From Bradyrhizobium sp. NP1 (GTDB lineage: Bacteria > Pseudomonadota > Alphaproteobacteria > Rhizobiales > Xanthobacteraceae), in NCBI RefSeq assembly GCF_030378205.1, contig NZ_CP127385.1, forward strand, positions 1,962,001-2,026,000: 64,000 bases of DNA, in the 5' to 3' direction. Below, one piece after another: positions 1 to 64,000 of this stretch. The position numbers were made by a program, and so were the translations under genes. Position 1 is the first letter of the stretch. Each line of letters begins with the position of its first letter. The notes beneath the pieces were generated by a model, which saw only the letters and a list, made by a program, of their open reading frames with translations, did not search any database and was not told where the DNA came from.

Positions 1-13
1 GCAGGAGACGGCC

Positions 14-499
14 TTGAGCGCAACGCCGACCTTTCGCCAGATGATGGGCCGCTTTGCGACCGGCGTGGCGGTTGTGCTGGCAGACACGCCTGACGGTGTG
101 ATCGGGCTGACCGTCAACTCGCTGACCTCGCTCAGCCTCGATCCGTCGCTCCTGTTGTTCTGCGCCAGAAACGAGAGCCGGACGGCGCGCATGATCATCG
201 ACCGGGGCCTGTTCTCGGTCAATGTCCTCACCGCGGCGCAGCAGGATGTATCCCGCCGTTTTGCCGGACAGGGCGACAATTGGGATATCGCCGATTGCCG
301 GCGATCGGGCCCGTGGCTCACAATCCCCGATTCAAACGGTGCGCTGTTCTGCGAGGTCGCGTGCGTCTATCCCGGTGGCGACCACCGCATCATTGTCGGC
401 GAGGTGAAGGACATTCTGGGGCCCGCGAAGGCGCAGCGCCCACTGGTCTATCACGAAGGTCGCTACGGGCTCGCGGACGCCAGCCTTTCCGCGGCATGA
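14..499 (+). CDS. Flavin reductase-like FMN-binding protein
   Basis: This 161-residue protein has the length and N-terminal pattern of the flavin reductase domain family (HpaC/HsaB type): FRQMMGRFATGVAVV at residues 7-21, then SLTSLSLDPSLLLFC. Family members reduce FMN or FAD with NAD(P)H and hand the reduced flavin to a separate oxygenase. The start is a TTG preceded by AGGAG at 3-7; no better start is visible, although the window begins only 13 bases earlier. An acyl-CoA dehydrogenase-like monooxygenase lies on the same strand at 1329, so the two are probably the reductase and oxygenase components of one two-component monooxygenase. Substrate unknown. Confidence 0.85.
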   Translation: MSATPTFRQMMGRFATGVAVVLADTPDGVIGLTVNSLTSLSLDPSLLLFCARNESRTARMIIDRGLFSVNVLTAAQQDVSRRFAGQGDNWDIADCRRSGPWLTIPDSNGALFCEVACVYPGGDHRIIVGEVKDILGPAKAQRPLVYHEGRYGLADASLSAA

Positions 500-523
500 G
501 CGCGAAACATTTCGCAAGGCTCG

Positions 524-1183
524 TCAGCCGCTGCGCCGGCGCATCAGGACGATGTGACCGTCGAGAATGCCGATGCGGCCCCGCGCGCGAAGGCGCTGCA
601 GCGTGCGGGTGACGGTCACGCGCGACGTTCCGGTCATCGCCGCGATCTGCTCATGGGTCACGTGGGTCACGAGCAGGCGTCCTTTCGGATGATCGATCGC
701 GAACATTTCCTCCAGCCGCGTCAACAGCTCCATGATGCGTTCCTGTGGCTCGCGTGAGGCGAGATGCTTCAGGCGGATCGCCAGCACCCGCTGTTTCAGG
801 CTGGTGACGCGCAACAGCGAGGCGGCGAACTCCGGATGCAGGCGGAACGCTTCCGTCAGCTTCGACGTCTCGAACTCGATGGTCTCGGTGTCCTCGACCG
901 CGACGGCGCTGGAGAAGCGCGGCAGTCCGTCGAAGGCCGAGCCTTCGCCGCAGATCGTGTCGGGCCCCATCAGCTCAAGCACGACTTCCGAGCCGTCGGC
1001 GCGGATGATCGAGATCTGCACCAGCCCCTTGATCACAAAATAGAAGCGGGTCGACACCTCGCCCTGCTCATAGAGCACGGCGTTCTTTTTGAACTTCTTC
1101 CGCCGGCCATAGCACGCGTGCCCGGTCAGCATCTCCACGAGCTGCCGGTCGATCCGCCAGGTCCCGAGCTTTTTCTGTGGCAT
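524..1183 (-). CDS. Crp/Fnr family transcriptional regulator
   Basis: The product (219 residues from the chosen ATG) has an N-terminal cyclic-nucleotide-binding beta-barrel (FKKNAVLYEQGEVSTRFYFVIKG, then a GEGSAFDG turn) and a C-terminal winged helix with recognition helix THEQIAAMTGTSRVTVTRTLQRL. No cysteine cluster for an FNR iron-sulfur centre is seen, so a small-molecule or redox ligand other than 4Fe-4S is likely. The frame stays open to 1264, but the ATG at 1183 has GGGAGC upstream and gives a normal family length. It is transcribed away from the monooxygenase at 1329 and may control the catabolic genes. That role is inferred from position only. Confidence 0.82.
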   Translation of the reverse strand: MPQKKLGTWRIDRQLVEMLTGHACYGRRKKFKKNAVLYEQGEVSTRFYFVIKGLVQISIIRADGSEVVLELMGPDTICGEGSAFDGLPRFSSAVAVEDTETIEFETSKLTEAFRLHPEFAASLLRVTSLKQRVLAIRLKHLASREPQERIMELLTRLEEMFAIDHPKGRLLVTHVTHEQIAAMTGTSRVTVTRTLQRLRARGRIGILDGHIVLMRRRSG

Positions 1184-1287
1184 TCGTCTCAACGGCTCCC
1201 TGCCGCCAGATTTGCTACGGTCGAAATAGCGCCACATCTCGTATAGGGCGATACAGCGCGGCAAAAATAGCTTGTTCTAGCATCACG

Positions 1288-1306
1288 TCGCCACGTTTTT
1301 TGGCGA
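1288..1306. promoter_or_regulatory. Inverted repeat in the monooxygenase upstream region
   Basis: TCGCCA (1288-1293) and TGGCGA (1301-1306) form a 6-bp inverted repeat with a T-rich 7-base centre. It sits 22 bases upstream of the monooxygenase ATG and between the divergent regulator and catabolic genes. It could be an operator or a weak hairpin. No family consensus is matched. Confidence 0.25.
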
Positions 1307-1328
1307 GGCCCAACTCCGGGAGGCGTAG

Positions 1329-2549
1329 ATGTCGTCGATGGCGGCTGTCCAGTCTTGTCCTGCACCGGCTGACCGTGATCTTGCCGCGCTGCTCGCGCGC
1401 GCCGAAGAGGTGCAGGCCTGGCTGCGGGGCCGCGCCTCCGAGATCGAGCAGCGGCGCAGCCTGCCGCCCGAGGTCGCCGAGCGGCTCGTCGATGCCGGGC
1501 TGTTCCGGATCACCCAGCCGAGCCTCTATGGCGGGCTCGGCATGGACACGCGCGCCGCCTGGCAGGCGGTCTACCAGATCGCGCGCGGCTGCTCCTCGAC
1601 GGCCTGGGTGCTGGGCTTGTCCAGCGCCAACGTCGTGATGATCGGCAAATTCCCTGACCAGGCGCAGCGCGAGGTCTTCCTCTCGGGCAGGCCCACCATC
1701 GTGTCGCTCCTGACCGGCGGTGTCGGCCACGACATCGAGGTCGAGCCTGTCGCGGGCGGTATGCTCCTGAGCGGCCGCTGGCGCTATGCCTCCGGTATCG
1801 ATGTCGCGACCTGGGCGGGTCTGCTGGTGCCGATCCCGGTGGACGGCAAGCCCGTGATGCATGTCGTGCTGGTTCCGGCGGATGCTTTCGCGATCGATCA
1901 TCAGAGCTGGAACGTGCTCGGCATGCGCGGCACCGGCAGCAAGGACATCGCGCTGAGCAAGACCTTCGTGCCGGACCATCGCTGGATGAACTGGCAGGTG
2001 CTGCAGGAGGGCGGCCGCCACGCGACCTGCCCGCATCACGGCCCGATATCAGATGCGCCGCTCAACGCCATCAACGCGATGTCGACGCTGGCGCCGACGC
2101 TCGGCGTTGCCTCCGCCGTGGCTGAGGAGTTCCGCGCCATCGTTCGCGCCAAGGTCAGTCCGGCCGCGCAGAAGGCGCTGGTCGAGGATCGGGTCGCGCA
2201 GATCGAGGTCGCGACCAGTGAAGCGACGCTTGCCATGCTGCGCCGTGCCTTGCTTGACGATGCCGACGAGATCGTGCTCCAGGCGGAGCGCACCGGCGGC
2301 GTCAGCCTGATCGATCGCGCCGCGATCCGCACCCGCATCGCGGTTGCCTCGCGCCTGGCGCTCCGCACCGCGCAGGCGATATTCGCCGCACTCGGTGGCT
2401 CGGTGCTGCCGCAGGGCACACGGATTGAGCGGCTGTTTCGCGACGTACACGCCATGAGCAGCCATTTGCTGCTGCAGCCGGATATGATCGGCGAAGCCTA
2501 TGGGCGGCTTTTGCTCGACCTGCCATTGCCGCCAACCGCCCGCATCTAG
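1329..2549 (+). CDS. Group D flavin-dependent monooxygenase (acyl-CoA dehydrogenase fold)
   Basis: The 406-residue protein has the acyl-CoA dehydrogenase fold seen in HsaA and the C2 component of 4-hydroxyphenylacetate 3-monooxygenase: an N-terminal helical part with LYGGLGMD, the middle-domain motif ARGCSSTAWVLGL typical of these oxygenases, GMRGTGSKDI, and a C-terminal helical domain containing LRTAQAIFAALGGS. These enzymes use reduced flavin from a partner and O2 to hydroxylate phenolic or amino-aromatic rings. GGGAGG at 1319-1324 precedes the ATG. The flavin reductase at 14 is the likely partner, and the extradiol dioxygenase at 3098 could cleave the resulting diol or aminophenol. Substrate not determinable. 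Confidence 0.82.
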   Translation: MSSMAAVQSCPAPADRDLAALLARAEEVQAWLRGRASEIEQRRSLPPEVAERLVDAGLFRITQPSLYGGLGMDTRAAWQAVYQIARGCSSTAWVLGLSSANVVMIGKFPDQAQREVFLSGRPTIVSLLTGGVGHDIEVEPVAGGMLLSGRWRYASGIDVATWAGLLVPIPVDGKPVMHVVLVPADAFAIDHQSWNVLGMRGTGSKDIALSKTFVPDHRWMNWQVLQEGGRHATCPHHGPISDAPLNAINAMSTLAPTLGVASAVAEEFRAIVRAKVSPAAQKALVEDRVAQIEVATSEATLAMLRRALLDDADEIVLQAERTGGVSLIDRAAIRTRIAVASRLALRTAQAIFAALGGSVLPQGTRIERLFRDVHAMSSHLLLQPDMIGEAYGRLLLDLPLPPTARI

Positions 2550-2573
2550 GCCTTCAGACCATCGGAGAAAAAC

Positions 2574-2987
2574 GTGAAGAAGCAAGCCATCGTTTCCAAC
2601 AACCCGATCTTCGCCACCAAGGACGGCTCGACCATCTTCAAGAAGTTCGGCTATTCGCCCGCCGTCCGTGCCGGAGACTTCATCTATGTCGCCGGCCAGA
2701 TCGGTCTCAATCCCGACGGATCGATGCCCGATGATGACGAAGGGCAGATCGTCAACGCCTTCGATCGCCTGAAGATCGTGCTGGAGGAAGCCGGCGCCAC
2801 GCTCGACGATATCGTCGAGCTCGTCACCTATCATGTCGGCCTGCAGAAGCATCTGGTGCGCTGCGTGGAGATCAAGAGCCGCTACATCCGCGAGCCGTTT
2901 CCGGCCTGGACGATCCTGGAGATCGCGGGCCTGGCACGGCCGGGTCTCGTTATCGAGATCAAGGCGGTCGCCTACGCCCCGCGGTAA
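2574..2987 (+). CDS. RidA/YjgF-family protein 1 (catalytic Arg replaced)
   Basis: This 137-residue protein has the RidA fold with FIYVAGQIGLNPDG near residue 40 and the C-terminal strand LVIEIKAVAYAP. RidA proteins hydrolyse enamines and imines; 2-aminomuconate deaminase of aminophenol pathways belongs to the same superfamily. Canonical RidA has an arginine in the motif P-A-R-S; here the equivalent stretch reads FPAWT, so the carboxylate-binding arginine is absent while the glutamate in VIEIK remains. The start is GTG with GGAGAA upstream. It lies 24 bases after the monooxygenase, so co-transcription is likely. It may have a different substrate from the second RidA protein at 8883. Confidence 0.85.
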   Translation: MKKQAIVSNNPIFATKDGSTIFKKFGYSPAVRAGDFIYVAGQIGLNPDGSMPDDDEGQIVNAFDRLKIVLEEAGATLDDIVELVTYHVGLQKHLVRCVEIKSRYIREPFPAWTILEIAGLARPGLVIEIKAVAYAPR

Positions 2988-3097
2988 CACGGCGGCCTCG
3001 CACCAAAGAATGTGTCGGCTTGGTAGCGCGTGATACAGACGGGGTGGGGCAGGCCGCTAAGTTTCGGGAAATACCCGCAAAATCAAAGGAGGCGGCC

Positions 3098-4105
3098 ATG
3101 AGCGGCGGTCGGATCAAGGATATTGCCAACATCCAGAAGCTCGGACATGTCGAGTTCCGCACCACCGACCTCGAGCGGGCCCGCACCTTCTATGTCGACC
3201 TGATCGGGCTGCACGAGACCGCGCGCGACGAGAACCGCATCTACCTGCGCTGCACCGAGGACAAGCAGCACCACACCTTCGTGCTGCGAAAGGCAGACAG
3301 CGGCGGCGTCGGCGGCATCGGCTTCCGCGTCGCCAGCGAAGACGATCTGGAGCGCATGAAGGCGCGGTTCGAGGAGCTCGGCCTTCCCGTCCGCTGGGTT
3401 GGCAACGAGATCCTGGGGCAGGGGCGCACCTTGCGGGTGCAGGATCCGCTTGGCTTCAACATCGATTATTACGCCAAGATCGCGACCGTGCCGTGGCTCG
3501 TGCAGCAATATCATCTGCACCGCGGCGTCTCGCCGACACGGATCGACCATGTCAACGTGCTGACGCCGGACGCGCAGGCGGGCTACGAGTGGTACACCAA
3601 GGAGCTCGGCTTCGGCTGTGCGGAGTACACCGAGTCAGAGCCGCCGGAGCCGCGCATCTGGGCGAGCTGGCTGTTCCGGAAAGCCACCGTCCATGACATT
3701 GCGGTGATGACCGGCGCGGGTCCGGCCGCGCACCACGTCGGCTTCTCGCTGCCGGAGCCGATGGGCATCATCAAGGCCTGCGACATGTTGGCCGGCGCCG
3801 GCTACGCCGACAGCATCGAGCGCGGGCCCGCGCGCCACGGCATTTCCAACGCGCTGTTCGTCTATGTCCGCGATCCCGACGGCAACCGTTTCGAGCTCTA
3901 CACCGGCGATTATCTCACCGGCGACACTTCGGCGGAGCCGATCCGCTGGAGTCTCAACAATCCGGTGCGCCAGACCTTCTGGGGCGCGCCGCCGCCGCGC
4001 CGCTGGTTCGAGGAGTCGATGGCTGTGGAAACGTTCGACGGCTCGGCGATGCAGCCGACGAAGCCGCCATTGCTGCAACCGGTACCAAACTACGTGCTCG
4101 ACTGA
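3098..4105 (+). CDS. Extradiol ring-cleavage dioxygenase, VOC family (catechol 2,3-dioxygenase-like)
   Basis: The 335-residue product has two VOC modules. The N-terminal one begins LGHVEFRTTDLERARTFY and the C-terminal one begins RIDHVNVLTPD. The probable Fe(II) ligands of the catalytic module are His in IDHVN, His in AAHHVGFS and Glu in RFELYTGDY, the usual His-His-Glu arrangement of type I extradiol enzymes. These open catechol-type rings next to the diol (meta cleavage). The ATG at 3098 has a strong AAAGGAGG at 3086-3093; an in-frame earlier start at 3020 has none. With the upstream monooxygenase and the downstream aldehyde dehydrogenase it forms the core of a meta-cleavage route. Confidence 0.88.
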   Translation: MSGGRIKDIANIQKLGHVEFRTTDLERARTFYVDLIGLHETARDENRIYLRCTEDKQHHTFVLRKADSGGVGGIGFRVASEDDLERMKARFEELGLPVRWVGNEILGQGRTLRVQDPLGFNIDYYAKIATVPWLVQQYHLHRGVSPTRIDHVNVLTPDAQAGYEWYTKELGFGCAEYTESEPPEPRIWASWLFRKATVHDIAVMTGAGPAAHHVGFSLPEPMGIIKACDMLAGAGYADSIERGPARHGISNALFVYVRDPDGNRFELYTGDYLTGDTSAEPIRWSLNNPVRQTFWGAPPPRRWFEESMAVETFDGSAMQPTKPPLLQPVPNYVLD

Positions 4106-4142
4106 TCGTTGCCGGGCAAACCGAAAAGAGGGGGAGTTAAGC

Positions 4143-5324
4143 ATGAGAGTAGTCGCCATCGCTGCCGCCTGCGCCGCGTTGATGCTGTCGGCCACGGCCT
4201 TTGCCGCGGACAAGCCGGAGCTGCGCATCGGTTCCGTCGTTGCCATGACCGGGCCCGCGTCGGCGCTCGGCCTGCCGGAGAAGAATGCGCTTGAGCTGCT
4301 GCAGGAGCAGATCGCGGCCGACACCAGCCTGCCGTTCACGGTGAAGTTCATCACCTATGACGACGCCTCCGATCCGACCAAAGCGGTCAACAACGTCCGC
4401 AAGCTGATCACCGAGGACAATGCCCATGTCGTGATCTGCTGCACCACGACGCCGACCTCGATGGCGATCCTGGAGACGGTGACGCAGGCGAAGGTGCCGA
4501 ACATCTCGCTCGCGCTCGGCCAGAGCGTGATCGAGCCGGCCAAGGACCGCTACTGGATCTTCAAGACCCCAAGTACCGACCAGCTTCAGGTCGCAGCGCT
4601 CGTCGACGACATGGTCAAACGCGGCATCAAGCAGGTCGCATTCCTGGGCCTTGAGGATTCCTTCGGCGAGGGCGGCTGGGTCGCGTTGCAGGCCGTCGCC
4701 AAGGCCAAGGGCGTCGATATCGTCGCGGCGGAGCGCTTTGCGCGCACCGACACCAATTTCACCCCGCAGGCGCTGAAGGTGCGGCAGTCCAATCCCGGCG
4801 CGGTCTATATCCACGCCATCCCGCCGTCATCGGCGCTGGTGCATCAGGCGCTCAAGCGCGTCGGCTATACCGGGCCGATCTATCATTCCGGCGGCTCGGC
4901 CAACAACGCCTTCATCTCGATCGGCAAGAAGGACGTCGACGGCGCGCTGCTCGGCACCACGCCGGTGCTGGTTTACACCGACCTGCCCGACAGCAATCCG
5001 CTCAAGCCCGTCATCACCAAGTTCGCCTCGCTCTATGAGAAGCGCTTCAACGTGCCGAAGGTCGATATCTTCCCCGGCCAGTCCTGGGATGCCGGCAACA
5101 TCGTGATCGAAGCCGCCAAGGCCGCGGTGAAGTCGGGCACCAAGCTCGACAATGTCGATGCGGCACGCGCCGCGCTGCGCGACAAGATCGAAGGCACCAA
5201 GGAATTCGTCGGCGTCGGCGGCATCTTCAACTATTCGCCGACCGACCATCTCGGTCTCGACCAGCGCAGCACGTTCATCTCTATTGTGAAGAACGACGAA
5301 TTCAGGCTCTATGATGCCAAATAG
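4143..5324 (+). CDS. Liv-type ABC transporter substrate-binding protein
   Basis: This 393-residue periplasmic protein has a Sec signal peptide at residues 1-21 (MRVVAIAAACAALMLSATAFAA) and the Leu/Ile/Val-binding receptor fold: LRIGSVVAMTGPASALG near the mature N terminus, then NNVRKLITEDNAHVVICCTTTPTS and ALKRVGYTGPIYHSGG. In alphaproteobacteria such receptors often bind aromatic acids rather than amino acids. The start follows AGGGGGAGTTAAGC. It is 37 bases after the dioxygenase gene and is followed at once by the permease genes, so the importer probably supplies the substrate of this catabolic cluster. Confidence 0.9.
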   Translation: MRVVAIAAACAALMLSATAFAADKPELRIGSVVAMTGPASALGLPEKNALELLQEQIAADTSLPFTVKFITYDDASDPTKAVNNVRKLITEDNAHVVICCTTTPTSMAILETVTQAKVPNISLALGQSVIEPAKDRYWIFKTPSTDQLQVAALVDDMVKRGIKQVAFLGLEDSFGEGGWVALQAVAKAKGVDIVAAERFARTDTNFTPQALKVRQSNPGAVYIHAIPPSSALVHQALKRVGYTGPIYHSGGSANNAFISIGKKDVDGALLGTTPVLVYTDLPDSNPLKPVITKFASLYEKRFNVPKVDIFPGQSWDAGNIVIEAAKAAVKSGTKLDNVDAARAALRDKIEGTKEFVGVGGIFNYSPTDHLGLDQRSTFISIVKNDEFRLYDAK

Positions 5325-5327
5325 GGC

Positions 5328-6350
5328 ATGATCGACACTATCCTCTTTCTTCTGGTCGATGGTCTGACCAACGGCCTGGTCTATGCGCTGCTTGCGCTCA
5401 GCCTTGTGCTGGTGTTCGCCGTCACGCGGGTGGTGAACATCGCACAGGGCGAGTATGTCATGCTGGGCGCGCTGACGCTTGCCGACCTGTTGCAGGGACG
5501 CATGCCGGGGACGCTGTATCTTCTCGCCGGCGGACTTTTGCTCTGCGTCCTGCTCGACGCGCCGCGGTGGCGGCGGGACTGGCGCCGCGCGGCTGTCGTC
5601 GCGATCGGCCTGATCCTGGCTGCGGCCGCGGCGATTGCACTGACCCGCGCCGCGCTTGCGCTGCAATTGCCGATCATCGGCATGATGGCAGTGGCGCTGA
5701 TCCTTGTCGCTCCGCTCGGCGTCTTGATCTACCGCTTCACGGTGCATCCGATCCCGAACGCGACAACGATCGTGTTCGTGATCATCTCGGTCGGCGTATC
5801 CATGATCATGCAGGGGCTCGGGCTTTTGATCTGGGGCGCCAACCCTTATCCGGTCGATCCCGTGGCTGCGGGCGGTTTCATGCTCGGACCCGTCTTCGTC
5901 GCCTATCAGAGCGTTGCAATCCTCGTCGTGGCGCTGCTGTCGATGGGAGGACTTTATCTGTTCTCGGAGTTCACGCTGCTCGGCAAGGCGCTCCAGGCTT
6001 CCGCCATGAACCGGCTCGGCGCGCAGTTCTGCGGCATCCCGGTCGATCTCGCGGGCGGACTTGCCTTCCTGCTCGCCGCGGCCTTCAGTGCGCTCAGCGG
6101 CATGCTGTTGGCGCCGCTGATCACGGCCAACTATGAAATGGGTTTCATGGTCGGTCTCAAGGGATTCGTCGGCGCAGCGATGGGCGGACTTGTCGATTAT
6201 CCGTTGTCGCTGGCGGGCGTGATGATGGTCGGTGGCCTCGAATCGGCCTCGGCCTATCTCGCCAGCGCCTATCGTGACGTTCTGGTGTTCAGCCTGCTGG
6301 TCCCCATCCTGCTCTGGCGCAATGCCCGGCAGCGCGCGGACGCGAGGTGA
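5328..6350 (+). CDS. Liv-type ABC transporter permease (LivH-like)
   Basis: The 340-residue membrane protein begins [26 protein letters not shown] and carries [14 protein letters not shown], the N-terminal signature of LivH permeases. About eight hydrophobic segments follow, and the late loop contains [13 protein letters not shown], the region that contacts the ATPase. It starts three bases after the receptor gene stop and its own stop overlaps the next start. It forms the first half of the inner-membrane channel of the importer. Confidence 0.9.
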
Positions 6351-8105
6351 CTGCCATGCGTCCCCGGGCCGTCATCGCCGCAGCGGCAAGCGCCGTTCTC
6401 CTGGTCGTTCCGTGGCTGTTGCCGCCGTTCTATGTCGGCATCTTCGCCTATGCCGGCATCTATGCGCTTGCGGCGATAGGCCTCGTGCTGCTGCTGCAGG
6501 CCGGTCAGATCTCGCTCGGGCAGGCGGCGTTCATGGGGCTCGGCGCCTATGGCTCGGCGCTTGTTGCCCGCGCCTATGGCATCGATTCCGTCCTCACCCT
6601 GATCGTGAGCATCGCGTTGACGGCGCTTGTCGCCGCGCTGATCGGCTTCATCACGCTTCGCCTGCGCGGACACTATCTGCCGCTCGCCACGCTCGCCTAC
6701 GGCATCGCCTTTTCGAGCGCCTTCACCGCCTGGCATGACGTGACCGGCGGCGCTTCCGGGCTCGACAAGATCCCGCCGCTGTCGCTGTTCGGCCATGCGC
6801 TCACCGACGACCGGCTCTATACCCAGCTCGTCTGGAGTATCGTGCTGCTCGCGGTGCTCGGTTTGTCGCGGCTGCGCACGTCGCGGATCGGGCGGGCGAT
6901 CGCCACGCTGGAATCCCACGACGGCATGGCGCGCAGCTTCGGGGTCGACACCGCGGTGCTGCGCATCAAGGTATTCGTGTTCTCGGCCATGCTCGCGGCG
7001 CTCGCCGGCGGGCTCTATGTGCATCTGTTGCGCTTTGTCAGCCCATCACCCTTCGCGCTGCTCACCTCGTTCAAGCTCCTGATCATGGCGGTGGTCGGCG
7101 GGCCCGCGAGCGCGGTCGGCGGCGTCGTCGGCGCGTTGACGCTGGAAAGCGCGCAATGGGCGCTGCAGGACGTGCTGGCGCGCTGGGGTGCTTCCGGCAA
7201 TCTCGAGGTGATCGTGTTCGGCGTAATCCTCGTCGTGATGCTGTTGAAATGGCCGCAGGGCCTGTCGCCCGTGCTGGAGCGCTTCCTGCCGAAGGCGGCC
7301 GCGCGCCCGCGTGACGGAGGGGGCCTGGCCACGGCCGAGCCGCCCGCGAGCGGACAGGGTGCGGTGCTGCTCGATTTGAAGGGAATCGGAATCCGCTTCG
7401 GCGGCCTGCAGGCGCTGGCCGACGTCGACATGCAGCTCGGGCGCGGCGAGTTCGTAGGCCTGATCGGACCGAACGGCGCCGGCAAGACCACGTTGTTCGG
7501 CATCATCTCAGGTCTGCTGCGGCAGACCAGCGGCGAGGTGACGCTGTTCGGCTCGCCGTTGCCTGCAAGCCATCGGATCGTGCAGCGAGGCGTGGCGCGT
7601 ACCTTCCAGCATGTCCAGCTCGTACCGACGCTGAGCGTGATCGAGAACGTCGCGCTCGGTGCCTACTGGCGCACGGGCTCGGGCTTCATGCGCGGCCTGT
7701 TCGCGCTCGATGCCGTGGAAAATCGTCAGGCGCTTGCCAGCGCATCCGCCGCTCTCCGCCGCGTCGGGCTCGAGGCCGAAGCCGACCTTGCCGCGGGGAG
7801 CTTGCCGCTCGGTAAGCAGCGCATCGTGGAGATTGCGCGCGCGCTGGTCGCCGATCCGCAGATATTGCTGCTCGACGAGCCGGCCGCGGGCCTGCGCTTT
7901 TCGGAAAAGCTGATGCTGGTGAAGATCCTGCGCCAGTTGCAGGCCGAGGGGGTCACGATCCTGCTCGTCGAGCATGACATGGAGCTTGTGATGGGCTGCG
8001 TCGAGCGGCTGGTGGTGCTCGATCGTGGCCGCATCATTGCGCAGGGTTGTCCGAAGGAAGTGCAGGCAGATCCGGCCGTGATTGCGGCCTATCTTGGTGG
8101 CATCA

Positions 8106-8122
<17 letters not shown>
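6347..8122 (+). CDS. Fused LivM permease and LivG ATPase
   Basis: The 591-residue protein joins two subunits that are usually separate. Residues 1-325 are a LivM-type permease ([29 protein letters not shown]; then [23 protein letters not shown]). After an Ala/Pro/Gly-rich linker near 325-340, residues 345-591 are a LivG ATPase with Walker [10 protein letters not shown] (about residue 373), the modified signature [15 protein letters not shown], Walker [12 protein letters not shown] and the switch histidine in VEHDMELV. The frame is continuous. The GTG start overlaps the previous TGA; an ATG lies three codons downstream. Permease-ATPase fusions of this kind are known but less common than separate genes. 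Confidence 0.9.
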
Positions 8123-8849
<727 letters not shown>

Positions 8850-8882
8850 CAATTACTCCGTCCACAAACCGAAGGAAGCATC

Positions 8883-9278
8883 ATGGCACGTACCGTCATC
8901 GTTCCACCCACCGGCCTGCGGCCCGGCATCCCCTATTCGCCGGCGATCCGCTGGGACAAGCTCTTGTTCATCTCGGGTCAGACCGGCTCGGACCCGGTGA
9001 CGCGCGAATTTCCGGCCGACATCAAGGCGCAGACCCGCATCGCGCTCGAGAACGTCAAGGCGCTGGCTGAAGCCGGCGGCGCCTCGATGGACACGGCGCT
9101 GAAGATGACCATCCACATGACCGACATGATGAACGAGTTCGCGGCCATGAACGAAGTGTTCCGCGAATTCTTCCCGAAGGAGCCGCCGTCACGCACCACC
9201 GTCGGCGTGGCGCATCTGGCGCGCGCGGGCTTGAAGATCGAGATCGACATGATCGCCGTGGTCAAGGATGCGGTCTAG
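8883..9278 (+). CDS. RidA/YjgF-family protein 2
   Basis: This 131-residue protein has the RidA pattern IRWDKLLFISGQTGSDP and keeps the catalytic arginine in PPSRTTVGVAHLARAGLKIEIDMIAV, unlike the paralogue at 2574. An enamine or imine deaminase activity is therefore more credible here, for example on a 2-aminomuconate-like intermediate, but the substrate is not shown. GAAGGAAGC precedes the ATG, 33 bases after the LivF-like gene. Its stop codon TAG (9276-9278) is part of the terminal CTAG of the composite repeat that begins at 9275. Confidence 0.87.
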   Translation: MARTVIVPPTGLRPGIPYSPAIRWDKLLFISGQTGSDPVTREFPADIKAQTRIALENVKALAEAGGASMDTALKMTIHMTDMMNEFAAMNEVFREFFPKEPPSRTTVGVAHLARAGLKIEIDMIAVVKDAV

Positions 9279-9440
9279 TGGTCCGATTCTAACATTCGCA
9301 TCCCATCTGGGAGGCACGTTGGCGAATGTTAGAAGCAAAGGACCACTGGCAAACTATTGATGCTAGTGGAGCTTTGGATTTGACGTTCGCATGAAGGAAT
9401 CGTGGCAGATGGCTAGCGAACGTCAAATCCGCTCCACTAG
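9275..9440. repeat. Composite CTAG-bounded palindromic repeat, full copy 1
   Basis: This 166-bp element starts and ends with CTAG. Part A (about 9275-9346) is an imperfect hairpin: CTAGTGGTCCGATTCTAACA pairs with the later GAATGTTAGAAGCAAAGGAC stretch, with a smaller inner repeat TCCCATCTGGGA. Part B (9363-9440) is a second hairpin whose arms carry TTTGACGTTCGC and GCGAACGTCAAATCC, ending GCTCCACTAG. The reverse complement of the whole element occurs at 33441-33607, and a deleted form occurs at 14928-14981. No transposase is inside, so it is a non-autonomous mobile or REP-like sequence. Confidence 0.9.
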
Positions 9441-11034
9441 GCCGCAGTCCATCCTGCTGACGGGCGCGTTGATCGGTGATCGCGCGCCCGATGGCACGTT
9501 ATCCGACAGCCTGCTGATCCGGGACGGCGCGATCGCCTGGATCGGCACACGCAAGGATGCGCCGGCGGCCGACCGGGTCATCGACCTTGGTGGCAGCCGG
9601 CTCTTGCCCGGATTGACTGACGCGCACTTGCATCTGTTCATGCGCGCGCAGGAACTGCTGAATCTGGCGCTGGGGCCTGCGACGACGTCTGTCGAAGCAC
9701 TGCTCGCGCAGGTTCGAACTGCTTGTTCGGCCGCCTCGCCCGGCGAATGGGTGATGTCCGCCGACTACAGCGAGCAATTCCTGAAGGAGCGACGTCACCC
9801 CGCGCGCGCCGAGCTCGATGCTGTTTCCAATGGCCGTCCTGTGCTGCTGCGCCGCACCGGCGGGCACCTGTCGGTGGCGAATTCCGCGGCACTCGCACGT
9901 GCAGGCTTCGATGACACGACGCCCGACCCTCCGGGCGGCACGATCGAGCGTGCGCAAGGAAAACTCTCCGGCGTGCTCACCGAGCATGCCGCCGATATCG
10001 TCGCAGGCCTGATCCCGCCGCCGTCGCCGGCGCGCACCAGCGCGGCGATCCGCAAGTTCGCCGACGAATGTCTGGGTTTCGGCATCGTCGCCGCGGTGGA
10101 GGCCGCGGTCGGCTTCAATCATGGCTTCGAGGCCGAATGGAACGTCTGGAACGCCCTTCGCGAGGCAGGTGGCCTGCCGCTGCGCATGGGGTTCATGCTG
10201 CGGATCGATCCGGCCGACGCGAGGCGGCTCGACCTCGTGCCTTCTGGTATCGATCCGCGCTGGCAGGTGCGGACCCTGAAATTCTTTGTCGACGGCATCA
10301 TCGGCGCGCGGACCGCGGCGTTCTCGGAAACCTATGCCGATCGCGATAGCTGCGGCCTCCTGATGGAGGAGCCTGACGCATTGCGTGCCAAGGTGATCGA
10401 AGCCCATGCCGCCGGCTGGCAGCTCGCGGCGCATGTGATCGGCGACCGCGGCATCGGGACCTGGCTCGATTGTCTGGAAGCGGCCGCGCGAACCGCGCCC
10501 GGCGAAGGCCGGCGCCATCGCCTCGAGCATTTCGCGGTGCCGGGACATGACGCGATCGCACGCGTCCGCCGGCTTGGGGCCATTGTCGTGCCGCAATACG
10601 GATTCCTGCACCGGCTGGGTGGCTCCTTTGCGGAAGCGGTGGGACCCGCTCGCGCGCAGCGGCTCTATCCCGGCAGAAGCGTCCGCGAGGCGGGCGTCGT
10701 GATTGCCGGCAGTTCCGATCACCCGATCGGGCCGCTGTCGGCTTATCAGGCGATCGCGACGGCCGTCGACCGCACCACCGCCTCAGGTCTCCTGCTCAAT
10801 GCCGGCGAGGCCTTGTCCATGCGAGAGGCGCTTGCCGCCTATGCTGAGGGCGGCACCTTCGCGATGGGCCATGAGCGATCACGGGGCCGGATCGAGGTTG
10901 GCCGGCGTGCCGATCTCGCCGTGCTCGATCGCGACATTCTTGCTCTTGCGCCGGCGGATATTGCCGCGGCCAGGAGCCGCCTGACCCTGGTTGAGGGGGA
11001 AATCGTTCATTCGGACGGAACGCTGGCCGATTGA
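9391..11034 (+). CDS. YtcJ-like metal-dependent amidohydrolase
   Basis: The 547-residue protein matches the YtcJ/amidohydrolase-3 group: LTDAHLHLFMRAQELL with the HxH metal motif near residue 75, KFFVDGIIGARTAAFSE, AAHVIGDRGI, HRLEHFAVPGHD and SSDHPIGPLSAYQAI supplying further metal-ligand histidines and aspartate. Such enzymes hydrolyse amide or cyclic amide bonds on varied substrates. The conserved part begins only at about SILLTGALIG (residue 20); the preceding residues, including both candidate ATG codons (9391, 9409), are encoded by hairpin B of the repeat. The gene's original start may have been lost, or lies at a non-ATG codon after 9440. Confidence 0.83.
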   Translation: MKESWQMASERQIRSTRPQSILLTGALIGDRAPDGTLSDSLLIRDGAIAWIGTRKDAPAADRVIDLGGSRLLPGLTDAHLHLFMRAQELLNLALGPATTSVEALLAQVRTACSAASPGEWVMSADYSEQFLKERRHPARAELDAVSNGRPVLLRRTGGHLSVANSAALARAGFDDTTPDPPGGTIERAQGKLSGVLTEHAADIVAGLIPPPSPARTSAAIRKFADECLGFGIVAAVEAAVGFNHGFEAEWNVWNALREAGGLPLRMGFMLRIDPADARRLDLVPSGIDPRWQVRTLKFFVDGIIGARTAAFSETYADRDSCGLLMEEPDALRAKVIEAHAAGWQLAAHVIGDRGIGTWLDCLEAAARTAPGEGRRHRLEHFAVPGHDAIARVRRLGAIVVPQYGFLHRLGGSFAEAVGPARAQRLYPGRSVREAGVVIAGSSDHPIGPLSAYQAIATAVDRTTASGLLLNAGEALSMREALAAYAEGGTFAMGHERSRGRIEVGRRADLAVLDRDILALAPADIAAARSRLTLVEGEIVHSDGTLAD

Positions 11035-11086
11035 ATACATTCACTAACCGGTGATTTCGCCGGAGAAACGGGCTTTTCGGCAGGTA

Positions 11087-11100
11087 ATTAACATGTTAAT
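11087..11100. promoter_or_regulatory. Candidate MarR-type operator before the aldehyde dehydrogenase gene
   Basis: ATTAACATGTTAAT is a perfect 14-bp palindrome 84 bases upstream of the aldehyde dehydrogenase ATG, in an otherwise GC-rich region. Its AT-rich dyad resembles operators bound by MarR-family repressors of aromatic catabolism. The MarR gene at 14978 is the nearest candidate to bind it. Binding is inferred. Confidence 0.45.
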
Positions 11101-11184
11101 AGTATCGCCCACACACAGGCTCCGGGGCGAGCCCGCAAGCCGTGGCAGCCAGCATGAGCAGACGATAGCCTGAAAGGGAGCGAC

Positions 11185-12723
11185 ATGAACAAGCCTCTCG
11201 CCAACGATGCACTGACCGACAATCTGCGCAAGGCGCAGCAGTTCCTGGCCCGCTTCCGGTCCGCCACCGTGCCGCACCGGATTGCCGGTGAAGCCGTGAC
11301 GAGCAGCGCCACCTTCGAGGATTTCGATCCCTCCGACAATTCGGTGCTCTGCAACGTGTCGTCGGGAGGGGCCTCCGAGATCGATCGCGCCGCGCGCGCC
11401 GCGGAAGAAGCCTTCCAGGTCTGGAAGACCGTTCCCGGCGAGAAGCGCCGTGCGCTGTTGCACAAGATCGCCGACAAGATCGAGGCGCGCTCCGAGGAGA
11501 TCGCGCTGGTCGAGAGCATCGATAGTGGCCAGGCGATCCGCTACATGGCGAAGGCGGCGCTGCGCGGCGCCGAGAATTTTCGCTTCTATGCCGACAAGGC
11601 TCCGGAAGCGCCCGATGGCCTGTCGCTGCCGACCGAGACTCATCTCAACTACACGGTCCGCCAGCCGATCGGGCCGATCGGCGTCATCACGCCGTGGAAC
11701 ACGCCCTTCATGCTCTCGACCTGGAAGATCGCGCCGGCGCTGGCGGCAGGCTGCACGGTGGTGCACAAGCCCGCGGAGTGGAGCCCGCTCAGCGCGGTGA
11801 TCCTGTCCGAGATCATGAGCGAGGTGTTCGAGGGCGCCGGCTTGCCCAAGGGCATCGTCAACCTGGTCCATGGCCTTGGCGAGAGTGCCGGCAAGGCATT
11901 GACCGAGCATCCCGCGATCAAGGCGATCGCCTTCGTCGGGGAGTCCGTCACTGGCAGCCATATCATGGCGCAGGGCGCGCCGACCCTGAAGCGCGTGCAT
12001 TTCGAGCTCGGCGGCAAGAATCCGGTGATCGTGTTCGACGATGCCGACCTCGATCGTGCCCGCGACGCCGTGCTGTTCATGATCTACAGCCTCAACGGCC
12101 AGCGCTGCACGTCCTCGAGCCGGGCGCTGGTGCAGCGCTCGATCTACGACAAGTTCACCGCCGAGCTGAAGGCGCGTGTCGAGAAGATCAAGGTCGGCCA
12201 TCCGCTCGATCCCGCGACCGAGATCGGGCCCCTGATCCATCAGCGCCATGTCGAGAAGGTGCTGAGCTACGCCGGCCATGCGACCAAGGACGGTGCGCAG
12301 ATCGCGGTCGGCGGCAAGCGCGCGCTCGACGGCAAGGGCAATTTCGTCTGCCCGACGCTGTTCACGGATGCCAACAACAAGATGCGCATCGCTCAGGAGG
12401 AGATTTTCGGACCCGTGCTGACCGTGATCCCCTTCGAGGACGAGGCGGATGCGCTGCGTATCGCCAACGACGTCCGCTACGGGCTTGCCGCCTATATCTG
12501 GACCGGCGACGTCGGCCGCGCCCACCGCGTCGCGCAGGGTGTCGAGGCCGGCATGGTCTGGGTCAATTCAGAGAATGTGCGTCACCTGCCGACGCCATTC
12601 GGCGGTGTCAAGGCGAGCGGCATCGGCCGCGACGGCGGCGACTACGCCTTCGAGATCTACATGGAGCACAAGAACATCGCGATCGGGCTCGACAGGCACC
12701 GCGCACCGAAAATCGGGGTGTGA
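11185..12723 (+). CDS. Aldehyde dehydrogenase, muconate-semialdehyde type
   Basis: The 512-residue NAD(P)-dependent dehydrogenase has IGPIGVITPWNTPFML, the glutamate in HFELGGKNPVIVF and the catalytic cysteine in NGQRCTSSSR, a context shared with 5-carboxymethyl-2-hydroxymuconate and 2-hydroxy/2-aminomuconate semialdehyde dehydrogenases. It would oxidise the semialdehyde made by the extradiol dioxygenase. The ATG at 11185 follows GGGAGCGAC. A 150-base upstream gap with a palindrome suggests its own promoter. The cyclase-like gene follows 30 bases later. Assignment to the semialdehyde subgroup rests on the active-site context and neighbours; the exact substrate is open. Confidence 0.85.
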   Translation: MNKPLANDALTDNLRKAQQFLARFRSATVPHRIAGEAVTSSATFEDFDPSDNSVLCNVSSGGASEIDRAARAAEEAFQVWKTVPGEKRRALLHKIADKIEARSEEIALVESIDSGQAIRYMAKAALRGAENFRFYADKAPEAPDGLSLPTETHLNYTVRQPIGPIGVITPWNTPFMLSTWKIAPALAAGCTVVHKPAEWSPLSAVILSEIMSEVFEGAGLPKGIVNLVHGLGESAGKALTEHPAIKAIAFVGESVTGSHIMAQGAPTLKRVHFELGGKNPVIVFDDADLDRARDAVLFMIYSLNGQRCTSSSRALVQRSIYDKFTAELKARVEKIKVGHPLDPATEIGPLIHQRHVEKVLSYAGHATKDGAQIAVGGKRALDGKGNFVCPTLFTDANNKMRIAQEEIFGPVLTVIPFEDEADALRIANDVRYGLAAYIWTGDVGRAHRVAQGVEAGMVWVNSENVRHLPTPFGGVKASGIGRDGGDYAFEIYMEHKNIAIGLDRHRAPKIGV

Positions 12724-12753
12724 GCGCAGCGCGACCAAAAAGGGGAGATGGCG

Positions 12754-13578
12754 ATGAACAGCCGGCTGCCGGGCTTCGATGCGAAACTGTTCGGCGCGAT
12801 CGGGGCAGGGGCAAAAGTCTACGAGCTGTCGCATGCGATGGCGCCGTCGATGCCGGTCTATCATCAGCACATTCCCTATTCGCTGGCGTTGCATCGCCGG
12901 CATGGCGACCCGCATCCGAAGAAGCGGGAAGACGGCTCGAGCTTTGCCAACGAGGTGATCGTCACGTCAGGCCATTCCGGCACGCATATTGACGCGCTTG
13001 GTCACTTCTCTCGCAACGGCTGCCTGCATGGCGGCATCAAGGTGTCCGAGGTCGAGACCCGCGACGGCTATCGCGAGCTGAATGCGGCTGACATCCCGCC
13101 GATCATCCAGCCTGCCGTCGTCCTCGACGTCGCCGTCGCCAGGGGCGTCGACTGCCTCGGTCCGGCCGAACAGATTTCGGTTGCCGACATGGAGCGCGCG
13201 CTGGCGCTGAGCGGCTCCGAGATCAAGGCAGGCGATGCGGTCCTGATCCGAACCGGCTGGTCAAAATACTGGACCGATGGCGAGACCTTCATCGGCCGTC
13301 GCGGCGGCATGCCCGGCCCCGGCGAGGAGGCGGCGCGCTGGCTGATCGCGCGCGGCGCGACGCTGGTCGGCTCCGACACGCCGGGCTTCGAATGCCTGCC
13401 GACGCCGGGTGTCTCGGTTCACGCCATCATGCTGGTGGATGAAGGCATCCACATCATGGAAAACCTCAACCTCGACGAAATCGCTTCGCTGCGGCGCCCG
13501 CGCGTGCTGTTCATCGCGCTTCCCCTGCGCCTGTCGGGTAGCACCGGCTCGCCGATCCGACCGGTCGCGATCGCCTGA
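12754..13578 (+). CDS. Cyclase/kynurenine formamidase-like metal hydrolase
   Basis: The 274-residue protein carries the cyclase-family metal motif SGHSGTHIDALGHF (HxGTHxDxxxHF) near residue 75 and GSDTPGFECLPTPG later. Members include bacterial kynurenine formamidase and isatin hydrolase, which cut amide bonds with Mn or Zn. In a pathway containing a ring-hydroxylating dioxygenase and amino-group processing proteins, hydrolysis of an N-acyl aniline or lactam is plausible. The second ATG (12754) is chosen because AGGGGAG (12741-12747) touches the first ATG at 12748. It is probably co-transcribed with the aldehyde dehydrogenase. Its end faces the minus-strand LuxR-like gene 9 bases away. Confidence 0.82.
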   Translation: MNSRLPGFDAKLFGAIGAGAKVYELSHAMAPSMPVYHQHIPYSLALHRRHGDPHPKKREDGSSFANEVIVTSGHSGTHIDALGHFSRNGCLHGGIKVSEVETRDGYRELNAADIPPIIQPAVVLDVAVARGVDCLGPAEQISVADMERALALSGSEIKAGDAVLIRTGWSKYWTDGETFIGRRGGMPGPGEEAARWLIARGATLVGSDTPGFECLPTPGVSVHAIMLVDEGIHIMENLNLDEIASLRRPRVLFIALPLRLSGSTGSPIRPVAIA

Positions 13579-13587
13579 GGCGGCGTC

Positions 13588-13965
13588 TCAGAGATGGATC
13601 ACGCCGAGCCGCGCCGCATGCGCCACCGCATCGGTACGGCCGGTGGCGTCGAGCTTGTCGAGCAGCGAGCTGACGTGGAACTTGACGGTGTGCGCCGAAA
13701 TCCCAAGCCGCTTGGCGATCGCCTTGTTCGAGGCGCCTTCGGCCAATAGCCCCAGCACGTCGCGCTCGCGCGGCGTGAGGTCGAACTCCTGCGCTCCGGA
13801 GGTGCGCGGTGTCGTCCGCGACACCAGCGCCAGCGCGGCCGCCTCGCCCGGTGCGGCGATGCGCAGGCCGGCCACGCCGGCGAGCAGCGCGGCGATCCGG
13901 TCGGCCAGGACCGGATCCTCGACCTCGATGGCGACGACGATCGCTGAAGAACCTTCCTCGCTCAC
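13588..13965 (-). CDS. Short LuxR-type HTH protein lacking a full receiver domain
   Basis: This 125-residue protein has a complete C-terminal LuxR/NarL helix-turn-helix (LTPRERDVLGLLAEGASNKAIAKRLGISAHTVKFHVSSLL). The N-terminal 60 residues begin AIVVAIEVEDPVLADRIAALLAG, resembling the first alpha/beta units of a receiver, but no phosphoacceptor region or remaining receiver is present. The GTG start overlaps the stop of the upstream HtrA-like gene by GTGA, so the two are translationally coupled. It could be a regulator whose activity is set by the PDZ partner rather than by phosphorylation. That link is inferred. Confidence 0.8.
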   Translation of the reverse strand: MSEEGSSAIVVAIEVEDPVLADRIAALLAGVAGLRIAAPGEAAALALVSRTTPRTSGAQEFDLTPRERDVLGLLAEGASNKAIAKRLGISAHTVKFHVSSLLDKLDATGRTDAVAHAARLGVIHL

Positions 13966-14831
13966 GCTTCGCGCCTTTCGCCGATGGTGACCTTGAAGCG
14001 TGCTGGCTCGCCTGCGCGCCGCACGGCGACGTCGACGACCGAGCCGATGCTTTCCGGGCCGAGCGCCTGCAGTAGCGCCCGCACGCCGGAGAGCTTCTGG
14101 TCGTTCCAGGCGACGATGATGTCGCCCTGCCGGATACCCGCGGCCGCCGAAGGACCTTCGCCGTCGAGGCTCATCACCATCGCGCCGATCCCGTCGTCGA
14201 GCTTGACCGGTTGCAATCCGACGCCGAGATAGCCGCGCCCGATCCGCCCGTGGGTTTCGAGCCGGCTCGCGACGCGCTCGATCGTGGCCGAGGGAATCAC
14301 GAGCACGCGCCGCGGGCCGAGCACCGCCATGCCGATGGCTTCGCCCGTGGCATTGAGCGCGAGCCCGCCCTGGTGGCCGTGACGCAGCCGGACGTCGAGT
14401 TCGATCCTGGCGTCGATCTCGCCGCCGCGCAGGCTGCGCCAGGGCTTGCCGACCAGCGAGACAGTGCCGAGTGCAGCCGTGGGCACGCCGTGTTCCGCGG
14501 CGGCGACGACGCAGAGCGTGCCGAGCGCGGGGACCTGTTGCGACAGCGTGATCGGCGGAATGCTCCCGGTGTCGACGCGCAGCAATGCGACATCCGTGGT
14601 GTGGTCGCGTCCCGCGATAGTGGCCTGCTGCACGGAGCCGTCCGGCAGCCTGATCGAGACCTCGCCTTCGTCCGCGAGCGCCTCCTCGGCGGTGATGACG
14701 AGGCCTTTCTTCCACACGAAGCCGGTTGCCCGCAAACGGTGCGAATGCACGGAAACGATCGCGGGGGCAGCTCGTGCGACGACGTTCGTGATGGCGGAAG
14801 ATAGCGAAGCAAGGCTGGTTGTGTCGTTCAT
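13962..14831 (-). CDS. HtrA-like trypsin-fold/PDZ protein with lost catalytic residues
   Basis: The 289-residue protein has a trypsin-fold domain followed by a PDZ domain (RGYLGVGLQPVKLDDG, then AAAGIRQGDIIVAWNDQKL), as in HtrA/DegP. Two of three catalytic positions are changed: the histidine region reads GLVITAEEALADEG, and the GNSGG serine region reads GHQGGLALN. The aspartate region RDHTTDVALLRVD remains. No signal peptide is seen from the chosen ATG, so it may be cytoplasmic. The ATG at 14831 has TGGAGGG eight bases upstream. It is coupled to the short LuxR gene, which suggests a ligand- or peptide-sensing role in place of proteolysis. Confidence 0.82.
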   Translation of the reverse strand: MNDTTSLASLSSAITNVVARAAPAIVSVHSHRLRATGFVWKKGLVITAEEALADEGEVSIRLPDGSVQQATIAGRDHTTDVALLRVDTGSIPPITLSQQVPALGTLCVVAAAEHGVPTAALGTVSLVGKPWRSLRGGEIDARIELDVRLRHGHQGGLALNATGEAIGMAVLGPRRVLVIPSATIERVASRLETHGRIGRGYLGVGLQPVKLDDGIGAMVMSLDGEGPSAAAGIRQGDIIVAWNDQKLSGVRALLQALGPESIGSVVDVAVRRAGEPARFKVTIGERREA

Positions 14832-14927
14832 GGATCCCTCCAAATGGATTTTCTCCAATCTGGGAATTTTACACGCCACGGTGAACTAGCCGGATGGTCA
14901 GGCTTCTCGCCAGCAGATCGACGCAGT

Positions 14928-14981
14928 CTAGGGGAGCGGATTTGACGTTCGCTACCCATTTTGCCGGAATCGGACCACTAG
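14928..14981. repeat. Composite palindromic repeat, internally deleted copy 2
   Basis: This 54-bp segment begins CTAGGGGAGCGGATTTGACG and ends GGAATCGGACCACTAG. Its left 37 bases match the outer arm of hairpin B and its right 17 bases match the outer arm of hairpin A of the full copies, joined directly with about 112 bp missing. It keeps CTAG at both ends. The right-hand CTAG includes the stop codon of the MarR gene. Confidence 0.85.
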
Positions 14982-15562
14982 CCCGCGCCTTGCGCGCCGC
15001 GCCTGATTCGCTTCACCGGCGCGTGGCTCGAATACGGAAGGTCGGATTGGTCGCCCATGTGGGGAATGCGATCTTCGAGATGGCGGATCACGCGCAGGAA
15101 CGTCTCGACCGATTTCGCATCGAGCCCCGCGGTAAGATTGTCGTGGCGCCTGAGAATTTCGCTCAGGCTGCGATCGAGCAACTCGGTGCCGGCCTTCGAC
15201 AGCCGGATCTCCGAGCGGTTGCGCGCGTCGCCCTTGACCTGCTCGATCTTGACCAGGCCCTTGCGGGCGAGCGCGCCCGCCTCGCGGCTGACGACGGCCT
15301 TGTCGAGGCTGGCCCGGGTCCAGATGTCGTAGGCGCTGGCCGGCTGGTGCTCGGCGAGAAAGGACAGGATGCGCCACTGCGCGAGCGAAACGCCATAGCG
15401 CTGCAGGAAAAACACGTTCGAGCTTGCCCTGAGCCTGGCGACGAAGCTCGACAGCACGGTTGGGATATAGCGGTCGAAGTCGATGACGAGCTTCGCGTGG
15501 CTCGCCGCCTTTGCATTTCCCGGCGCGGGGGCGGCTCTCGTCCTGGTGCTTGGCTGTGTCAT
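14978..15562 (-). CDS. MarR family transcriptional regulator
   Basis: The 194-residue protein has the MarR winged helix: YGVSLAQWRILSFLAEH, then SLDKAVVSREAGALARKGLVKIEQ and a wing at GDARNRSEIRLSKAG. An extended Ala/Pro-rich N terminus precedes it. The ATG at 15562 follows GAGGTGA; the frame is open to 15643. Such repressors commonly control aromatic degradation and respond to the substrate. Perfect dyads at 11087-11100 and 19502-19520 are possible targets. The stop codon TAG (14978-14980) is supplied by the repeat copy 2, and the last residues RRGAQGAG lie just outside the repeat. Confidence 0.83.
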   Translation of the reverse strand: MTQPSTRTRAAPAPGNAKAASHAKLVIDFDRYIPTVLSSFVARLRASSNVFFLQRYGVSLAQWRILSFLAEHQPASAYDIWTRASLDKAVVSREAGALARKGLVKIEQVKGDARNRSEIRLSKAGTELLDRSLSEILRRHDNLTAGLDAKSVETFLRVIRHLEDRIPHMGDQSDLPYSSHAPVKRIRRGAQGAG

Positions 15563-15667
15563 GGAATTTCGTTCATCACCTCGATCGTGTGGAGCGACGT
15601 CCGTCGGTTCCCGCACAAGAGCAAAGTCAGCCGGCGCGATCAAGGGCGGCGGCTCAGGGCTGCTTTC

Positions 15668-16996
15668 TCAGCGCGCGGCCTGTGCGGCCTGGATCAGCTT
15701 CGGCCGCGCGATGAAGATCAGCACTGCGGCCGCAACCAGAACGCCGGAGACCACCAGGAAGCCGCCGGTGAAGCTGCCGCTAGCATCCTTGATCCGTCCG
15801 ATCACGACAGGGATCAGTGCGCCGCCGATGCTGCCGATCATGGCCACCAGCCCGATCGCGCCGGGCGCGCTTTCCCGCGACAGATAGGATTGCGGGATGG
15901 TCCAGAACACCGCCTGCGTTCCGTAGACGCCGACATTGGCGACCATGAAGCCGACGATGATCAGCACCGGCGTGGTCGCAAAGGCGGCGATCGCGAAACC
16001 TGACGCCGCGAGCAGCATGGTGGCGATCGTATAGTAGAAGCGTTCGCCGACATGGTCGGAATGACGCGACAGTGCAATCATCCCCACCAGTCCGGCGATC
16101 GGCGGGATCGCGGTGACCATGCCGACCTGTGATGCCGGAAGCCCGAACGTCTTGATGATCTGCGGCAGCCAGGGGAACAGCGATGCCAGTGCGCAAAACA
16201 GGCCGAAATTGCAGAGGCCGAACAACAGCACCATCGGCCTTGTGATGGTCCTCCACACGCCTTCGCCATGCACGACGCCCCTGGCGCGCGTATCATGTTC
16301 AAGCGCGCCGTTGAGCCATCTTTTCTGTTCCGTCGTCAGCCAGCTGGCATCGTTGGGACGGTCGGTCAGGTAGAAGATGCCGACAACGCCGAGGATGATC
16401 GGCGGCAGGCCTTCCAGGATGAACAGCCATTTCCATCCGGGAATGCCGAGGGTGCCATGCAGCTCGAGTATGGCCCCTGAAATCAGCGAGGCGAAGATAT
16501 AGGAAATCGGCACCGCATAGTTGAACATCGCGTTGTAGCGCGCGCGATATTTGAACGGAAACCACAGGCTCAACAGCAGCATCACGCCGGGAAACAGGCC
16601 GGACTCGGCAAAGCCAAGGAAGGCCCGGAAAGCATAAAGGCTCAAGGGTCCTTGCGTGAACGCCATCAGGACGGTGGCGATGCCCCAGAGGATCGCAATG
16701 CGGGTGAGCGTGATGCGGGCGCCGTAGCGGCCGAGGATCAGGTTGCTCGGTATCTCGAACAAGGCGTAGGTGAAATACATGATGCCGACGCCGATGCCGA
16801 ACATCTCGGCATTGAGCCCGAGATCCTTGTTCATCGAAAGCGCGGCAAAGGAGATGTTGCCGCGATCGAGGATCGCGAGAAAATACATCGCCATCACGTA
16901 CCACATCAGCCGCCGCGCGACGGCGCGGATGGTCGTGCTTTCGACCACCTGTTCGTCGGCAGAGGCGAAGGCCTTCTCGACCGCGAGCTCGGACAT
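15668..16996 (-). CDS. MFS transporter, anion:cation symporter-like
   Basis: The 442-residue protein has about 12 membrane segments and MFS loop motifs, with LDRGNISFAALSMNKDLGL in the first part and LILGRYGARITLTRIAILWG between helices 2 and 3, as in the phthalate, 4-hydroxyphenylacetate and tartrate carriers of the ACS family. It probably imports an aromatic acid by proton symport. It is the last gene of a minus-strand run with the ring-hydroxylating dioxygenase, 30 bases after the ferredoxin gene, so it likely carries the dioxygenase substrate. Confidence 0.87.
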   Translation of the reverse strand: MSELAVEKAFASADEQVVESTTIRAVARRLMWYVMAMYFLAILDRGNISFAALSMNKDLGLNAEMFGIGVGIMYFTYALFEIPSNLILGRYGARITLTRIAILWGIATVLMAFTQGPLSLYAFRAFLGFAESGLFPGVMLLLSLWFPFKYRARYNAMFNYAVPISYIFASLISGAILELHGTLGIPGWKWLFILEGLPPIILGVVGIFYLTDRPNDASWLTTEQKRWLNGALEHDTRARGVVHGEGVWRTITRPMVLLFGLCNFGLFCALASLFPWLPQIIKTFGLPASQVGMVTAIPPIAGLVGMIALSRHSDHVGERFYYTIATMLLAASGFAIAAFATTPVLIIVGFMVANVGVYGTQAVFWTIPQSYLSRESAPGAIGLVAMIGSIGGALIPVVIGRIKDASGSFTGGFLVVSGVLVAAAVLIFIARPKLIQAAQAAR

Positions 16997-17026
16997 GCGC
17001 TTTCTTCCTCCCTGGTCGGCCGCGTC

Positions 17027-17356
17027 CTATTCGCCGGGCAAGTACACCTGAAGCCTGTCGCCTTCTATCCGCACCGGATAGGTCGGGATGTCGATCTCGA
17101 CCGGACTCGTCAGCGCCTCGCCCGAGCGGATGTCGAAGCGGCCGTTGTGCAGCGGGCACTCGATCTCGTATCCGTCCAGAAGCCCGTCCGAGAGCATGGC
17201 TTCGGCGTGACTGCAAATGTTGCCGGTCGCAAAGAAATCCGCGCCGACGCGGTAGATCGCGAGCTGCGCGCCGGCAATCTCGAGTCCGAGCGGCTCGCCT
17301 TCCTTGACGGCGTCGAGGGCGCAGGCTTCGTGCCAGGTTCCTTGCGGGGCTGTCAT
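17027..17356 (-). CDS. Rieske-type [2Fe-2S] ferredoxin of a ring-hydroxylating dioxygenase
   Basis: The 109-residue protein has the Rieske ligands in the pattern C-x-H (ICSHAEAM) and C-x2-H (ECPLHNGRFD), separated by 17 residues, and the compact length of BphF/NdoA-type ferredoxins. It would pass electrons from a reductase to the alpha subunit at 17871. The start codon lies 2 bases after the beta subunit stop, which supports one transcript. No ferredoxin reductase gene is seen in the window. Confidence 0.9.
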   Translation of the reverse strand: MTAPQGTWHEACALDAVKEGEPLGLEIAGAQLAIYRVGADFFATGNICSHAEAMLSDGLLDGYEIECPLHNGRFDIRSGEALTSPVEIDIPTYPVRIEGDRLQVYLPGE

Positions 17357-17358
17357 GG

Positions 17359-17871
17359 TCAGATGCTGTAGAAATCGAGGACCGTGGGTACGCGGTCGTT
17401 GACGAGCGTGATGACCTTGCGCGCGATCTTCCAGCCGCCGTCATCGAGTGACAGCGTATGACGATAGCGGCCGTGGCGGACGTGCTCCCTGGCGACCCGC
17501 GGATCGTAGACGTGAACGGAGAAGGCGGATTCGCAGACGATTTCCCTCGCGTTCGCCTCGATCACCTCGACATTGCCGATCTGGTGCACGGTGCGCGGCA
17601 GTGGCAGCGCGGTAATCGACTTGCGGGATTCGATCCGGGAAATCCGTTCTTCGAGCCCGCGCCTGTTGTCGTGATAGATCAGCGAGACCTGGGTCTGCGG
17701 ATCGCTGGTCGTCTCGTACTCGTCGAGCCAGGCCGGCACCCAGTACACCGCATCCGGCCGGTACATCGCGACCCAGTCCGCCCAGTCGCCGCGATCGAGC
17801 AGGCGGGCTTCCCGGTAGATGGTCGCGGCCGCGATCTGCGTCGCATCGCCATTCATGGCCGGCCCTGACAT
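17359..17871 (-). CDS. Ring-hydroxylating dioxygenase beta subunit
   Basis: The 170-residue protein matches the small subunit of Rieske aromatic dioxygenases: YREARLLDRGDWADWVAMY near the N terminus, then YWVPAWLDEYETT, SLIYHDNRRGLEERISRIES and a closing RKVITLVND. It is a structural subunit with a cystatin/NTF2-like fold and no metal. The ATG overlaps the alpha subunit stop as TAATG, which gives translational coupling; longer in-frame starts would run into the alpha gene. LIYHDNRRGLEERI resembles the benzoate/anthranilate-type beta subunits. Confidence 0.88.
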   Translation of the reverse strand: MSGPAMNGDATQIAAATIYREARLLDRGDWADWVAMYRPDAVYWVPAWLDEYETTSDPQTQVSLIYHDNRRGLEERISRIESRKSITALPLPRTVHQIGNVEVIEANAREIVCESAFSVHVYDPRVAREHVRHGRYRHTLSLDDGGWKIARKVITLVNDRVPTVLDFYSI

Positions 17872-19241
17872 TAGCGGGCCTCCGCGGCGGCGCGCTTCAG
17901 AAGCCGCTGCCATTCCCGGTAGCCTGGATGGAAGTTGGTTTCGCCGCCGAAAGTCGGCGGCCCGAAAGACCATTCGGCCGGCCGTATGCCCAGCTCGCCC
18001 GCATGGCGACTGTCGCCGGCACCGGCAGCCGCGGTGCCACGCAGATAGCCCTGGGTATGGCCGGCGCGCGCGGCGTCATAGCCGGTCTGGCAGAACTCAT
18101 ACATCAGATTGTCGTCGGAGCTCGCGAGCCCCGACGCGTTGAAGAAATCCTCGTAGTTGCGGATGCGCAGGGCGCGCGCCGCGGGGCTTTCGCCGACCGG
18201 CGCGAGGCAGTGCGAGACCATTTCGGTCCTGTCGGCGGCGAGCGGCCGCCAGGTCCTGACCTGCGCCGACAGGATGTCGATGACCTGGAGATTCGGGAAA
18301 ATCGTGAGGTTGCGCTGGCGCAGCATCCATTTGGCGCGGTCGCCGCCGACGCGCTGGCGCACCGCTTCGAGCTGTGCTGGGTCCATCCCGAGCGGGCGGC
18401 CGTAGAGCTGGGTCCGCTTGATCGACCAGTTCACCGCGTGGCCGTGATCGAAATTGAAGCTGCCCTGGCCCTCGACCTCGTGCTCGCCTTCCTCGGTGAA
18501 GCCGTCGTCCGCGTTGGCCGCGGCCTTTCGCTTCTTCAGGATGTCGACATAGGAGCTGTGGGTCGTGGCGAAGTGGTAGTAGTCGAGCCCGTTCTCGAAT
18601 TGCAGCTTCCAGTTCGCATCGAAAGTGTACGTGCTCTCGCCGGGGACGAATTCCAGCTGGCCACTGTCGCTCTGGTCGACGATCAGGTCGAGAAACGCGC
18701 GGGCCTCGCCGAGGTAGTCCTCGATCGGCGGAACGTCGGGCGACAGGCTCGCGAACAGGAAGCCGCGATAGTTGCCGAACCGTGCGACCGGGATCAGGTT
18801 GTGATCGGCACCGGCGAACGAGGGTGGATATTGCCCACTTGCCTGCTCCGTGATCGAGACGTTGCGGCCGGTGCTGTCATAGGCCCAGCCATGATAGCGG
18901 CAGACGTGGAATTTCTGGTTGCCGCGCTTGAACGGGCACACCACCGTGCCGCGGTGCCGGCAGGTGTTGAGGAAGGCGCGCACGGTGCCGTCCGCGCCGC
19001 GCGCGAGCAGGATCGGATGGCGCCCGATATGGGTCGTGACGAAGTCGTTCGGACGCGCGACCTGCGTCTCCAGTCCGATGAAATTCCAGGTCGCTTCGAA
19101 GATATGGCGCAGTTCGGCTTCGAAGATTTCAGGGTCTGTGAAGATGCGCCGATCGACCTGGAACACGCCTTCGGCAGGCCGATCGTCGATCAGGTCCGCG
19201 ATCGCGAGCAGATCGGCCTTCATCTGGAATGGAACGTTCAT
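17871..19241 (-). CDS. Ring-hydroxylating dioxygenase alpha subunit (Rieske and mononuclear iron)
   Basis: The 456-residue catalytic subunit has Rieske ligands in NTCRHRGTVVC and HVCRYHGWAYD (residues about 95-120) and the mononuclear iron 2-His motif in GLDYYHFATTHSSY (D-x2-H-x4-H, near residue 215). It would insert both atoms of O2 into an aromatic ring; size and the YHFATTHSSYV region resemble anthranilate/benzoate-type enzymes. The ATG at 19241 follows GGGAGAACAGG. The frame is open to 19373. A promoter and dyad operator lie at 19491-19520, leaving a leader of about 240 nt. Confidence 0.9.
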   Translation of the reverse strand: MNVPFQMKADLLAIADLIDDRPAEGVFQVDRRIFTDPEIFEAELRHIFEATWNFIGLETQVARPNDFVTTHIGRHPILLARGADGTVRAFLNTCRHRGTVVCPFKRGNQKFHVCRYHGWAYDSTGRNVSITEQASGQYPPSFAGADHNLIPVARFGNYRGFLFASLSPDVPPIEDYLGEARAFLDLIVDQSDSGQLEFVPGESTYTFDANWKLQFENGLDYYHFATTHSSYVDILKKRKAAANADDGFTEEGEHEVEGQGSFNFDHGHAVNWSIKRTQLYGRPLGMDPAQLEAVRQRVGGDRAKWMLRQRNLTIFPNLQVIDILSAQVRTWRPLAADRTEMVSHCLAPVGESPAARALRIRNYEDFFNASGLASSDDNLMYEFCQTGYDAARAGHTQGYLRGTAAAGAGDSRHAGELGIRPAEWSFGPPTFGGETNFHPGYREWQRLLKRAAAEAR

Positions 19242-19490
19242 CCTGTTCTCCCTTGAGGCCGGCGCCCGCGATGGCTGACGCAGGAACACGCCTTGCGTGC
19301 CGGGATCGCCGGAGTGGATCGATTGATCGTGGAAGAAATGTTCTGCCGCGCGTGCCGGGGACGGCTGTTCCACAGGGACGCGGACGCTGCGTGGCGGGCG
19401 CCTTGCGTGATTGCGATCACGATGCGACGGCGGTGCGCCATCGGCTCGCCTCCCCTGTCCATTCTTGTCGGCGTCAAGCCTTTAGGAAGG
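19242..19490. other. Long leader of the dioxygenase operon with a Crp/Fnr-like dyad
   Basis: No supported gene lies between the alpha subunit ATG and its predicted promoter. The segment holds CGTGATTGCGATCACG (19406-19421), with arms CGTGAT and ATCACG around TGCG. It fits both a CRP-type GTGA-N6-TCAC and an FNR-type TGAT-N4-ATCA core. The Crp/Fnr regulator at 524 or a global one could bind it. Nothing else is recognisable. Confidence 0.4.
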
Positions 19491-19520
19491 CTGATAGTTG
19501 TCTTGACAACCATTGTCAAG
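19491..19520 (-). promoter_or_regulatory. Promoter overlapped by nested dyad operators, dioxygenase operon
   Basis: On the minus strand TTGACA (19519-19514) and TATCAG (19496-19491) are spaced by exactly 17 bases, a good sigma-70-type promoter reading into the alpha subunit gene. The same DNA is CTTGACAACCATTGTCAAG (19502-19520), a perfect dyad with 8-bp arms, and GTTGTCTTGACAAC (19498-19511), a second perfect dyad that overlaps it. A repressor bound here would block RNA polymerase. A MarR-family repressor such as the one at 14978 is the likely ligand, by family and distance. Confidence 0.65.
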
Positions 19521-19571
19521 CGCATCGCGTCGCGCGGTCGGCGCACCGTCACACTCTCCTGACGGCAATGC

Positions 19572-19600
19572 AAAAGGCCCGCCGGTGATGCCGGCGGGCC
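19572..19600 (-). terminator. Rho-independent terminator of the exported phosphatase-like gene
   Basis: GGCCCGCCGG (19576-19585) and CCGGCGGGCC (19591-19600) form a perfect 10-bp stem with a 5-base loop. On the minus strand it is followed by TTTTG (19575-19571). It lies 35 bases after the stop of the gene at 19636 and separates it from the dioxygenase promoter. Confidence 0.8.
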
Positions 19601-19635
19601 CTGTCGCTTTGTTGTGCCGCGATTTCTCGCCGCGA

Positions 19636-21762
19636 TCAGTCCTCAAGACCTCGGCTGCGTTCGGCAAGATCCTCGACCCGGTCGATCAGCTCTCGCGCGC
19701 GGTGGCCAAGGCCGTCTTCCGCACCTTCGCCGACCGGCTGGTTATGGAACGAGGCGTTGTTCAGCACCGTCTTGATCTGACCGGCGAGCTCATCGCGCTC
19801 CTCGGTGATCGCCGCGATCTGCTTCAGATAGCGGCCGTAGATCTTGTCGTTGCCGGTGACGGCGTGGTTGGACCACACCAGGCTGGCGCGGCCAAGACGG
19901 CCGAGCGGCGCATTGAGCTGCTTATAGACCCGCGCGAGTTCCGTGAAGTCTTCGTGGCGCTCGCGGATGCCTTGCGGCAGCGCCTGCTCGTGCAGCCATT
20001 CGGCGACCACGCGGCCTTCATGCACGTAGTCGTCCTTCAGGCCGACCAGTGCCATGACCGTCGGCCGCACGTCGGCGTGGTCGGTGAACACCTGGTCGTC
20101 GCGGCCCAGCGAACGCACCCCCGGACCAACCATCGCTACCCAGGTTCGGGTGATGTCCTTCTGGAAGTCGCCGTGGTTCCAGGCAAAGGCCGGTCCCACG
20201 AAGACGCAGTCGGACTGGTTCGCGCATGCGCCGCCGCTTCCGGTCTCGAAGAAGTAGTTGTCGTTGCCGAACATGGTCAGCGTCGGCGTGCGCGCCGGGC
20301 TCGTGGTAACCATGTGCAACAGCTTCATCTCCGCCCGGTCGGCCAGCAGCCGCGACAGCTTGTCGGTGCTGCCGGTCATCGGGTTGGTCGCGACCAGCGC
20401 GTCGAGATCGTGCTCCATGGTGCGGGTGACGGCATCCGTCGGCGCCGGGTTGCCGTTGATATAGAAGGTCGGCGCATCGTCGCTGTGCACAGAGAACGGC
20501 GTCGCGTTGGCGCGCTGGGTCAACAGCAGGCGATTGAGCAGCACGTCGATCTCGCCCTTCTGGCCGGCGGCGTAGGTGCAGGGCACGTTGACGCCATCGC
20601 AATTGGCTGGCGTCGGCGCGCCGCCGACGAAGTGATCGTTCTCGTCGGGCGTCACCGTGAACAGCGTGTTGTCCTTGGTGATGCCGTCGGCGGCAAGGCG
20701 CTGGAAGAACTTGCCGAACGCGATGTCATATTGCTTGAGCTGCGCAACATAGCCGGCTTCGCCGGGACCGAAGGTGCCGGAACCGAAACGGTTGTCGTGC
20801 GCGTCCGCGATATAGACGTAGATCACCTGAACGCCGGCTTCCAGCATGGTCGCGACATAGCCGAGCGACTGCGTCGCCAGCGGGCTGAAGCCGTTCGGGA
20901 AACCGGGGCGGCCGAACTGATCGGCGATGATGTTGCCGTCGAGGTCCTTGATTGGGCCGGACGGCGAGATCACCGGCTGCACGTTGATGTTGCCGAACAG
21001 GCCCTTGAAGCCGACATAGGTGCCAGGTTCGTCAGGGAGGGTGTCGTTGGCGGCGTTGCTGTTGTTGCAGAGCCGGCTGCCGACCGCGCAATGGACGGCG
21101 ATGCCGAGATAGTCGGTCGTCGGTTGTTGCCGGACCGCTGCGCTTGGCGAGGCAAGCTGGACGCGAACCGCAGTGTCCTGCGGGCTGCCGGCGCCGAAGA
21201 AGGTCGTGACGTCGTCCGGAACGCGCTCAAATTCGATATTGGCGACCGAGAAGGCACCGACATCGCAGCCGGCGCGGGTAAAGGGCACCCATGGCGCCGG
21301 TGCAGTCTTGCCGCGTTCGTCGAGCATCTCGGGCTTGCCGTCGCCGCCGAGCGCGGTCCAGTACAGGAACGAGGGCGAGAAGCTGACGCTGCCGTCCGGC
21401 TTGAAGAAGCCGTATGAGTTGGCAACCGGAATGCCGGAGCGGTCGCCATAGACGCCGGTGAGCCCGGTGACGATGTCGTGCGCGGTGTGCGAAATCAATG
21501 GCGTGTGGTGGTTGCCGCTGACGACGCCGTTATCGCGAATGAAGTTGAGCAGGTTGGGCATCTGCTCCAGATCGGACGGAACGTTCGGATTGTCGCGACG
21601 CAGGTGCACGTTGTCGAAAACGATGTTGATGACACGTTTGATCTGACCGCTCGGCGCATTCAGCTGGCAGGCCGCAGACGCCGATTGCGAGGCAGCACCG
21701 AGAAAGAACAGGCCCAGCGCCAGCGAGACCGGCGCTTTCAATTTCGATCTTGATCCCTTCAT
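19636..21762 (-). CDS. Exported alkaline-phosphatase-superfamily protein
   Basis: The 708-residue protein has a signal peptide at residues 1-30 (LALGLFFLGAASQSASA) and metal-site patterns of the alkaline phosphatase/sulfatase superfamily: INIVFDNVHLRRDNP at the mature N terminus, HHTPLISHTAHD, IADAHDNRFG, TVTPDENDHFVGG and a late FTDHADVRPTVMALVGLKDD. The reaction is probably phosphoester or sulfate-ester hydrolysis; no close family is recognised. The ATG at 21762 follows GGGAGAAAAG. Being exported and next to the type II secretion locus, it is a candidate substrate of that system. It has its own terminator. Confidence 0.75.
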   Translation of the reverse strand: MKGSRSKLKAPVSLALGLFFLGAASQSASAACQLNAPSGQIKRVINIVFDNVHLRRDNPNVPSDLEQMPNLLNFIRDNGVVSGNHHTPLISHTAHDIVTGLTGVYGDRSGIPVANSYGFFKPDGSVSFSPSFLYWTALGGDGKPEMLDERGKTAPAPWVPFTRAGCDVGAFSVANIEFERVPDDVTTFFGAGSPQDTAVRVQLASPSAAVRQQPTTDYLGIAVHCAVGSRLCNNSNAANDTLPDEPGTYVGFKGLFGNINVQPVISPSGPIKDLDGNIIADQFGRPGFPNGFSPLATQSLGYVATMLEAGVQVIYVYIADAHDNRFGSGTFGPGEAGYVAQLKQYDIAFGKFFQRLAADGITKDNTLFTVTPDENDHFVGGAPTPANCDGVNVPCTYAAGQKGEIDVLLNRLLLTQRANATPFSVHSDDAPTFYINGNPAPTDAVTRTMEHDLDALVATNPMTGSTDKLSRLLADRAEMKLLHMVTTSPARTPTLTMFGNDNYFFETGSGGACANQSDCVFVGPAFAWNHGDFQKDITRTWVAMVGPGVRSLGRDDQVFTDHADVRPTVMALVGLKDDYVHEGRVVAEWLHEQALPQGIRERHEDFTELARVYKQLNAPLGRLGRASLVWSNHAVTGNDKIYGRYLKQIAAITEERDELAGQIKTVLNNASFHNQPVGEGAEDGLGHRARELIDRVEDLAERSRGLED

Positions 21763-22018
21763 TCTTTTCTCCCGACGTCGGCGGGTGAACATGAGATGCA
21801 AATTGCCGACGGCTCGCACATTACGGCGCGGGTTGTTGCGACGAATTGACACGCCCATGACGGTTGCTCGGCGTGCACATGAATCGGCCGCTGTGTGATC
21901 GGAGCGTGATGCTGGCGCTTGCAGGCGCGCGTGATGTCTGGCGTGGCGAGGACCGAACTACGCGGGACCAGGAGTTCGGCCGTGGCCACGCCAGGCTTCA
22001 CGCGAACGGATTTGTTGC

Positions 22019-22513
22019 TCAGGGAAGTCCGGGCGCCCAGGCCAGCGCAAGCCGCTGGCCCGTAACGATCTGATCGGGCGACATCTTGGAAGCGACCGCG
22101 TTGCGCAGCCGCAAATAATAGTCGCGCTCGTGCTTTGACGCGCGCGCCGCCGCCAGGTTCAGCCATTTGTAGGCCAGGATGAAATCCTGCGGCACGCCGT
22201 GACCCTTGTCGTACATCAGGCCGAGCATGCTCTGCGCGAACGGATTGCCTCGGCATGCCGCCTGGATATAAAGGTCGGCGGCCGCATCATAGGCCTGCGG
22301 CGCGCCATAGCCGTTTTCATACATGAAGCCGAGAAAGGCCTGGGCCTGGGCATTGCCCCGCAAGGCAAGCGGCGTCAGCACCCTGACGACGGCGATATAG
22401 TCGCCCCGCGCATAGGCCGCGTTGGCACGTGCGACGGTGTTCGCCCGCGCCGGAAGCGCGTGAAACGAGCAGAGCAGGAGAACGAGACCGGCGGCAAGGA
22501 TACGCAGCCGCAT
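22019..22513 (-). CDS. Sel1-like repeat protein with signal peptide
   Basis: The 164-residue protein begins with a signal peptide (MRLRILAAGLVLLLCSFHALPARA) and holds about three Sel1/TPR-like repeats of the form AQAFLGFMYENGYGAPQAYDAA and AQSMLGLMYDKGHGVPQDF. These solenoids mediate protein-protein contacts in the periplasm. It starts 52 bases after gspD on the same strand, so it is likely co-transcribed with gspD and could assist secretin assembly or substrate handling. That role is inferred from position. Confidence 0.78.
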   Translation of the reverse strand: MRLRILAAGLVLLLCSFHALPARANTVARANAAYARGDYIAVVRVLTPLALRGNAQAQAFLGFMYENGYGAPQAYDAAADLYIQAACRGNPFAQSMLGLMYDKGHGVPQDFILAYKWLNLAAARASKHERDYYLRLRNAVASKMSPDQIVTGQRLALAWAPGLP

Positions 22514-22565
22514 GCCGAGAAGCGCCGCTATTGCGATCGGCGCGCGCGCGACAATGGCGCGGCGC

Positions 22566-24941
22566 TCAGCGGACCGTGCGAACCCGCAAATCATCGGTGC
22601 TTGCTCCCACGCTGCCACGCAGCTTCGACCGCAGCTCCTCGGCGATATGATGCGCGTCCGTGCCGTCGCGGATGATCTGGGGACGAATGAAGATGATGAG
22701 CTCGGTGCGGGTGCCCTTCTTGTCCTGGTGCGAGAAGGCGTCGCCCAGCCCCTGGATTTCGTCGAGCAGCGGGATGCCGTTGCGGTTTCCATTCTGCTGC
22801 TCGCTGATCAGGCCGGCCAGCAGCACCGTCTGTCCCGATGCGACCGAGATCGAGCTCTTCACCCGGCGTTCCGAGACGGTCGGCGTCAGGCTGGCCGCGG
22901 TTGTCGGAGAGACGTTGCTGATCTCCTGCTCCACCTCGAGCCGCACGTTGCCGTTGACGTTGATGCGGGGCGAGACGCGCAGGATGATGCCGGTGTTGCG
23001 ATAGTCGATGGTGTTGACCACCGTATTGCTGGTCGTCAGCACGGTGGCGCTGCCGGTCGAAACCGGCACTACGTCGCCGACCTGGAGGGTCGCCGCCTGG
23101 TTGTTGATCACGACCAGCGACGGGTTGGACAGGACCTTGACGCTGGTCACGGTATGCAGCGCGTCGAGGATGGCGCTGGGCTGCGCCTCCGATCCGATCA
23201 GGAAGTTGAAGCCGGGAAAGGCGCGGTTGATGAAGGCGCCGGCCACCGATCCGGCGGCGGCCGCGGCGCTGGTCGCGTCGGTGCCGGTCGTCGGGGTTGT
23301 GCTCGTCGTGGTCGACCCGGGTGCCTGGGTCGATTGCGTGTTGAGGACAGAGCCCTGGTTCGGCCGCAGGCCTAAATTGTGGCTGGTCAGGAAGAACTGC
23401 ACGCCATAGCTGAGCTCGTTGGTGAGAGTGACCTCGGCGATCGTGGCATCGATCGCCACTTGCAGCGGCGGCTGGTCGACCTGCATCAGGGTCGCCTCGA
23501 TGATGCGGTAGTTGCCCTGGTCGGCGTAGATCAGGAGCGAGTTGTTGACGGCGTCGGGCGTGATCCGCACGTTCTGCATCAAGGGTTGTCCGCCGCTGCC
23601 GGAACTGCGGCTGTCGAGCGCGCTGGTGCCGGAGGAGGAGTTGGCGCTGCCTGCCTGCAGCGGCTGGCCGAAGCCGGGTGTCGTCGCGCCATTGCCGCCA
23701 TTGCCGCCGGTCGACATGCGCGAGGCGAAGCCACTCGTGGCCGACGACGCGTTGTTGGCACCCAGTGACAGCCGGTCGGCGCTGGACGTGGCCGACAGGC
23801 CCGATCCCGGCGCGAGCTGGTTGTCGGGACTGTCGAGCGATCCTTGCGAGCCGCCGATGAACATGTCGGTCAGCACCCGCGCGATCTGCTTGGCGTCACC
23901 ATATTTCACGCGGTAGACGTGGACGCTGTTGCGCGCCGTGTCGGCATGATCGAGCCGCCGGATCCAGCTTGCGGCGGTGTGCAGCAGCGCCGGCTTGCGG
24001 CTGACCACGAGAATGGCGTTGAGTCGGCTGACGGGCTGGAATTTGACCACGTTCTGGCTGAGGCCGCTCTCGCCGGAATCCATGATCTTCTCCAGCTCGG
24101 CGATGATCGGCTCCGGCGCGCTGTTGCCGACGGGATAGATCCCGACCGACTGGCCGCGCATCCAGTCGACGTCGAAGCTCATCGCGGTTTCGACCGCCGT
24201 CTGCCGTTCGGCGCCGGTGCCCTGGATCAGGAGCAGGTTGCGCGTCGGATCGGCGCGGACGCTGCCCGGCTTGGTGGCGAAGGAATCGAGCAGCTTCAGG
24301 ACCGTCGCCGCCGACACATATTGCAGCGGCACCACGGAAACGCCGTAACCGGGCTCGGGGTTTGCTGCGGCCTGGTCGACGCGTCCGGAGCCGACCGCGT
24401 CGCCGAGCGGCGTCAGGCGATAGCCGGCGCTGTCGCGCACCAGCACCACGCCGCTGAGCCGCAGCGCGTTCTCCAGCACGAACACGATGTCGGACTTCGG
24501 CACCGGCCGCACCGACACCAGGCTGACCGTGCCCTGTACGCGCGGATCGATGGTATAGCCGGTGCCCAGGATGTCGCCGAGCACCACCTTGGCGACGGTC
24601 GCGATCGGCGTGTTCTCGAAATTGAGGTCGTAGCCGTTGCCGCTGGCAGCGGTTCGCTGCATCCGCACTTCCGGAATATCGGATATCTCGGTGCCCTCGA
24701 ACACCGCGGCGCGGCCGCGCTCGCCGGCATTGGATTGCACCGAATTCACGAGCTCGGTGCGCCGCGGCATGATGTCGAGCGAACGCACCTTGTCGAGCAC
24801 GTCGATATCGGCAGGCGCCGTCGTCCCCATTGTGGCCGGATTACACGAAGTGAGAAGCAGTGTGACGCCAAGCGTCATCGCAACGACGCCGGCGCTGCGT
24901 GCAGCCGTCCGGGATCGGCCCTGATTGCCGGCGCGCACCAT
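22566..24941 (-). CDS. gspD: Type II secretion system secretin GspD
   Basis: The 791-residue outer-membrane secretin has a lipoprotein-type N terminus (LLLTSC lipobox near residue 32), several N-domain repeats (for example YRVKYGDAKQIARVLTDMF and ITPDAVNNSLLIYADQGNYRII), a Gly/Ser/Asn-rich linker in the N3 region, and the C-terminal secretin core with VLSNPSLVVINNQAATLQVGD and VASGQTVLLAGLISE. It forms the exit channel for folded exoproteins. The gene is divergent from gspE and shares a 287-base intergenic region with it. As a likely lipoprotein it may reach the outer membrane without a separate pilotin. Confidence 0.95.
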   Translation of the reverse strand: MVRAGNQGRSRTAARSAGVVAMTLGVTLLLTSCNPATMGTTAPADIDVLDKVRSLDIMPRRTELVNSVQSNAGERGRAAVFEGTEISDIPEVRMQRTAASGNGYDLNFENTPIATVAKVVLGDILGTGYTIDPRVQGTVSLVSVRPVPKSDIVFVLENALRLSGVVLVRDSAGYRLTPLGDAVGSGRVDQAAANPEPGYGVSVVPLQYVSAATVLKLLDSFATKPGSVRADPTRNLLLIQGTGAERQTAVETAMSFDVDWMRGQSVGIYPVGNSAPEPIIAELEKIMDSGESGLSQNVVKFQPVSRLNAILVVSRKPALLHTAASWIRRLDHADTARNSVHVYRVKYGDAKQIARVLTDMFIGGSQGSLDSPDNQLAPGSGLSATSSADRLSLGANNASSATSGFASRMSTGGNGGNGATTPGFGQPLQAGSANSSSGTSALDSRSSGSGGQPLMQNVRITPDAVNNSLLIYADQGNYRIIEATLMQVDQPPLQVAIDATIAEVTLTNELSYGVQFFLTSHNLGLRPNQGSVLNTQSTQAPGSTTTSTTPTTGTDATSAAAAAGSVAGAFINRAFPGFNFLIGSEAQPSAILDALHTVTSVKVLSNPSLVVINNQAATLQVGDVVPVSTGSATVLTTSNTVVNTIDYRNTGIILRVSPRINVNGNVRLEVEQEISNVSPTTAASLTPTVSERRVKSSISVASGQTVLLAGLISEQQNGNRNGIPLLDEIQGLGDAFSHQDKKGTRTELIIFIRPQIIRDGTDAHHIAEELRSKLRGSVGASTDDLRVRTVR

Positions 24942-25228
24942 GTCGTTGCTGATCCAACTCTAGATACTGTGGTCCTGGATCATGCGCGAAGGCCGACCCG
25001 AGCAAGCCCGTACCCGTAGCGAGGAAAGATGACAGCAATAATTACCGTCGCTGTTTGATGACTTGATGACAGAGCGGTGTGACCTTTCTGCCATGATCTC
25101 GATCACGTCCTGCGGCGCTTCGTACAGATGTCATATTGAAGATCAATAACGCTGGTTCTGGCGGTAAGCGGCTCGGCCTGCGCCGCATTGTCCGCATCAC
25201 TACCCATGCAGCACGAACTGGAAGAAGC
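24942..25228. promoter_or_regulatory. Divergent gspD/gspE promoter region with an FNR-like dyad
   Basis: This 287-base gap separates the two divergent secretion operons. It holds ATGATCTCGATCAC (25093-25106), a TGAT-N4-ATCA core like that in the dioxygenase leader at 19406. Clear -35/-10 pairs were not found. The dyad could place secretion under a Crp/Fnr-type regulator; evidence is the motif alone. Confidence 0.35.
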
Positions 25229-26929
<1,701 letters not shown>

Positions 26930-26936
26930 GCTAACC

Positions 26937-28142
26937 ATGCCAAACTTCCGATATCGTGCGTTGACACAGAGCGGCGAGATCGTGCACGGCACTGTTTCCG
27001 CATCGAGCGCGATCGAGGTTGCCGCGCGGATCGAATATCTTCGCCTGTTGCCGATCGAGACGATGGAGGAAAAGCGCAACGCGTCCGCTGGTCTCGGCCT
27101 GTTCGGCCGGCCGGGCGCGACCGAGGTCACGACTTTCACCCGTGATCTCGCGCTGCTGCTGAAAGCCGGTGCACGCCTCGACGACGCGCTCGAACTGCTG
27201 GCTGGCGATGCCGATGTCGGCAGGCTGCGTCCGATCGTCGCCAAAATGCGGGCGGCAGTCATGAGCGGCGACAGCTTTGCCGACGCGGTTGCTGCACACC
27301 CCGATCTGTTCGCGCCGATGTATGTCGCGCTGGTGCGGGTAGGCGAGGTATCCGGCACGCTCGACCAGGTGCTGGAGATGCTGGGCGCCGAACGCGCGCG
27401 TGCCGAGCAGATGCGCCGCAAGCTGACGGATGCGATGCAATATCCCGTCTTCGTGCTGATCGCGGCTGTTGGCGTGATGCTGTTCTTTATCCTGTTCGTG
27501 CTGCCGCAATTTTCCTCGGTGCTGCAGGATTTCGGCAACAAGTCGGATTCCGCGCTCAGCGTCTTCATCGGCATCTCGGACTTCATGCGGGCCAATGGCG
27601 AGATGCTGACGGCGGCGAGTGCGGGGCTTACCGTGTCGACATGGCTGCTGCTGCGGCGGCCGGGCACCCGAACGGCTGTCATCGCCGGCCTCGCGCGCCT
27701 GCCCGGCGTTGCCGGCATCTTCCGGTTCTACCGGACCAGCCTGTTCTGCCGCAATCTTGGCGTCCTGCTCGGTAGCGGTGTCAGCCTGACGGCCACCTTG
27801 CGTATCCTGATCGACATCATGGCCGTCACGGGCAATGTGGAAGCCTGGACGGCGGCCGCCGATCGCGTGCGTCACGGCGGCAAGCTGTCGGAAGCACTTT
27901 CGGCTTCGAATAGCCTGCCGCCGATGGCGCTGCGGATGCTCCGCCTCGGCGAGGAGACCGGCCAACTGCCCGTGCTGGCCGGCCGGGTCGCCGAGTTCTA
28001 CGAAGCGAAATTGCAGCGCAGCCTCGATCGCGCCGTGGCCATCGTCGGGCCGCTTGCCATCATCACGATCAGCGCTGTCGTCGGCGGCCTGATCGTCTCG
28101 GTCATGACCGCGTTGTTGTCGGTCACGCAGCTCGTTGGATAG
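26937..28142 (+). CDS. gspF: Type II secretion inner-membrane platform protein GspF
   Basis: The 401-residue protein has two GspF domains, each with a cytoplasmic helical bundle (FTRDLALLLKAGARLDDALELL; RTSLFCRNLGVLLGSGVSL) and hydrophobic segments (VFVLIAAVGVMLFFILFVLP; IITISAVVGGLIVSVMTALL). The motif ALVRVGEVSGTLDQVLEML is characteristic. It starts 7 bases after gspE. It anchors GspE and extracts pseudopilins from the membrane. Confidence 0.94.
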   Translation: MPNFRYRALTQSGEIVHGTVSASSAIEVAARIEYLRLLPIETMEEKRNASAGLGLFGRPGATEVTTFTRDLALLLKAGARLDDALELLAGDADVGRLRPIVAKMRAAVMSGDSFADAVAAHPDLFAPMYVALVRVGEVSGTLDQVLEMLGAERARAEQMRRKLTDAMQYPVFVLIAAVGVMLFFILFVLPQFSSVLQDFGNKSDSALSVFIGISDFMRANGEMLTAASAGLTVSTWLLLRRPGTRTAVIAGLARLPGVAGIFRFYRTSLFCRNLGVLLGSGVSLTATLRILIDIMAVTGNVEAWTAAADRVRHGGKLSEALSASNSLPPMALRMLRLGEETGQLPVLAGRVAEFYEAKLQRSLDRAVAIVGPLAIITISAVVGGLIVSVMTALLSVTQLVG

Positions 28143-28153
28143 GGGGCATCGCC

Positions 28154-28645
28154 ATGTCAGGAAAAATCGGGATCGGGACACCTAGCTCGCTTGTCGCAGC
28201 CGGGACGAGCAGGGAGAGCGAGCAGGGCTTCACCCTGGTCGAAATGCTCGTCGTCATCACCATCATCGGCTTGATCATGGGGCTGATCGGCCCGCGCGTG
28301 CTCAATTATCTGAGCGAGTCGAAGGTCAAGGCGGCCAGGATCCAGATGCAGAGCTTTTCCAGCGCGCTTGACCTCTTCAACCTCGATGCGGGCCGTTATC
28401 CGTCGACGGCGGAAGGGCTCGCCGCCCTGGTTCGCCGCACGCCGGGTATCGCCGCATGGAACGGCCCTTACCTGAAGGGCGGCAACGTTCCCAACGACCC
28501 CTGGAACAATCCGTACATCTACCGCGCTCCCGGAGAGCACGGCGCCTACGACATCATCTCGCTGGGTTCGGACGGGCAGGAAGGCGGCACCGGCGTCGCC
28601 GCCGACATCTCGCTCGACACCATGACGAGCGCAAGAAACGAATAA
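28154..28645 (+). CDS. gspG: Major pseudopilin GspG
   Basis: The 163-residue protein has the prepilin cleavage site EQG|FTLVEMLVVI after an unusually long leader of about 25 residues, then the hydrophobic helix. The C-terminal part has the GspG pattern LDLFNLDAGRYPSTAEGLAALV, GGNVPNDPWNNPYIYRAPGEHG and ISLGSDGQEGGTG, which includes the calcium-binding loop residues. It would be processed by the peptidase at 33604 and polymerise into the pseudopilus. Confidence 0.94.
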   Translation: MSGKIGIGTPSSLVAAGTSRESEQGFTLVEMLVVITIIGLIMGLIGPRVLNYLSESKVKAARIQMQSFSSALDLFNLDAGRYPSTAEGLAALVRRTPGIAAWNGPYLKGGNVPNDPWNNPYIYRAPGEHGAYDIISLGSDGQEGGTGVAADISLDTMTSARNE

Positions 28646-28651
28646 CATCAC

Positions 28652-29116
28652 ATGAGCAGGGCCGGCGAGCAGGGCTTTACGCTTCTGGAGATGGTGTGCG
28701 TGATCGCGCTCATCGCCATGCTGGCGGCTGTGCTGCTGCCGTTCGTCCCCCATCACACTTCGCGCTCGCGGCTGCAGGCCTATGCGCTGGAAGCCGCGAC
28801 GTTGCTGAAAGCCGATCGCAACGCCGCAATTCGGCGCGGCGCCGACGTCTCGACCCTGGTCGACGCGGCATCACGCGCGATCCGGTCCGGCGCGACCGCG
28901 CAGACGTTGCGTATTCCCGATGATGTCCGCTTCGATGCGCTGCTGCCGCAGACCTGCCGCCAGCGCCCGGCGCTCTCGACCGTCAGCTTCTTCGCTGACG
29001 GCATGTCGTGCGGCGGCACGATCGCGCTGGCGCGGCTCGACACGGCTTACGAAATTCGCGTGAACTGGCTGACCGGGAGGATCGAAATTGTCTCGCGCCC
29101 GACGCTCGCCAACTGA
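28652..29116 (+). CDS. gspH: Minor pseudopilin GspH
   Basis: The 154-residue protein has a short leader and cleavage site EQG|FTLLEMVCVIALIAML, then a weakly conserved globular region with LKADRNAAIRRGADVS and SFFADGMSCGGTIAL, as expected for the H pseudopilin (T2SS GspH domain). It starts 6 bases after gspG. GspH joins I, J and K at the tip or shaft of the pseudopilus. Confidence 0.88.
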   Translation: MSRAGEQGFTLLEMVCVIALIAMLAAVLLPFVPHHTSRSRLQAYALEAATLLKADRNAAIRRGADVSTLVDAASRAIRSGATAQTLRIPDDVRFDALLPQTCRQRPALSTVSFFADGMSCGGTIALARLDTAYEIRVNWLTGRIEIVSRPTLAN

Positions 29117-29495
29117 TCGGCCGGACGCCGGCTTCACGATCATGGAAGTGCTGATCGCACTTGCCGTCGTCGCGGTCTCGATCGTTGCGATCGGTTCGGT
29201 GATGTCGACCAATGCGCGCGGCGTCACGAAGCTGGAAAACCATGTGGCGCTGATGCAGTCCGTGCAGACGGTGCTCGCGACCGCGATACCGCAGCGCAAG
29301 GAGCTTGGCCCGGGGCGGCTTTCCGGCGAGCTGCGCGACTATCGTTGGCAGGTCGACATCGCGCCGCTCGGCGGCGACTGGGAGGTGAAGGACGCGCCCT
29401 GGATACCGGAGCTGGTCACGGTCCGCGTTCGTTCGCCGACCGGCGCCACGGTCGATCTTGAAACCGTCCGTCTGATGCGGGGAGCGCGCCGATGA
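29088..29495 (+). CDS. gspI: Minor pseudopilin GspI
   Basis: The 135-residue protein has the cleavage site DAG|FTIMEVLIALAVVAVS and a domain with MQSVQTVLATAIPQRKELGPG and YRWQVDIAPLGG, as in GspI. The start is a TTG preceded by GGAGG (29078-29081 region), overlapping gspH by 29 bases, so translation is probably coupled. GspI nucleates the minor-pseudopilin tip with J and K. Confidence 0.88.
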   Translation: MSRARRSPTDRPDAGFTIMEVLIALAVVAVSIVAIGSVMSTNARGVTKLENHVALMQSVQTVLATAIPQRKELGPGRLSGELRDYRWQVDIAPLGGDWEVKDAPWIPELVTVRVRSPTGATVDLETVRLMRGARR

Positions 29496-30229
29496 CAGGC
29501 CAAGCCGACATCAGGCGAAGGGCCGAGCAGGGCTTCACCCTGGTCGAGGCGCTGGTGGCGCTGGCGTTGACCGGGCTCGTGCTGTCGGCGCTCGCGACGC
29601 TGACCGCGCAATGGCTGCCGAGCTGGAATCGCGGTTTCGATCGCATCCAGCACAGCGAGCTGATCGGGATCGCGATGCAGCGGATCGCCGCCGACCTCGC
29701 TGCGGCCGAATATGTGGCCGCCGGACGCGAGCGGAAAAGGCCGCTGTTCGATGGGTCGGCCCTGTCGGTCACCTTTGTGCGCACCGCGCTCGGTCCCAAT
29801 GCTGGCGTGGGCCTCGATGTGGTGCGGATCGGCGAGACGACCGATCAGGGGCGGCTGGTGACCCTGCGCACACGCATGCCGTTTGCGCCGCTGCCGCCGG
29901 GCGTCTCGCCATCAGAGCAGATTCATCCGGCCGATCCGGTGGTGCTGCTGCGACCGCCCCTCCGGCTGTCGTTCTCCTATGCCGGGCCAGATCGCCTCTT
30001 CCGTGACACCTGGCAGGACATGGACAAGCTGCCGGCGGCAATCATGCTGACGGTCCGCGATGCGGCAAGCGAGCGGGTGCTGGCGGTGTCGACGGTGACG
30101 CCGGTTCACGTCAATGCGCCCGCTACCGGCGCAAAATCCGACGACGACCAGAAGGATGGAGCGAAGGACGACATCAAGGATGGCAGCAAGCCGGCCGGCG
30201 GCTCGAGCAGGGAGGGCGGCGCCTCATGA
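29492..30229 (+). CDS. gspJ: Minor pseudopilin GspJ
   Basis: The 245-residue protein has EQG|FTLVEALVALALTGLV and then LIGIAMQRIAADLAAAEYV, the GspJ pattern. The C-terminal 35 residues are a Lys/Asp/Ser/Gly-rich tail (DDDQKDGAKDDIKDGSK) that is not part of the usual domain and is probably disordered. It overlaps gspI by ATGA. It forms the I-J-K tip complex. Confidence 0.88.
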   Translation: MTGQADIRRRAEQGFTLVEALVALALTGLVLSALATLTAQWLPSWNRGFDRIQHSELIGIAMQRIAADLAAAEYVAAGRERKRPLFDGSALSVTFVRTALGPNAGVGLDVVRIGETTDQGRLVTLRTRMPFAPLPPGVSPSEQIHPADPVVLLRPPLRLSFSYAGPDRLFRDTWQDMDKLPAAIMLTVRDAASERVLAVSTVTPVHVNAPATGAKSDDDQKDGAKDDIKDGSKPAGGSSREGGAS

Positions 30230-31137
30230 CGCAAGCGAATTCGCCTCGCCTGTCCGAGCAGGGTTTCGTCATCGTTGCGGTGCTGTGGCTCGTTGCGGCC
30301 CTGGCCGCGCTCGCCCTGGTCTTCTCGATCTATCTGTCGAATTCGGCGCGGGCGCTGGCGCTTGGCGACACGGCGGCACAGACGGAAGCGCTGGTGTCGG
30401 CGGGCGTCGAACTTGCGGCCTACCAGTTGCAGCTCGCGGCGGAAGAGTCGCGCCCGGCGCAAGGAGCATTCCGCATCCGGATCGGCAGCGCGGACCTCGC
30501 CATCTCCTATGTCTCCGAAGCGGCGCGGATCGACCTCAACGCGGCGCCGAAGGAGCTGATTGCCGGCCTGCTGTCGGTGCTTGGCGCTGGCGAGGATGAG
30601 GCCAGGGAAGGGGCCGATCGCATCGTGGCGTGGCGGACCCGCTCGACGCCGGAGAGCGCGGGCAATGAGGACGCGCTCTATCGCGCCGCCGGCCGCAGCT
30701 ACTCGCCGCGCCAGGCGCCGTTCGTCCATATCAACGAGCTCGGTCTGGTGCTCGGGCTGTCGCCCGCATTGGTCGAGCGCGCGCTGCCTTTCGTCACGGT
30801 GTTCAGCGGTGCCTCCGGCGTCGATGTGCTGACCGCGGCACCGGAAGTCATCGCATCGCTGCCCGGCATGACGCCGCTGATCCTCAAGGCGTTTCTCGAT
30901 GAACGCAGCGCGTTGCCGGACGACAAGACGGCGATCGCGGCGGCACTGGGCACGGCTGCGGCGAGCGCGAGCCAGCAGCGCAGCCGTGCCTATCGCATCC
31001 TTGTCCGCATTCGCCTTCCGAATGGCCGCGAAAACGCATCCGACGTGGTGATCGTGCTTCGCAACGACGAGGAACCTTATCGCGTGCTGTCGTGGCAGGA
31101 CGTGACCGCAAGCTTCCGCGCGCGGAGGTCGTCATGA
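30226..31137 (+). CDS. gspK: Tip pseudopilin GspK
   Basis: The 303-residue protein has EQG|FVIVAVLWLVAALAALAL, lacking the fifth-position glutamate as is usual for GspK, followed by ARIDLNAAPKELIAGLL and helix-hairpin-helix-like helical insert segments (INELGLVLGLSPALVERALPFVTVFSG). GspK caps the pseudopilus. It overlaps gspJ and gspL by ATGA junctions. Confidence 0.88.
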   Translation: MTQANSPRLSEQGFVIVAVLWLVAALAALALVFSIYLSNSARALALGDTAAQTEALVSAGVELAAYQLQLAAEESRPAQGAFRIRIGSADLAISYVSEAARIDLNAAPKELIAGLLSVLGAGEDEAREGADRIVAWRTRSTPESAGNEDALYRAAGRSYSPRQAPFVHINELGLVLGLSPALVERALPFVTVFSGASGVDVLTAAPEVIASLPGMTPLILKAFLDERSALPDDKTAIAAALGTAAASASQQRSRAYRILVRIRLPNGRENASDVVIVLRNDEEPYRVLSWQDVTASFRARRSS

Positions 31138-32213
31138 ATGGAGCGCTTGCCGAATTGAAGGCACTGCTCGCGGTCTGGATCACGGCGGTCGCCGCGGCCG
31201 TGAACGCGACGATGGCGAGAATCCGGCCGCAACCGCGTATCCGCATGGTCGAGGGCGAGGATGGTCGCTTCACCGCGTGCCTTGTCGCTGCGCCGAAAGG
31301 CGCGGTCCTGCCGGATCTGTCATTTCATGTGGCGCACGACCGGTGCGAGCCGACACCGAGCGCGGAATGGCGGACCGTACTGCGCGGCAGCCGCATCGAG
31401 CTGTTGCTCAGGCCGGATCAGGTGCTGTTCCGCACTCTCGATTTTCCGAGGCAGGCGGCCGATTTCCTCGACGGCATGGTCCGCGCACAGATCGACCGTC
31501 TGACGCCCTGGGCCGCGAGTGAGGCGCTATTCGGCATCACCGCAGCAGCGACGGCACCGAACGATCGCATCGCGGTGACGCTCGCGGCGACCGCGCGGCA
31601 AAGGATTGAGCCGCTGCTCAGGCTGGCGTCAGGTTTCGGCGCGACATCCATCGCCGGTATTGTCGAGGTGTCCGAAGCTGGGCGGGCAGCGCAGCCGATC
31701 AAGCTGTTCGAGACAGTGCTGGCCGGCGCCGGCAGCGCTGCCATCGATATTCCCCGCTTGCTGCGCCTGACCCTGGTTGGTGCCGCAGCTGCAGCTGCGC
31801 TTACGCTTGCGATCACTGGCTATGTCGGCGGCAGGCTGGAGGCGGAGCAGCAGGGTCTGCAGCAGCGGATCGCGCAGCGGCGCGCGGCCCTGCGCATCGC
31901 GCAGCCCGGCGGATCGGCCGAAACACTGCTCGCCCGGCGCAAGCAGACTTCGCCGCCGAGCGTGATGGTGCTCGAGGCCGTCTCCAGGGCCTTGCCCGAC
32001 ACCACCTATGTGACGGAGCTCAGGATCGAGGCCGACAAGATGCAGGTGGTCGGCCTCACCCAGGATGCGCCGTCCCTGATCAGGCTGTTGGAGCAGTCGC
32101 CGCAATTCACCCGGGCCACCTTCTTCGCGCCAACCACGCGCGGCCAGAGTGACCCGGGCGAGCGATTCCACATCGAGGCGCATATCACACCTTATTTTGG
32201 ATCGGGATCATGA
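31134..32213 (+). CDS. gspL: Type II secretion assembly protein GspL
   Basis: The 359-residue protein has an N-terminal actin-like cytoplasmic part (RIELLLRPDQVLFRTLDFPRQAADFLDGMVRAQIDRLTPW), one membrane helix (LTLVGAAAAAALTLAITGYVGG, around residue 210) and a periplasmic ferredoxin-like part with the PilN-like pattern VMVLEAVSRALPDTTYVTELRIE. It links GspE to the membrane platform. The ATG at 31134 overlaps the gspK stop; an earlier in-frame start would lie inside gspK. Confidence 0.87.
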   Translation: MNGALAELKALLAVWITAVAAAVNATMARIRPQPRIRMVEGEDGRFTACLVAAPKGAVLPDLSFHVAHDRCEPTPSAEWRTVLRGSRIELLLRPDQVLFRTLDFPRQAADFLDGMVRAQIDRLTPWAASEALFGITAAATAPNDRIAVTLAATARQRIEPLLRLASGFGATSIAGIVEVSEAGRAAQPIKLFETVLAGAGSAAIDIPRLLRLTLVGAAAAAALTLAITGYVGGRLEAEQQGLQQRIAQRRAALRIAQPGGSAETLLARRKQTSPPSVMVLEAVSRALPDTTYVTELRIEADKMQVVGLTQDAPSLIRLLEQSPQFTRATFFAPTTRGQSDPGERFHIEAHITPYFGSGS

Positions 32214-32770
32214 ACGGCGTCGCGACCTTGCGAAGAATCCTCGGCAAGCCGCTCCCCGCGGCCGCGCTCTATCTCGGCGTCTTGATGCTATGTCTGTTCG
32301 AGATCGCCGGCGCATTGAGCGACTTGGCGAGCCGGCGCGCCGAGGTCGCTGCGGCGTCCGCGATGCTGGAGCAGTTCGAAGGCCGCAAGGCCGCGTTGGC
32401 ACGCGGCCAGGGCTCCGACATCAACGCGCCTGCCGGCTCCCCATTCCTCGAAGGCGCGACCGTGACGGTGGCGGGCGCAGCATTGTTGCAGCGTGTTTCA
32501 GCCGTGGTGACAAGGCTCGGCGGCAACGTGCTGTCGTCGCAGGTCGATCTGCAGGGCACGCAGTCCAAGGCGGGATTCGTCAGCATCATCGCAAGCTGCG
32601 ACATCGATCAGCCGGGCCTGCAGCAACTGCTCTATGACCTCGAAGCGGGTATGCCGTTCCTGTTCGTCGATCAGCTCTCGGTGCAGGCGTCGGCGAATTT
32701 CGCAAGCGCAGGCGAGGGCAGGCTGCGCATTCTGCTCGCAGTCTCGGGACAATGGCAGGGGGCGAAATGA
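32210..32770 (+). CDS. gspM: Type II secretion assembly protein GspM
   Basis: The 186-residue bitopic protein has one N-terminal membrane helix (AAALYLGVLMLCLFEIAGAL), a short coiled-coil region, and a small alpha/beta domain with GFVSIIASCDIDQPGLQQLLYDLEAG and FLFVDQLSVQA, matching the GspM type II family. It partners GspL. It overlaps gspL and gspN by ATGA junctions. Confidence 0.85.
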   Translation: MNGVATLRRILGKPLPAAALYLGVLMLCLFEIAGALSDLASRRAEVAAASAMLEQFEGRKAALARGQGSDINAPAGSPFLEGATVTVAGAALLQRVSAVVTRLGGNVLSSQVDLQGTQSKAGFVSIIASCDIDQPGLQQLLYDLEAGMPFLFVDQLSVQASANFASAGEGRLRILLAVSGQWQGAK

Positions 32771-33444
32771 CGGTGCGGAAGACGAGAAGGACCGCCACGT
32801 GGCTGTTTCTGCTGGCGTGCGTCGGATCGGTGCTGCCGGCACCCACCTCGGCTTTGCCGACCGACGCGCCATCGCTCGATGCGGAGGTGCCTCCCCGCGC
32901 TGACGCGCCGGCTGGCTCTTCGCTGTGGGATACGCCGGCTGCTCCCGCGCCGATCGTCGTGCGGCCGCCCGAGCCGCCGCCCGTTGCGCCGTCGCGCACG
33001 CCGAGCGCGAACCCGCTCTGGGGCATCCCGCTCGCCACTCTGTCTGCGACGCGGGAGCGACCGATCTTCTCGGTGTCGCGGCGTCCGCCGCCACCCGCCG
33101 TCGTCGCGGCACCCGTGGTGAAGCCGCCGCCAGCGCCGAAGCCGCCCCGGATCGAGCGTCCGCAGCTCGCGCTGGTCGGCACCATCGCTGGCGGCGACGA
33201 AAGCTTCGGCATCTTCGTCGATCAGGCGACCAAGGCAGCGCTGCGCCTCAGGATCGGAGAGGACTATCAGGGCTGGAAGCTGCGCGCGGTGCAGGGCCGC
33301 GAGGTGACGCTTGAGCGCGACCAGCAGACCACGACCTTGAGCCTGCCGCAGCCCGGCGCCGGCAGCGTCGGCGCGGCGCGTGCGTCGACCGACAAGGCAA
33401 TGGCACAGGACGACGATCCGTCGCCACGAAGGGCCCGGCGCTAG
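32767..33444 (+). CDS. gspN: GspN/GspC-like type II secretion protein
   Basis: The 225-residue protein has an N-terminal hydrophobic segment (WLFLLACVGSVLPAPTSA), a long Pro/Ala-rich linker with RERPIFSVSRRPPPP, and a C-terminal homology-region-like beta domain (LALVGTIAGGDESFGIFVDQ, then LRIGEDYQGWKLRAVQGREVTLE). This is the GspC HR or GspN pattern that binds the secretin N0 domain. No separate gspC is seen, so it may fill that role. The final stop TAG (33442-33444) is part of the terminal CTAG of the repeat copy 3. Confidence 0.8.
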   Translation: MTVRKTRRTATWLFLLACVGSVLPAPTSALPTDAPSLDAEVPPRADAPAGSSLWDTPAAPAPIVVRPPEPPPVAPSRTPSANPLWGIPLATLSATRERPIFSVSRRPPPPAVVAAPVVKPPPAPKPPRIERPQLALVGTIAGGDESFGIFVDQATKAALRLRIGEDYQGWKLRAVQGREVTLERDQQTTTLSLPQPGAGSVGAARASTDKAMAQDDDPSPRRARR

Positions 33445-33607
33445 TGGAGCGGATGTGACGTTCGCTACCCATTTGCCACGATTCCATCATGCGAACGTCA
33501 AATCCAAAGCTCCACTAGCACTAAGAACTTAGCTCGTGGTCCTTTGATTCTAACGTTCGCAAACGTGCCTCCCAGATGGGATGTGAATGTTGGAATCGGA
33601 CCACTAG
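33441..33607. repeat. Composite CTAG-bounded palindromic repeat, full copy 3 (inverted)
   Basis: This 167-bp element is nearly the exact reverse complement of copy 1: hairpin B comes first (CTAGTGGAGCGGATGTGACG to AAATCCAAAGCTCCACTAG), then a divergent linker containing CTAAGAACTTAG, then hairpin A ending GGAATCGGACCACTAG. Both hairpins keep the same arms, including the three-base TTT bulge of hairpin B. It separates the convergent gspN and prepilin peptidase genes and could act as a bidirectional terminator. Confidence 0.9.
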
Positions 33608-34068
33608 AAGCCGCTCTGCTGAAGCCCAGCGGTAACCAGAAGTCCCAGCGCGAGAAACGGACCAAACGGCAGGACGGTTTGCCGCGTCATCGTCTGTCCT
33701 GCGACATGGAGGATGCCTGCGGTTGCAAGCGCGGTCAGCGAAGCGATCAGGAGCTGGAGCGGAACGCCGGCAACGCCGATCCAGATGCCGGATGCGGCGA
33801 GCAGCTTGACGTCGCCAAGTCCGAGACCGTGGAATTTCCGAATCCGGAAATAGAGCGCGCGCAAGAGCCACAGGACCGCGCCGATCGCGATGCCTTCGCC
33901 GAAGGCCTGCAAAGCTACCGTCCAGCCGCCAAGCGAGAGCGCCCGCGCCAGCCCGACAATGGCGATGGCAAGGTTGAGCCAGTCCGGGATGATGCCACGC
34001 TTGATGTCGATCCATGCGAGTAGGGCGCTTGCGACGCAGAGCAGGGCGAAACAGATCGCTGCGAGCAT
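33604..34068 (-). CDS. A24 prepilin peptidase (short, CpaA-like)
   Basis: The 154-residue membrane protein has the two catalytic aspartates of type IV prepilin peptidases in LAWIDIKRGIIPDWLN (residue about 21) and GLGLGDVKLLAASG. It contains only the peptidase domain and lacks the N-terminal methylase domain with its CxxC pairs. It would cleave the GspG-K leaders. It is convergent to gspN across the repeat; its TAG stop (33604-33606) is the outer CTAG of that repeat. Confidence 0.88.
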   Translation of the reverse strand: MLAAICFALLCVASALLAWIDIKRGIIPDWLNLAIAIVGLARALSLGGWTVALQAFGEGIAIGAVLWLLRALYFRIRKFHGLGLGDVKLLAASGIWIGVAGVPLQLLIASLTALATAGILHVAGQTMTRQTVLPFGPFLALGLLVTAGLQQSGF

Positions 34069-34485
34069 GATGGGGATCGCCGTGTGAAACCAACGTGTTG
34101 CCCACTATAGATCAAGCGCCTGCTTGCCTGCATCGACGAAATGCTGGTGCGGGCTCCTGAATCTCCGCAGGCATCGATCCCCCGAGGGCCCCGGGCGGGC
34201 TGGCCAGATCTCCGTTCGCTTCCGAATCGTTTTGACCACAGGCGAACAAATCCTTGCGCGAGACGACCAGCGTGTCGGGTCGCGGGCTTGCGCGGCGTCG
34301 AAATCCTGTGAGTTCGCCGTGCCGCCTTCATAGGACGACAACACCGATCGTTCGCCGCGACGCTTGTCGCGTGGATGTTGTCGAAGCGTCATGCCAGCGG
34401 AATAACGCGCGTCATCGTAGCCGAATACCAACGTCCTCGTTACCACCCACCCACCCACTCAAGAAACTCCAGACAGGAGAAGGTT
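34069..34485. other. Intergenic region upstream of the phosphoesterase gene
   Basis: This 417-base gap separates the divergent prepilin peptidase and exported phosphoesterase genes. It contains a run of CCAC repeats (34442-34460) just before the phosphoesterase ribosome-binding site. No convincing gene, hairpin, Pho box or -35/-10 pair was found. Confidence 0.5.
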
Positions 34486-36435
34486 ATGTCAAAAGCTTCG
34501 CTCGCGCGCAGGCTTCGCTGGTTGCTGCTTGGCGCGTCCGTGACGACCCTTGCACTTGCGCAAGGTGTACGTGCCGAGGACGGTGATCGGGACGATGCTC
34601 GCAACCCGGTCGAACGGATCCGCACCGCATCGCCGATCAAGCATGTGATTATTATTGTTGGCGAAAACCGCAGCTTTGATCATTTGTTCGCGACCTATAC
34701 GCCGAAATCCGGCCATGAGCGCGTGCTGAACCTGCTCTCGGAGCGCATCGTCAAGGCTGACGGTTCGCCGAACGAAAACTTCGACCGAGCGCACCAGTTC
34801 CAGATCAGCTCCGCGCCGAACGGCGGGAAGTATTTCATCAGCGCGGGCTCGGCCAACAAGACGCTTTACACGACACTGCCGGCGCCCGATCTCGGCGGCG
34901 TGCAGAATCCGCCGGCGGCCGGTGTTCTCAGCCTGCCGGGCGGTGATCCCGGGCTGCCGCCTTCACAGCAGTTCCTGTTCGGCACCGGCGGCACCGGGCT
35001 GCCCAACAGCCTGGGCCCGGATACCCGCATCACCAACGTGAACACGCTGCCTCCGGGACCGTTCCAGCTGACCGGCCCGACCATGCCCTACGACGCCTAC
35101 ACGGCCGACACCATTCATCAGTTCTTCCAGATGTATCAGCAGGTGGATTGCGCGATCGACGCCGAGCATGTCAGCCGCCGCAACCCGACCGGTTGTCTGC
35201 ACGATCTGCAGTCGGCGGTCACCACCACCTATTCGACGCCGCCCGGCGGCGCGCCGCACGACACTGGCCAGACCATGGCCTTCTTCAACATGCAGAACGG
35301 CGACGTGCCTTACTTCAAGCTGCTCGCCGACGAGTTCACGATCAGCGACAACTATCACCAGCCCGTCATGGGCGGCACCGGTCCGGACAGCGTTCCGCTC
35401 GGCTTTGCCGACCAGGTCTTCTTCGGCGACGGTCACGGCAACGCCGCGACGCCGCCTGCCAGCACCGTCTACAACCCCGATCCGCGGCCCAACACGCTGA
35501 ACCAGTACACCTTGCGCAAGCAGTGGTTCAACTGCTCCGATGCGACGCAGCCGGGCGTCAAGCCGATCCTCGATTATCTCGGCAAGCTGCCGTACACGGT
35601 GCAGGCGAAGTGCGACGCCGGCCATTACTACAACGCCGTGAACATCAGCCCGGCCTGGACGCCGCAGGGCACCCCGAGCGGGGCCGGCTCGATCCCGCCG
35701 GTCACGATGACCAGCGTCGGCGACCTCCTGAGCGCGAAGAACATTCCGTGGAAGTATTATGGCGGCGGCTACAACGTCTCCGGCACCGGCACGCCGCTGG
35801 ACGGCACCTATTGCGACATCTGCAATCCGTTCGAGTATCAGCTCAACTATCCGGCGATGCGCGCCGATCACATGCGCGACGTCACCGACCTGTTCAATGA
35901 CTTGAAGAACGGCACGCTGCCGGCGGTATCCTATGTGAAGCCGGACGGTGCGCTTGACGGTCATCCGGCCTCGTCGAAGTTCAACCTGTTCGAGGCGTTC
36001 GCCAAGAACATCGTCGAACTCGCCAGGAGCAACCGCGAGCAGTGGGAAAGCACGGCGATCTTCGTCACCGTCGACGAAGGCGGCGGCTACTACGATTCGG
36101 GCTTCATTCAGCCGGTCGACTTCTTCGGCACCGGTCCGCGCATTCCCATGATCGCGGTTTCGCCGTTCTCGCGCGGCGGTCATGTCAGCCACGTCTATGG
36201 CGAGCACTCCTCGTTCGTGAAATTCGTCGAGCGCAACTGGCATCTCGGCAAGCTGAGCCAGCGCAGCCGCGACAATCTGCCCAACCCGCGCATCGACGAT
36301 GACAACCCCTATGTCCCCGTCAACATGCCGGCGATCGGCGATCTGTTCGACATGTTCGATTTCGACCGCGATCGTGATCGCGATCATGATCGCGACCACG
36401 ATCATGACCGGGACGACGGCCGCGACTTCCACTAA
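34486..36435 (+). CDS. Exported phosphoesterase (acid phosphatase/phospholipase C family)
   Basis: The 649-residue protein has a signal peptide (residues 1-30, LLLGASVTTLALAQGVRA) and the phosphoesterase-family motifs IKHVIIIVGENRSFDHLFATY at the N terminus, DNYHQPVMGGTGPDS, FVTVDEGGGYYDSG and a late MIAVSPFSRGGHVSHVYGEHSS. These contribute two-metal phosphatase ligands. Such enzymes release phosphate or diacylglycerol outside the cell and are classic type II secretion substrates. The ATG follows CAGGAGAAGGTT. The last 25 residues are an Asp/Arg/His-only repeat tail (DRDRDHDRDHDHDRDD). A terminator follows at 36457. Confidence 0.85.
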   Translation: MSKASLARRLRWLLLGASVTTLALAQGVRAEDGDRDDARNPVERIRTASPIKHVIIIVGENRSFDHLFATYTPKSGHERVLNLLSERIVKADGSPNENFDRAHQFQISSAPNGGKYFISAGSANKTLYTTLPAPDLGGVQNPPAAGVLSLPGGDPGLPPSQQFLFGTGGTGLPNSLGPDTRITNVNTLPPGPFQLTGPTMPYDAYTADTIHQFFQMYQQVDCAIDAEHVSRRNPTGCLHDLQSAVTTTYSTPPGGAPHDTGQTMAFFNMQNGDVPYFKLLADEFTISDNYHQPVMGGTGPDSVPLGFADQVFFGDGHGNAATPPASTVYNPDPRPNTLNQYTLRKQWFNCSDATQPGVKPILDYLGKLPYTVQAKCDAGHYYNAVNISPAWTPQGTPSGAGSIPPVTMTSVGDLLSAKNIPWKYYGGGYNVSGTGTPLDGTYCDICNPFEYQLNYPAMRADHMRDVTDLFNDLKNGTLPAVSYVKPDGALDGHPASSKFNLFEAFAKNIVELARSNREQWESTAIFVTVDEGGGYYDSGFIQPVDFFGTGPRIPMIAVSPFSRGGHVSHVYGEHSSFVKFVERNWHLGKLSQRSRDNLPNPRIDDDNPYVPVNMPAIGDLFDMFDFDRDRDRDHDRDHDHDRDDGRDFH

Positions 36436-36456
36436 CTGAGGCGAAAGAGACAGGTT

Positions 36457-36490
36457 GGGCCGGCTGCTTGCAGCCGGCCCTTCCTTTTTT
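36457..36490 (+). terminator. Rho-independent terminator of the phosphoesterase gene
   Basis: GGGCCGGCTGC (36457-36467) and GCAGCCGGCCC (36470-36480) form a strong stem with a very small loop, followed by TTCCTTTTTT. It lies 22 bases after the phosphoesterase stop and before the convergent LysR gene. Confidence 0.88.
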
Positions 36491-36540
36491 GGTCCGACTG
36501 CGCGAGCAAGGCGCGTGCGGGTCGTTGCACCAGATTGCGC

Positions 36541-37434
36541 TTACGGTTTTCGCACGAAGCGGCTCACCTCGGCGTCGAATGCGGCAAGAAACGCCTTCCC
36601 GACGACCGAGAGTTCGCGCTCCGCCGAGGCGAACGCCGCAATTTCGTAAGGTACCGCCGGCTCGAAGCGGCGAACCTCGATGCCGAGGCAGCGGAACTGT
36701 TCGGCGCTGGCGGGGTCCACGACCGAAACGCCGACGCCGCTTGCCACCAGCGCACAGATCGTGACGAACTGATCGGCCGATGCGACCAGGTTGAGCCGCG
36801 CGCCGGCGTCGGAAAACACGCTCGATACCACGTGATGCGCGTACCACTCGCGCGACACGCCGACGTAGGGCAGGTTCGACATGGCGCGTGGCGTCACGAC
36901 CTTCCGCGCCGCCAGCGGATGGCCTTTCGGCATGATGGCGACGCATTCCATGCCGTAGCGCCGCACGTTCAATCCCGTCGGGTCGATCGGGACCTCGGCG
37001 ATGCCGATGTCGTGCATGGCCGAAGGAAACATCATGCGCACCTGATCGGAATTGCGGGTCAGGACCTGGAGGCGCACTGCCGGGCGCTCCCGCGCGAATC
37101 GCGCGATCACCGCCGGCAGCAGCGCGGTGCTCGCCATCGGATGGCTTGCCACCACGAGCGATCCGTCGCGGCCGAGCTTGATATCCTCCACCGATCGCTC
37201 GAGGAAATCGATCCGCGCCAGCATGCGATCGACCGTGCCGCGAAAGGCCAGTGCCTCCGGGGTCGGACGCAGCCGTTTTCCCGCACGTTCGAACAGGGCA
37301 AAGCCAAGTTCCTGCTCCAGCCGCGCGAGCTGCGCGCTGACTGCCGGCTGCGTCACCCCGAGCGATGCCGCCGCGTGGGTCACCGAACCGGTGTCGAGTA
37401 CGGTGCGAAACATTTCAAGCAGGCGGATTTCCAT
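36541..37434 (-). CDS. LysR family transcriptional regulator
   Basis: The 297-residue protein has the LysR winged helix at its N terminus (MEIRLLEMFRTVLDTGSVT, then AASLGVTQPAVSAQLARLEQ and LGFALFERAGKRL) and a co-inducer domain with DGSLVVASHPMASTALLPAVI. The ATG at 37434 places the helix-turn-helix at the usual position; the frame is open to 37473. It is divergent from the amino-acid-type ABC operon at 37633 and probably controls it, as LysR genes usually control their divergent neighbour. Confidence 0.88.
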   Translation of the reverse strand: MEIRLLEMFRTVLDTGSVTHAAASLGVTQPAVSAQLARLEQELGFALFERAGKRLRPTPEALAFRGTVDRMLARIDFLERSVEDIKLGRDGSLVVASHPMASTALLPAVIARFARERPAVRLQVLTRNSDQVRMMFPSAMHDIGIAEVPIDPTGLNVRRYGMECVAIMPKGHPLAARKVVTPRAMSNLPYVGVSREWYAHHVVSSVFSDAGARLNLVASADQFVTICALVASGVGVSVVDPASAEQFRCLGIEVRRFEPAVPYEIAAFASAERELSVVGKAFLAAFDAEVSRFVRKP

Positions 37435-37632
37435 GATGCGCTCGGCGCCAGATGCTGCAGGCTTTTCAGGCAATTGCCGGAAGTTCGTGCAGCTTTCAAG
37501 ATTTTTGTTCCGTATGCAATCATATATTAAAAATAGCTATTGAAGTTTCCGCAAATGCAGGCCTAGATTTAGCATAATGGTTCAAATAAAAGAATCATGA
37601 ATAGATTTTGCTTATAAGTGAGGCGAACGGAC
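37435..37632. promoter_or_regulatory. AT-rich divergent control region of LysR and the ABC operon
   Basis: The stretch 37480-37620 is strikingly AT-rich compared with its surroundings. TTGAAG (37540-37545) and TAGATT (37564-37569) are spaced by 18 bases and may form the rightward promoter. AT-rich LysR-type sites are expected here, but no single dyad stands out. Confidence 0.35.
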
Positions 37633-38385
37633 ATGGCTGACGTCCCGATCATGTCCGCCGATGGGGTCCGGAAATCCTTCGGGAGCCTGCAGGTCCTCAA
37701 CGACGTTTCGCTGGCGATCGGCGGCGGCGAAGTCGTCTGCGTGATCGGGCCGTCAGGGTCGGGCAAGACCACGCTGTTGCGGTGCCTTGCGCTGCTGGAG
37801 CAGCCGAGCGGCGGGCAGATCGCGATGGCCGGCAAGGTGATTGCCGCGCCGACGCCGACCGGTGAGATCAAGCGCGCCGCGCGGGCGGCGCGGCCGTCGA
37901 TCGGCATGGTGTTCCAGCATTTCAACCTCTGGCCGCACATGACCGTGCTGGAAAACGTGATCGAGGCGCCGATCCTGGTGAAAGGGACATCGCGCGCCAA
38001 TGCGATCAGCGAGGCCGAGCGTCTGCTCGCCAAGGTGGGCCTCGCCGACAAGCGGGATGCCTATCCGACGCGGCTCTCGGGAGGCCAGCAGCAGCGGGTC
38101 GCGATTGCGCGGGCGCTCGCCATGAATCCGAAAGTGATGCTGTTCGACGAGCCGACCTCGGCGCTTGATCCCGAGCTGCGGCACGAAGTGCTCACCGTCA
38201 TGCAGCAGCTCGCGGCGGAGGGCATGACCATGATGGTGGTCACCCACGAGATGGGGTTCGCGCGCAGCGTCGGCTCGCGCCTGGTTTTCATGGATCGCGG
38301 CGAGATCGTCGAGACCGGCGATCCCAAGGCGTTCTTCGCAGCGCCAAAATCGCAGCGCGCGCAGCGCTTCCTGCAGAATTTTTGA
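37633..38385 (+). CDS. Polar amino acid-type ABC transporter ATPase
   Basis: The 250-residue ATPase has Walker [20 protein letters not shown]-loop [16 protein letters not shown], signature [17 protein letters not shown], Walker [16 protein letters not shown] and H-loop VTHEMGFA, as in GlnQ/HisP. The ATG at 37633 is chosen over a GTG at 37618. It drives the importer formed with the receptor (38403) and permease (39234). Confidence 0.93.
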
Positions 38386-38402
38386 AGCGAGGGGAGGAGA
38401 GG

Positions 38403-39206
38403 ATGATGAAGATCTCGACCGTGGGTCTGCTGGCGCTGGCCGTCATGGCATTTGCACAACCGAAGGAGGCCGCCGCCCAGCAAGCGGAATCCCGGCTTTA
38501 TCAGGTCACCAAGTCGAGGAAGCTGCGGGTGTGCCAGTATCCGCTCTATTATGCGATCTCCTATCGCAACCCCAAGACCGGCCAGATCGAGGGCATCGAC
38601 GCGGATCTGTCGAAGGAGCTCGCCAAGGAGCTGGACGCCCAGCTCGAAATCGTGGAATCGAGCTTCGGTACCTTCATCGCGGATCTCCAGGCCAACAAGT
38701 GCGAAATCGGGATGTTCGGCGTGGGCGCTACGCTCAAGCGGGCGCAGGCCGTCGATTTCACCAGGCCCTACCTCGTTTCCAGCATCTACGCGGTCGGACG
38801 CAAGGACGGCAAACTCAAGAAGTGGGCCGACATCGACAACAAGGGCAACAAGGTCGCCGTGCTGCTCGGCAGCTATGTCGAGCCGTTCATGCGCGCCTAT
38901 CTGAAGAATGCCGAGCTGATCGCGATCTCGCCGCCCAACACCCGTGAAGGCGAGCTGCTCGCCGGGCGGGTGGACGCGATCATCGCGGACTATCCGACCG
39001 CGGTCAAACTCAGCGACGAGTTCGATTGGGCTCTTACCCTTGAGCCCGAGGAGAAGCTGTCGCCGACACCCTATTCCTATGTCGTGCCGCAGGGCGACCA
39101 GACCTGGCTGAACTTCATCAACCTGTTCGTCGACACCATCAAGCTCGACGGACGGCTGAAAAAGTACGCCGACAAGAACAGGCTGGGCCCGATCGTCGCT
39201 CCTTGA
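38403..39206 (+). CDS. Polar amino acid-type ABC substrate-binding protein
   Basis: The 267-residue receptor has a signal peptide (ISTVGLLALAVMAFAQPKEAAA) and the family 3 solute-binding pattern GIDADLSKELAKELDAQLEIV, FGVGATLKRAQAVDFTRPYL and DAIIADYPTAVKL. Ligand is unknown; a guanidino or N-acyl amino acid would fit the hydrolases encoded downstream. The start follows GGGGAGGAGAGG. It is 17 bases after the ATPase gene. Confidence 0.9.
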   Translation: MMKISTVGLLALAVMAFAQPKEAAAQQAESRLYQVTKSRKLRVCQYPLYYAISYRNPKTGQIEGIDADLSKELAKELDAQLEIVESSFGTFIADLQANKCEIGMFGVGATLKRAQAVDFTRPYLVSSIYAVGRKDGKLKKWADIDNKGNKVAVLLGSYVEPFMRAYLKNAELIAISPPNTREGELLAGRVDAIIADYPTAVKLSDEFDWALTLEPEEKLSPTPYSYVVPQGDQTWLNFINLFVDTIKLDGRLKKYADKNRLGPIVAP

Positions 39207-39233
39207 CGCATCCGAATCCGGGGAGAACCGCGC

Positions 39234-39899
39234 GTGTTCGCCTATCAGTTCCGATGGGATGTCATTCCGGCCAACATCGATTTTCTGCTGGCCGGATTGC
39301 AGCTGACGCTGCTGATTTCGGCGACTGCGCTGGTTTGCGCGATGATCGGCGGGCTGCTGCTCGCCGTGATGGATATGTCGCGCTTCTGGTTCCTGCGCTG
39401 GCCGGGGCTGGCGATCGGCGAGGTGATCCGCAACACGCCGATCCTGGTGCAATTGCTGTGGGTCTATTACGTGCTGCCGATCGTCTTCCATGTCCAGATC
39501 ACCGCATTCACCGCGGTGCTCATTGGCTTGTCACTCTACATGGCGGCGTTCATCTCCGAGGTTTATCGCGCCGGCATCCAGGCGGTGCCGAAGGGTCATC
39601 GCGAGGCGGCGCAGGTCCTGGGCCTCAGTCCGCTGCAGGCGATGCGGCGCATCGTGCTGCCGCAGGCGATCCGCCTGACGCTGCCGCCGCTCGCCTCCAA
39701 TTTCGTGCAGCTCATCAAGTTTTCCTCGCTCGGCGCCGTGATTTCGGTGTCCGAGATCACGCGCAAGGGCATGGAGCTCGCATCGTCAACCTTCCGGCCG
39801 CTGGAAATCTTCACCTTCATCGCGGTCGTCTACTTCTTCATCTGCTGGCCGCTCGCGATGGCGATCCGCCTCTGGGAGCGGCGACTGGCAAGCCGCTAG
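39234..39899 (+). CDS. Polar amino acid-type ABC permease
   Basis: The 221-residue membrane protein has five hydrophobic segments and the EAA loop KGHREAAQVLGLSPLQAMRRIVLPQAIR of HisMQ-type permeases. The start is GTG (39234). Only one permease gene is present, so the channel would be a homodimer, as in several GlnP-type importers. Confidence 0.9.
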   Translation: MFAYQFRWDVIPANIDFLLAGLQLTLLISATALVCAMIGGLLLAVMDMSRFWFLRWPGLAIGEVIRNTPILVQLLWVYYVLPIVFHVQITAFTAVLIGLSLYMAAFISEVYRAGIQAVPKGHREAAQVLGLSPLQAMRRIVLPQAIRLTLPPLASNFVQLIKFSSLGAVISVSEITRKGMELASSTFRPLEIFTFIAVVYFFICWPLAMAIRLWERRLASR

Positions 39900-39942
39900 C
39901 GCGAGACAGCCTCAAGGCAATACCGGGAAAGGAAAAAGAGCT

Positions 39943-40851
39943 GTGACGACGGAAATCAGCCATGGATTCATGGGCGCGCCATGGGCGACCTCGGCGAAAG
40001 GCGCCAAGGTTGCCATCCTCGGCGTGCCGTTCGATTGCGGAACACACGCGTTCCGGATCGGATCGCGCCAGGGACCGGGCTCGATCCGTGAGCAGTCGCG
40101 CCTGGTGCGCGCGTTCGAATCCGAAGTCGCCGATTTCGACATCAGGGAAACGCTGGGGCTGGTCGACTGTGGGGACGTGGTGCTGACGCCGAGCCGCATC
40201 GAGGAAGCTTTCGAGCGGATCGAGGAGGCCACGTGGCAGATCATCGAGGCCGGCGCGACGCCGGTTGCTTTCGGCGGCGACGGCTCGATCTCGGTGCCGC
40301 TGGTCCGCGCCGCCGCGCGGCGCTGGCCGCAGCTCTGCGTGCTCCATATCGACAGCCACACCGACTGCCATCCGGTCGACAAGCAGCACCCGTTCGATGC
40401 GGCAAGCCAGTTCAGCCACGCTGCGCTCGAGCAGCGCGTCTCGCCGCAGGCATCCTACCATGTCGGGATCCGCGGCTCGACCTTCCGGCCCGGCGTGTTC
40501 GACCACACCCGCGCGCTTGGCTACAACATCATCACGATGCGGGACTATATCGCGCGCGGCGAAGCCGATGTGCTGGCCGAACTTCATCGCAACATGAAGG
40601 GAAGGTCGGTCTATCTGTCATGGGACATGGACTCCTTCGATCCGTCGGTCGCGCCCGGTGTCTGCACCCCGACCTGGGGCGGCTTCACCGCGCGCGAAGG
40701 GCTGCAACTGCTGCGCGGGCTCGAAGGTCTCGACATCGTCGCCGTCGACGTCAACACCGTCAGTCCACCCCACGACGTCAACGGCATGGCGGCGCATCTT
40801 GCCGCCCATGTCGCCTATGAAGCGCTGCTGCTTCTGAACGCGGCACGCTGA
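39943..40851 (+). CDS. Arginase/agmatinase-fold hydrolase lacking the GGDH histidine
   Basis: The 302-residue protein has the ureohydrolase fold with HIDSHTDCHP (the D-x-H-x-D metal motif, about residue 143) and YLSWDMDSFDPSVAPG (the D-x-D-x2-DP motif). The usual GGDH metal motif reads FGGDGSIS, so one Mn ligand is missing. Canonical members cleave guanidino groups to urea or amidines. The altered site suggests a different substrate or a single-metal centre. It lies between an amino-acid-type importer and an M20 peptidase in one operon (43 bases after the permease). It starts at GTG (39943) after GGGAAAGGAAAAAG. Confidence 0.83.
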   Translation: MTTEISHGFMGAPWATSAKGAKVAILGVPFDCGTHAFRIGSRQGPGSIREQSRLVRAFESEVADFDIRETLGLVDCGDVVLTPSRIEEAFERIEEATWQIIEAGATPVAFGGDGSISVPLVRAAARRWPQLCVLHIDSHTDCHPVDKQHPFDAASQFSHAALEQRVSPQASYHVGIRGSTFRPGVFDHTRALGYNIITMRDYIARGEADVLAELHRNMKGRSVYLSWDMDSFDPSVAPGVCTPTWGGFTAREGLQLLRGLEGLDIVAVDVNTVSPPHDVNGMAAHLAAHVAYEALLLLNAAR

Positions 40852-40861
40852 CGGATCGATC

Positions 40862-42124
40862 ATGTCTACAGAACCGTCAGGAATTTCGGACCGCAAGGCG
40901 CTGGCCGGCTTCGCTCGCGAAAGCCGCGGACTCACGCTCGATCTCGCACTCAGGCTGGTATCGATTCCAAGTCCCAATCCGCCCGGAGATACCAGGGCGG
41001 TCGCGGCGGAAATCCTGAAGTTCGTCGAGCAAATTCCCGGCGCCGAGGCGAAGCTGCACGTGTCGGCCGAAGGCATTCACAACGTCGTCGCGGTCGTCAA
41101 GGGTCAGCGTCCCGGGCGGCGGCTGATCCTGAACGGCCATCTCGACACCTTTCCGCTCGCAGGCGCGGCGCAGTGGACGGTCTCGCCGAACGGCTGCGAG
41201 AGGGATGGCAGGATTTATGGTCTTGGCATTTCCGACATGAAAGGCGGTATTGCCGCAAGCCTCGTGGCGCTCCGCAACCTCGCGCTCTGCCGCAGTATCT
41301 GGTCGGGCGAAGTTGTTGCCACCTTCGCGGGCGACGAGGAAACAATGGGCCTGCTCGGCACGCAATACCTCATTGATCACGTGGCGGAGGCGAAGGGCGA
41401 TGCCGTGATCTGCGCCGACGTCGGCTCGCCGCGCGTGCTGCGCGTCGGCGAGAAGGGTCTGATATGGTTGCGGCTGACGGCAAAGGGGCGCTCCAGCCAT
41501 GCGGCCCATGTGCATCGTGGCGACAGTGCGATCGACAAGCTGCTCGTCCTGATCGCAGGGCTTTCGACCCTGCGCCACCACGCGGTGGAGCTGCCAGCGG
41601 CGGTAGAGAAAGCCATTGCCGAGGCGAAGGCCGTTTCCGAACCACTGTCCGGCGAAGGCGAAAGCCGGGTGCTGCGGTCGATGACCGTGACCTTCGGCAC
41701 GATCTCGGGCGGACAGTTGCCCAATCTCGTCTCCGACCATGCGGAGGCGACGGCCGACATCCGCTTGCCGATGGGCACCAGCGTGTCGGATATCAAGCGC
41801 ATCATCGAAGAGCATGTCGCCAGCGTTCCGGGCACAGCGATCGAGTGGGTCAGGGCCTATGAGCCGAGCTGGACCTCGCCCGAGGAGCCGATCGTGCAGG
41901 CGATCGCGAACGGCGTCCGCGAGGTGACGGGCGAGCGGCCCGTCGTCAACATGCGCATCGGCGCCTCCGACTCGCGGCTGTATCGGGCGGCGGGCATCCC
42001 GACCGTCGTGTGCGGGCTGACGCCGAACAACATGGGTGCGCCGGACGAGCATGTCGAAGCCGACGAACTCATGGGTCTCAGCGAGGTGCTGACGCTCGCG
42101 GCCTTCGACTATCTCAACCGCTGA
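40862..42124 (+). CDS. M20 family metallopeptidase/deacylase (ArgE/DapE type)
   Basis: The 420-residue enzyme has the M20 zinc ligands and catalytic residues in LNGHLDTFP (His), ISDMKGGIA (Asp), FAGDEETMG (catalytic Glu and ligand), ICADVGSPR (Asp) and GAPDEHVEADEL (His), plus a central dimerisation domain (LTAKGRSSHAAHVHRGDSAID). It removes an acyl or carbamoyl group from an amino acid-like substrate. It starts 10 bases after the ureohydrolase-like gene, so both probably act on the compound brought in by the importer. Confidence 0.88.
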   Translation: MSTEPSGISDRKALAGFARESRGLTLDLALRLVSIPSPNPPGDTRAVAAEILKFVEQIPGAEAKLHVSAEGIHNVVAVVKGQRPGRRLILNGHLDTFPLAGAAQWTVSPNGCERDGRIYGLGISDMKGGIAASLVALRNLALCRSIWSGEVVATFAGDEETMGLLGTQYLIDHVAEAKGDAVICADVGSPRVLRVGEKGLIWLRLTAKGRSSHAAHVHRGDSAIDKLLVLIAGLSTLRHHAVELPAAVEKAIAEAKAVSEPLSGEGESRVLRSMTVTFGTISGGQLPNLVSDHAEATADIRLPMGTSVSDIKRIIEEHVASVPGTAIEWVRAYEPSWTSPEEPIVQAIANGVREVTGERPVVNMRIGASDSRLYRAAGIPTVVCGLTPNNMGAPDEHVEADELMGLSEVLTLAAFDYLNR

Positions 42125-42162
42125 CCGCCTTGTCTGCGCACGCTGCCGCAAGCGCTCGCCCG

Positions 42163-43173
42163 CTAGAGGCGGATGAGCAGCTTGCCGTCATTCCCGCCGG
42201 CATAGAGCTTTTCGATCGAGCCGGGCGCCTGCTCGATGCCGTCGAGAATGTGTTCGCGGTATTTCAGCCGTCCCTCCCGCACCCAGCCGGCGAGGTCGTC
42301 GATCGCCTCGCGAAAGCGCGGTGCGAAGTCGGTGACCAGAAAACCCTGCATGATCGCGCGCGTGACCAGAAGGTGCCGCTCCGGCCGTGGACCCTGATTC
42401 CACGGCTCCCAGCTTGCGTAAGATGCCGTGCCGCAGATCGCGATGCGGGCGCCGACATTGATCTGCCGCAGCACCGCGTCATGGATCGCGCCCGAGGTGT
42501 TGTCGAAGAAGACGTCGATGCCGCCGGGGCAGGCGCGCCGCAGCGCATCGTCAAGGTCGGATGGCGCCTTGTAGTCGATCGCAGCGTCGTAGCCGAATTG
42601 CTCCAGGCACTGACGCACCTTGTCCGGCCCGCCGGCGACGCCGACAGTGCGGCATCCCCTGATCCTGGCAATCTGGCCGACTGCCGATCCGACCCCGCCG
42701 GCGGCGGTCGAGACCACCACCGTCTCGCCCGATTTGGGACGCCCGACATCGAGCAGGCCGAAATAGGCGGTGAGGCCGTTGACGCCGAGCACGCCGAGCG
42801 CAAGCGACAACGGCAGGTCGTCCTCCGTCACCTTGCGCGTGATCTGTGCTGCGCCGGCGGCCGCAAAATCCTGCCAGCCGAACAGGCCCATCACCCGCTC
42901 GCCCGCGGCATAGTCGGGATTCCTGGATTCGACGATCTCGCCAACGGCGAATGAGCGCATGGTGTCGCCGATCTCGATGCGCGGCCAATAGGTGCTCTTG
43001 TCCACGATCCAGCCGCGCATCGCGGGATCGGCCGACAGAAACCGGTTGCGGACCAGGATCTCCCCCTCGCCAAGCTTCGGAATGTCGGCTTTGCGGACGG
43101 CGAAGTCAGTGGTGGCCGGAATGCCGTTCGGTCGCGACGCGAGCCAGACTTGGCGGTTCTGCAGAGTGTCCAT
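42163..43173 (-). CDS. NADP-dependent oxidoreductase, MDR superfamily
   Basis: The 336-residue medium-chain reductase has an N-terminal GroES-like domain (RFLSADPAMRGWI, as in the leukotriene B4 dehydrogenase/YncB group) and a Rossmann domain with VVSTAAGGVGSAVGQIA. No zinc-binding residues are evident. This group reduces alkenal or enone double bonds. It is convergent with the M20 gene and not evidently part of either neighbouring operon. Confidence 0.87.
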   Translation of the reverse strand: MDTLQNRQVWLASRPNGIPATTDFAVRKADIPKLGEGEILVRNRFLSADPAMRGWIVDKSTYWPRIEIGDTMRSFAVGEIVESRNPDYAAGERVMGLFGWQDFAAAGAAQITRKVTEDDLPLSLALGVLGVNGLTAYFGLLDVGRPKSGETVVVSTAAGGVGSAVGQIARIRGCRTVGVAGGPDKVRQCLEQFGYDAAIDYKAPSDLDDALRRACPGGIDVFFDNTSGAIHDAVLRQINVGARIAICGTASYASWEPWNQGPRPERHLLVTRAIMQGFLVTDFAPRFREAIDDLAGWVREGRLKYREHILDGIEQAPGSIEKLYAGGNDGKLLIRL

Positions 43174-43433
43174 CGATTCCCCGCTGATTTTTTGCCGGGG
43201 CGGGATTTCGGACGCCCGTCAAGCGTTGCCCCGCCGTATGGAAAGGACAGCATAGCAAGCTTCACAACTGATGGGTGTGAAGGCCCGGTCGATTTTGGTT
43301 GCGTCGTGCGCCGTCAATCCGCCTTGCCCGTCCCACCTGCCGGCCCATTCGTGGCCCGGGGGCGAAGGCCTGATGGAACCTAGCCCGGGATTGCGCGTTT
43401 TCGCATCCAGCATCGCTGTGGGTAGAAAACACT

Positions 43434-46400
43434 GTGTTCGAGCCTCAATTTCGGGTCCCAGGTCCTGCCATCGAGACGACGGAGCGCCTTTTTGTCGGGC
43501 ACAGCGAGCTGGCCAGGCTGATCGCAAGTTTCGACTGGGCGAGCACGCCGATCGGGCTCCCGCAGCATTGGCCGCAGAGCCTGAAGACCGCGGTCCGCAT
43601 CATGCTCACCTCGCAGCAGCCGATCTGGATCGGGTGGGGAAGCGAGCTGATCTATCTCTACAACGACCCCTACAAGTCGATCATCGGCGGCAAGCATCCC
43701 TGGGCGCTCGGGCGGCCCACATCGGTGGTGTGGCGCGAAATCTGGGATGACATTGCCCCGCTGCTCGACAAGGCGATGAGCGGCGACGAGGGGACCTACA
43801 CCGAAGCCCAGCTCCTGATCATGGAGCGCAACGGATTCCCGGAAGAGACTTATTACACGTTCTCCTACAGCCCAATTCCCGATACCGACGGCTCGCCCGG
43901 CGGAATCTTCTGCGCCAACACCGACGATACCCAGCGCGTCATCAGCGAGCGTCAGCTGCTGCTGTTGCGAGAGCTCGCCAGCAGCGCGGCCGAGGCGCGA
44001 AGCGTGCAAGAGGCCTGCGAGCGCAGCGCGGGCGCGCTGGCGACCGACCCGAAGGATCTTCCCTTTGCGATGATCTATCTGGCCGATACGCGGGAGGAGG
44101 TTGCAAGGCTCGCCGCGTTGTCTGGCATCGATGCCGGCCATCCGGCGGCGAGGCCGACGCTTCGGCTCGATGGTGGCGAGCCGTGGCCGCTCTCGGAAAT
44201 ATGGGAGAGCCGCAAGGCCGTGATCGTCGACCTCGCCGGCGTATCGCGGTCGGAGTTTCCTGCCGGTGGCTGGCGCCGGCCGCCGGGCCACGCCATCGTG
44301 CTGCCGATTGCCTCGAGCGGGGATGCCTCGCTGGCTGGATTTCTGATCGCAGGTCTTAATCCGTTTCGTCTCTACGACGATCGCTATGCGAGCTTCCTGG
44401 ACCTTGTTGCGGCCCAGATCGCCGCGGCCATCAGCAACGGCCATGCCTACGAGGAGGAACGACGCCGCGCCGAGGCGCTTGCGGAAATCGACCGCGCCAA
44501 GACCGCGTTCTTCTCCAATGTCAGCCACGAATTCCGCACGCCGCTAACGTTGATGCTTAGCCCGCTTGAGGAAGTGCTGGTCAAGGCCGGCGGTCAGTTG
44601 CCGGGTGAATACCGCACGCTGCTCGACATCGCGCACCGCAACGGCACACGACTGCTGAAGCTCGTGAACACGCTGCTCGATTTCGCGCGGATCGAAGCCG
44701 GTCGCGTCACGGCGGCGTATGAGCCGGTCGACCTCGCGGCTTTCACCGCGGAGCTTGCGTCGAATTTCCGTTCGGCGATGGAGAAAGCCGGCCTCCGGCT
44801 CGTGATCGACCCCGCCCCATTGCCGCAGCCGGTCTATGTCGACCGCGACATGTGGGAGAAGATCGTCCTCAATCTTTTGTCGAACGCCTTCAAGTTCACG
44901 TTCGTGGGAACGATCACGGTCGAGGTCAGGGCGGCGGACCACGCTCAGGCGGAGGTCGTGGTTCGCGACACCGGGACGGGCATCCCGCCGGCGGAGCTGC
45001 CTCATGTGTTCGAGCGGTTCAGACGCGTCGAAGGCGCGCGCGGACGTTCGTTCGAAGGCAGCGGCATCGGTCTTGCTCTGGTGCAGGAGCTGGTGAAGCT
45101 GCATGGCGGCCGCATCCAGGTCGAAAGCGAAATCGATCGCGGCAGCGCCTTCACCATTCGAATTCCATTCGGCAGCACCCATCTGTCGCCGGAACGGCTG
45201 AATGCGGCTCCCGGCCATGCCCACTCCAATGTGCGCGCGCAGGCCTATCTCGACGAAGCACTGGGCTGGCTCGACGGAAATGCTTCGGTCGACCGGCCTG
45301 CCGCATCGTCCACCGATGATTTCGGCCTCGTCGCCTCGTCCGCGCCGGAGCGCCGCCATCGCGTGCTGCTGGCCGACGACAACACCGACATGCGCGACTA
45401 TGTGCGCCGCCTGCTCAGCGACCAGTATGATGTCGAGGCCGTCGGCGACGGCCAGGCCGCGCTCGAGGCCGCATGGCGTCAGCGCCCCGACCTGGTGCTG
45501 AGCGACATCATGATGCCGCGGCTGGACGGGCTGGGTCTGCTCAACGCCATGCGCAACGATCGCGAGTTGCGCGAGGTGCCGATCATTTTCCTTTCCGCGC
45601 GCGCGGGCGAGGAGGCCAGGGTCGAAGGCTTGCGGATGGGTGCCGACGACTATCTGGTCAAGCCGTTCAGCGCGCGCGAATTGCTGGCGCGGGTTGCCGC
45701 CAATATCGAGCTGTCGGCGACGCGAGCCGAGCGCGCGAAACTGCTGCAGGAGGAATCCCATGTCCTGGAGCTCCTGAACAAGGTCGGGACGACAGTTGCG
45801 GCCGAGCTTGACCTCGATCGCGCCGTCCAGATCGTGACCGACGCCGCCACTGAGCTCACTGGCGCCGCTTTCGGTTCGTTCTTCTACAATGTCATCAATC
45901 AGCAGGGCGAGAGCTACATGCTCTACCCGCTCTCGGGCGTGTCACGCGAGGCTTTTGCCGGATTTCCGATGCCGCGCAATACCGCGGTTTTCGCGCCGAC
46001 CTTCAGCGGCGAGGGAATCATACGTTCCGATGATATTCTGCACGATCCGCGCTACGGCAAGAACCATCCCCATGGCGGCATGCCGAAGGGACATCTCCCC
46101 GTGCGCAGTTATCTCGCTGCCCCCGTCGTTTCCCGGTCCGGAGAGGTGCTGGGGGGCCTGTTCTTCGGCCATCCGGAGCCCGGCCGATTCGACGAGCGCT
46201 CGGAGCGGCTCGTTCTCGGCATCGCGGCGCAAGCGGCAGTCGCAATCGACAATGCCCGCCTGTTCCAGGCTGCAGAGCGCGAGCTTTCCGAACGGCGGCG
46301 CGCGGAGGCTGCTCTGCAAACGTTAAATGCGACGCTTGAGAAGCGCGTCCTGGATGAGGTCAATGAGCGCACCAAGGCCGAGGCGCAGCTACGCCAGGTG

Positions 46401-47528
46401 CAGAAGATGGAGGCGGTGGGGCAACTCACCGGCGGCATCGCGCATGACTTCAACAATATGCTCGCCGTCATCATCGGCGGCCTCAACCTGCTGCAGCGAA
46501 AGCTCGCCAAGGGCGAGACTGATGTCGGCCGGTTCGTCGAAAGCGCGATCGACGGTGCGCGTCGCGCGGCGGCGTTGACCCAGCGTCTGCTTGCCTTTTC
46601 GCGCCAGCAAGCGCTGTCGCCGGAAGCTTTCAATCCGAACCGGATGATCGCCGGCATGACCGATCTGCTCAGCCGCACCATCGGCGAGCACATCAATGTC
46701 GAGACCGTGCTTGCCGCCGGGCTGTGGCCGGTCAAGGCCGACGCCGGGCAATTGGAAAACGCGGTGCTCAACCTCTGCGTCAATGCGCGCGACGCCATGC
46801 CTGACGGCGGCAAGCTGACGGTCGAGACCTCGAACGCCTATGTCGATGAGATCGTGAGCAGGGAATATGCCTTGGCGCCCGGCCAGTATGTGCTGATCGC
46901 CGTGGCCGATAACGGGGTTGGAATGAGGGGCGAGGTGATCGCCAGGGCCTTCGACCCCTTCTTCACCACCAAGGAGGTCGGCAGGGGCACAGGCCTCGGC
47001 CTCAGCCAGGTGTACGGATTCGTGCGCCAGTCGGGCGGTCATGTGAAGATCTATTCGGAAGTCGATGTCGGCACCACCGTGAAGATCTATCTGCCCCGTC
47101 ACTACGGCGAGCCGACGGCGGAGCAGGCAAGGCTCGGCCCCGACGCGCCCTACCGCGGCCTCAAGAGCGAGCTCATTCTGGTCGTGGAAGACGAGGAACG
47201 CGTGCGCGTCGTTTCGGTCGAGGCGCTACGCGATCTCGGCTACAGCGTCGTGGGCGCCGCCAACCCGGCCGAAGCGTTGCAGCTTCTGGAAAGCGGGCTC
47301 GGGGTGTCGTTACTCTTCACTGATGTGATCATGCCGGCCATGTCCGGCAGCGAGCTCGCCGATCGCGCGCGCGACCAAGTCCCGGGGCTGAAGGTGCTCT
47401 ACACCACCGGCTACACGCGTAACGCGATCACGCATAACGGCTTTCTGGACCCCGGCACGAGCCTGTTGTCCAAGCCGTTCACCGTGGATGAGCTTGCGAT
47501 GAAAGTGCGCCATATCCTCGATAGCTGA
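43434..47528 (+). CDS. Double hybrid sensor histidine kinase
   Basis: The 1364-residue protein contains, in order: a PAS-like sensor (about 1-165), a GAF-like region (180-345), kinase 1 with phosphoacceptor FFSNVSHEFRTPLTL (about residue 363) and ATPase (VLNLLSNAFKFT, GSGIGLALVQELV), receiver 1 (LLADDNTDM and LSDIMMPRLDG, 643-760), a second GAF (775-950), kinase 2 with GQLTGGIAHDFNNMLA (about 1000) and ATPase (LNLCVNARDAM, GTGLGLSQVYGFV), and receiver 2 (ILVVEDEERV, LLFTDVIMPAMSG, 1245-1364). No transmembrane segment is apparent, so it is probably cytoplasmic. The start is GTG; no response regulator gene adjoins. Confidence 0.88.
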   Translation: MFEPQFRVPGPAIETTERLFVGHSELARLIASFDWASTPIGLPQHWPQSLKTAVRIMLTSQQPIWIGWGSELIYLYNDPYKSIIGGKHPWALGRPTSVVWREIWDDIAPLLDKAMSGDEGTYTEAQLLIMERNGFPEETYYTFSYSPIPDTDGSPGGIFCANTDDTQRVISERQLLLLRELASSAAEARSVQEACERSAGALATDPKDLPFAMIYLADTREEVARLAALSGIDAGHPAARPTLRLDGGEPWPLSEIWESRKAVIVDLAGVSRSEFPAGGWRRPPGHAIVLPIASSGDASLAGFLIAGLNPFRLYDDRYASFLDLVAAQIAAAISNGHAYEEERRRAEALAEIDRAKTAFFSNVSHEFRTPLTLMLSPLEEVLVKAGGQLPGEYRTLLDIAHRNGTRLLKLVNTLLDFARIEAGRVTAAYEPVDLAAFTAELASNFRSAMEKAGLRLVIDPAPLPQPVYVDRDMWEKIVLNLLSNAFKFTFVGTITVEVRAADHAQAEVVVRDTGTGIPPAELPHVFERFRRVEGARGRSFEGSGIGLALVQELVKLHGGRIQVESEIDRGSAFTIRIPFGSTHLSPERLNAAPGHAHSNVRAQAYLDEALGWLDGNASVDRPAASSTDDFGLVASSAPERRHRVLLADDNTDMRDYVRRLLSDQYDVEAVGDGQAALEAAWRQRPDLVLSDIMMPRLDGLGLLNAMRNDRELREVPIIFLSARAGEEARVEGLRMGADDYLVKPFSARELLARVAANIELSATRAERAKLLQEESHVLELLNKVGTTVAAELDLDRAVQIVTDAATELTGAAFGSFFYNVINQQGESYMLYPLSGVSREAFAGFPMPRNTAVFAPTFSGEGIIRSDDILHDPRYGKNHPHGGMPKGHLPVRSYLAAPVVSRSGEVLGGLFFGHPEPGRFDERSERLVLGIAAQAAVAIDNARLFQAAERELSERRRAEAALQTLNATLEKRVLDEVNERTKAEAQLRQVQKMEAVGQLTGGIAHDFNNMLAVIIGGLNLLQRKLAKGETDVGRFVESAIDGARRAAALTQRLLAFSRQQALSPEAFNPNRMIAGMTDLLSRTIGEHINVETVLAAGLWPVKADAGQLENAVLNLCVNARDAMPDGGKLTVETSNAYVDEIVSREYALAPGQYVLIAVADNGVGMRGEVIARAFDPFFTTKEVGRGTGLGLSQVYGFVRQSGGHVKIYSEVDVGTTVKIYLPRHYGEPTAEQARLGPDAPYRGLKSELILVVEDEERVRVVSVEALRDLGYSVVGAANPAEALQLLESGLGVSLLFTDVIMPAMSGSELADRARDQVPGLKVLYTTGYTRNAITHNGFLDPGTSLLSKPFTVDELAMKVRHILDS

Positions 47529-47544
47529 GCGGCGCAGCCCTGGC

Positions 47545-48882
47545 TTACGCTGCGCGCTTGAGCGCGTCACCCAGGATCGAGACCATCTCGCCGATCTGCG
47601 CCGCTTCCACGATCAGCGGCGGCGACAGCGCGATGATGTCGCCGGTGACGCGGATCAAGAGACCCTTGTTGAAGCAGTCCACGAACACCTCGTAGGCGCG
47701 CGCTCCCGGCGCCCCCGGCCGCGACGAAAGCTCGATGCCGGCAACGAGCCCGATGGTCCTGATGTCGATGACGTTGGGCAGGCTCTTCAGGCCGTGCATC
47801 GCCTCGGTCCAGGTTTCCTTGAGGCTCGCGCCGCGGGTCAGGAGGCCCTCGGACTCGTAGATGTCGAGCGTCGCCATGCCGGCGGCGCAGCCGACCGGGT
47901 GACCCGAATAGGTGTAGCCGTGGAACAGCTCGATCACCTCGGCAGGTCCGGTCATCATCGCATCGTGGATTTCGCGCTTGGCGAACACCGCGCCCATCGG
48001 GATCGCGCCATTGGTCAGCCCCTTGGCGGTCGTGATGAGGTCGGGAACGACGCCGAAATAGTCGGCCGCGAACGGCGTGCCCAGCCGGCCGAAGCCGGTG
48101 ATGACCTCGTCGAAGATCAGCAGGATGCCGTGGCGCGTTGCGATCTCGCGCAGCCGCTGCAGATAGCCCTTCGGCGGCAGCAGGACGCCGGTTGAGCCTG
48201 CGACCGGCTCGACGATTACGGCGGCGATGGTTTCCGCACCATGCAGCGCCACCAGCCGTTCAAGATCGTCGGCGAGCTCCGCGCCATGTTCAGGCAGGCC
48301 CTTGGAGAAGGCGTTGCGGGCGGGATCGTGGGTATGGCGCAGATGGTCGGTGCCGGGAAGCTGCGGGAACACCCGGCGGTTGCTGACGATGCCGCCGACC
48401 GAGATGCCGCCGAAGCCGACGCCGTGATAGCCGCGCTCGCGTCCGATCAGCCGGGTCCGCGTGCCCTGGCCGATCGCGCGCTGATAGGCGATCGCGATCT
48501 TGAGCGCAGTGTCGATCGATTCGGACCCCGAGCCGGTGAAGAACACGCGGTCGAGCCCCGCGCTTGCGCCGCCAGGCGCGAGCCGCGCCAGCCGCTCGGC
48601 GAAGTCGAACGCGATGGGATGCCCAAGCTGGAACGACGGCGCATAGTCGAGTGTCGCGAGCTGCCGCTCGACGGCGCGTGCGATTTGCGGCCGCCCGTGG
48701 CCAGCATTGACGCACCAGAGCCCAGCCGTGCCGTCGATCACCCGCCGTCCGTCCGTCGTCGTGTAGTGCATCCCATCGGCGGCAGCGAACAGGCGCGGCG
48801 CCGTTTTGAACTGGCGATTCGCCGTGAACGGCATCCAGAAATTTTCAAGAACCGGCGTGTTTCGTCGCAACTGGATGGTCAT
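47545..48882 (-). CDS. Class III omega-aminotransferase (beta-alanine:pyruvate type)
   Basis: The 445-residue PLP enzyme has NFWMPFTANRQFK at its N terminus, typical of beta-alanine:pyruvate aminotransferases, GSGSESIDTALKIAIAY, LIFDEVITGFGRLG (cofactor Asp) and TTAKGLTNGAIPMGAVF with the PLP lysine. It moves an amino group from an omega-amino acid or amine to pyruvate. The ATG at 48882 follows GGGAGAGC. It is divergent from an XRE-cupin regulator, as is common for polyamine/omega-amino acid genes. Confidence 0.88.
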   Translation of the reverse strand: MTIQLRRNTPVLENFWMPFTANRQFKTAPRLFAAADGMHYTTTDGRRVIDGTAGLWCVNAGHGRPQIARAVERQLATLDYAPSFQLGHPIAFDFAERLARLAPGGASAGLDRVFFTGSGSESIDTALKIAIAYQRAIGQGTRTRLIGRERGYHGVGFGGISVGGIVSNRRVFPQLPGTDHLRHTHDPARNAFSKGLPEHGAELADDLERLVALHGAETIAAVIVEPVAGSTGVLLPPKGYLQRLREIATRHGILLIFDEVITGFGRLGTPFAADYFGVVPDLITTAKGLTNGAIPMGAVFAKREIHDAMMTGPAEVIELFHGYTYSGHPVGCAAGMATLDIYESEGLLTRGASLKETWTEAMHGLKSLPNVIDIRTIGLVAGIELSSRPGAPGARAYEVFVDCFNKGLLIRVTGDIIALSPPLIVEAAQIGEMVSILGDALKRAA

Positions 48883-48917
48883 GGCGCTCTCCCTTTGCCC
48901 CACCGGGCCACGAACGC

Positions 48918-49002
48918 GTTGTCGCAACAAGCCCTTTTCTGTTGTGACCTAAGCCATTGAAATATATGATAGTGTTTTGAGCGCGTTGCGATATTCGCAA
49001 CG
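48918..49002 (+). promoter_or_regulatory. Promoter and dyad operators between aminotransferase and XRE-cupin regulator
   Basis: TTGTGA (48942-48947) and TATGAT (48965-48970) are spaced by 17 bases and read into the regulator gene. Just downstream lies CGTTGCGATATTCGCAACG (48984-49002), a perfect dyad with 8-bp arms, and upstream is the related GTTGTCGCAAC (48918-48928). The dyads are probably bound by the XRE-cupin protein itself, allowing control of both divergent genes. Confidence 0.6.
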
Positions 49003-49024
49003 ACCGCAACGGCATGGCGATCGC

Positions 49025-49597
49025 ATGGAGAAAATGGGGAGTGCGTCCTTGGCTGATGACCTCGGCAACCGGCTTCGCTACGTGCGTACGCTGCACAACC
49101 TCTCGCAACGCGAATTGGCCAAGCGCGCCGGCGTCACCAATTCAACGATATCCCTGATCGAATCCAACTCCAGCAACCCTTCCGTCGGTGCGCTGAAGCG
49201 TATCCTCGACGGCATTCCGATCGGGCTTGCCGAGTTTTTCGGTCTTGAGCCGGCGCCTTCGAAGAAGGTTTTCTATCAGGCGGGCGAACTGCTGGAGATT
49301 GGCAAGGGCCCGATCTCCTATCGCCAGGTCGGCGACAATCTGTTCGGCCGCGCGCTGCAGCTGCTGAAGGAAAAATATCAGCCGGGCGCGGACACCGGTG
49401 TGATTCCGCTGGTGCACGAAGGCGAGGAGGGCGGCATCGTGCTCGCCGGCCGGCTCGAAGTCACTGTCGACGGCGAGCGGCGGATCCTCGGGCCGGGCGA
49501 CGCCTATTATTTCGAAAGCCGCCGTCCGCACCGGTTCCGCTGCGTCGGCCCGGTTCCCTGCGAGGTGGTGAGCGCCTGCACGCCGCCGACCTTCTGA
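49025..49597 (+). CDS. XRE-cupin transcriptional regulator (PuuR-like)
   Basis: The 190-residue protein has an N-terminal helix-turn-helix (LSQRELAKRAGVTNSTISLIESNSSNPSVGALKRIL) and a C-terminal cupin sensor (HEGEEGGIVLAGRLEVTVDGERRILGPGDAYYF, then RRPHRFRCVG). Such regulators of the PuuR type sense amines or amino acids. The frame opens at 48977, but the predicted transcript start and dyad operator lie at 48977-49002, so the ATG at 49025 (or 49034) is preferred. It is divergent from the omega-aminotransferase, the probable target. Confidence 0.86.
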   Translation: MEKMGSASLADDLGNRLRYVRTLHNLSQRELAKRAGVTNSTISLIESNSSNPSVGALKRILDGIPIGLAEFFGLEPAPSKKVFYQAGELLEIGKGPISYRQVGDNLFGRALQLLKEKYQPGADTGVIPLVHEGEEGGIVLAGRLEVTVDGERRILGPGDAYYFESRRPHRFRCVGPVPCEVVSACTPPTF

Positions 49598-49700
49598 CAG
49601 GCGCCAGAAAAAATACCGCTGGCTCGTCGGGCGCGACCGGCGCCGTTCGTCTTGTCAGGGATTGCGGGCCGCTGCGGTCAGCGGATCTCTGGAACGGCGC

Positions 49701-50213
49701 ATGTTTCGTGTCGAAGCGGACAGCCTGAAAGCCTATTTCGATGTCGACCGCGAGCGGAAGGGCGACTTGAAGAAGCTTGACGCGCTAATCCGCAAGGTGG
49801 CGCCGCAGCTTCGCCGTCACTTTCATGAAGGGACCGCTGCGGGCGAGGCCGGCATGCGCATGAAGATGATCGGCTACGGAAAGTTTCGCTATGCGATCGG
49901 TTCGGGCAAGCGGGCCGACTGGCCCGTGATCGGCGTCGCGCTCCAGAAGAACTACATCAGCGTCTATCTTTCGATCACCCGGCGCGGCCGTCCGATCGTT
50001 CAATCCTACGCAGGCAAGCTCGGCGAGATCAGGGTCGGTCGCAACAATTTCAGTTTCGTGACATCGCAGGATTTGAAGGTTCCCGCATTGTCGGCGCTGT
50101 TTGCCGAGGCTGCCGCGATCTTCAGGGCCGATCCGCAAAATCCGGTGCGGTACAGGGAGGGCGGTCGCCGGACGCGTGTCAGCGCACAGGACGCCGTTGC
50201 GCGTCGACCCTGA
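49701..50213 (+). CDS. DUF1801-like small protein
   Basis: The 170-residue protein matches the DUF1801 pattern: a helical N terminus (LDALIRKVAPQLRRHFHEGT), MKMIGYGKFRYAIGSGKRADWPVIGVALQKNYISVYL in the middle and IRVGRNNFSFVTSQDLKVPALSALFAEAA at the end, the last being the usual small-molecule or DNA-contact region of this uncharacterised fold. Function unknown. An earlier in-frame start at 49662 is possible. It is followed after 133 bases by the LacI-controlled operon and seems independent of it. Confidence 0.7.
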   Translation: MFRVEADSLKAYFDVDRERKGDLKKLDALIRKVAPQLRRHFHEGTAAGEAGMRMKMIGYGKFRYAIGSGKRADWPVIGVALQKNYISVYLSITRRGRPIVQSYAGKLGEIRVGRNNFSFVTSQDLKVPALSALFAEAAAIFRADPQNPVRYREGGRRTRVSAQDAVARRP

Positions 50214-50279
50214 TCGCGTCACCGGTGGCGTGATGTGATGCCGAATGGGTGACATGTGCGCCGCGTCCGCGCAATCGCA

Positions 50280-50320
50280 TTGACAGCGGCTGCGTTCGAG
50301 CTAGGATGCAATCGATTGCA
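50280..50320 (+). promoter_or_regulatory. Promoter with LacI-type operator, importer-amidohydrolase operon
   Basis: TTGACA (50280-50285) and TAGGAT (50302-50307) are spaced by 16 bases. TGCAATCGATTGCA (50307-50320), a perfect 14-bp palindrome with the central CG typical of LacI-family sites, overlaps the expected transcription start. The LacI-family gene at 57253 carries the same site with one mismatch upstream (58375-58388), so this is almost certainly its operator. Confidence 0.7.
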
Positions 50321-50346
50321 AAGACACAAACGTCAAAGGGAAGCGA

Positions 50347-51408
50347 ATGACCAAGGCGACACGGCGCCAGTTTCTGGCGGGATCGGCCCTCACCGCGGCA
50401 GGTTTGGTTGGCGCGCCCTATGTGTATGCGCAATCCGATTTTCTGGAACCTGTCCGGATCAGGATGGGCTACGCGCCCTACATCTCGGCCGGCCCGTATT
50501 ACATCGCGCAGGAAAAGAGTTACTTCAAGAAGCTCAAGATCGACATCGTGCCTTCGAGCCATGTCGATGGCTCGCTGTCGATGCCCTCGCTGATTGCGGG
50601 GGAGCTCGACATCACCGGTGCGACCTTGAGCGCCGGCCTGTTCAATCTGATGACCAAGGGCTCGGACCTGCGTCTGTTCTTCGAACGCGGCCGCGAATCG
50701 CCGGGCTGGGGGTCGAATGCGATCCTGGTTTCGAACGAGATGTGGGAGAAGGGTTTTCGCAACGTCGACGGCTACAAGTTCGCCAAAGGCGCGAAGATCG
50801 GCATCTCCTCGCGCGGCAGCGTCGCGCATTACCTTCACACCGTGGGGCTGGAGCGCGCAGGCCTGAAGGTGGATGACGCCGAGTGGCAATGGGGCCTCAC
50901 GCCTCAGGTCAGCCTGCCCCTGATGCAGCAGAATCGCCTCGACGTCCTCAATTTGCCGCTGCCAGGCGCCTATGCCGCGCAAAGCAAGGGCATCGGCAAG
51001 GTCGCGACCTGGAGCGACGAGCTTGCGCCCGATTTCGTGCTCGCCTGCTCGGTGGCGAGCCGAAAATTCCTGCGCGAGCAGCATTCAGCGGCAGTGCGCT
51101 TCTCGATGGCGATCATGCAGGCCAATGCCGAGTACATGGATGCCGCCAAGACCGGCAATCCCGAAGTGCTGAAGATCATCGCCGACAACACCGGCCTTGC
51201 GGTATCTGTGATCGACGAGACCCGGCCGCGCTGGACCTATATGGTGATCGACGGCACGCCGAACATGCCCTCGATCGTCGCGCAGCAGCGCTTCTGGCAC
51301 GACCGCACCGACCTGTTGGCCAAGACGGTGCCGGAGGACGAGCTGTTCGACGACCGCGCCATCAAGGAAGCCAAGCAGCGGCTCGCCGAAAAGAATCCAT
51401 TCAACTGA
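50347..51408 (+). CDS. NitT/TauT-type ABC substrate-binding protein with Tat-like signal
   Basis: The 353-residue receptor starts with a twin-arginine-like signal (TRRQFLAGSALTAAGLVGAPYVYA) and has the NMT1/SsuA fold pattern RIRMGYAPYISAGPYYIAQEKSYFKKLKIDIV and LIAGELDITGATLSAGLFNLM. Members bind sulfonates, nitrate, pyrimidines or other small N-compounds. Ligand unknown; the amidohydrolases downstream suggest a nitrogen heterocycle or amide. It follows AAAGGGAAGCGA and opens an operon running to 57256. Confidence 0.88.
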   Translation: MTKATRRQFLAGSALTAAGLVGAPYVYAQSDFLEPVRIRMGYAPYISAGPYYIAQEKSYFKKLKIDIVPSSHVDGSLSMPSLIAGELDITGATLSAGLFNLMTKGSDLRLFFERGRESPGWGSNAILVSNEMWEKGFRNVDGYKFAKGAKIGISSRGSVAHYLHTVGLERAGLKVDDAEWQWGLTPQVSLPLMQQNRLDVLNLPLPGAYAAQSKGIGKVATWSDELAPDFVLACSVASRKFLREQHSAAVRFSMAIMQANAEYMDAAKTGNPEVLKIIADNTGLAVSVIDETRPRWTYMVIDGTPNMPSIVAQQRFWHDRTDLLAKTVPEDELFDDRAIKEAKQRLAEKNPFN

Positions 51409-51450
51409 TCCCGCCGTTCGCCGATCAAGCGCAGTCCGAGAATTCCTGGC

Positions 51451-52251
51451 ATGTCATTCGAAGCCATCTCCATCGAAGGCCTTTCCCATCGTTTCCTGAG
51501 CAAGAGCCGCGCGCCGACGGTCGCGCTCTCCGACGTCTCGCTGCAGTTTCCCGCCGGGAAAGTGACCTCGATCGTCGGCCCGTCCGGTTGCGGCAAGTCG
51601 ACGCTGCTGCTCATCATGCGCGGGCTCGTGAAGGCGAGCGAAGGCGAGGTGCGATTTCTCTATGGCGACGGCAAGGGGGAGCCGACCGCGGGCGGACCGC
51701 CGCGGATGGCAACGGTGTGGCAGTCGTTCAACCTCCTGCCGTGGCGCACGGTGATCGACAACGTCGCCTTCGGCCTCGAGCTGACGGGCGTGCCGCTCGA
51801 GGAGCGTCGTGCGAAAGCGATGGCCGCGATCCGGGCGGTCGAGCTCTCCGGCTTCGAGCAGCATTATCCCGGCCAGCTTTCCGGCGGCATGAAGCAGCGC
51901 GTCGGGCTGGCGCGCGGCATCGTGATGTCACCGGACATCCTGTTCCTCGACGAGCCCTTCGGCGCGCTCGATGCGCAGACCAGGCTTTACCTGCAGGAGC
52001 AATTGTCGACGCTGGTCGAGCAGAGCGCCAAGACCATCATCCTCATCACCCATTCGATCGAGGAGGCGATCTTCCTCGGCGACCGCGTGGTGGTGATGAC
52101 GGCGCGACCCGGCCGCGTGGCGGCGACGCTCGACATCGACCTGCCGCGCCCGCGGAACTTCGAGGTCCAGAAGCAGAAGTCGTTCAGCGACCTGTTTTCC
52201 GAAATCTACGGCCTGTTGCGCGACGAAGTCCGCAAGTCGATGCTGAACTGA
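51451..52251 (+). CDS. NitT/TauT-type ABC transporter ATPase
   Basis: The 266-residue ATPase has Walker [18 protein letters not shown], the Q-loop [22 protein letters not shown], signature [17 protein letters not shown], Walker [17 protein letters not shown] and H-loop [18 protein letters not shown], as in SsuB/TauB. It is 42 bases after the receptor gene and 13 before the permease gene. Confidence 0.92.
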
Positions 52252-52264
52252 AGGACGCGAGGCG

Positions 52265-53089
52265 ATGACACAGGTGGAACGATCCGCGGAGATCGAAGCC
52301 GCGACCTCGCGGTCGATGGAGGCGCAGGAGACGCGGCTGCGCGACGATACCTGGTGGTACGGCCCGGTCGCGCTCGCGCTGTTCCTGGTGCTGTGGGAAG
52401 TGGGCGTACGCCTCGGCAACATCCCGGAAGTGTTTCTGCCGGCGCCCTCGCTCGTGGTGGTGTCGCTCTACGACCTCTTCGCGCACAAGCAGTTGCTGTA
52501 CGATCTCGGGGTCACGCTTTATCGCATCTTCGGCGGCTTCATCGCCGCCGCCTTCATCGGGATCGTGCTCGGCCTGCTGATGGGTATGTCGAAGCGGATC
52601 TACGCAATTGCCGACATCTTCATCGCCGCGCTCTATCCGGTGCCGAAGATCGCGCTATTGCCGCTGCTGGTGATCTGGCTCGGCACCGGCAACATCTTCC
52701 AGATCGCGCTGTCGGCGCTCGGCTGCATCTTTCCGATCCTGATCAACACGATCATCGGCGTCCGCCAGTGCGACGAGGGGCTCATTCTCGCCGCGCGCGA
52801 TCTCGGCGCGACCAACATGCAGATCCAGCGCAAGGTGGTGCTGCCCGCCGCGGTGCCCGCCATCTTTGGCGGCTTGCGGCTTGCGCTCGGCATCTCGATC
52901 ATCCTGGTGGTTGCGGCCGAGATGCAGACCGCCCGCTACGGCCTCGGCGCCAAGCTGCAACTCGCAGGGCAAGTGCTGGAAACGGGCCAGGTGTTCGCCA
53001 TCCTGCTGCTGCTCGCGGCGATGGGAATCGTGCTGACCAAGGCGCAGGACCGGATCGGCAGCGTTGTCGATCGCTGGCGCGCGAAATGA
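52265..53089 (+). CDS. NitT/TauT-type ABC transporter permease
   Basis: The 274-residue membrane protein has about six hydrophobic segments (starting WYGPVALALFLVLWEVGVRLG) and the coupling-helix motif EGLILAARDLGATNMQIQRKVVLPAAVPAIFGGLRLALG of SsuC/TauC permeases. It pairs as a homodimer with the ATPase at 51451. A 28-base gap leads to the first amidohydrolase. Confidence 0.92.
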   Translation: MTQVERSAEIEAATSRSMEAQETRLRDDTWWYGPVALALFLVLWEVGVRLGNIPEVFLPAPSLVVVSLYDLFAHKQLLYDLGVTLYRIFGGFIAAAFIGIVLGLLMGMSKRIYAIADIFIAALYPVPKIALLPLLVIWLGTGNIFQIALSALGCIFPILINTIIGVRQCDEGLILAARDLGATNMQIQRKVVLPAAVPAIFGGLRLALGISIILVVAAEMQTARYGLGAKLQLAGQVLETGQVFAILLLLAAMGIVLTKAQDRIGSVVDRWRAK

Positions 53090-53117
53090 CAATCATGCCA
53101 CTTGCGGAGTGCTGAAG

Positions 53118-54491
53118 ATGAAGCGGATCTTGATCGAATGCGGCTGGCTCGTCACCATGGACGAGAAGATCGGCGACTTCCGTGGCGCGCAGTTGCTGAT
53201 CGAGGGCAGCCGCATCGCGGCGGTCGGCCGCAACCTCAATGCGGCGGCCGACGAAACCATCGATGCGCGCGACAAGATCGTGATGCCAGGGCTGATCGAT
53301 GCGCACATCCACACCTGGCAGGCCGGCTTGCGCGCGATCGGATCGGAATGGCTCGGGCCGGATTATCACAAGAACATCCACGCCAACCTCGCCACCCGCT
53401 ACGGGCCGGAAGACAATTACCTCGGCAATCTCGTCGGCGCGCTCGGCCAGATCGACGGTGGCGTCACCACGATCCTCGACTGGTGTCATAACCTGACGTC
53501 GCTGGAACATGCCGAGCGCTCGGTTGACGGCCTGGAGGAATCCGGCATTCGCGCGGTGTTCGCGCACGGCACCGCAAAGCCGCCGACCAAACCAGGCGAG
53601 TTGCCCTACACCCATGTCCCGCATCCGCGCGATCGCATCGAGGCCTTGCGCAACGGGCGTTTTGCCAGCGACGACCGGCTCGTGACGCTTGCGATGGCGA
53701 TCCTCGGCCCGCACTGGGGCACCTATGAGGTGGCCGAGCAGGACATTCGGCTGGCGCGCGAGCTTGACCTGCTGTCGACCTCGCACGCCACTCGCAAGCC
53801 TGCCGACCAGATCGCGCCGGGCGGCTACACCAGGCTCGCAAAGGCCGGCCTGATGGGCCCCGACCACAATCTGGTCCACGGCAACTATATCGACGACGAG
53901 GAGCTGAAGCTCCTGGTCGAGGCCGGTGCTTCGTTCACGGCAACCGTGCTGACGGAGCTGCACGGCCATGTTGCCGAGCCGGTGACGCTGCGGGTGCGCA
54001 AGGCCGGCGGCATGCCCTCGATCGGTATCGACGTCGAGCCGATTGTGACCGGCGAGATGTTCCGCGAGATGCAGGCGGCCCTGCTGCATGCGCGCTGGGC
54101 CTCGCTGCGCGACAACGCGGCGGCCGGCAATCCGGCGCCGCAGCACATTCCGGTCAAATCGCGCGAGGCGCTGGCCTGGGCGACGATCGGCAATGCGCGC
54201 GCGATCGGTCTGGAAGACCAGATCGGCTCGCTGACGCCGGGCAAGAAGGCCGACCTGATCATGCTCCGCGCCAACGACCTCAACCTGTTCCCGGTGCACG
54301 ATCCGTTGTTCTCGATCACCGATCAGGCTCACGCCGGCAATGTCGACACCGTCATGATCGATGGCGTGACCAGGAAGCAGGGCGGCAAGCGCATCTTCCC
54401 GGACGCGGTGCTGAACAAGCGCCGCGCCGAGCTGGTCGCCTCCGTCGAGCGCATCATGCGCGAAGGCGATTTCACGCTTAAGGTTGCGTAA
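53118..54491 (+). CDS. ATZ/TRZ-type amidohydrolase, paralogue 1
   Basis: The 457-residue enzyme has the metal motifs of cytosine deaminase/TrzA/AtzB-like amidohydrolases: GLIDAHIHTWQAGLRAIG (HxH, residue about 65), LLSTSHATRKP (third His), LVHGNYIDDEELKLL (fourth His) and SIGIDVEPIVTGEMFREM (Asp). These hydrolyse C-N bonds, often deaminating or dechlorinating N-heterocycles. The ATG at 53118 (MKRILIECGWLVTMDE) matches the starts of the two paralogues that follow. Substrate unknown. Confidence 0.88.
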   Translation: MKRILIECGWLVTMDEKIGDFRGAQLLIEGSRIAAVGRNLNAAADETIDARDKIVMPGLIDAHIHTWQAGLRAIGSEWLGPDYHKNIHANLATRYGPEDNYLGNLVGALGQIDGGVTTILDWCHNLTSLEHAERSVDGLEESGIRAVFAHGTAKPPTKPGELPYTHVPHPRDRIEALRNGRFASDDRLVTLAMAILGPHWGTYEVAEQDIRLARELDLLSTSHATRKPADQIAPGGYTRLAKAGLMGPDHNLVHGNYIDDEELKLLVEAGASFTATVLTELHGHVAEPVTLRVRKAGGMPSIGIDVEPIVTGEMFREMQAALLHARWASLRDNAAAGNPAPQHIPVKSREALAWATIGNARAIGLEDQIGSLTPGKKADLIMLRANDLNLFPVHDPLFSITDQAHAGNVDTVMIDGVTRKQGGKRIFPDAVLNKRRAELVASVERIMREGDFTLKVA

Positions 54492-54497
54492 CCGGTC

Positions 54498-55895
54498 ATG
54501 GCACGGAGCCTGATCGAATGCGGCTGGATCGTCTCGATGGATCCGTCGATCGGGGACCTGCGCCAGGGCGAGATCCTGATCGAGGATGACCGGATCGTCG
54601 CGGTCGGCCGCGATCTTCAAGCCGCGCACGACGCGGTCATCCGCGCTCCCGACATGATCGCGATGCCGGGGCTGGTGGATGCGCACCTTCACACCTGGCA
54701 GACCGGGTTGCGGGCCATCGGTTGCGACTGGGCGCATCCCGACTATTTCAACTATCTGCACGGCGGCATGGCGACCCGCTACGGCCCTGAAGACAACTAT
54801 CTCGGCAACTTGATCGGCGCGCTGAACCAGATCGACGGCGGCGTCACCACGCTCAACGATTTCTGCCACAACATCACCTCGACCGAGCAGGCGGGGCGGT
54901 CGCTGGATGCGCTGGAGGAAAGTGGCATCCGTGCGGTGTTTTCGCTCGGCGCCGGAAAACTGCCGCCCGACGGTGAGCGCGAGGAGCCGTTCGAGCGGCG
55001 GATCAATCCGCGCGAGCGGGTCGAGTCCTTCCGGAAGGGGCGGCTCGCCAAGGTCGACGCGCTGGTCACGATGGCGCTTGCCGTCTCCGGCCCGCACTGG
55101 TCCGAGCTTGATGCCAACCGCACCAACCTGAAGCTCGCGCGTGAGATGGGCTTACGCTCGTCCTCGCATGCGACCAAGCGGCCGGAGCTCGCGATCGCCC
55201 CGGACGGCTATCGGAGCCTGCTCGACGAAGGCCTGATCGGCGAGGATCACACCATCGTCCATGGAAACTATCTCTCGGACGATGAACTCAGACGCCTGAT
55301 CGACGCGGGCGTCGGCGTCTGCTCGTCGGTGCAGACCGAGCTTCGTGGCTATGCGGCCGACCCGCTGGTCAATCGCGTGCGCGCGCTGGGCCACGTGCCG
55401 GCGCTGGGTGTCGATGTCGAGCCGCGGGTGTCAGGCGAGATGTTCCGTGAGATGCAGATTGCGCTGCTGCATGCGCTGTCGGTGTGTCATCGCGACAATG
55501 CCCGCGAGGGAAAGCCGCCCTTCCGCACCGTCCCGATCCGTTCGCGCGAGGCGCTTGGCTGGGCCACCATCGGCGGCGCCCGTGCGCTGGGGCTGGAGCA
55601 CAGGATCGGGTCGCTGTCGCCGGGCAAGAAGGCGGATATCGTGCTGCTCGACGGCGCTGATCTCAACCTGTTCCCGGTGCACGACCCGGTGCTGTCGATC
55701 GTCGAACAGGCCAACCAGCATAATGTGGATACCGTCATCATCGACGGCGTCGTTCGCAAGCGCGGGGGCAGGCTCGCCTTCCGCGAAGACGTGTTGCGGC
55801 GGCGCAAGCAGGAGCTTGTCGCATCCGTCGAACGGCTGATGGGCGAGGTCGGCTATCGGCCGTTCGAGCCGGAAAGAAGGGCAGTGCAGCCATGA
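54498..55895 (+). CDS. ATZ/TRZ-type amidohydrolase, paralogue 2
   Basis: The 465-residue enzyme is clearly homologous to the genes on both sides. It has GLVDAHLHTWQTGLRAIG (HxH), RSSSHATKRPELA, IVHGNYLSDDELRRL and ALGVDVEPRVSGEMFREMQ (Asp), and shares ATRYGPEDNYLGNLIGALNQIDGGVTTL with paralogue 1. It starts 6 bases after paralogue 1. The three enzymes may act in sequence on one substrate or on related substrates. Confidence 0.88.
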   Translation: MARSLIECGWIVSMDPSIGDLRQGEILIEDDRIVAVGRDLQAAHDAVIRAPDMIAMPGLVDAHLHTWQTGLRAIGCDWAHPDYFNYLHGGMATRYGPEDNYLGNLIGALNQIDGGVTTLNDFCHNITSTEQAGRSLDALEESGIRAVFSLGAGKLPPDGEREEPFERRINPRERVESFRKGRLAKVDALVTMALAVSGPHWSELDANRTNLKLAREMGLRSSSHATKRPELAIAPDGYRSLLDEGLIGEDHTIVHGNYLSDDELRRLIDAGVGVCSSVQTELRGYAADPLVNRVRALGHVPALGVDVEPRVSGEMFREMQIALLHALSVCHRDNAREGKPPFRTVPIRSREALGWATIGGARALGLEHRIGSLSPGKKADIVLLDGADLNLFPVHDPVLSIVEQANQHNVDTVIIDGVVRKRGGRLAFREDVLRRRKQELVASVERLMGEVGYRPFEPERRAVQP

Positions 55896-57256
55896 AACGA
55901 ACGCTGATCCGGTGCGGCTTTCTGATTTCGATGGACGAGGCGATCGGCGAACGCCGAAATGTCGATCTCGCGATCTCGGGTGATCGCATCGAGGCGATCG
56001 GCGAGGGGCTTTCCGGCGCGGCCGACGAGGTTATCGACGCATCCGACATGATCGTGATGCCGGGCCTGATTAACATGCACCTGCACGCCTTCCAGGCCGG
56101 CTTTCGTGCCGCGGGATCGGAGTGGCTGGGCCCCGACTACTTCCGCATCTTCTACGGCGATATCGCAACGCGCTTCGAGCCGGAGGACAATTACCTCGGC
56201 ACGCTGTTCGGCGCGCTGAACCAGCTCGACTGCGGCGTCACCACGCTGCTCGACTATTCGCACAACATTCGTACCCTGCAACAGGCCGAGCGCTCGGTCG
56301 ATGCGCTCGTCGATTCCGGAATCCGCGCGCTGTTCGTCCATGGCGACGGCCTGCGCGAGAGGGCGGTACCGGGAAAATTCCCATCCTCGCGTCCGCATCC
56401 GCGCGACCGCGTCGAGGCGCTGATCAGGAGCCGCTTTGCGCGAGAGGGCCGCGTGCGGCTGGGGCTTGCGATCGCAGGTCCGCACTGGGCCGACTGGGAG
56501 GCCTCGCTGCACAATGTGCGGCTCGCACGCGATTTCGGCCTGATCGTGTCCTCCCACGTCACCAAGTCGCACGCCAATGCGGTCGTGCCTGACGGCTATG
56601 ATCGGCTGGCGGCAATGGGCCTGCTCGGGCCCGAGCACAACCTGGTGCATTGCAATCATCTTTCGATAGACGAGCTGAAGCGGCTGCTCGATGCCGGCTG
56701 TTCGGTGACCTGCACCAACATGAACGAGCTGCACGACTATCCGAACCCGACGGCGATGATGAATCTGCTGGGCCTTGGCGCGCTGCCCTCGATCGGGATC
56801 GACGTCGAGGCGATGGTGTCGGGCGATCTCTGGCGCGAAATGCAGATGGCGCTCTTGTTCGCGCGGATCGAGAACCTGAAATCCGGGCGGTTCAAGCCGA
56901 TGGTGCGTTCGCGCGAGGCGCTGCGCTGGGTGACGACCGCGGGCGCCAAGGCGCTGATGATGGAGCGCGAGATCGGCGCGCTCAGGCCCGGCATGAAAGC
57001 CGACGTCATCATGCTGCGGGGCAGCGACCTCAATTTGTTCCCCGTCCACGACCCGGTCTATTCCGTGGTCGAGCAGTCGCATGCGGGTAATGTCGATACC
57101 GTGGTCGTCGACGGCATCGTCCGCAAGCGCGGCGGGCGTCTGCTGTTCGACCAGGCCAAGCGGCATCATCTCGGCGAGCGGCTGCTCTCTTCGGTCAACA
57201 GGCTTTCGGCGGAAGCGGGCTACACGCTGCCGTTCGCCGCAGGAATCAGAAGTTAG
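55892..57256 (+). CDS. ATZ/TRZ-type amidohydrolase, paralogue 3
   Basis: The 454-residue enzyme is the most divergent of the three: GLINMHLHAFQAGFRAAG (HxH), IVSSHVTKSHANA, LVHCNHLSIDELKRL and SIGIDVEAMVSGDLWREMQ (Asp). Metal ligands are kept, while HCNH replaces the HGNY of the other two at the fourth-histidine loop, which suggests altered specificity. It overlaps paralogue 2 by ATGA and converges on lacI with a 4-base overlap. Confidence 0.88.
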   Translation: MKRTLIRCGFLISMDEAIGERRNVDLAISGDRIEAIGEGLSGAADEVIDASDMIVMPGLINMHLHAFQAGFRAAGSEWLGPDYFRIFYGDIATRFEPEDNYLGTLFGALNQLDCGVTTLLDYSHNIRTLQQAERSVDALVDSGIRALFVHGDGLRERAVPGKFPSSRPHPRDRVEALIRSRFAREGRVRLGLAIAGPHWADWEASLHNVRLARDFGLIVSSHVTKSHANAVVPDGYDRLAAMGLLGPEHNLVHCNHLSIDELKRLLDAGCSVTCTNMNELHDYPNPTAMMNLLGLGALPSIGIDVEAMVSGDLWREMQMALLFARIENLKSGRFKPMVRSREALRWVTTAGAKALMMEREIGALRPGMKADVIMLRGSDLNLFPVHDPVYSVVEQSHAGNVDTVVVDGIVRKRGGRLLFDQAKRHHLGERLLSSVNRLSAEAGYTLPFAAGIRS

Positions 57257-58356
57257 CGCGCCGTTTGCCGGGAGCCGGGTTGCGCCGCCGGCCTGGCGTC
57301 GGCCGCCGGCGCCTTGGTCGACTGGCGAACAATCAAGGCCGGCTCGAGCACCATGCGCACGCTGGCCGGCGCGGTCGCGGCCAGTTCCTTCAGCATCAAT
57401 TCCGCCGCCATCCGGCCCATCGCACGATGCTCGATCCGCACGGTGGTCAGCGGCGGCGAGATCAGGTCGACCAGCGGCATGTCGTTGTGTCCGACGATCG
57501 AGATGTCGTCGGGACAACGCAGGCCCAGCCGATGCACGGCATCGATGGCGCCGAGCGCGAGCAGGTCGTTGGCGGCGACGATCGCCGTCAGCCCCTTGAC
57601 CCGGCCGATCAGCTTTTGCGCCGGCGGCAGTCCGCACTCGCGCGTATAGCGCTCGGCCTCCTCGACATGCGTCTTCAGCCGATGGCGCGCCATCGCCTTG
57701 GCAAAGCCCTCCCGGCGCAGCATGCCGGTCGAGGTGTGCCGGGGCCCGGCGATATGACCGATGATCCGGTGGCCCTGCGCGGCGAGGTGATCGACCGCCA
57801 ACTGCATGCCCTTGTCGTCGTTGGAGACCACCGACGAGACCCGGCTGCGGATCTCGAAGCGGTTGACCAGCACCGCCGGCATGCCGTTACGGATGCAATG
57901 CCCCAGCACCTCGTCTTCCGACGACACGGTTGCTAGGATGAGACCCTCGACGCGCTGCACCAGCAGGCTGTCGATCATTTCGATCTGCCGCGAGGCGTCG
58001 TTGCCGGCGTCGATCACGACGGGTGCATAGCCTTCGGTGGCCAGCGCCTCCGCGATGCCGCCGAGGATCGGCGCGAACACGGGATTGGAGATGTCGGGCA
58101 GCAGCACGCCGATCAGGCGGGAGCGGCCGGTCTTGAGCGTGGTGGCGACCCGGTTCGGCCGGTAGTCCATCGCCTTGGCAAGCTCGGCGACCCGCTCGGC
58201 GACCTCGTCGGCGACAAGGTGACGCTTCTGCGGGTCGAGCGCACGCGACACCGTCGATGGGTGCACGCCCGCCCGCCGCGCGATCTCTTTCAGGGTGGCC
58301 GGTGCCCTCGGCTTTCCCGTCCTCACCGGCCGGCGGTCCGCTTCATCATTGGCCAT
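57253..58356 (-). CDS. LacI family transcriptional regulator
   Basis: The 367-residue protein has the LacI headpiece (TLKEIARRAGVHPSTVSRALDPQKRH) after a basic extension of about 20 residues, then the periplasmic-binding-protein-like core (SRLIGVLLPDISNPVFAPILGGIAEAL, FEIRSRVSSVVSNDDKGMQLAVDHL, GLTAIVAANDLLALGAIDAVHRLG). The ATG at 58356 is chosen because a longer frame (to 58428) would run through the operator at 58375-58388. It likely represses the operon at 50347 and itself, and is relieved by an inducer related to the operon's substrate. Confidence 0.9.
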   Translation of the reverse strand: MANDEADRRPVRTGKPRAPATLKEIARRAGVHPSTVSRALDPQKRHLVADEVAERVAELAKAMDYRPNRVATTLKTGRSRLIGVLLPDISNPVFAPILGGIAEALATEGYAPVVIDAGNDASRQIEMIDSLLVQRVEGLILATVSSEDEVLGHCIRNGMPAVLVNRFEIRSRVSSVVSNDDKGMQLAVDHLAAQGHRIIGHIAGPRHTSTGMLRREGFAKAMARHRLKTHVEEAERYTRECGLPPAQKLIGRVKGLTAIVAANDLLALGAIDAVHRLGLRCPDDISIVGHNDMPLVDLISPPLTTVRIEHRAMGRMAAELMLKELAATAPASVRMVLEPALIVRQSTKAPAADARPAAQPGSRQTAR

Positions 58357-58374
58357 GCATCGACACGTCAGAGT

Positions 58375-58388
58375 TGCAATCGTTTGCA
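58375..58388 (-). promoter_or_regulatory. LacI-type operator upstream of lacI
   Basis: TGCAATCGTTTGCA differs at one position from the perfect palindrome TGCAATCGATTGCA at 50307-50320. It lies 18 bases before the lacI ATG. A further half-site TGCAAACG begins at 58418. This supports autoregulation by the LacI protein. Confidence 0.65.
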
Positions 58389-58515
58389 GTGTGACCCGTT
58401 GTAGCACATGAAACGGCTGCAAACGCAACCGGTATCAACGATGGTCAAGGATGCAAGGTCCTGGCGCCGACCGCCGCGGATCGCAGCGCAACTCGCCGCT
58501 ATGCCCCCGATCGTG

Positions 58516-58551
58516 GCAAAACGCCCCCAGCCGGGGAGGGCTGGGGGCGTT
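58516..58551 (-). terminator. Rho-independent terminator of the DUF892 gene
   Basis: AACGCCCCCAGCC (58520-58532) and GGCTGGGGGCGTT (58539-58551) form a perfect 13-bp stem with a 6-base loop. On the minus strand the stem runs straight into TTTTGCC. It lies just after the stop of the DUF892 gene at 58570. Confidence 0.85.
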
Positions 58552-58569
58552 GTGTTGAGCGCGACCGGA

Positions 58570-59121
58570 TCAGGCCGCTTCGCGCTGTTCGGCCTCGATG
58601 TTGACGACCGAGGTCGCAAGCCTGGTCAGGGTCTGGTCGGTCGCTTCCTCCTCGTCCAGCGTCGCCTGCAGCAGTTCTGCTGCCTCTGGCAGGCCAAGCT
58701 CCTCGGCCCAGGTGCGAAGCGTTCCATAGCGTGCGATCTCGTAGTGCTCGACGGCTTGGGCGGCGGCCAGCAATCCAGCGTCCAGCGCGGGCGCGCCCTT
58801 GAACTCCTTCATGATCTCCGCGCCTTCATCGGTAATGCCGTTGATGGCTTCGCAGGATTTGCCGCGCGCCGGCTTGCCCAGCATGCGGAATACCCGGTCC
58901 AGCCGCTTCACCTGGCCGTGGGTCTCCTTCAGGTGCTTGTTGAACGCGGCTGCCAACTCGCGGGACTGCGCGGCCTTGGCCATCTTCGGAAGGGTCTTGA
59001 TGATCTTGTTCTCGGCGAAATAGATGTCCTTCAGCGTCTCGTGAAACAGATCGCTCAGGTTCTTCTGCTGCGCTCGATTGCGTCGCGCCGTCGTTCGGCT
59101 TTTCTTTGCTCGTTTGGCCAT
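58570..59121 (-). CDS. DUF892/YciF-like ferritin-fold protein
   Basis: The 183-residue protein has a basic N-terminal extension (MAKRAKKSRTTARRNRAQQ) and then the YciE/YciF four-helix pattern: LSDLFHETLKDIYFAENKIIKTLPKM, FNKHLKETHGQVKRLDRVF, LLAAAQAVEHYEIARYGTLRTWAEEL and LDEEEATDQTLTRLA. Glu and His pairs (E-x6-Y, H-x2-E) match the di-metal site of ferritin-like proteins. The family is linked to stress responses. GGAGGTCCC precedes the ATG at 59121. It has its own terminator and is probably a single-gene unit unrelated to the catabolic operons. Confidence 0.83.
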   Translation of the reverse strand: MAKRAKKSRTTARRNRAQQKNLSDLFHETLKDIYFAENKIIKTLPKMAKAAQSRELAAAFNKHLKETHGQVKRLDRVFRMLGKPARGKSCEAINGITDEGAEIMKEFKGAPALDAGLLAAAQAVEHYEIARYGTLRTWAEELGLPEAAELLQATLDEEEATDQTLTRLATSVVNIEAEQREAA

Positions 59122-59216
59122 GGGACCTCCTGGTTGCGGGCGGGAAGAGACGTCCCTTCCTCGCAGGTCAACCAGTCGTGAGGATGAAGGTTCCGAGCGA
59201 GCGCAACCAGGCTCTC

Positions 59217-60305
59217 TCACGCGGTCTTCGGCGATTGGCGAAGCCCGTCGCCCTTGATGCGTCGCTTGGCGAGCCCCGCAAGAAGATAGGTGATCACATA
59301 GACGATCACCCGGTAGATGATCGGCGATCCCGGCGGGATGCAGATGAACGACAGCCCGCTCAGGCCACGCAGCCCAAGCTCGTGCGCGATCCGGATGACC
59401 TCGTAGTCGCTCATGCCGATCGGTTCGGCGAGCTCGCCGAGGATGTCGCCGCCGGTCGGGCCGGCGCCGCCCAGCACGTCCATGTCGAAATGCGCGTAGA
59501 GGTCGCTGGTGCCGTCATAGGCGCGGTCGAGCAGCTTGCAGAGGCCCTCGATGCCGAGTTCGGACCGCACCTTCCACATCGGCACGAAATGCGCGCCTTC
59601 CCTCACGAAGCGCCGCACCACGTTCTTGTCCTCGAGCATGCCGCGCTCGCCGATCTCGACGAGATGGGGGATGCTGAGGTTGGAATGCCACTCATAGAGC
59701 TTGTGCTTCCAGCTTGCCGCGCCCGCAATCAGAGGGTCCATGGAGGCGCGGTCGAGCGGGGCGGCGTCCCAATGGGTGTCGAGGCTGACCACGCCGACCT
59801 TGCCGGCGGCGCGCTCGGCGATCGCCTTGGCGATGGCATAGGAGCCGCAGGGCGAATTCTGGCCGATCACGATCGGGACGGCGCCGGCATCGAGCACTTC
59901 GCCGACCTTCTTCTCCACGGCCGCCTGCGCAGCCAGGATGTTGGCGGGCGTTGCCACAATGCTCGCCTCGGCCGGGATGTCGGCGTCGCCATAGTCGACG
60001 ATCTTGAGGACCTCGGTCAGGTCGATGTCGAAGTCCTGTACATAGGTACCGTAGCGGATCGACTGTTGCCGGACGCGCTTCGGCCCCGCCAGCCATTGCG
60101 ACTTGTCGACGCCGGCATATTGGGTTCCCCAGCCGGCGGCGAAAGGCGCGCCGATGATCGCGACATCGACACCCTTGAGGTCGGCGGGTGAATGTGCCTG
60201 CGGCACGCCGAGGAAGGTCGGCATGTCCTCGGCCAGCCGCGGGTAGAATTTGTGGCGCACGAAATGCGAGTTGCGGAATTCGTCCCATTCGGGATAGCCG
60301 GACAT
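59217..60305 (-). CDS. Divergent ureohydrolase-fold protein
   Basis: The 362-residue protein has ureohydrolase features VVSLDTHWDAAPLD (D-x-H-x-D motif) and LYAHFDMDVLGGAGP (D-x-D motif), with an N-terminal FLGVPQAHSPADLKGVDVAIIGAPFAAG. The GGDH motif is replaced by IGQNSPCGS, and the DP after the D-x-D motif is absent. It is therefore an atypical agmatinase/guanidinase relative; activity cannot be assumed. It is the last gene of the dipeptide-type ABC operon, with its ATG two bases before the end of the ATPase gene region (stop at 60307). Confidence 0.8.
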   Translation of the reverse strand: MSGYPEWDEFRNSHFVRHKFYPRLAEDMPTFLGVPQAHSPADLKGVDVAIIGAPFAAGWGTQYAGVDKSQWLAGPKRVRQQSIRYGTYVQDFDIDLTEVLKIVDYGDADIPAEASIVATPANILAAQAAVEKKVGEVLDAGAVPIVIGQNSPCGSYAIAKAIAERAAGKVGVVSLDTHWDAAPLDRASMDPLIAGAASWKHKLYEWHSNLSIPHLVEIGERGMLEDKNVVRRFVREGAHFVPMWKVRSELGIEGLCKLLDRAYDGTSDLYAHFDMDVLGGAGPTGGDILGELAEPIGMSDYEVIRIAHELGLRGLSGLSFICIPPGSPIIYRVIVYVITYLLAGLAKRRIKGDGLRQSPKTA

Positions 60306-60306
60306 T

Positions 60307-61338
60307 TTATTTCTCCGTGATTGCGGCGCCTTTGCCGAGTTCTTCCACCCGGTGGCACGCGACCTCGACGTCGCCGATCCGTCGCGGCAACGGCACGGCG
60401 CTGCGGCAGGTTGCGACGGTGTGGATGCAGCGCGGCGCAAAATTGCACTGCGGACCGTCACCGACCACGCCGGCTGCGTTCATCAGCTGCGCCGGCAGCT
60501 CGGCAGGCGGGACCCGCGCATCGGGCACCGGCACGGCCGCCATCAGCTGCTGGGTGTAGGGGTGTCGCGGATGGTCGAGGATCGGAACCGCGGGGCCGAA
60601 CTCCGCGACCTTGCCGCGGTAGAGGATCATCAGGTCGTCGCAGATCTGGCCGATCAGCGAAAGGTCGTGGGTGATGAAGACCAGCGCCATGCCGAGCCGC
60701 TCGATCAGCGAGCGCAACAGCCGCAGGATGCCGGCCCGCACGGACACGTCGAGCATGGACACCGGCTCGTCGGCGACCAGCACCGACGGGCCGAGCACGA
60801 TAGCGCGCGCAATGGCGACGCGCTGGCGCTGGCCGCCGGAGAGCTCATGCGGGTATTTGTCAAGAAAGGCCGCGCCCGGTCGCAGCTCGGAGCGCTCCAG
60901 CGCCTCGATCACGCGCTGCGTGCGTTCGTGTCGCGGATGACGGTGGATGATCAGCGGTTCCTCGACCGTCTGGCGGATGGTGAAGCGGGGGTTCAGCGAG
61001 GCGTAGGGGTCCTGGAACACCATCTGCACCTGGCCGTGGAAGGCGCGCTTGTCGGTGCGGGAGAAGCCCGCGAGGTCGCGGCCTTCGAACAGCATCCGCC
61101 CCGAGGTCGGCGCCTCCAGTCCGACCAGCACATTGGCGAGCGTCGACTTGCCGCTGCCGCTTTCGCCGACCAGGCCCAAAACCCGGCCGCGCGCGAGGCG
61201 GAACGAGATGTCGTCGAGCGCGCGCACCTGGCTCGAGGCCTTCGCGCCGGGAATCAATTCGCCCATGCCGCGATGGCTGCGGTAGGTCTTGCAGACCTGC
61301 GCGAATTCGATCACCGGCATGCCGTTCGCCTCGCTCAT
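60307..61338 (-). CDS. Dipeptide/oligopeptide-type ABC ATPase (DppF-like)
   Basis: The 343-residue ATPase has Walker A GESGSGKSTLANVLVGLE, signature [19 protein letters not shown], Walker B VLVADEPVSMLDVSV, H-loop ITHDLSLIGQICD and the C-terminal oligopeptide-ATPase zinc-like cysteine region (CNFAPRCIHTVATC). The ATG overlaps the DppD-like stop by ATGA. It forms a heterodimer with the ATPase at 61335. Confidence 0.92.
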   Translation of the reverse strand: MSEANGMPVIEFAQVCKTYRSHRGMGELIPGAKASSQVRALDDISFRLARGRVLGLVGESGSGKSTLANVLVGLEAPTSGRMLFEGRDLAGFSRTDKRAFHGQVQMVFQDPYASLNPRFTIRQTVEEPLIIHRHPRHERTQRVIEALERSELRPGAAFLDKYPHELSGGQRQRVAIARAIVLGPSVLVADEPVSMLDVSVRAGILRLLRSLIERLGMALVFITHDLSLIGQICDDLMILYRGKVAEFGPAVPILDHPRHPYTQQLMAAVPVPDARVPPAELPAQLMNAAGVVGDGPQCNFAPRCIHTVATCRSAVPLPRRIGDVEVACHRVEELGKGAAITEK

Positions 61339-62333
61339 TCCGGTCGTGCCCAGGTAGCGGGGTTGGCGGCGCGGACGCGAAACTCGGCGGCCTGTTCCGC
61401 GAAGTGGCATGCGACCTGGCGACCGGCGATCGGCCGCAACGGCGGCGCCTCATTCCGGCATCGATCCTGCGCGAACGGGCAGCGGGCTGCGAACAGGCAG
61501 GCATCGATGGGCCGATCGAGCGCGGGCGGGGCGCCTGGAATGTTGATCAGCGCGCGCCTGGAATCGCGCATGTCCGGAAAGGCCTGCTTGAGGCCGATGG
61601 TGTAGGGGTGCAGCGGCTCCTCGAGCACGTCGACGGTGGATCCCTTTTCGACGATGCGGCCGCCATACATCACCGCGACGCTGCTGCAGAGCTCGGCGAT
61701 CACGGCGATGTCGTGGCTGATGAAGATCACGCCGGTGCCGTGCTGGATACGGATGCGCCGCAACAGATCGAGCACCTGGCGCTGCACGATGACGTCGAGG
61801 CCGGTGGTCGGCTCGTCTGCGATCAATAGCGGCGGCTCGAACAGGAGCGACAGCGCGATGATGACGCGCTGGCGCATGCCGCCGCTCAATTCGTGCGGAA
61901 AGCTTTTCAGCCAGCGGGCGTCGAGACCGACGTCGCGCATCAGCGCTTCCGCGCGCGCGGTGACATCCTTCTCGCCATGGGCCCGGCCGGTTTCCGCGAA
62001 CTGGTCGAGAATGCGCGCCACCGGATTGAGCGAATCCATCGCGCTCTGCGTGACGTAGGCCATCTCGGTCCAGCGCAATTGCCGAAGCTGTTCGGCATTC
62101 GCCTTGAACAGCTCGGTGCCGTCGAGCACGACGGCGCCGCCGGTCACCCGCGCATTGCGCGGCAACAGCGCCAGGATCGCTTTCGCAAGCGTGCTCTTGC
62201 CGCATCCGGATTCGCCGACCACGCCGAGCGCTTCACCTGCGCCGAGCGAGAACGACACCTCGCTCAGCGCCTGCACCGACATGTTGCCGGCGCGGTAGGT
62301 CACGGTGAGGTCGCGGACGTCGAGCAGGCTCAT
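61335..62333 (-). CDS. Dipeptide/oligopeptide-type ABC ATPase (DppD-like)
   Basis: The 332-residue ATPase has Walker [20 protein letters not shown], signature LSGGMRQRVIIALSLLFEP, Walker B LLIADEPTTGLDVIVQ, H-loop ISHDIAVIAELCS and the C-terminal CLFAARCPFAQDRC cysteine motif. The ATG at 62333 overlaps the permease stop. It supplies energy to import of a peptide-like or other polar compound. Confidence 0.92.
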   Translation of the reverse strand: MSLLDVRDLTVTYRAGNMSVQALSEVSFSLGAGEALGVVGESGCGKSTLAKAILALLPRNARVTGGAVVLDGTELFKANAEQLRQLRWTEMAYVTQSAMDSLNPVARILDQFAETGRAHGEKDVTARAEALMRDVGLDARWLKSFPHELSGGMRQRVIIALSLLFEPPLLIADEPTTGLDVIVQRQVLDLLRRIRIQHGTGVIFISHDIAVIAELCSSVAVMYGGRIVEKGSTVDVLEEPLHPYTIGLKQAFPDMRDSRRALINIPGAPPALDRPIDACLFAARCPFAQDRCRNEAPPLRPIAGRQVACHFAEQAAEFRVRAANPATWARPE

Positions 62334-63220
62334 GGGTTGCGCAGCCGGGGATTGACGATGGTTTCCGCCTCGCGGCCAATCATGAAGGCTGAGGCAACGA
62401 GCAGCGCGATGCAGACGCCGGGCGGCACCACCACCCACCAGGACGAGCGGAACGAACCGGTGAGATAGGCCTGATACAGGATCTCGCCCCAGCTCAGCAT
62501 GTTGGGATCGCCAAAGCCGAGGAAGCTGAGGCTCGCCTCCGCCAGCACCGCCCAGCCGATGCCGAGCGCGACATAGAGCAGCGACATCGGCAGCACGTTC
62601 GGCAGGATGTGCACATACATGATGCGCAGGTGGCCCGCGCCCGCGACCTTGGCCGCCTTGATGAAGGGGCGCTCGCGCAGGCTCAGGACCTGGGCGCGGA
62701 TCACTCGCGCCGTGGTGCGCCACAACAGGCAGGAGATCGTCAGGATGATGTTGGACAGCGAGGGGTGCAGCAGCGCGACCAGCACGACCGAAAAAGGCAG
62801 GAACGGAATTCCGAACACCACGTCGGTGATCCGCATCAGCACGGTGTCGATCCAGCCGCCGAAATAGCCGGCGACAAGCCCGATATTGGTGCCGATCGCG
62901 GTGATGAAGAAGGCCGAGACGATGCCGACGATCATCGCCACGCGCGTGCCGTAGATCAGCTGGCTCAGCACATCCCGTCCGTAATAGGTGGTGCCGAGCC
63001 AGAACCGCGAGGATGGCGGCATGAGCTGGGCCACGCTGTTGTCGGGAAGCCGGTGGATCATCAGCGGATCGTAAGGGGCGATCAGCGGGGCGGCGAGCGC
63101 GACAAGCGTGAACACGACGAGGATCAATACGCCCGTCGCCCCGATCCGGGAGGACAGGATGATGAACAGCGGCGCCTGCCAGCCGCGGCGGCGCGGGAGG
63201 GCGATAGTCGCGTCAGTCAT
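62330..63220 (-). CDS. Dipeptide/oligopeptide-type ABC permease (DppC-like)
   Basis: The 296-residue protein has the DppC pattern: LIAPYDPLMIHRL near residue 50, FWLGTTYYGRDVLSQLIYGTRVAMIVG and the coupling loop EFIKAAKVAGAGHLRIMYVHILPNVLP-like segment (here RPFIKAAKVAGAGHLRIM), with about six membrane helices. It overlaps the next upstream permease gene by 8 bases. Confidence 0.92.
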   Translation of the reverse strand: MTDATIALPRRRGWQAPLFIILSSRIGATGVLILVVFTLVALAAPLIAPYDPLMIHRLPDNSVAQLMPPSSRFWLGTTYYGRDVLSQLIYGTRVAMIVGIVSAFFITAIGTNIGLVAGYFGGWIDTVLMRITDVVFGIPFLPFSVVLVALLHPSLSNIILTISCLLWRTTARVIRAQVLSLRERPFIKAAKVAGAGHLRIMYVHILPNVLPMSLLYVALGIGWAVLAEASLSFLGFGDPNMLSWGEILYQAYLTGSFRSSWWVVVPPGVCIALLVASAFMIGREAETIVNPRLRNP

Positions 63221-64000
63221 AATGCACCCGGGGATCGATGAACACGTAGAGCACGTCGATCAGGAGGTTGAGCAGGATGGTGATGACGGCCATCAGGAAG
63301 AAGGCGGCTTGCGCCACCGGGTAGTCGCGCTGCGCCACCGAATTGACCATCAGGCTCCCCATGCCGGGCCAGGAGAACAGCACCTCGACCAGCACCTGGC
63401 CGCCGAAGGCGAAGGAGACCATGATGGCGAGATAGGTCAGCACCGGGCCGATGGCGTTGCGCCGGGCCATCTTGCGCACCGTCCGTTCGCGCAAGCCACG
63501 CGCTCGGGCGAACATGATGAAGTCCTCCTCGATCACCTCCAGCATGCTGGTGCGCATGATCATCAGCGGATCGGACAGGAAGTAGATCACGGACGTGAGC
63601 ACCGGCAGGAACATGTGCTGCGCCAGATCATAGCCCGGCAGGCTCTGGATCGGCGTTTCCGGGATGAAGGCGGGCGTGCGCAGGCCGCCGATCGGAAACC
63701 AGCCGAGCCAGTAGGAGAACACCATCAAGAGCATGATGCCGATCCAGAAGATCGGCAGCGAACGCGGGATCAGCACCAGGAGACTGCCGATCGTCTCGAT
63801 GCGCTGCCCGCGTTTCCAGCCGAGATAGGCGCCGACCACGACGCCGATCACGGTCGCCAGCACCATGGCGACGCCCATCAGGAGCACGGTGTTCCACAGC
63901 ATCGGCAGCAGCACGTCGAGCACCGGCCGGCGGTAGTAGAACGACATGCCGAGATTGCCGGTCAGAAGATTGCCGACGTAGTCGAGATACTGCCGGTAGA
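63213..64000 (-). CDS. Dipeptide/oligopeptide-type ABC permease (DppB-like), 5' end outside window
   Basis: The minus-strand frame runs through the right edge of the window. Upstream of the first in-window ATG (63947) the frame still encodes YRQYLDYVGNLLTGNLG, the family's conserved segment before MSFYYRRPV, so 63947 is not the true start. The visible part has a coupling loop with LEVIEEDFIMFARARGLRERTVRKM and WPGMGSLMVNSV. It is the first permease of the operon; the receptor gene, if linked, lies beyond the window. Confidence 0.9.
   Translation of the reverse strand, partial: YRQYLDYVGNLLTGNLGMSFYYRRPVLDVLLPMLWNTVLLMGVAMVLATVIGVVVGAYLGWKRGQRIETIGSLLVLIPRSLPIFWIGIMLLMVFSYWLGWFPIGGLRTPAFIPETPIQSLPGYDLAQHMFLPVLTSVIYFLSDPLMIMRTSMLEVIEEDFIMFARARGLRERTVRKMARRNAIGPVLTYLAIMVSFAFGGQVLVEVLFSWPGMGSLMVNSVAQRDYPVAQAAFFLMAVITILLNLLIDVLYVFIDPRVHYD

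Follow-up and report, generated by a model that had tools for sequence, protein, structure and literature searches.

The repeat that occurs twice, in inverted orientation, in this part of the Bradyrhizobium sp. NP1 genome is, on the evidence of its sequence, very probably a non-autonomous MITE (miniature transposable element) that belongs to the IS630 (Tc1/mariner/IS630) type. It consists of two hairpins, A and B, joined by a linker. Its parts in the window, by which we mean the whole 64,000-nucleotide stretch analysed, are as follows.

9276..9278, + strand: TAG of the left CTAG, the stop codon of a RidA-family gene (8883-9278)
9275..9440, + strand: complete element, copy 1 (A hairpin, linker, B hairpin), 166 bp
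9275..9299, + strand: copy 1, A outer arm, the outer terminal repeat (CTAG plus an IS630-like end)
9322..9349, + strand: copy 1, A inner arm, the terminal repeat in inverted orientation, carrying an AAA insertion at 9337-9339
9350..9362, + strand: copy 1, linker joining the inner CTAG-type ends
9363..9390, + strand: copy 1, B inner arm with a TTT insertion at 9373-9375
9416..9440, + strand: copy 1, B outer arm, the second outer terminal repeat
14928..14981, no strand: 54-bp internal-deletion derivative, outer B end fused to outer A end, bounded by CTAG
33441..33607, - strand: complete element, copy 2, in the opposite orientation to copy 1, 167 bp
33583..33607, - strand: copy 2, A outer arm
33533..33560, - strand: copy 2, A inner arm
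33519..33532, - strand: copy 2, linker
33491..33518, - strand: copy 2, B inner arm
33441..33465, - strand: copy 2, B outer arm
33604..33606, - strand: TAG of the outer CTAG, in-frame stop of a hydrophobic protein, a putative prepilin peptidase

An earlier sequence-only reading had described a 166-167 bp unit with an inverted second copy, and both were found at 9275-9440 (+) and 33441-33607. The CTAG ends, the two long hairpins, the shared bulge (AAA/TTT, on the inner side) and the lack of a transposase within the unit hold for both copies. The same reading called the copies near-exact reverse complements that had diverged in the linker only, which goes too far: 150 of 167 aligned columns are identical (90%), and arms and loops differ too. 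Folded as single-stranded DNA, each copy is more stable than all of its shuffled versions (200/200 for each; z = -12.2 for copy 1 and -6.7 for copy 2). The covariance model of the family scores copy 1, which was in its training set, at 175 bits, and copy 2, which was not, at 152 bits. The 54-bp derivative at 14928-14981, which retains both outer ends, had been overlooked.

The proposal of a mobile unit that spreads is supported by a dispersed family that goes far beyond two copies in the NP1 genome. At least 79 BLAST matches to the element were obtained there (40 of 182 candidates scored); 43 of them span 148 or more of the 166 bases, and many of the remaining 36 represent a hairpin aligned with its own opposite strand. 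Patterns for the outer arms, allowing up to three mismatches, hit 117 sites for A (at least two of those listed being really inner arms) and 124 for B, while the reversed patterns hit none. Among 100 listed A-arm sites, 58 face a listed B arm 154-164 bp away. Tandem arrays of the element are present, and the genome carries a second subfamily. Within the 19 copies used for the pairwise-identity and inner-offset analyses, out of 30 fetched from the BLAST matches, the closest pair is 95.8% identical, so nothing indicates very recent activity in this genome. A parent of the form A - gene - B was sought in the same genome among 40 stretches with arm pairs at odd distances or unpaired arms, each of which held a complete copy or a decayed, hybrid or nested one. 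Half-hairpin models run over 82 loci likewise revealed no A - gene - B arrangement among the matches listed.

Related genomes provide sites at which the element is missing. The site of the 9275 element is empty in genome G196, with a single CTAG and contiguous flanks; the L027 site is empty in G225, with a single CTAG, and the L328 site in G599, with a single CCAG. The L324, L325 and L327 sites are likewise empty in sister species. Queries made of joined flanks gave a match across the junction in 3 of 7 cases (best two candidates per genome) and in 4 of 6, in two rounds, and the plasmid search found no close empty sites on plasmids. Filled sites show CTAG twice and empty sites one tetramer, which is compatible with a duplication of either 2 or 4 bp; a TA and a CTAG duplication are indistinguishable because CTAG stands on both sides. 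It is worth pointing out that the empty tetramer is exactly CTAG at only two sites. Other bases stand in its place at the empty L324, L325 and L327 sites and in 3 of 4 relatives at L328, and at the L002 site none of 25 relatives carries CTAG. There is no sign that the two window copies have inverted the 24-kb segment between them, and this idea was set aside as unsupported: the flanks of the 9275 element run together in G196.

The type of the element is indicated by its outer ends. When the ends of 11 insertion sequences (ISs) were compared with the family, 18 of 22 agreed with some outer arm in 15-20 of the first 20 bases beyond CTAG, a range that none of 4,400 shuffled ends reached, the shuffled range topping at 14. 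Bradyrhizobium barranii and Bradyrhizobium sp. 2S1 were left out of this comparison for want of a clear repeat pair, and for Hoeflea the second-ranked pair was taken. A second control set, 2,201 CTAG 24-mers drawn from all loci, could not serve, since the elements' arms were still among them. The IS630 elements compared are 1.13-1.19 kb long and end in CTAG. A 31-bp end match was found in nine plasmids, five of which are annotated with an IS630 transposase at that place; the candidate partner transposase matches DDE_3 and NF033545, and at L369 the transposase stop codon lies inside the terminal CTAG. An IS630 transposase with matching ends is encoded, for example, on the Rhizobium jaguaris plasmid. 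Two Bradyrhizobium plasmid IS630s match the second subfamily of the NP1 genome with three of their four ends (15-16 of 20). For the subfamily found in the window, no IS630 with CTAGTGGTCCGATTC-type ends occurred among the ISs compared, all of them from other genomes, and the best end, from Nitrobacter, matches 14 of 20 and so equals the top of the shuffled range. The title of a 1991 report by Tenzen and Ohtsubo names a preference for TA in 5'-CTAG-3'. A TA duplication is given for the IS630 family in PMC2170065. Dispersion, empty sites in other species, facing arms and IS630-like ends together uphold the earlier suggestion of a non-autonomous A+B unit, and attC-like and Helitron-like readings were dropped since IS630 ends account better for the termini.

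The earlier sequence-only reading had also considered a REP-like sequence with its RAYT. In this form the repeat would be a giant REPIN or BIME, a pair of inverted REP palindromes whose movement depends on a Y1 (HUH) transposase, associated with REPs, that acts on folded single strands. The anatomy is REPIN-like, with a single hairpin module doubled in inverted orientation, a bulge and a foot of four nucleotides, and the strong covariation of the stems agrees with it. However, a Y1_Tnp match (E ≤ 1e-3) is lacking in 25 of 35 element-rich genomes and present in ten, the set being 35 of the 40 genomes with most matches listed in the genus and order searches, NP1 left out. NP1 itself has two Y1 transposase matches, both beside a different, GTAG-type REP, GTAGGGTGGGCAAAGCG..., and CTAGTG is absent from the 3.3 kb around each. 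REPs are defined, in PMC3733652, as palindromes of 20-40 nt with a GTAG or CGTC tag; the published Bradyrhizobium REPs given there carry one or the other, with CGTC stems of 8-9 bp, and the CTAG hairpins of about 75 nt fall outside this definition. Given also the outer ends that resemble IS630 repeats, we regard this origin as highly improbable. It is the 25 of 35 element-rich genomes free of a Y1 transposase match that lead us to prefer an IS630-type MITE over REP and RAYT.

The family is widespread. With the covariance model, matches came from 176 of the 265 genomes searched in the genus (NP1 included) and from 76 of 397 genomes of a sample of the order, belonging to 34 of 141 genera; matches in the phylum sample all lie within the same class, the named ones being Alphaproteobacteria. 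It is thus not a peculiarity of one genome. Nor does it behave as a set of conserved orthologous leader elements: some copies share one site, but many are dispersed. Sites shared between several Bradyrhizobium species are those of L117/L119/L120/L122, of L121/L123/L126/L127/L160 and of L103/L108/L112. These shared sites would suit a conserved regulatory RNA at gene 3' ends, or a terminator, passed down vertically together with particular genes. This is the least probable of the readings we weighed, in view of the empty orthologous sites, the tandem arrays, the absence of a T-run after the hairpins of both window copies and the absence of the element from Rfam. At gathering score, neither the window nor a set of 19 loci gave an Rfam match to the element; the two matches seen in the loci were a tRNA and a TPP riboswitch off the element. 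Carriage by phages was set aside, as no phage match for the element was found; two small contigs of a viral collection contain the family linker. Family copies often lie at contig ends of draft assemblies. A description of this repeat was not found in the titles and abstract openings of the literature searched.

What sets the family apart is its architecture. The length stays near 165 bp while the stem sequence varies, each hairpin of about 75 nt stands on a CTAG foot, and the linker reads CTAGCAA, 7-8 nt, TTCTAG. In alignments A3/A4, 20 of 23 stem pairs show double changes, with both arms changing together, and 97.9% of the alignment cells are paired, as compared with at most 39.5% in slid structures. 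These alignments hold 75 copies: 66 of 212 matches, picked by hand, less loci L207, L198, L251 and L210, plus 13 copies from other searches. Other-strand duplicates, contig-end fragments and some further copies in the same loci were set aside from the 212. Since an exact linker pattern with fixed inner CTAGs was used to retrieve most of the loci, the conservation of these CTAGs in the alignment reflects the selection of the data. At each end of the element the terminal repeat is duplicated in inverted orientation, forming a foldback. An insertion of 2-5 nt offsets the inner repeat copy in 149 of 150 hairpins, the remaining one being unclear, and lies about 10 bp from the inner CTAG, a position that the method assumes by placing the insertion after base 10.

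A foldback is not required of IS630 repeats, so the strong covariation of the stems calls for some further reason. It is possible, though we think it doubtful, that the foldback is itself functional in an element that IS630 moves, either as single-stranded DNA during transposition or replication or as an RNA structure at the 3' ends of genes; selection would then keep the arms paired and hold the bulge at its position. The double changes and the high pairing speak for it, as do the inner offset in nearly all hairpins and the common location at stop codons. On the other side, correction of one arm from the other by template switching could maintain complementarity in the absence of selection, and in some copies (L031, L089) the TTT stands in both arms. 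A further proposal, which we put forward tentatively, is that of structured MITEs, spread across the class, whose folded form is selected as well as their ends. Inner repeats would here be kept complementary to the outer ones but spoiled for cutting by a small insertion at a fixed place; they could serve as second binding sites for the transposase, or as a lock tying the half-elements together, and the stem sequence of each lineage would change in step with its own IS630 transposase.

For the IS630-type MITE we envisage that an IS630-family transposase, acting in trans, cuts the outermost ends of the A+B unit, and that the whole unit would then be pasted into the TA of another CTAG with duplication of the TA. 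The inner insertion would shift the transposase-binding part of the repeat off its cleavage point; with the two parts displaced, the inner ends would go unused and A and B would travel jointly. Plausibly, then, the inner offset disables the inner repeat, so that A+B move as one. Family copies are frequently positioned at stop codons. The CTAG often contains the TAG stop of a gene, and an insertion that repeats the tetramer keeps the stop, which would explain harmless copies abutting gene ends.

This reading gives one identity to a repeat of many alphaproteobacterial genera and links it to a testable transposase family. The foldback ends with their inner insertion suggest a simple route by which two half-elements become one transposing unit, and the location at stop codons and contig ends is relevant to annotation and perhaps to gene expression at 3' ends.

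Several known systems bear a likeness to the element. REP, BIME and REPIN sequences share with it the inverted pair of hairpins on a tetranucleotide foot, but its hairpins are about 75 nt long, carry CTAG rather than GTAG or CGTC and show no dependence on a resident Y1 transposase. RIME1 of Rhizobium and Sinorhizobium is an intergenic repeat of about 108 bp with two large palindromes. It is also a two-palindrome repeat of rhizobia, differing in length; its name occurs in none of the 15 papers listed by one literature search. The Streptococcus pneumoniae RUP and the cyanobacterial Nezha are IS630-related MITEs, short and non-coding with terminal repeats like the present element; they are not known to have two hairpins with conserved asymmetric bulges or class-wide covarying stems. 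Both are counted among MITEs in PMC3733652. The IS630 insertion sequences have a terminal sequence that resembles the outer arms and carry CTAG at their ends as the element does. In contrast to them, the element has no transposase and measures 165 bp rather than 1.13-1.19 kb, and its two ends are foldback duplications, whereas near four IS ends tested no inverted repeat copy was found (the best agreement there being 11-13 of 24, as compared with 17 in the element).

The recurrent element is read here, on the strength of its sequence, as very probably a miniature non-autonomous transposable element (MITE) of the IS630 (Tc1/mariner/IS630) type that would be moved in trans. The two inverted A+B copies ending in CTAG that were proposed for the window at 9275-9440 and 33441-33607 are both present, each in the order CTAG, hairpin A, linker, hairpin B, CTAG. 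Copy 2 is indeed inverted, but calling it a near-exact reverse complement went too far, as the two agree in 150 of 167 aligned columns. In both copies the linker-facing arm has three additional bases in each hairpin (AAA in A, TTT in B), and each copy, folded as single-stranded DNA, did better than 200 of 200 shuffles. The features in the window are:

9275-9440, + strand: element copy 1, 166 bp
9276-9278: stop codon of a RidA-family gene, in the copy 1 end
14928-14981: short element copy, 54 bp, inside lost, a B end and an A end kept
33441-33607, - strand: element copy 2, inverted relative to copy 1, 167 bp
33604-33606: stop codon of a protein resembling prepilin peptidase (our own reading), in the copy 2 end

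Elsewhere in the window, three tandem repeats at 53124-57163 (spacing about 1.38 kb, 65-78% similar in parts) look like tandem paralogous genes.

In all 75 B hairpins and in 74 of the 75 A hairpins (the other A hairpin being unclear), 2-5 additional bases, usually 3 or 4 in number and rich in T, shift the inner arm relative to the outer arm. This insertion was placed after base 10 by assumption, with which the alignment gap pattern is concordant. It occurs in both hairpins of all 19 copies tested from the NP1 genome; two loci outside this set, L031 and L089, are exceptions in having TTT in both A arms. Pairing is well kept: an alignment of the 75 A hairpins, 72 of them distinct, has 97.9% of its cells paired, where shuffled versions average 82.7% and slid versions reach 39.5% at most, and 20 of 23 pairs carry double changes. 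For 24 sequences, RNAalifold predicted 50 pairs, of which 25 are changed on both sides. Complementarity of the arms may be maintained by selection for the fold, by second binding sites or by arm-to-arm correction.

The sequence-only reading had proposed searching other genomes for further copies. By sequence search, 4 of 41 genomes have the element, and 3 of 265 have an exact match to the linker pattern, NP1 included in both. With a covariance model and no more than 10 candidates scored for each genome, the count for the genus rose to 176 of 265 genomes; for the order it was 76 of 397 genomes, or 34 of 141 genera (at most 7 per genome). At the phylum level it was found in 15 of 398 genomes, a set whose class make-up is not given, and all 15 belong to the class of the source. 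A linker pattern matched at least 114 stretches in named genomes, partly metagenome-assembled; the 80 listed include, by record name, Chelatococcus, Mesorhizobium, Hyphomicrobium, Methylocystis, Nitrobacter, Devosia, Roseibium, Acidiphilium, Novosphingobium and Parvularculaceae. Several Bradyrhizobium species have copies with the same flanks (L117/L119/L120/L122; L121/L123/L126/L127/L160; L103/L108/L112), which are old fixed insertions with hairpins retained and some ends other than CTAG. In draft genomes, some elements are truncated where the stretch read ends (e.g., L192, L194, L196, L213, L214, L221), several near a contig end, the pattern expected if the repeat breaks short-read assemblies.

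The NP1 genome was searched whole (7.71 Mb, one contig). With 40 of 182 candidates scored, BLAST gave at least 79 matches, of which at least 43 cover 148 or more of the 166 bases; many short matches are a hairpin pairing with its own opposite strand. Outer-arm patterns at up to 3 mismatches hit 117 sites for A, at least two of the listed ones being in fact inner arms, and 124 for B, while the reversed patterns hit none. As to whether A and B always occur together: among 100 listed A sites (of 117), 58 oppose a listed B site at 154-164 bp, 4 have a nearer and 6 a farther partner, and 32 have none among the 100 listed B sites (of 124). Nineteen full copies have a median pairwise identity of 87.6% (highest 95.8%), and decayed, truncated and internally deleted copies also occur, as do tandem arrays at L052, whose copies have one CTAG in common, and L053. 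A second subfamily has an equal plan and other stems; it is nested in L042, with further copies at L067, L072 and L077. L042:535-836 (about 6221934-6222235) is a hybrid: an A hairpin of the first subfamily, with an inner arm that matches the second, is followed by a complete second-subfamily element and then by a first-subfamily B hairpin; each join has one common CTAG, and the original linker is lost. Two 72-bp internal-deletion copies, L055:393-464 and L079:459-530 (about 3744195 and 5091361), have an identical junction at different sites, through either repeated deletion or transposition of a shortened form. The 34-36 bp internal-deletion derivatives at L046 and L083 (about 4016227 and 2108776) retain both outer CTAG ends.

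Copy 1 is missing from its site in another genome, G196; there a single CTAG closes the RidA-family gene. The L027 element is likewise missing in G225, with one CTAG at the site; in the filled genome CTAG is a stop codon on both strands. Sister species (genus of G561) lack the elements at the L324, L325, L327 and L328 sites. At L328, G599 has CCAG vs the element's CTAG; the tetramer is not CTAG in the other three relatives there or in those at L324, L325 and L327, and CTAG was found in 0 of 25 relatives at the empty L002 site. Such sites demonstrate the absence of the element, not its target. CTAG stands at the left end in 109 and at the right end in 100 of 121 elements, and the title of a 1991 paper by Tenzen and Ohtsubo reportedly speaks of a preference for TA within 5'-CTAG-3'. 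TAG serves as the stop codon of an open frame (100 codons or longer) at 66 of 232 ends, and 59 of 116 elements have it at one end or both. Other CTAGs of the same loci gave 78 of 467 tests, so CTAG targeting accounts for much of the stop-codon position and the excess is modest. Inversion by recombination between the window copies, once suggested, is possible in principle and has left no trace at 9275.

A REP-like sequence served by a REP-associated tyrosine transposase (Y1, RAYT) was the other reading offered. NP1 does have two similar RAYT-like genes with Y1 matches, L060 (1466708-1467004) and L061 (5441865-5442161). The REP beside them is of the GTAGGGTGGGCAAAGCG type, which differs from the element, and the 3.3 kb of sequence read around each gene has no CTAGTG; genes and REP are a separate REP system of this genome. 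A Y1_Tnp match is present in 10 of 35 element-rich genomes and missing in 25, and these two findings, the different REP and the missing Y1_Tnp, make the REP reading very unlikely. No Rfam family matches the element. Among the papers listed by searches of an open-access library, no title or abstract opening describes it, although a description may be in print, and a word search of a review of prokaryotic MITEs (PMC10969869) finds neither IS630 nor rhizobia.

The IS630-type reading draws on full insertion sequences (ISs). A Roseibium copy has a 31-bp match in nine plasmids of Rhizobium, Agrobacterium and Allorhizobium, with an IS630-family transposase annotated at the match in five. The IS of R. 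jaguaris, about 1.16 kb long, has CTAG at either end, its transposase stop codon lies within the terminal CTAG, and its protein has a DDE_3 domain and an IS630 model match. Over the 20 bases after CTAG, 18 of 22 ends from 11 such ISs agree with one or other outer arm of the family at 15-20 positions, against a top match of 14 among 4,400 shuffled ends. The 22 ends are not independent, because five of the ISs are related at 76-100% protein identity. Two Bradyrhizobium plasmid IS630s reach 15-16 of 20 against the second NP1 subfamily at three of four ends. The subfamily of the window copies has its best IS end in Nitrobacter, at 14 of 20, no better than the shuffled maximum, and our confidence is a shade lower for that reason.

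The anatomy of the element points to movement by an IS630 transposase, which would act in trans on the outer ends and leave the inner repeat copies, with their shifted spacing, unused; with the outer ends used and the inner ends not, A+B would be the unit of transposition. Elements of the IS630/Tc1/mariner group are described as inserting at TA and duplicating it (PMC2170065). None of the four IS ends tested folds back on itself (their best inverted matches are 11-13 of 24, against 17 for the element), whereas the element has a hairpin at each end, and the hairpins would thus be a feature of the MITE.
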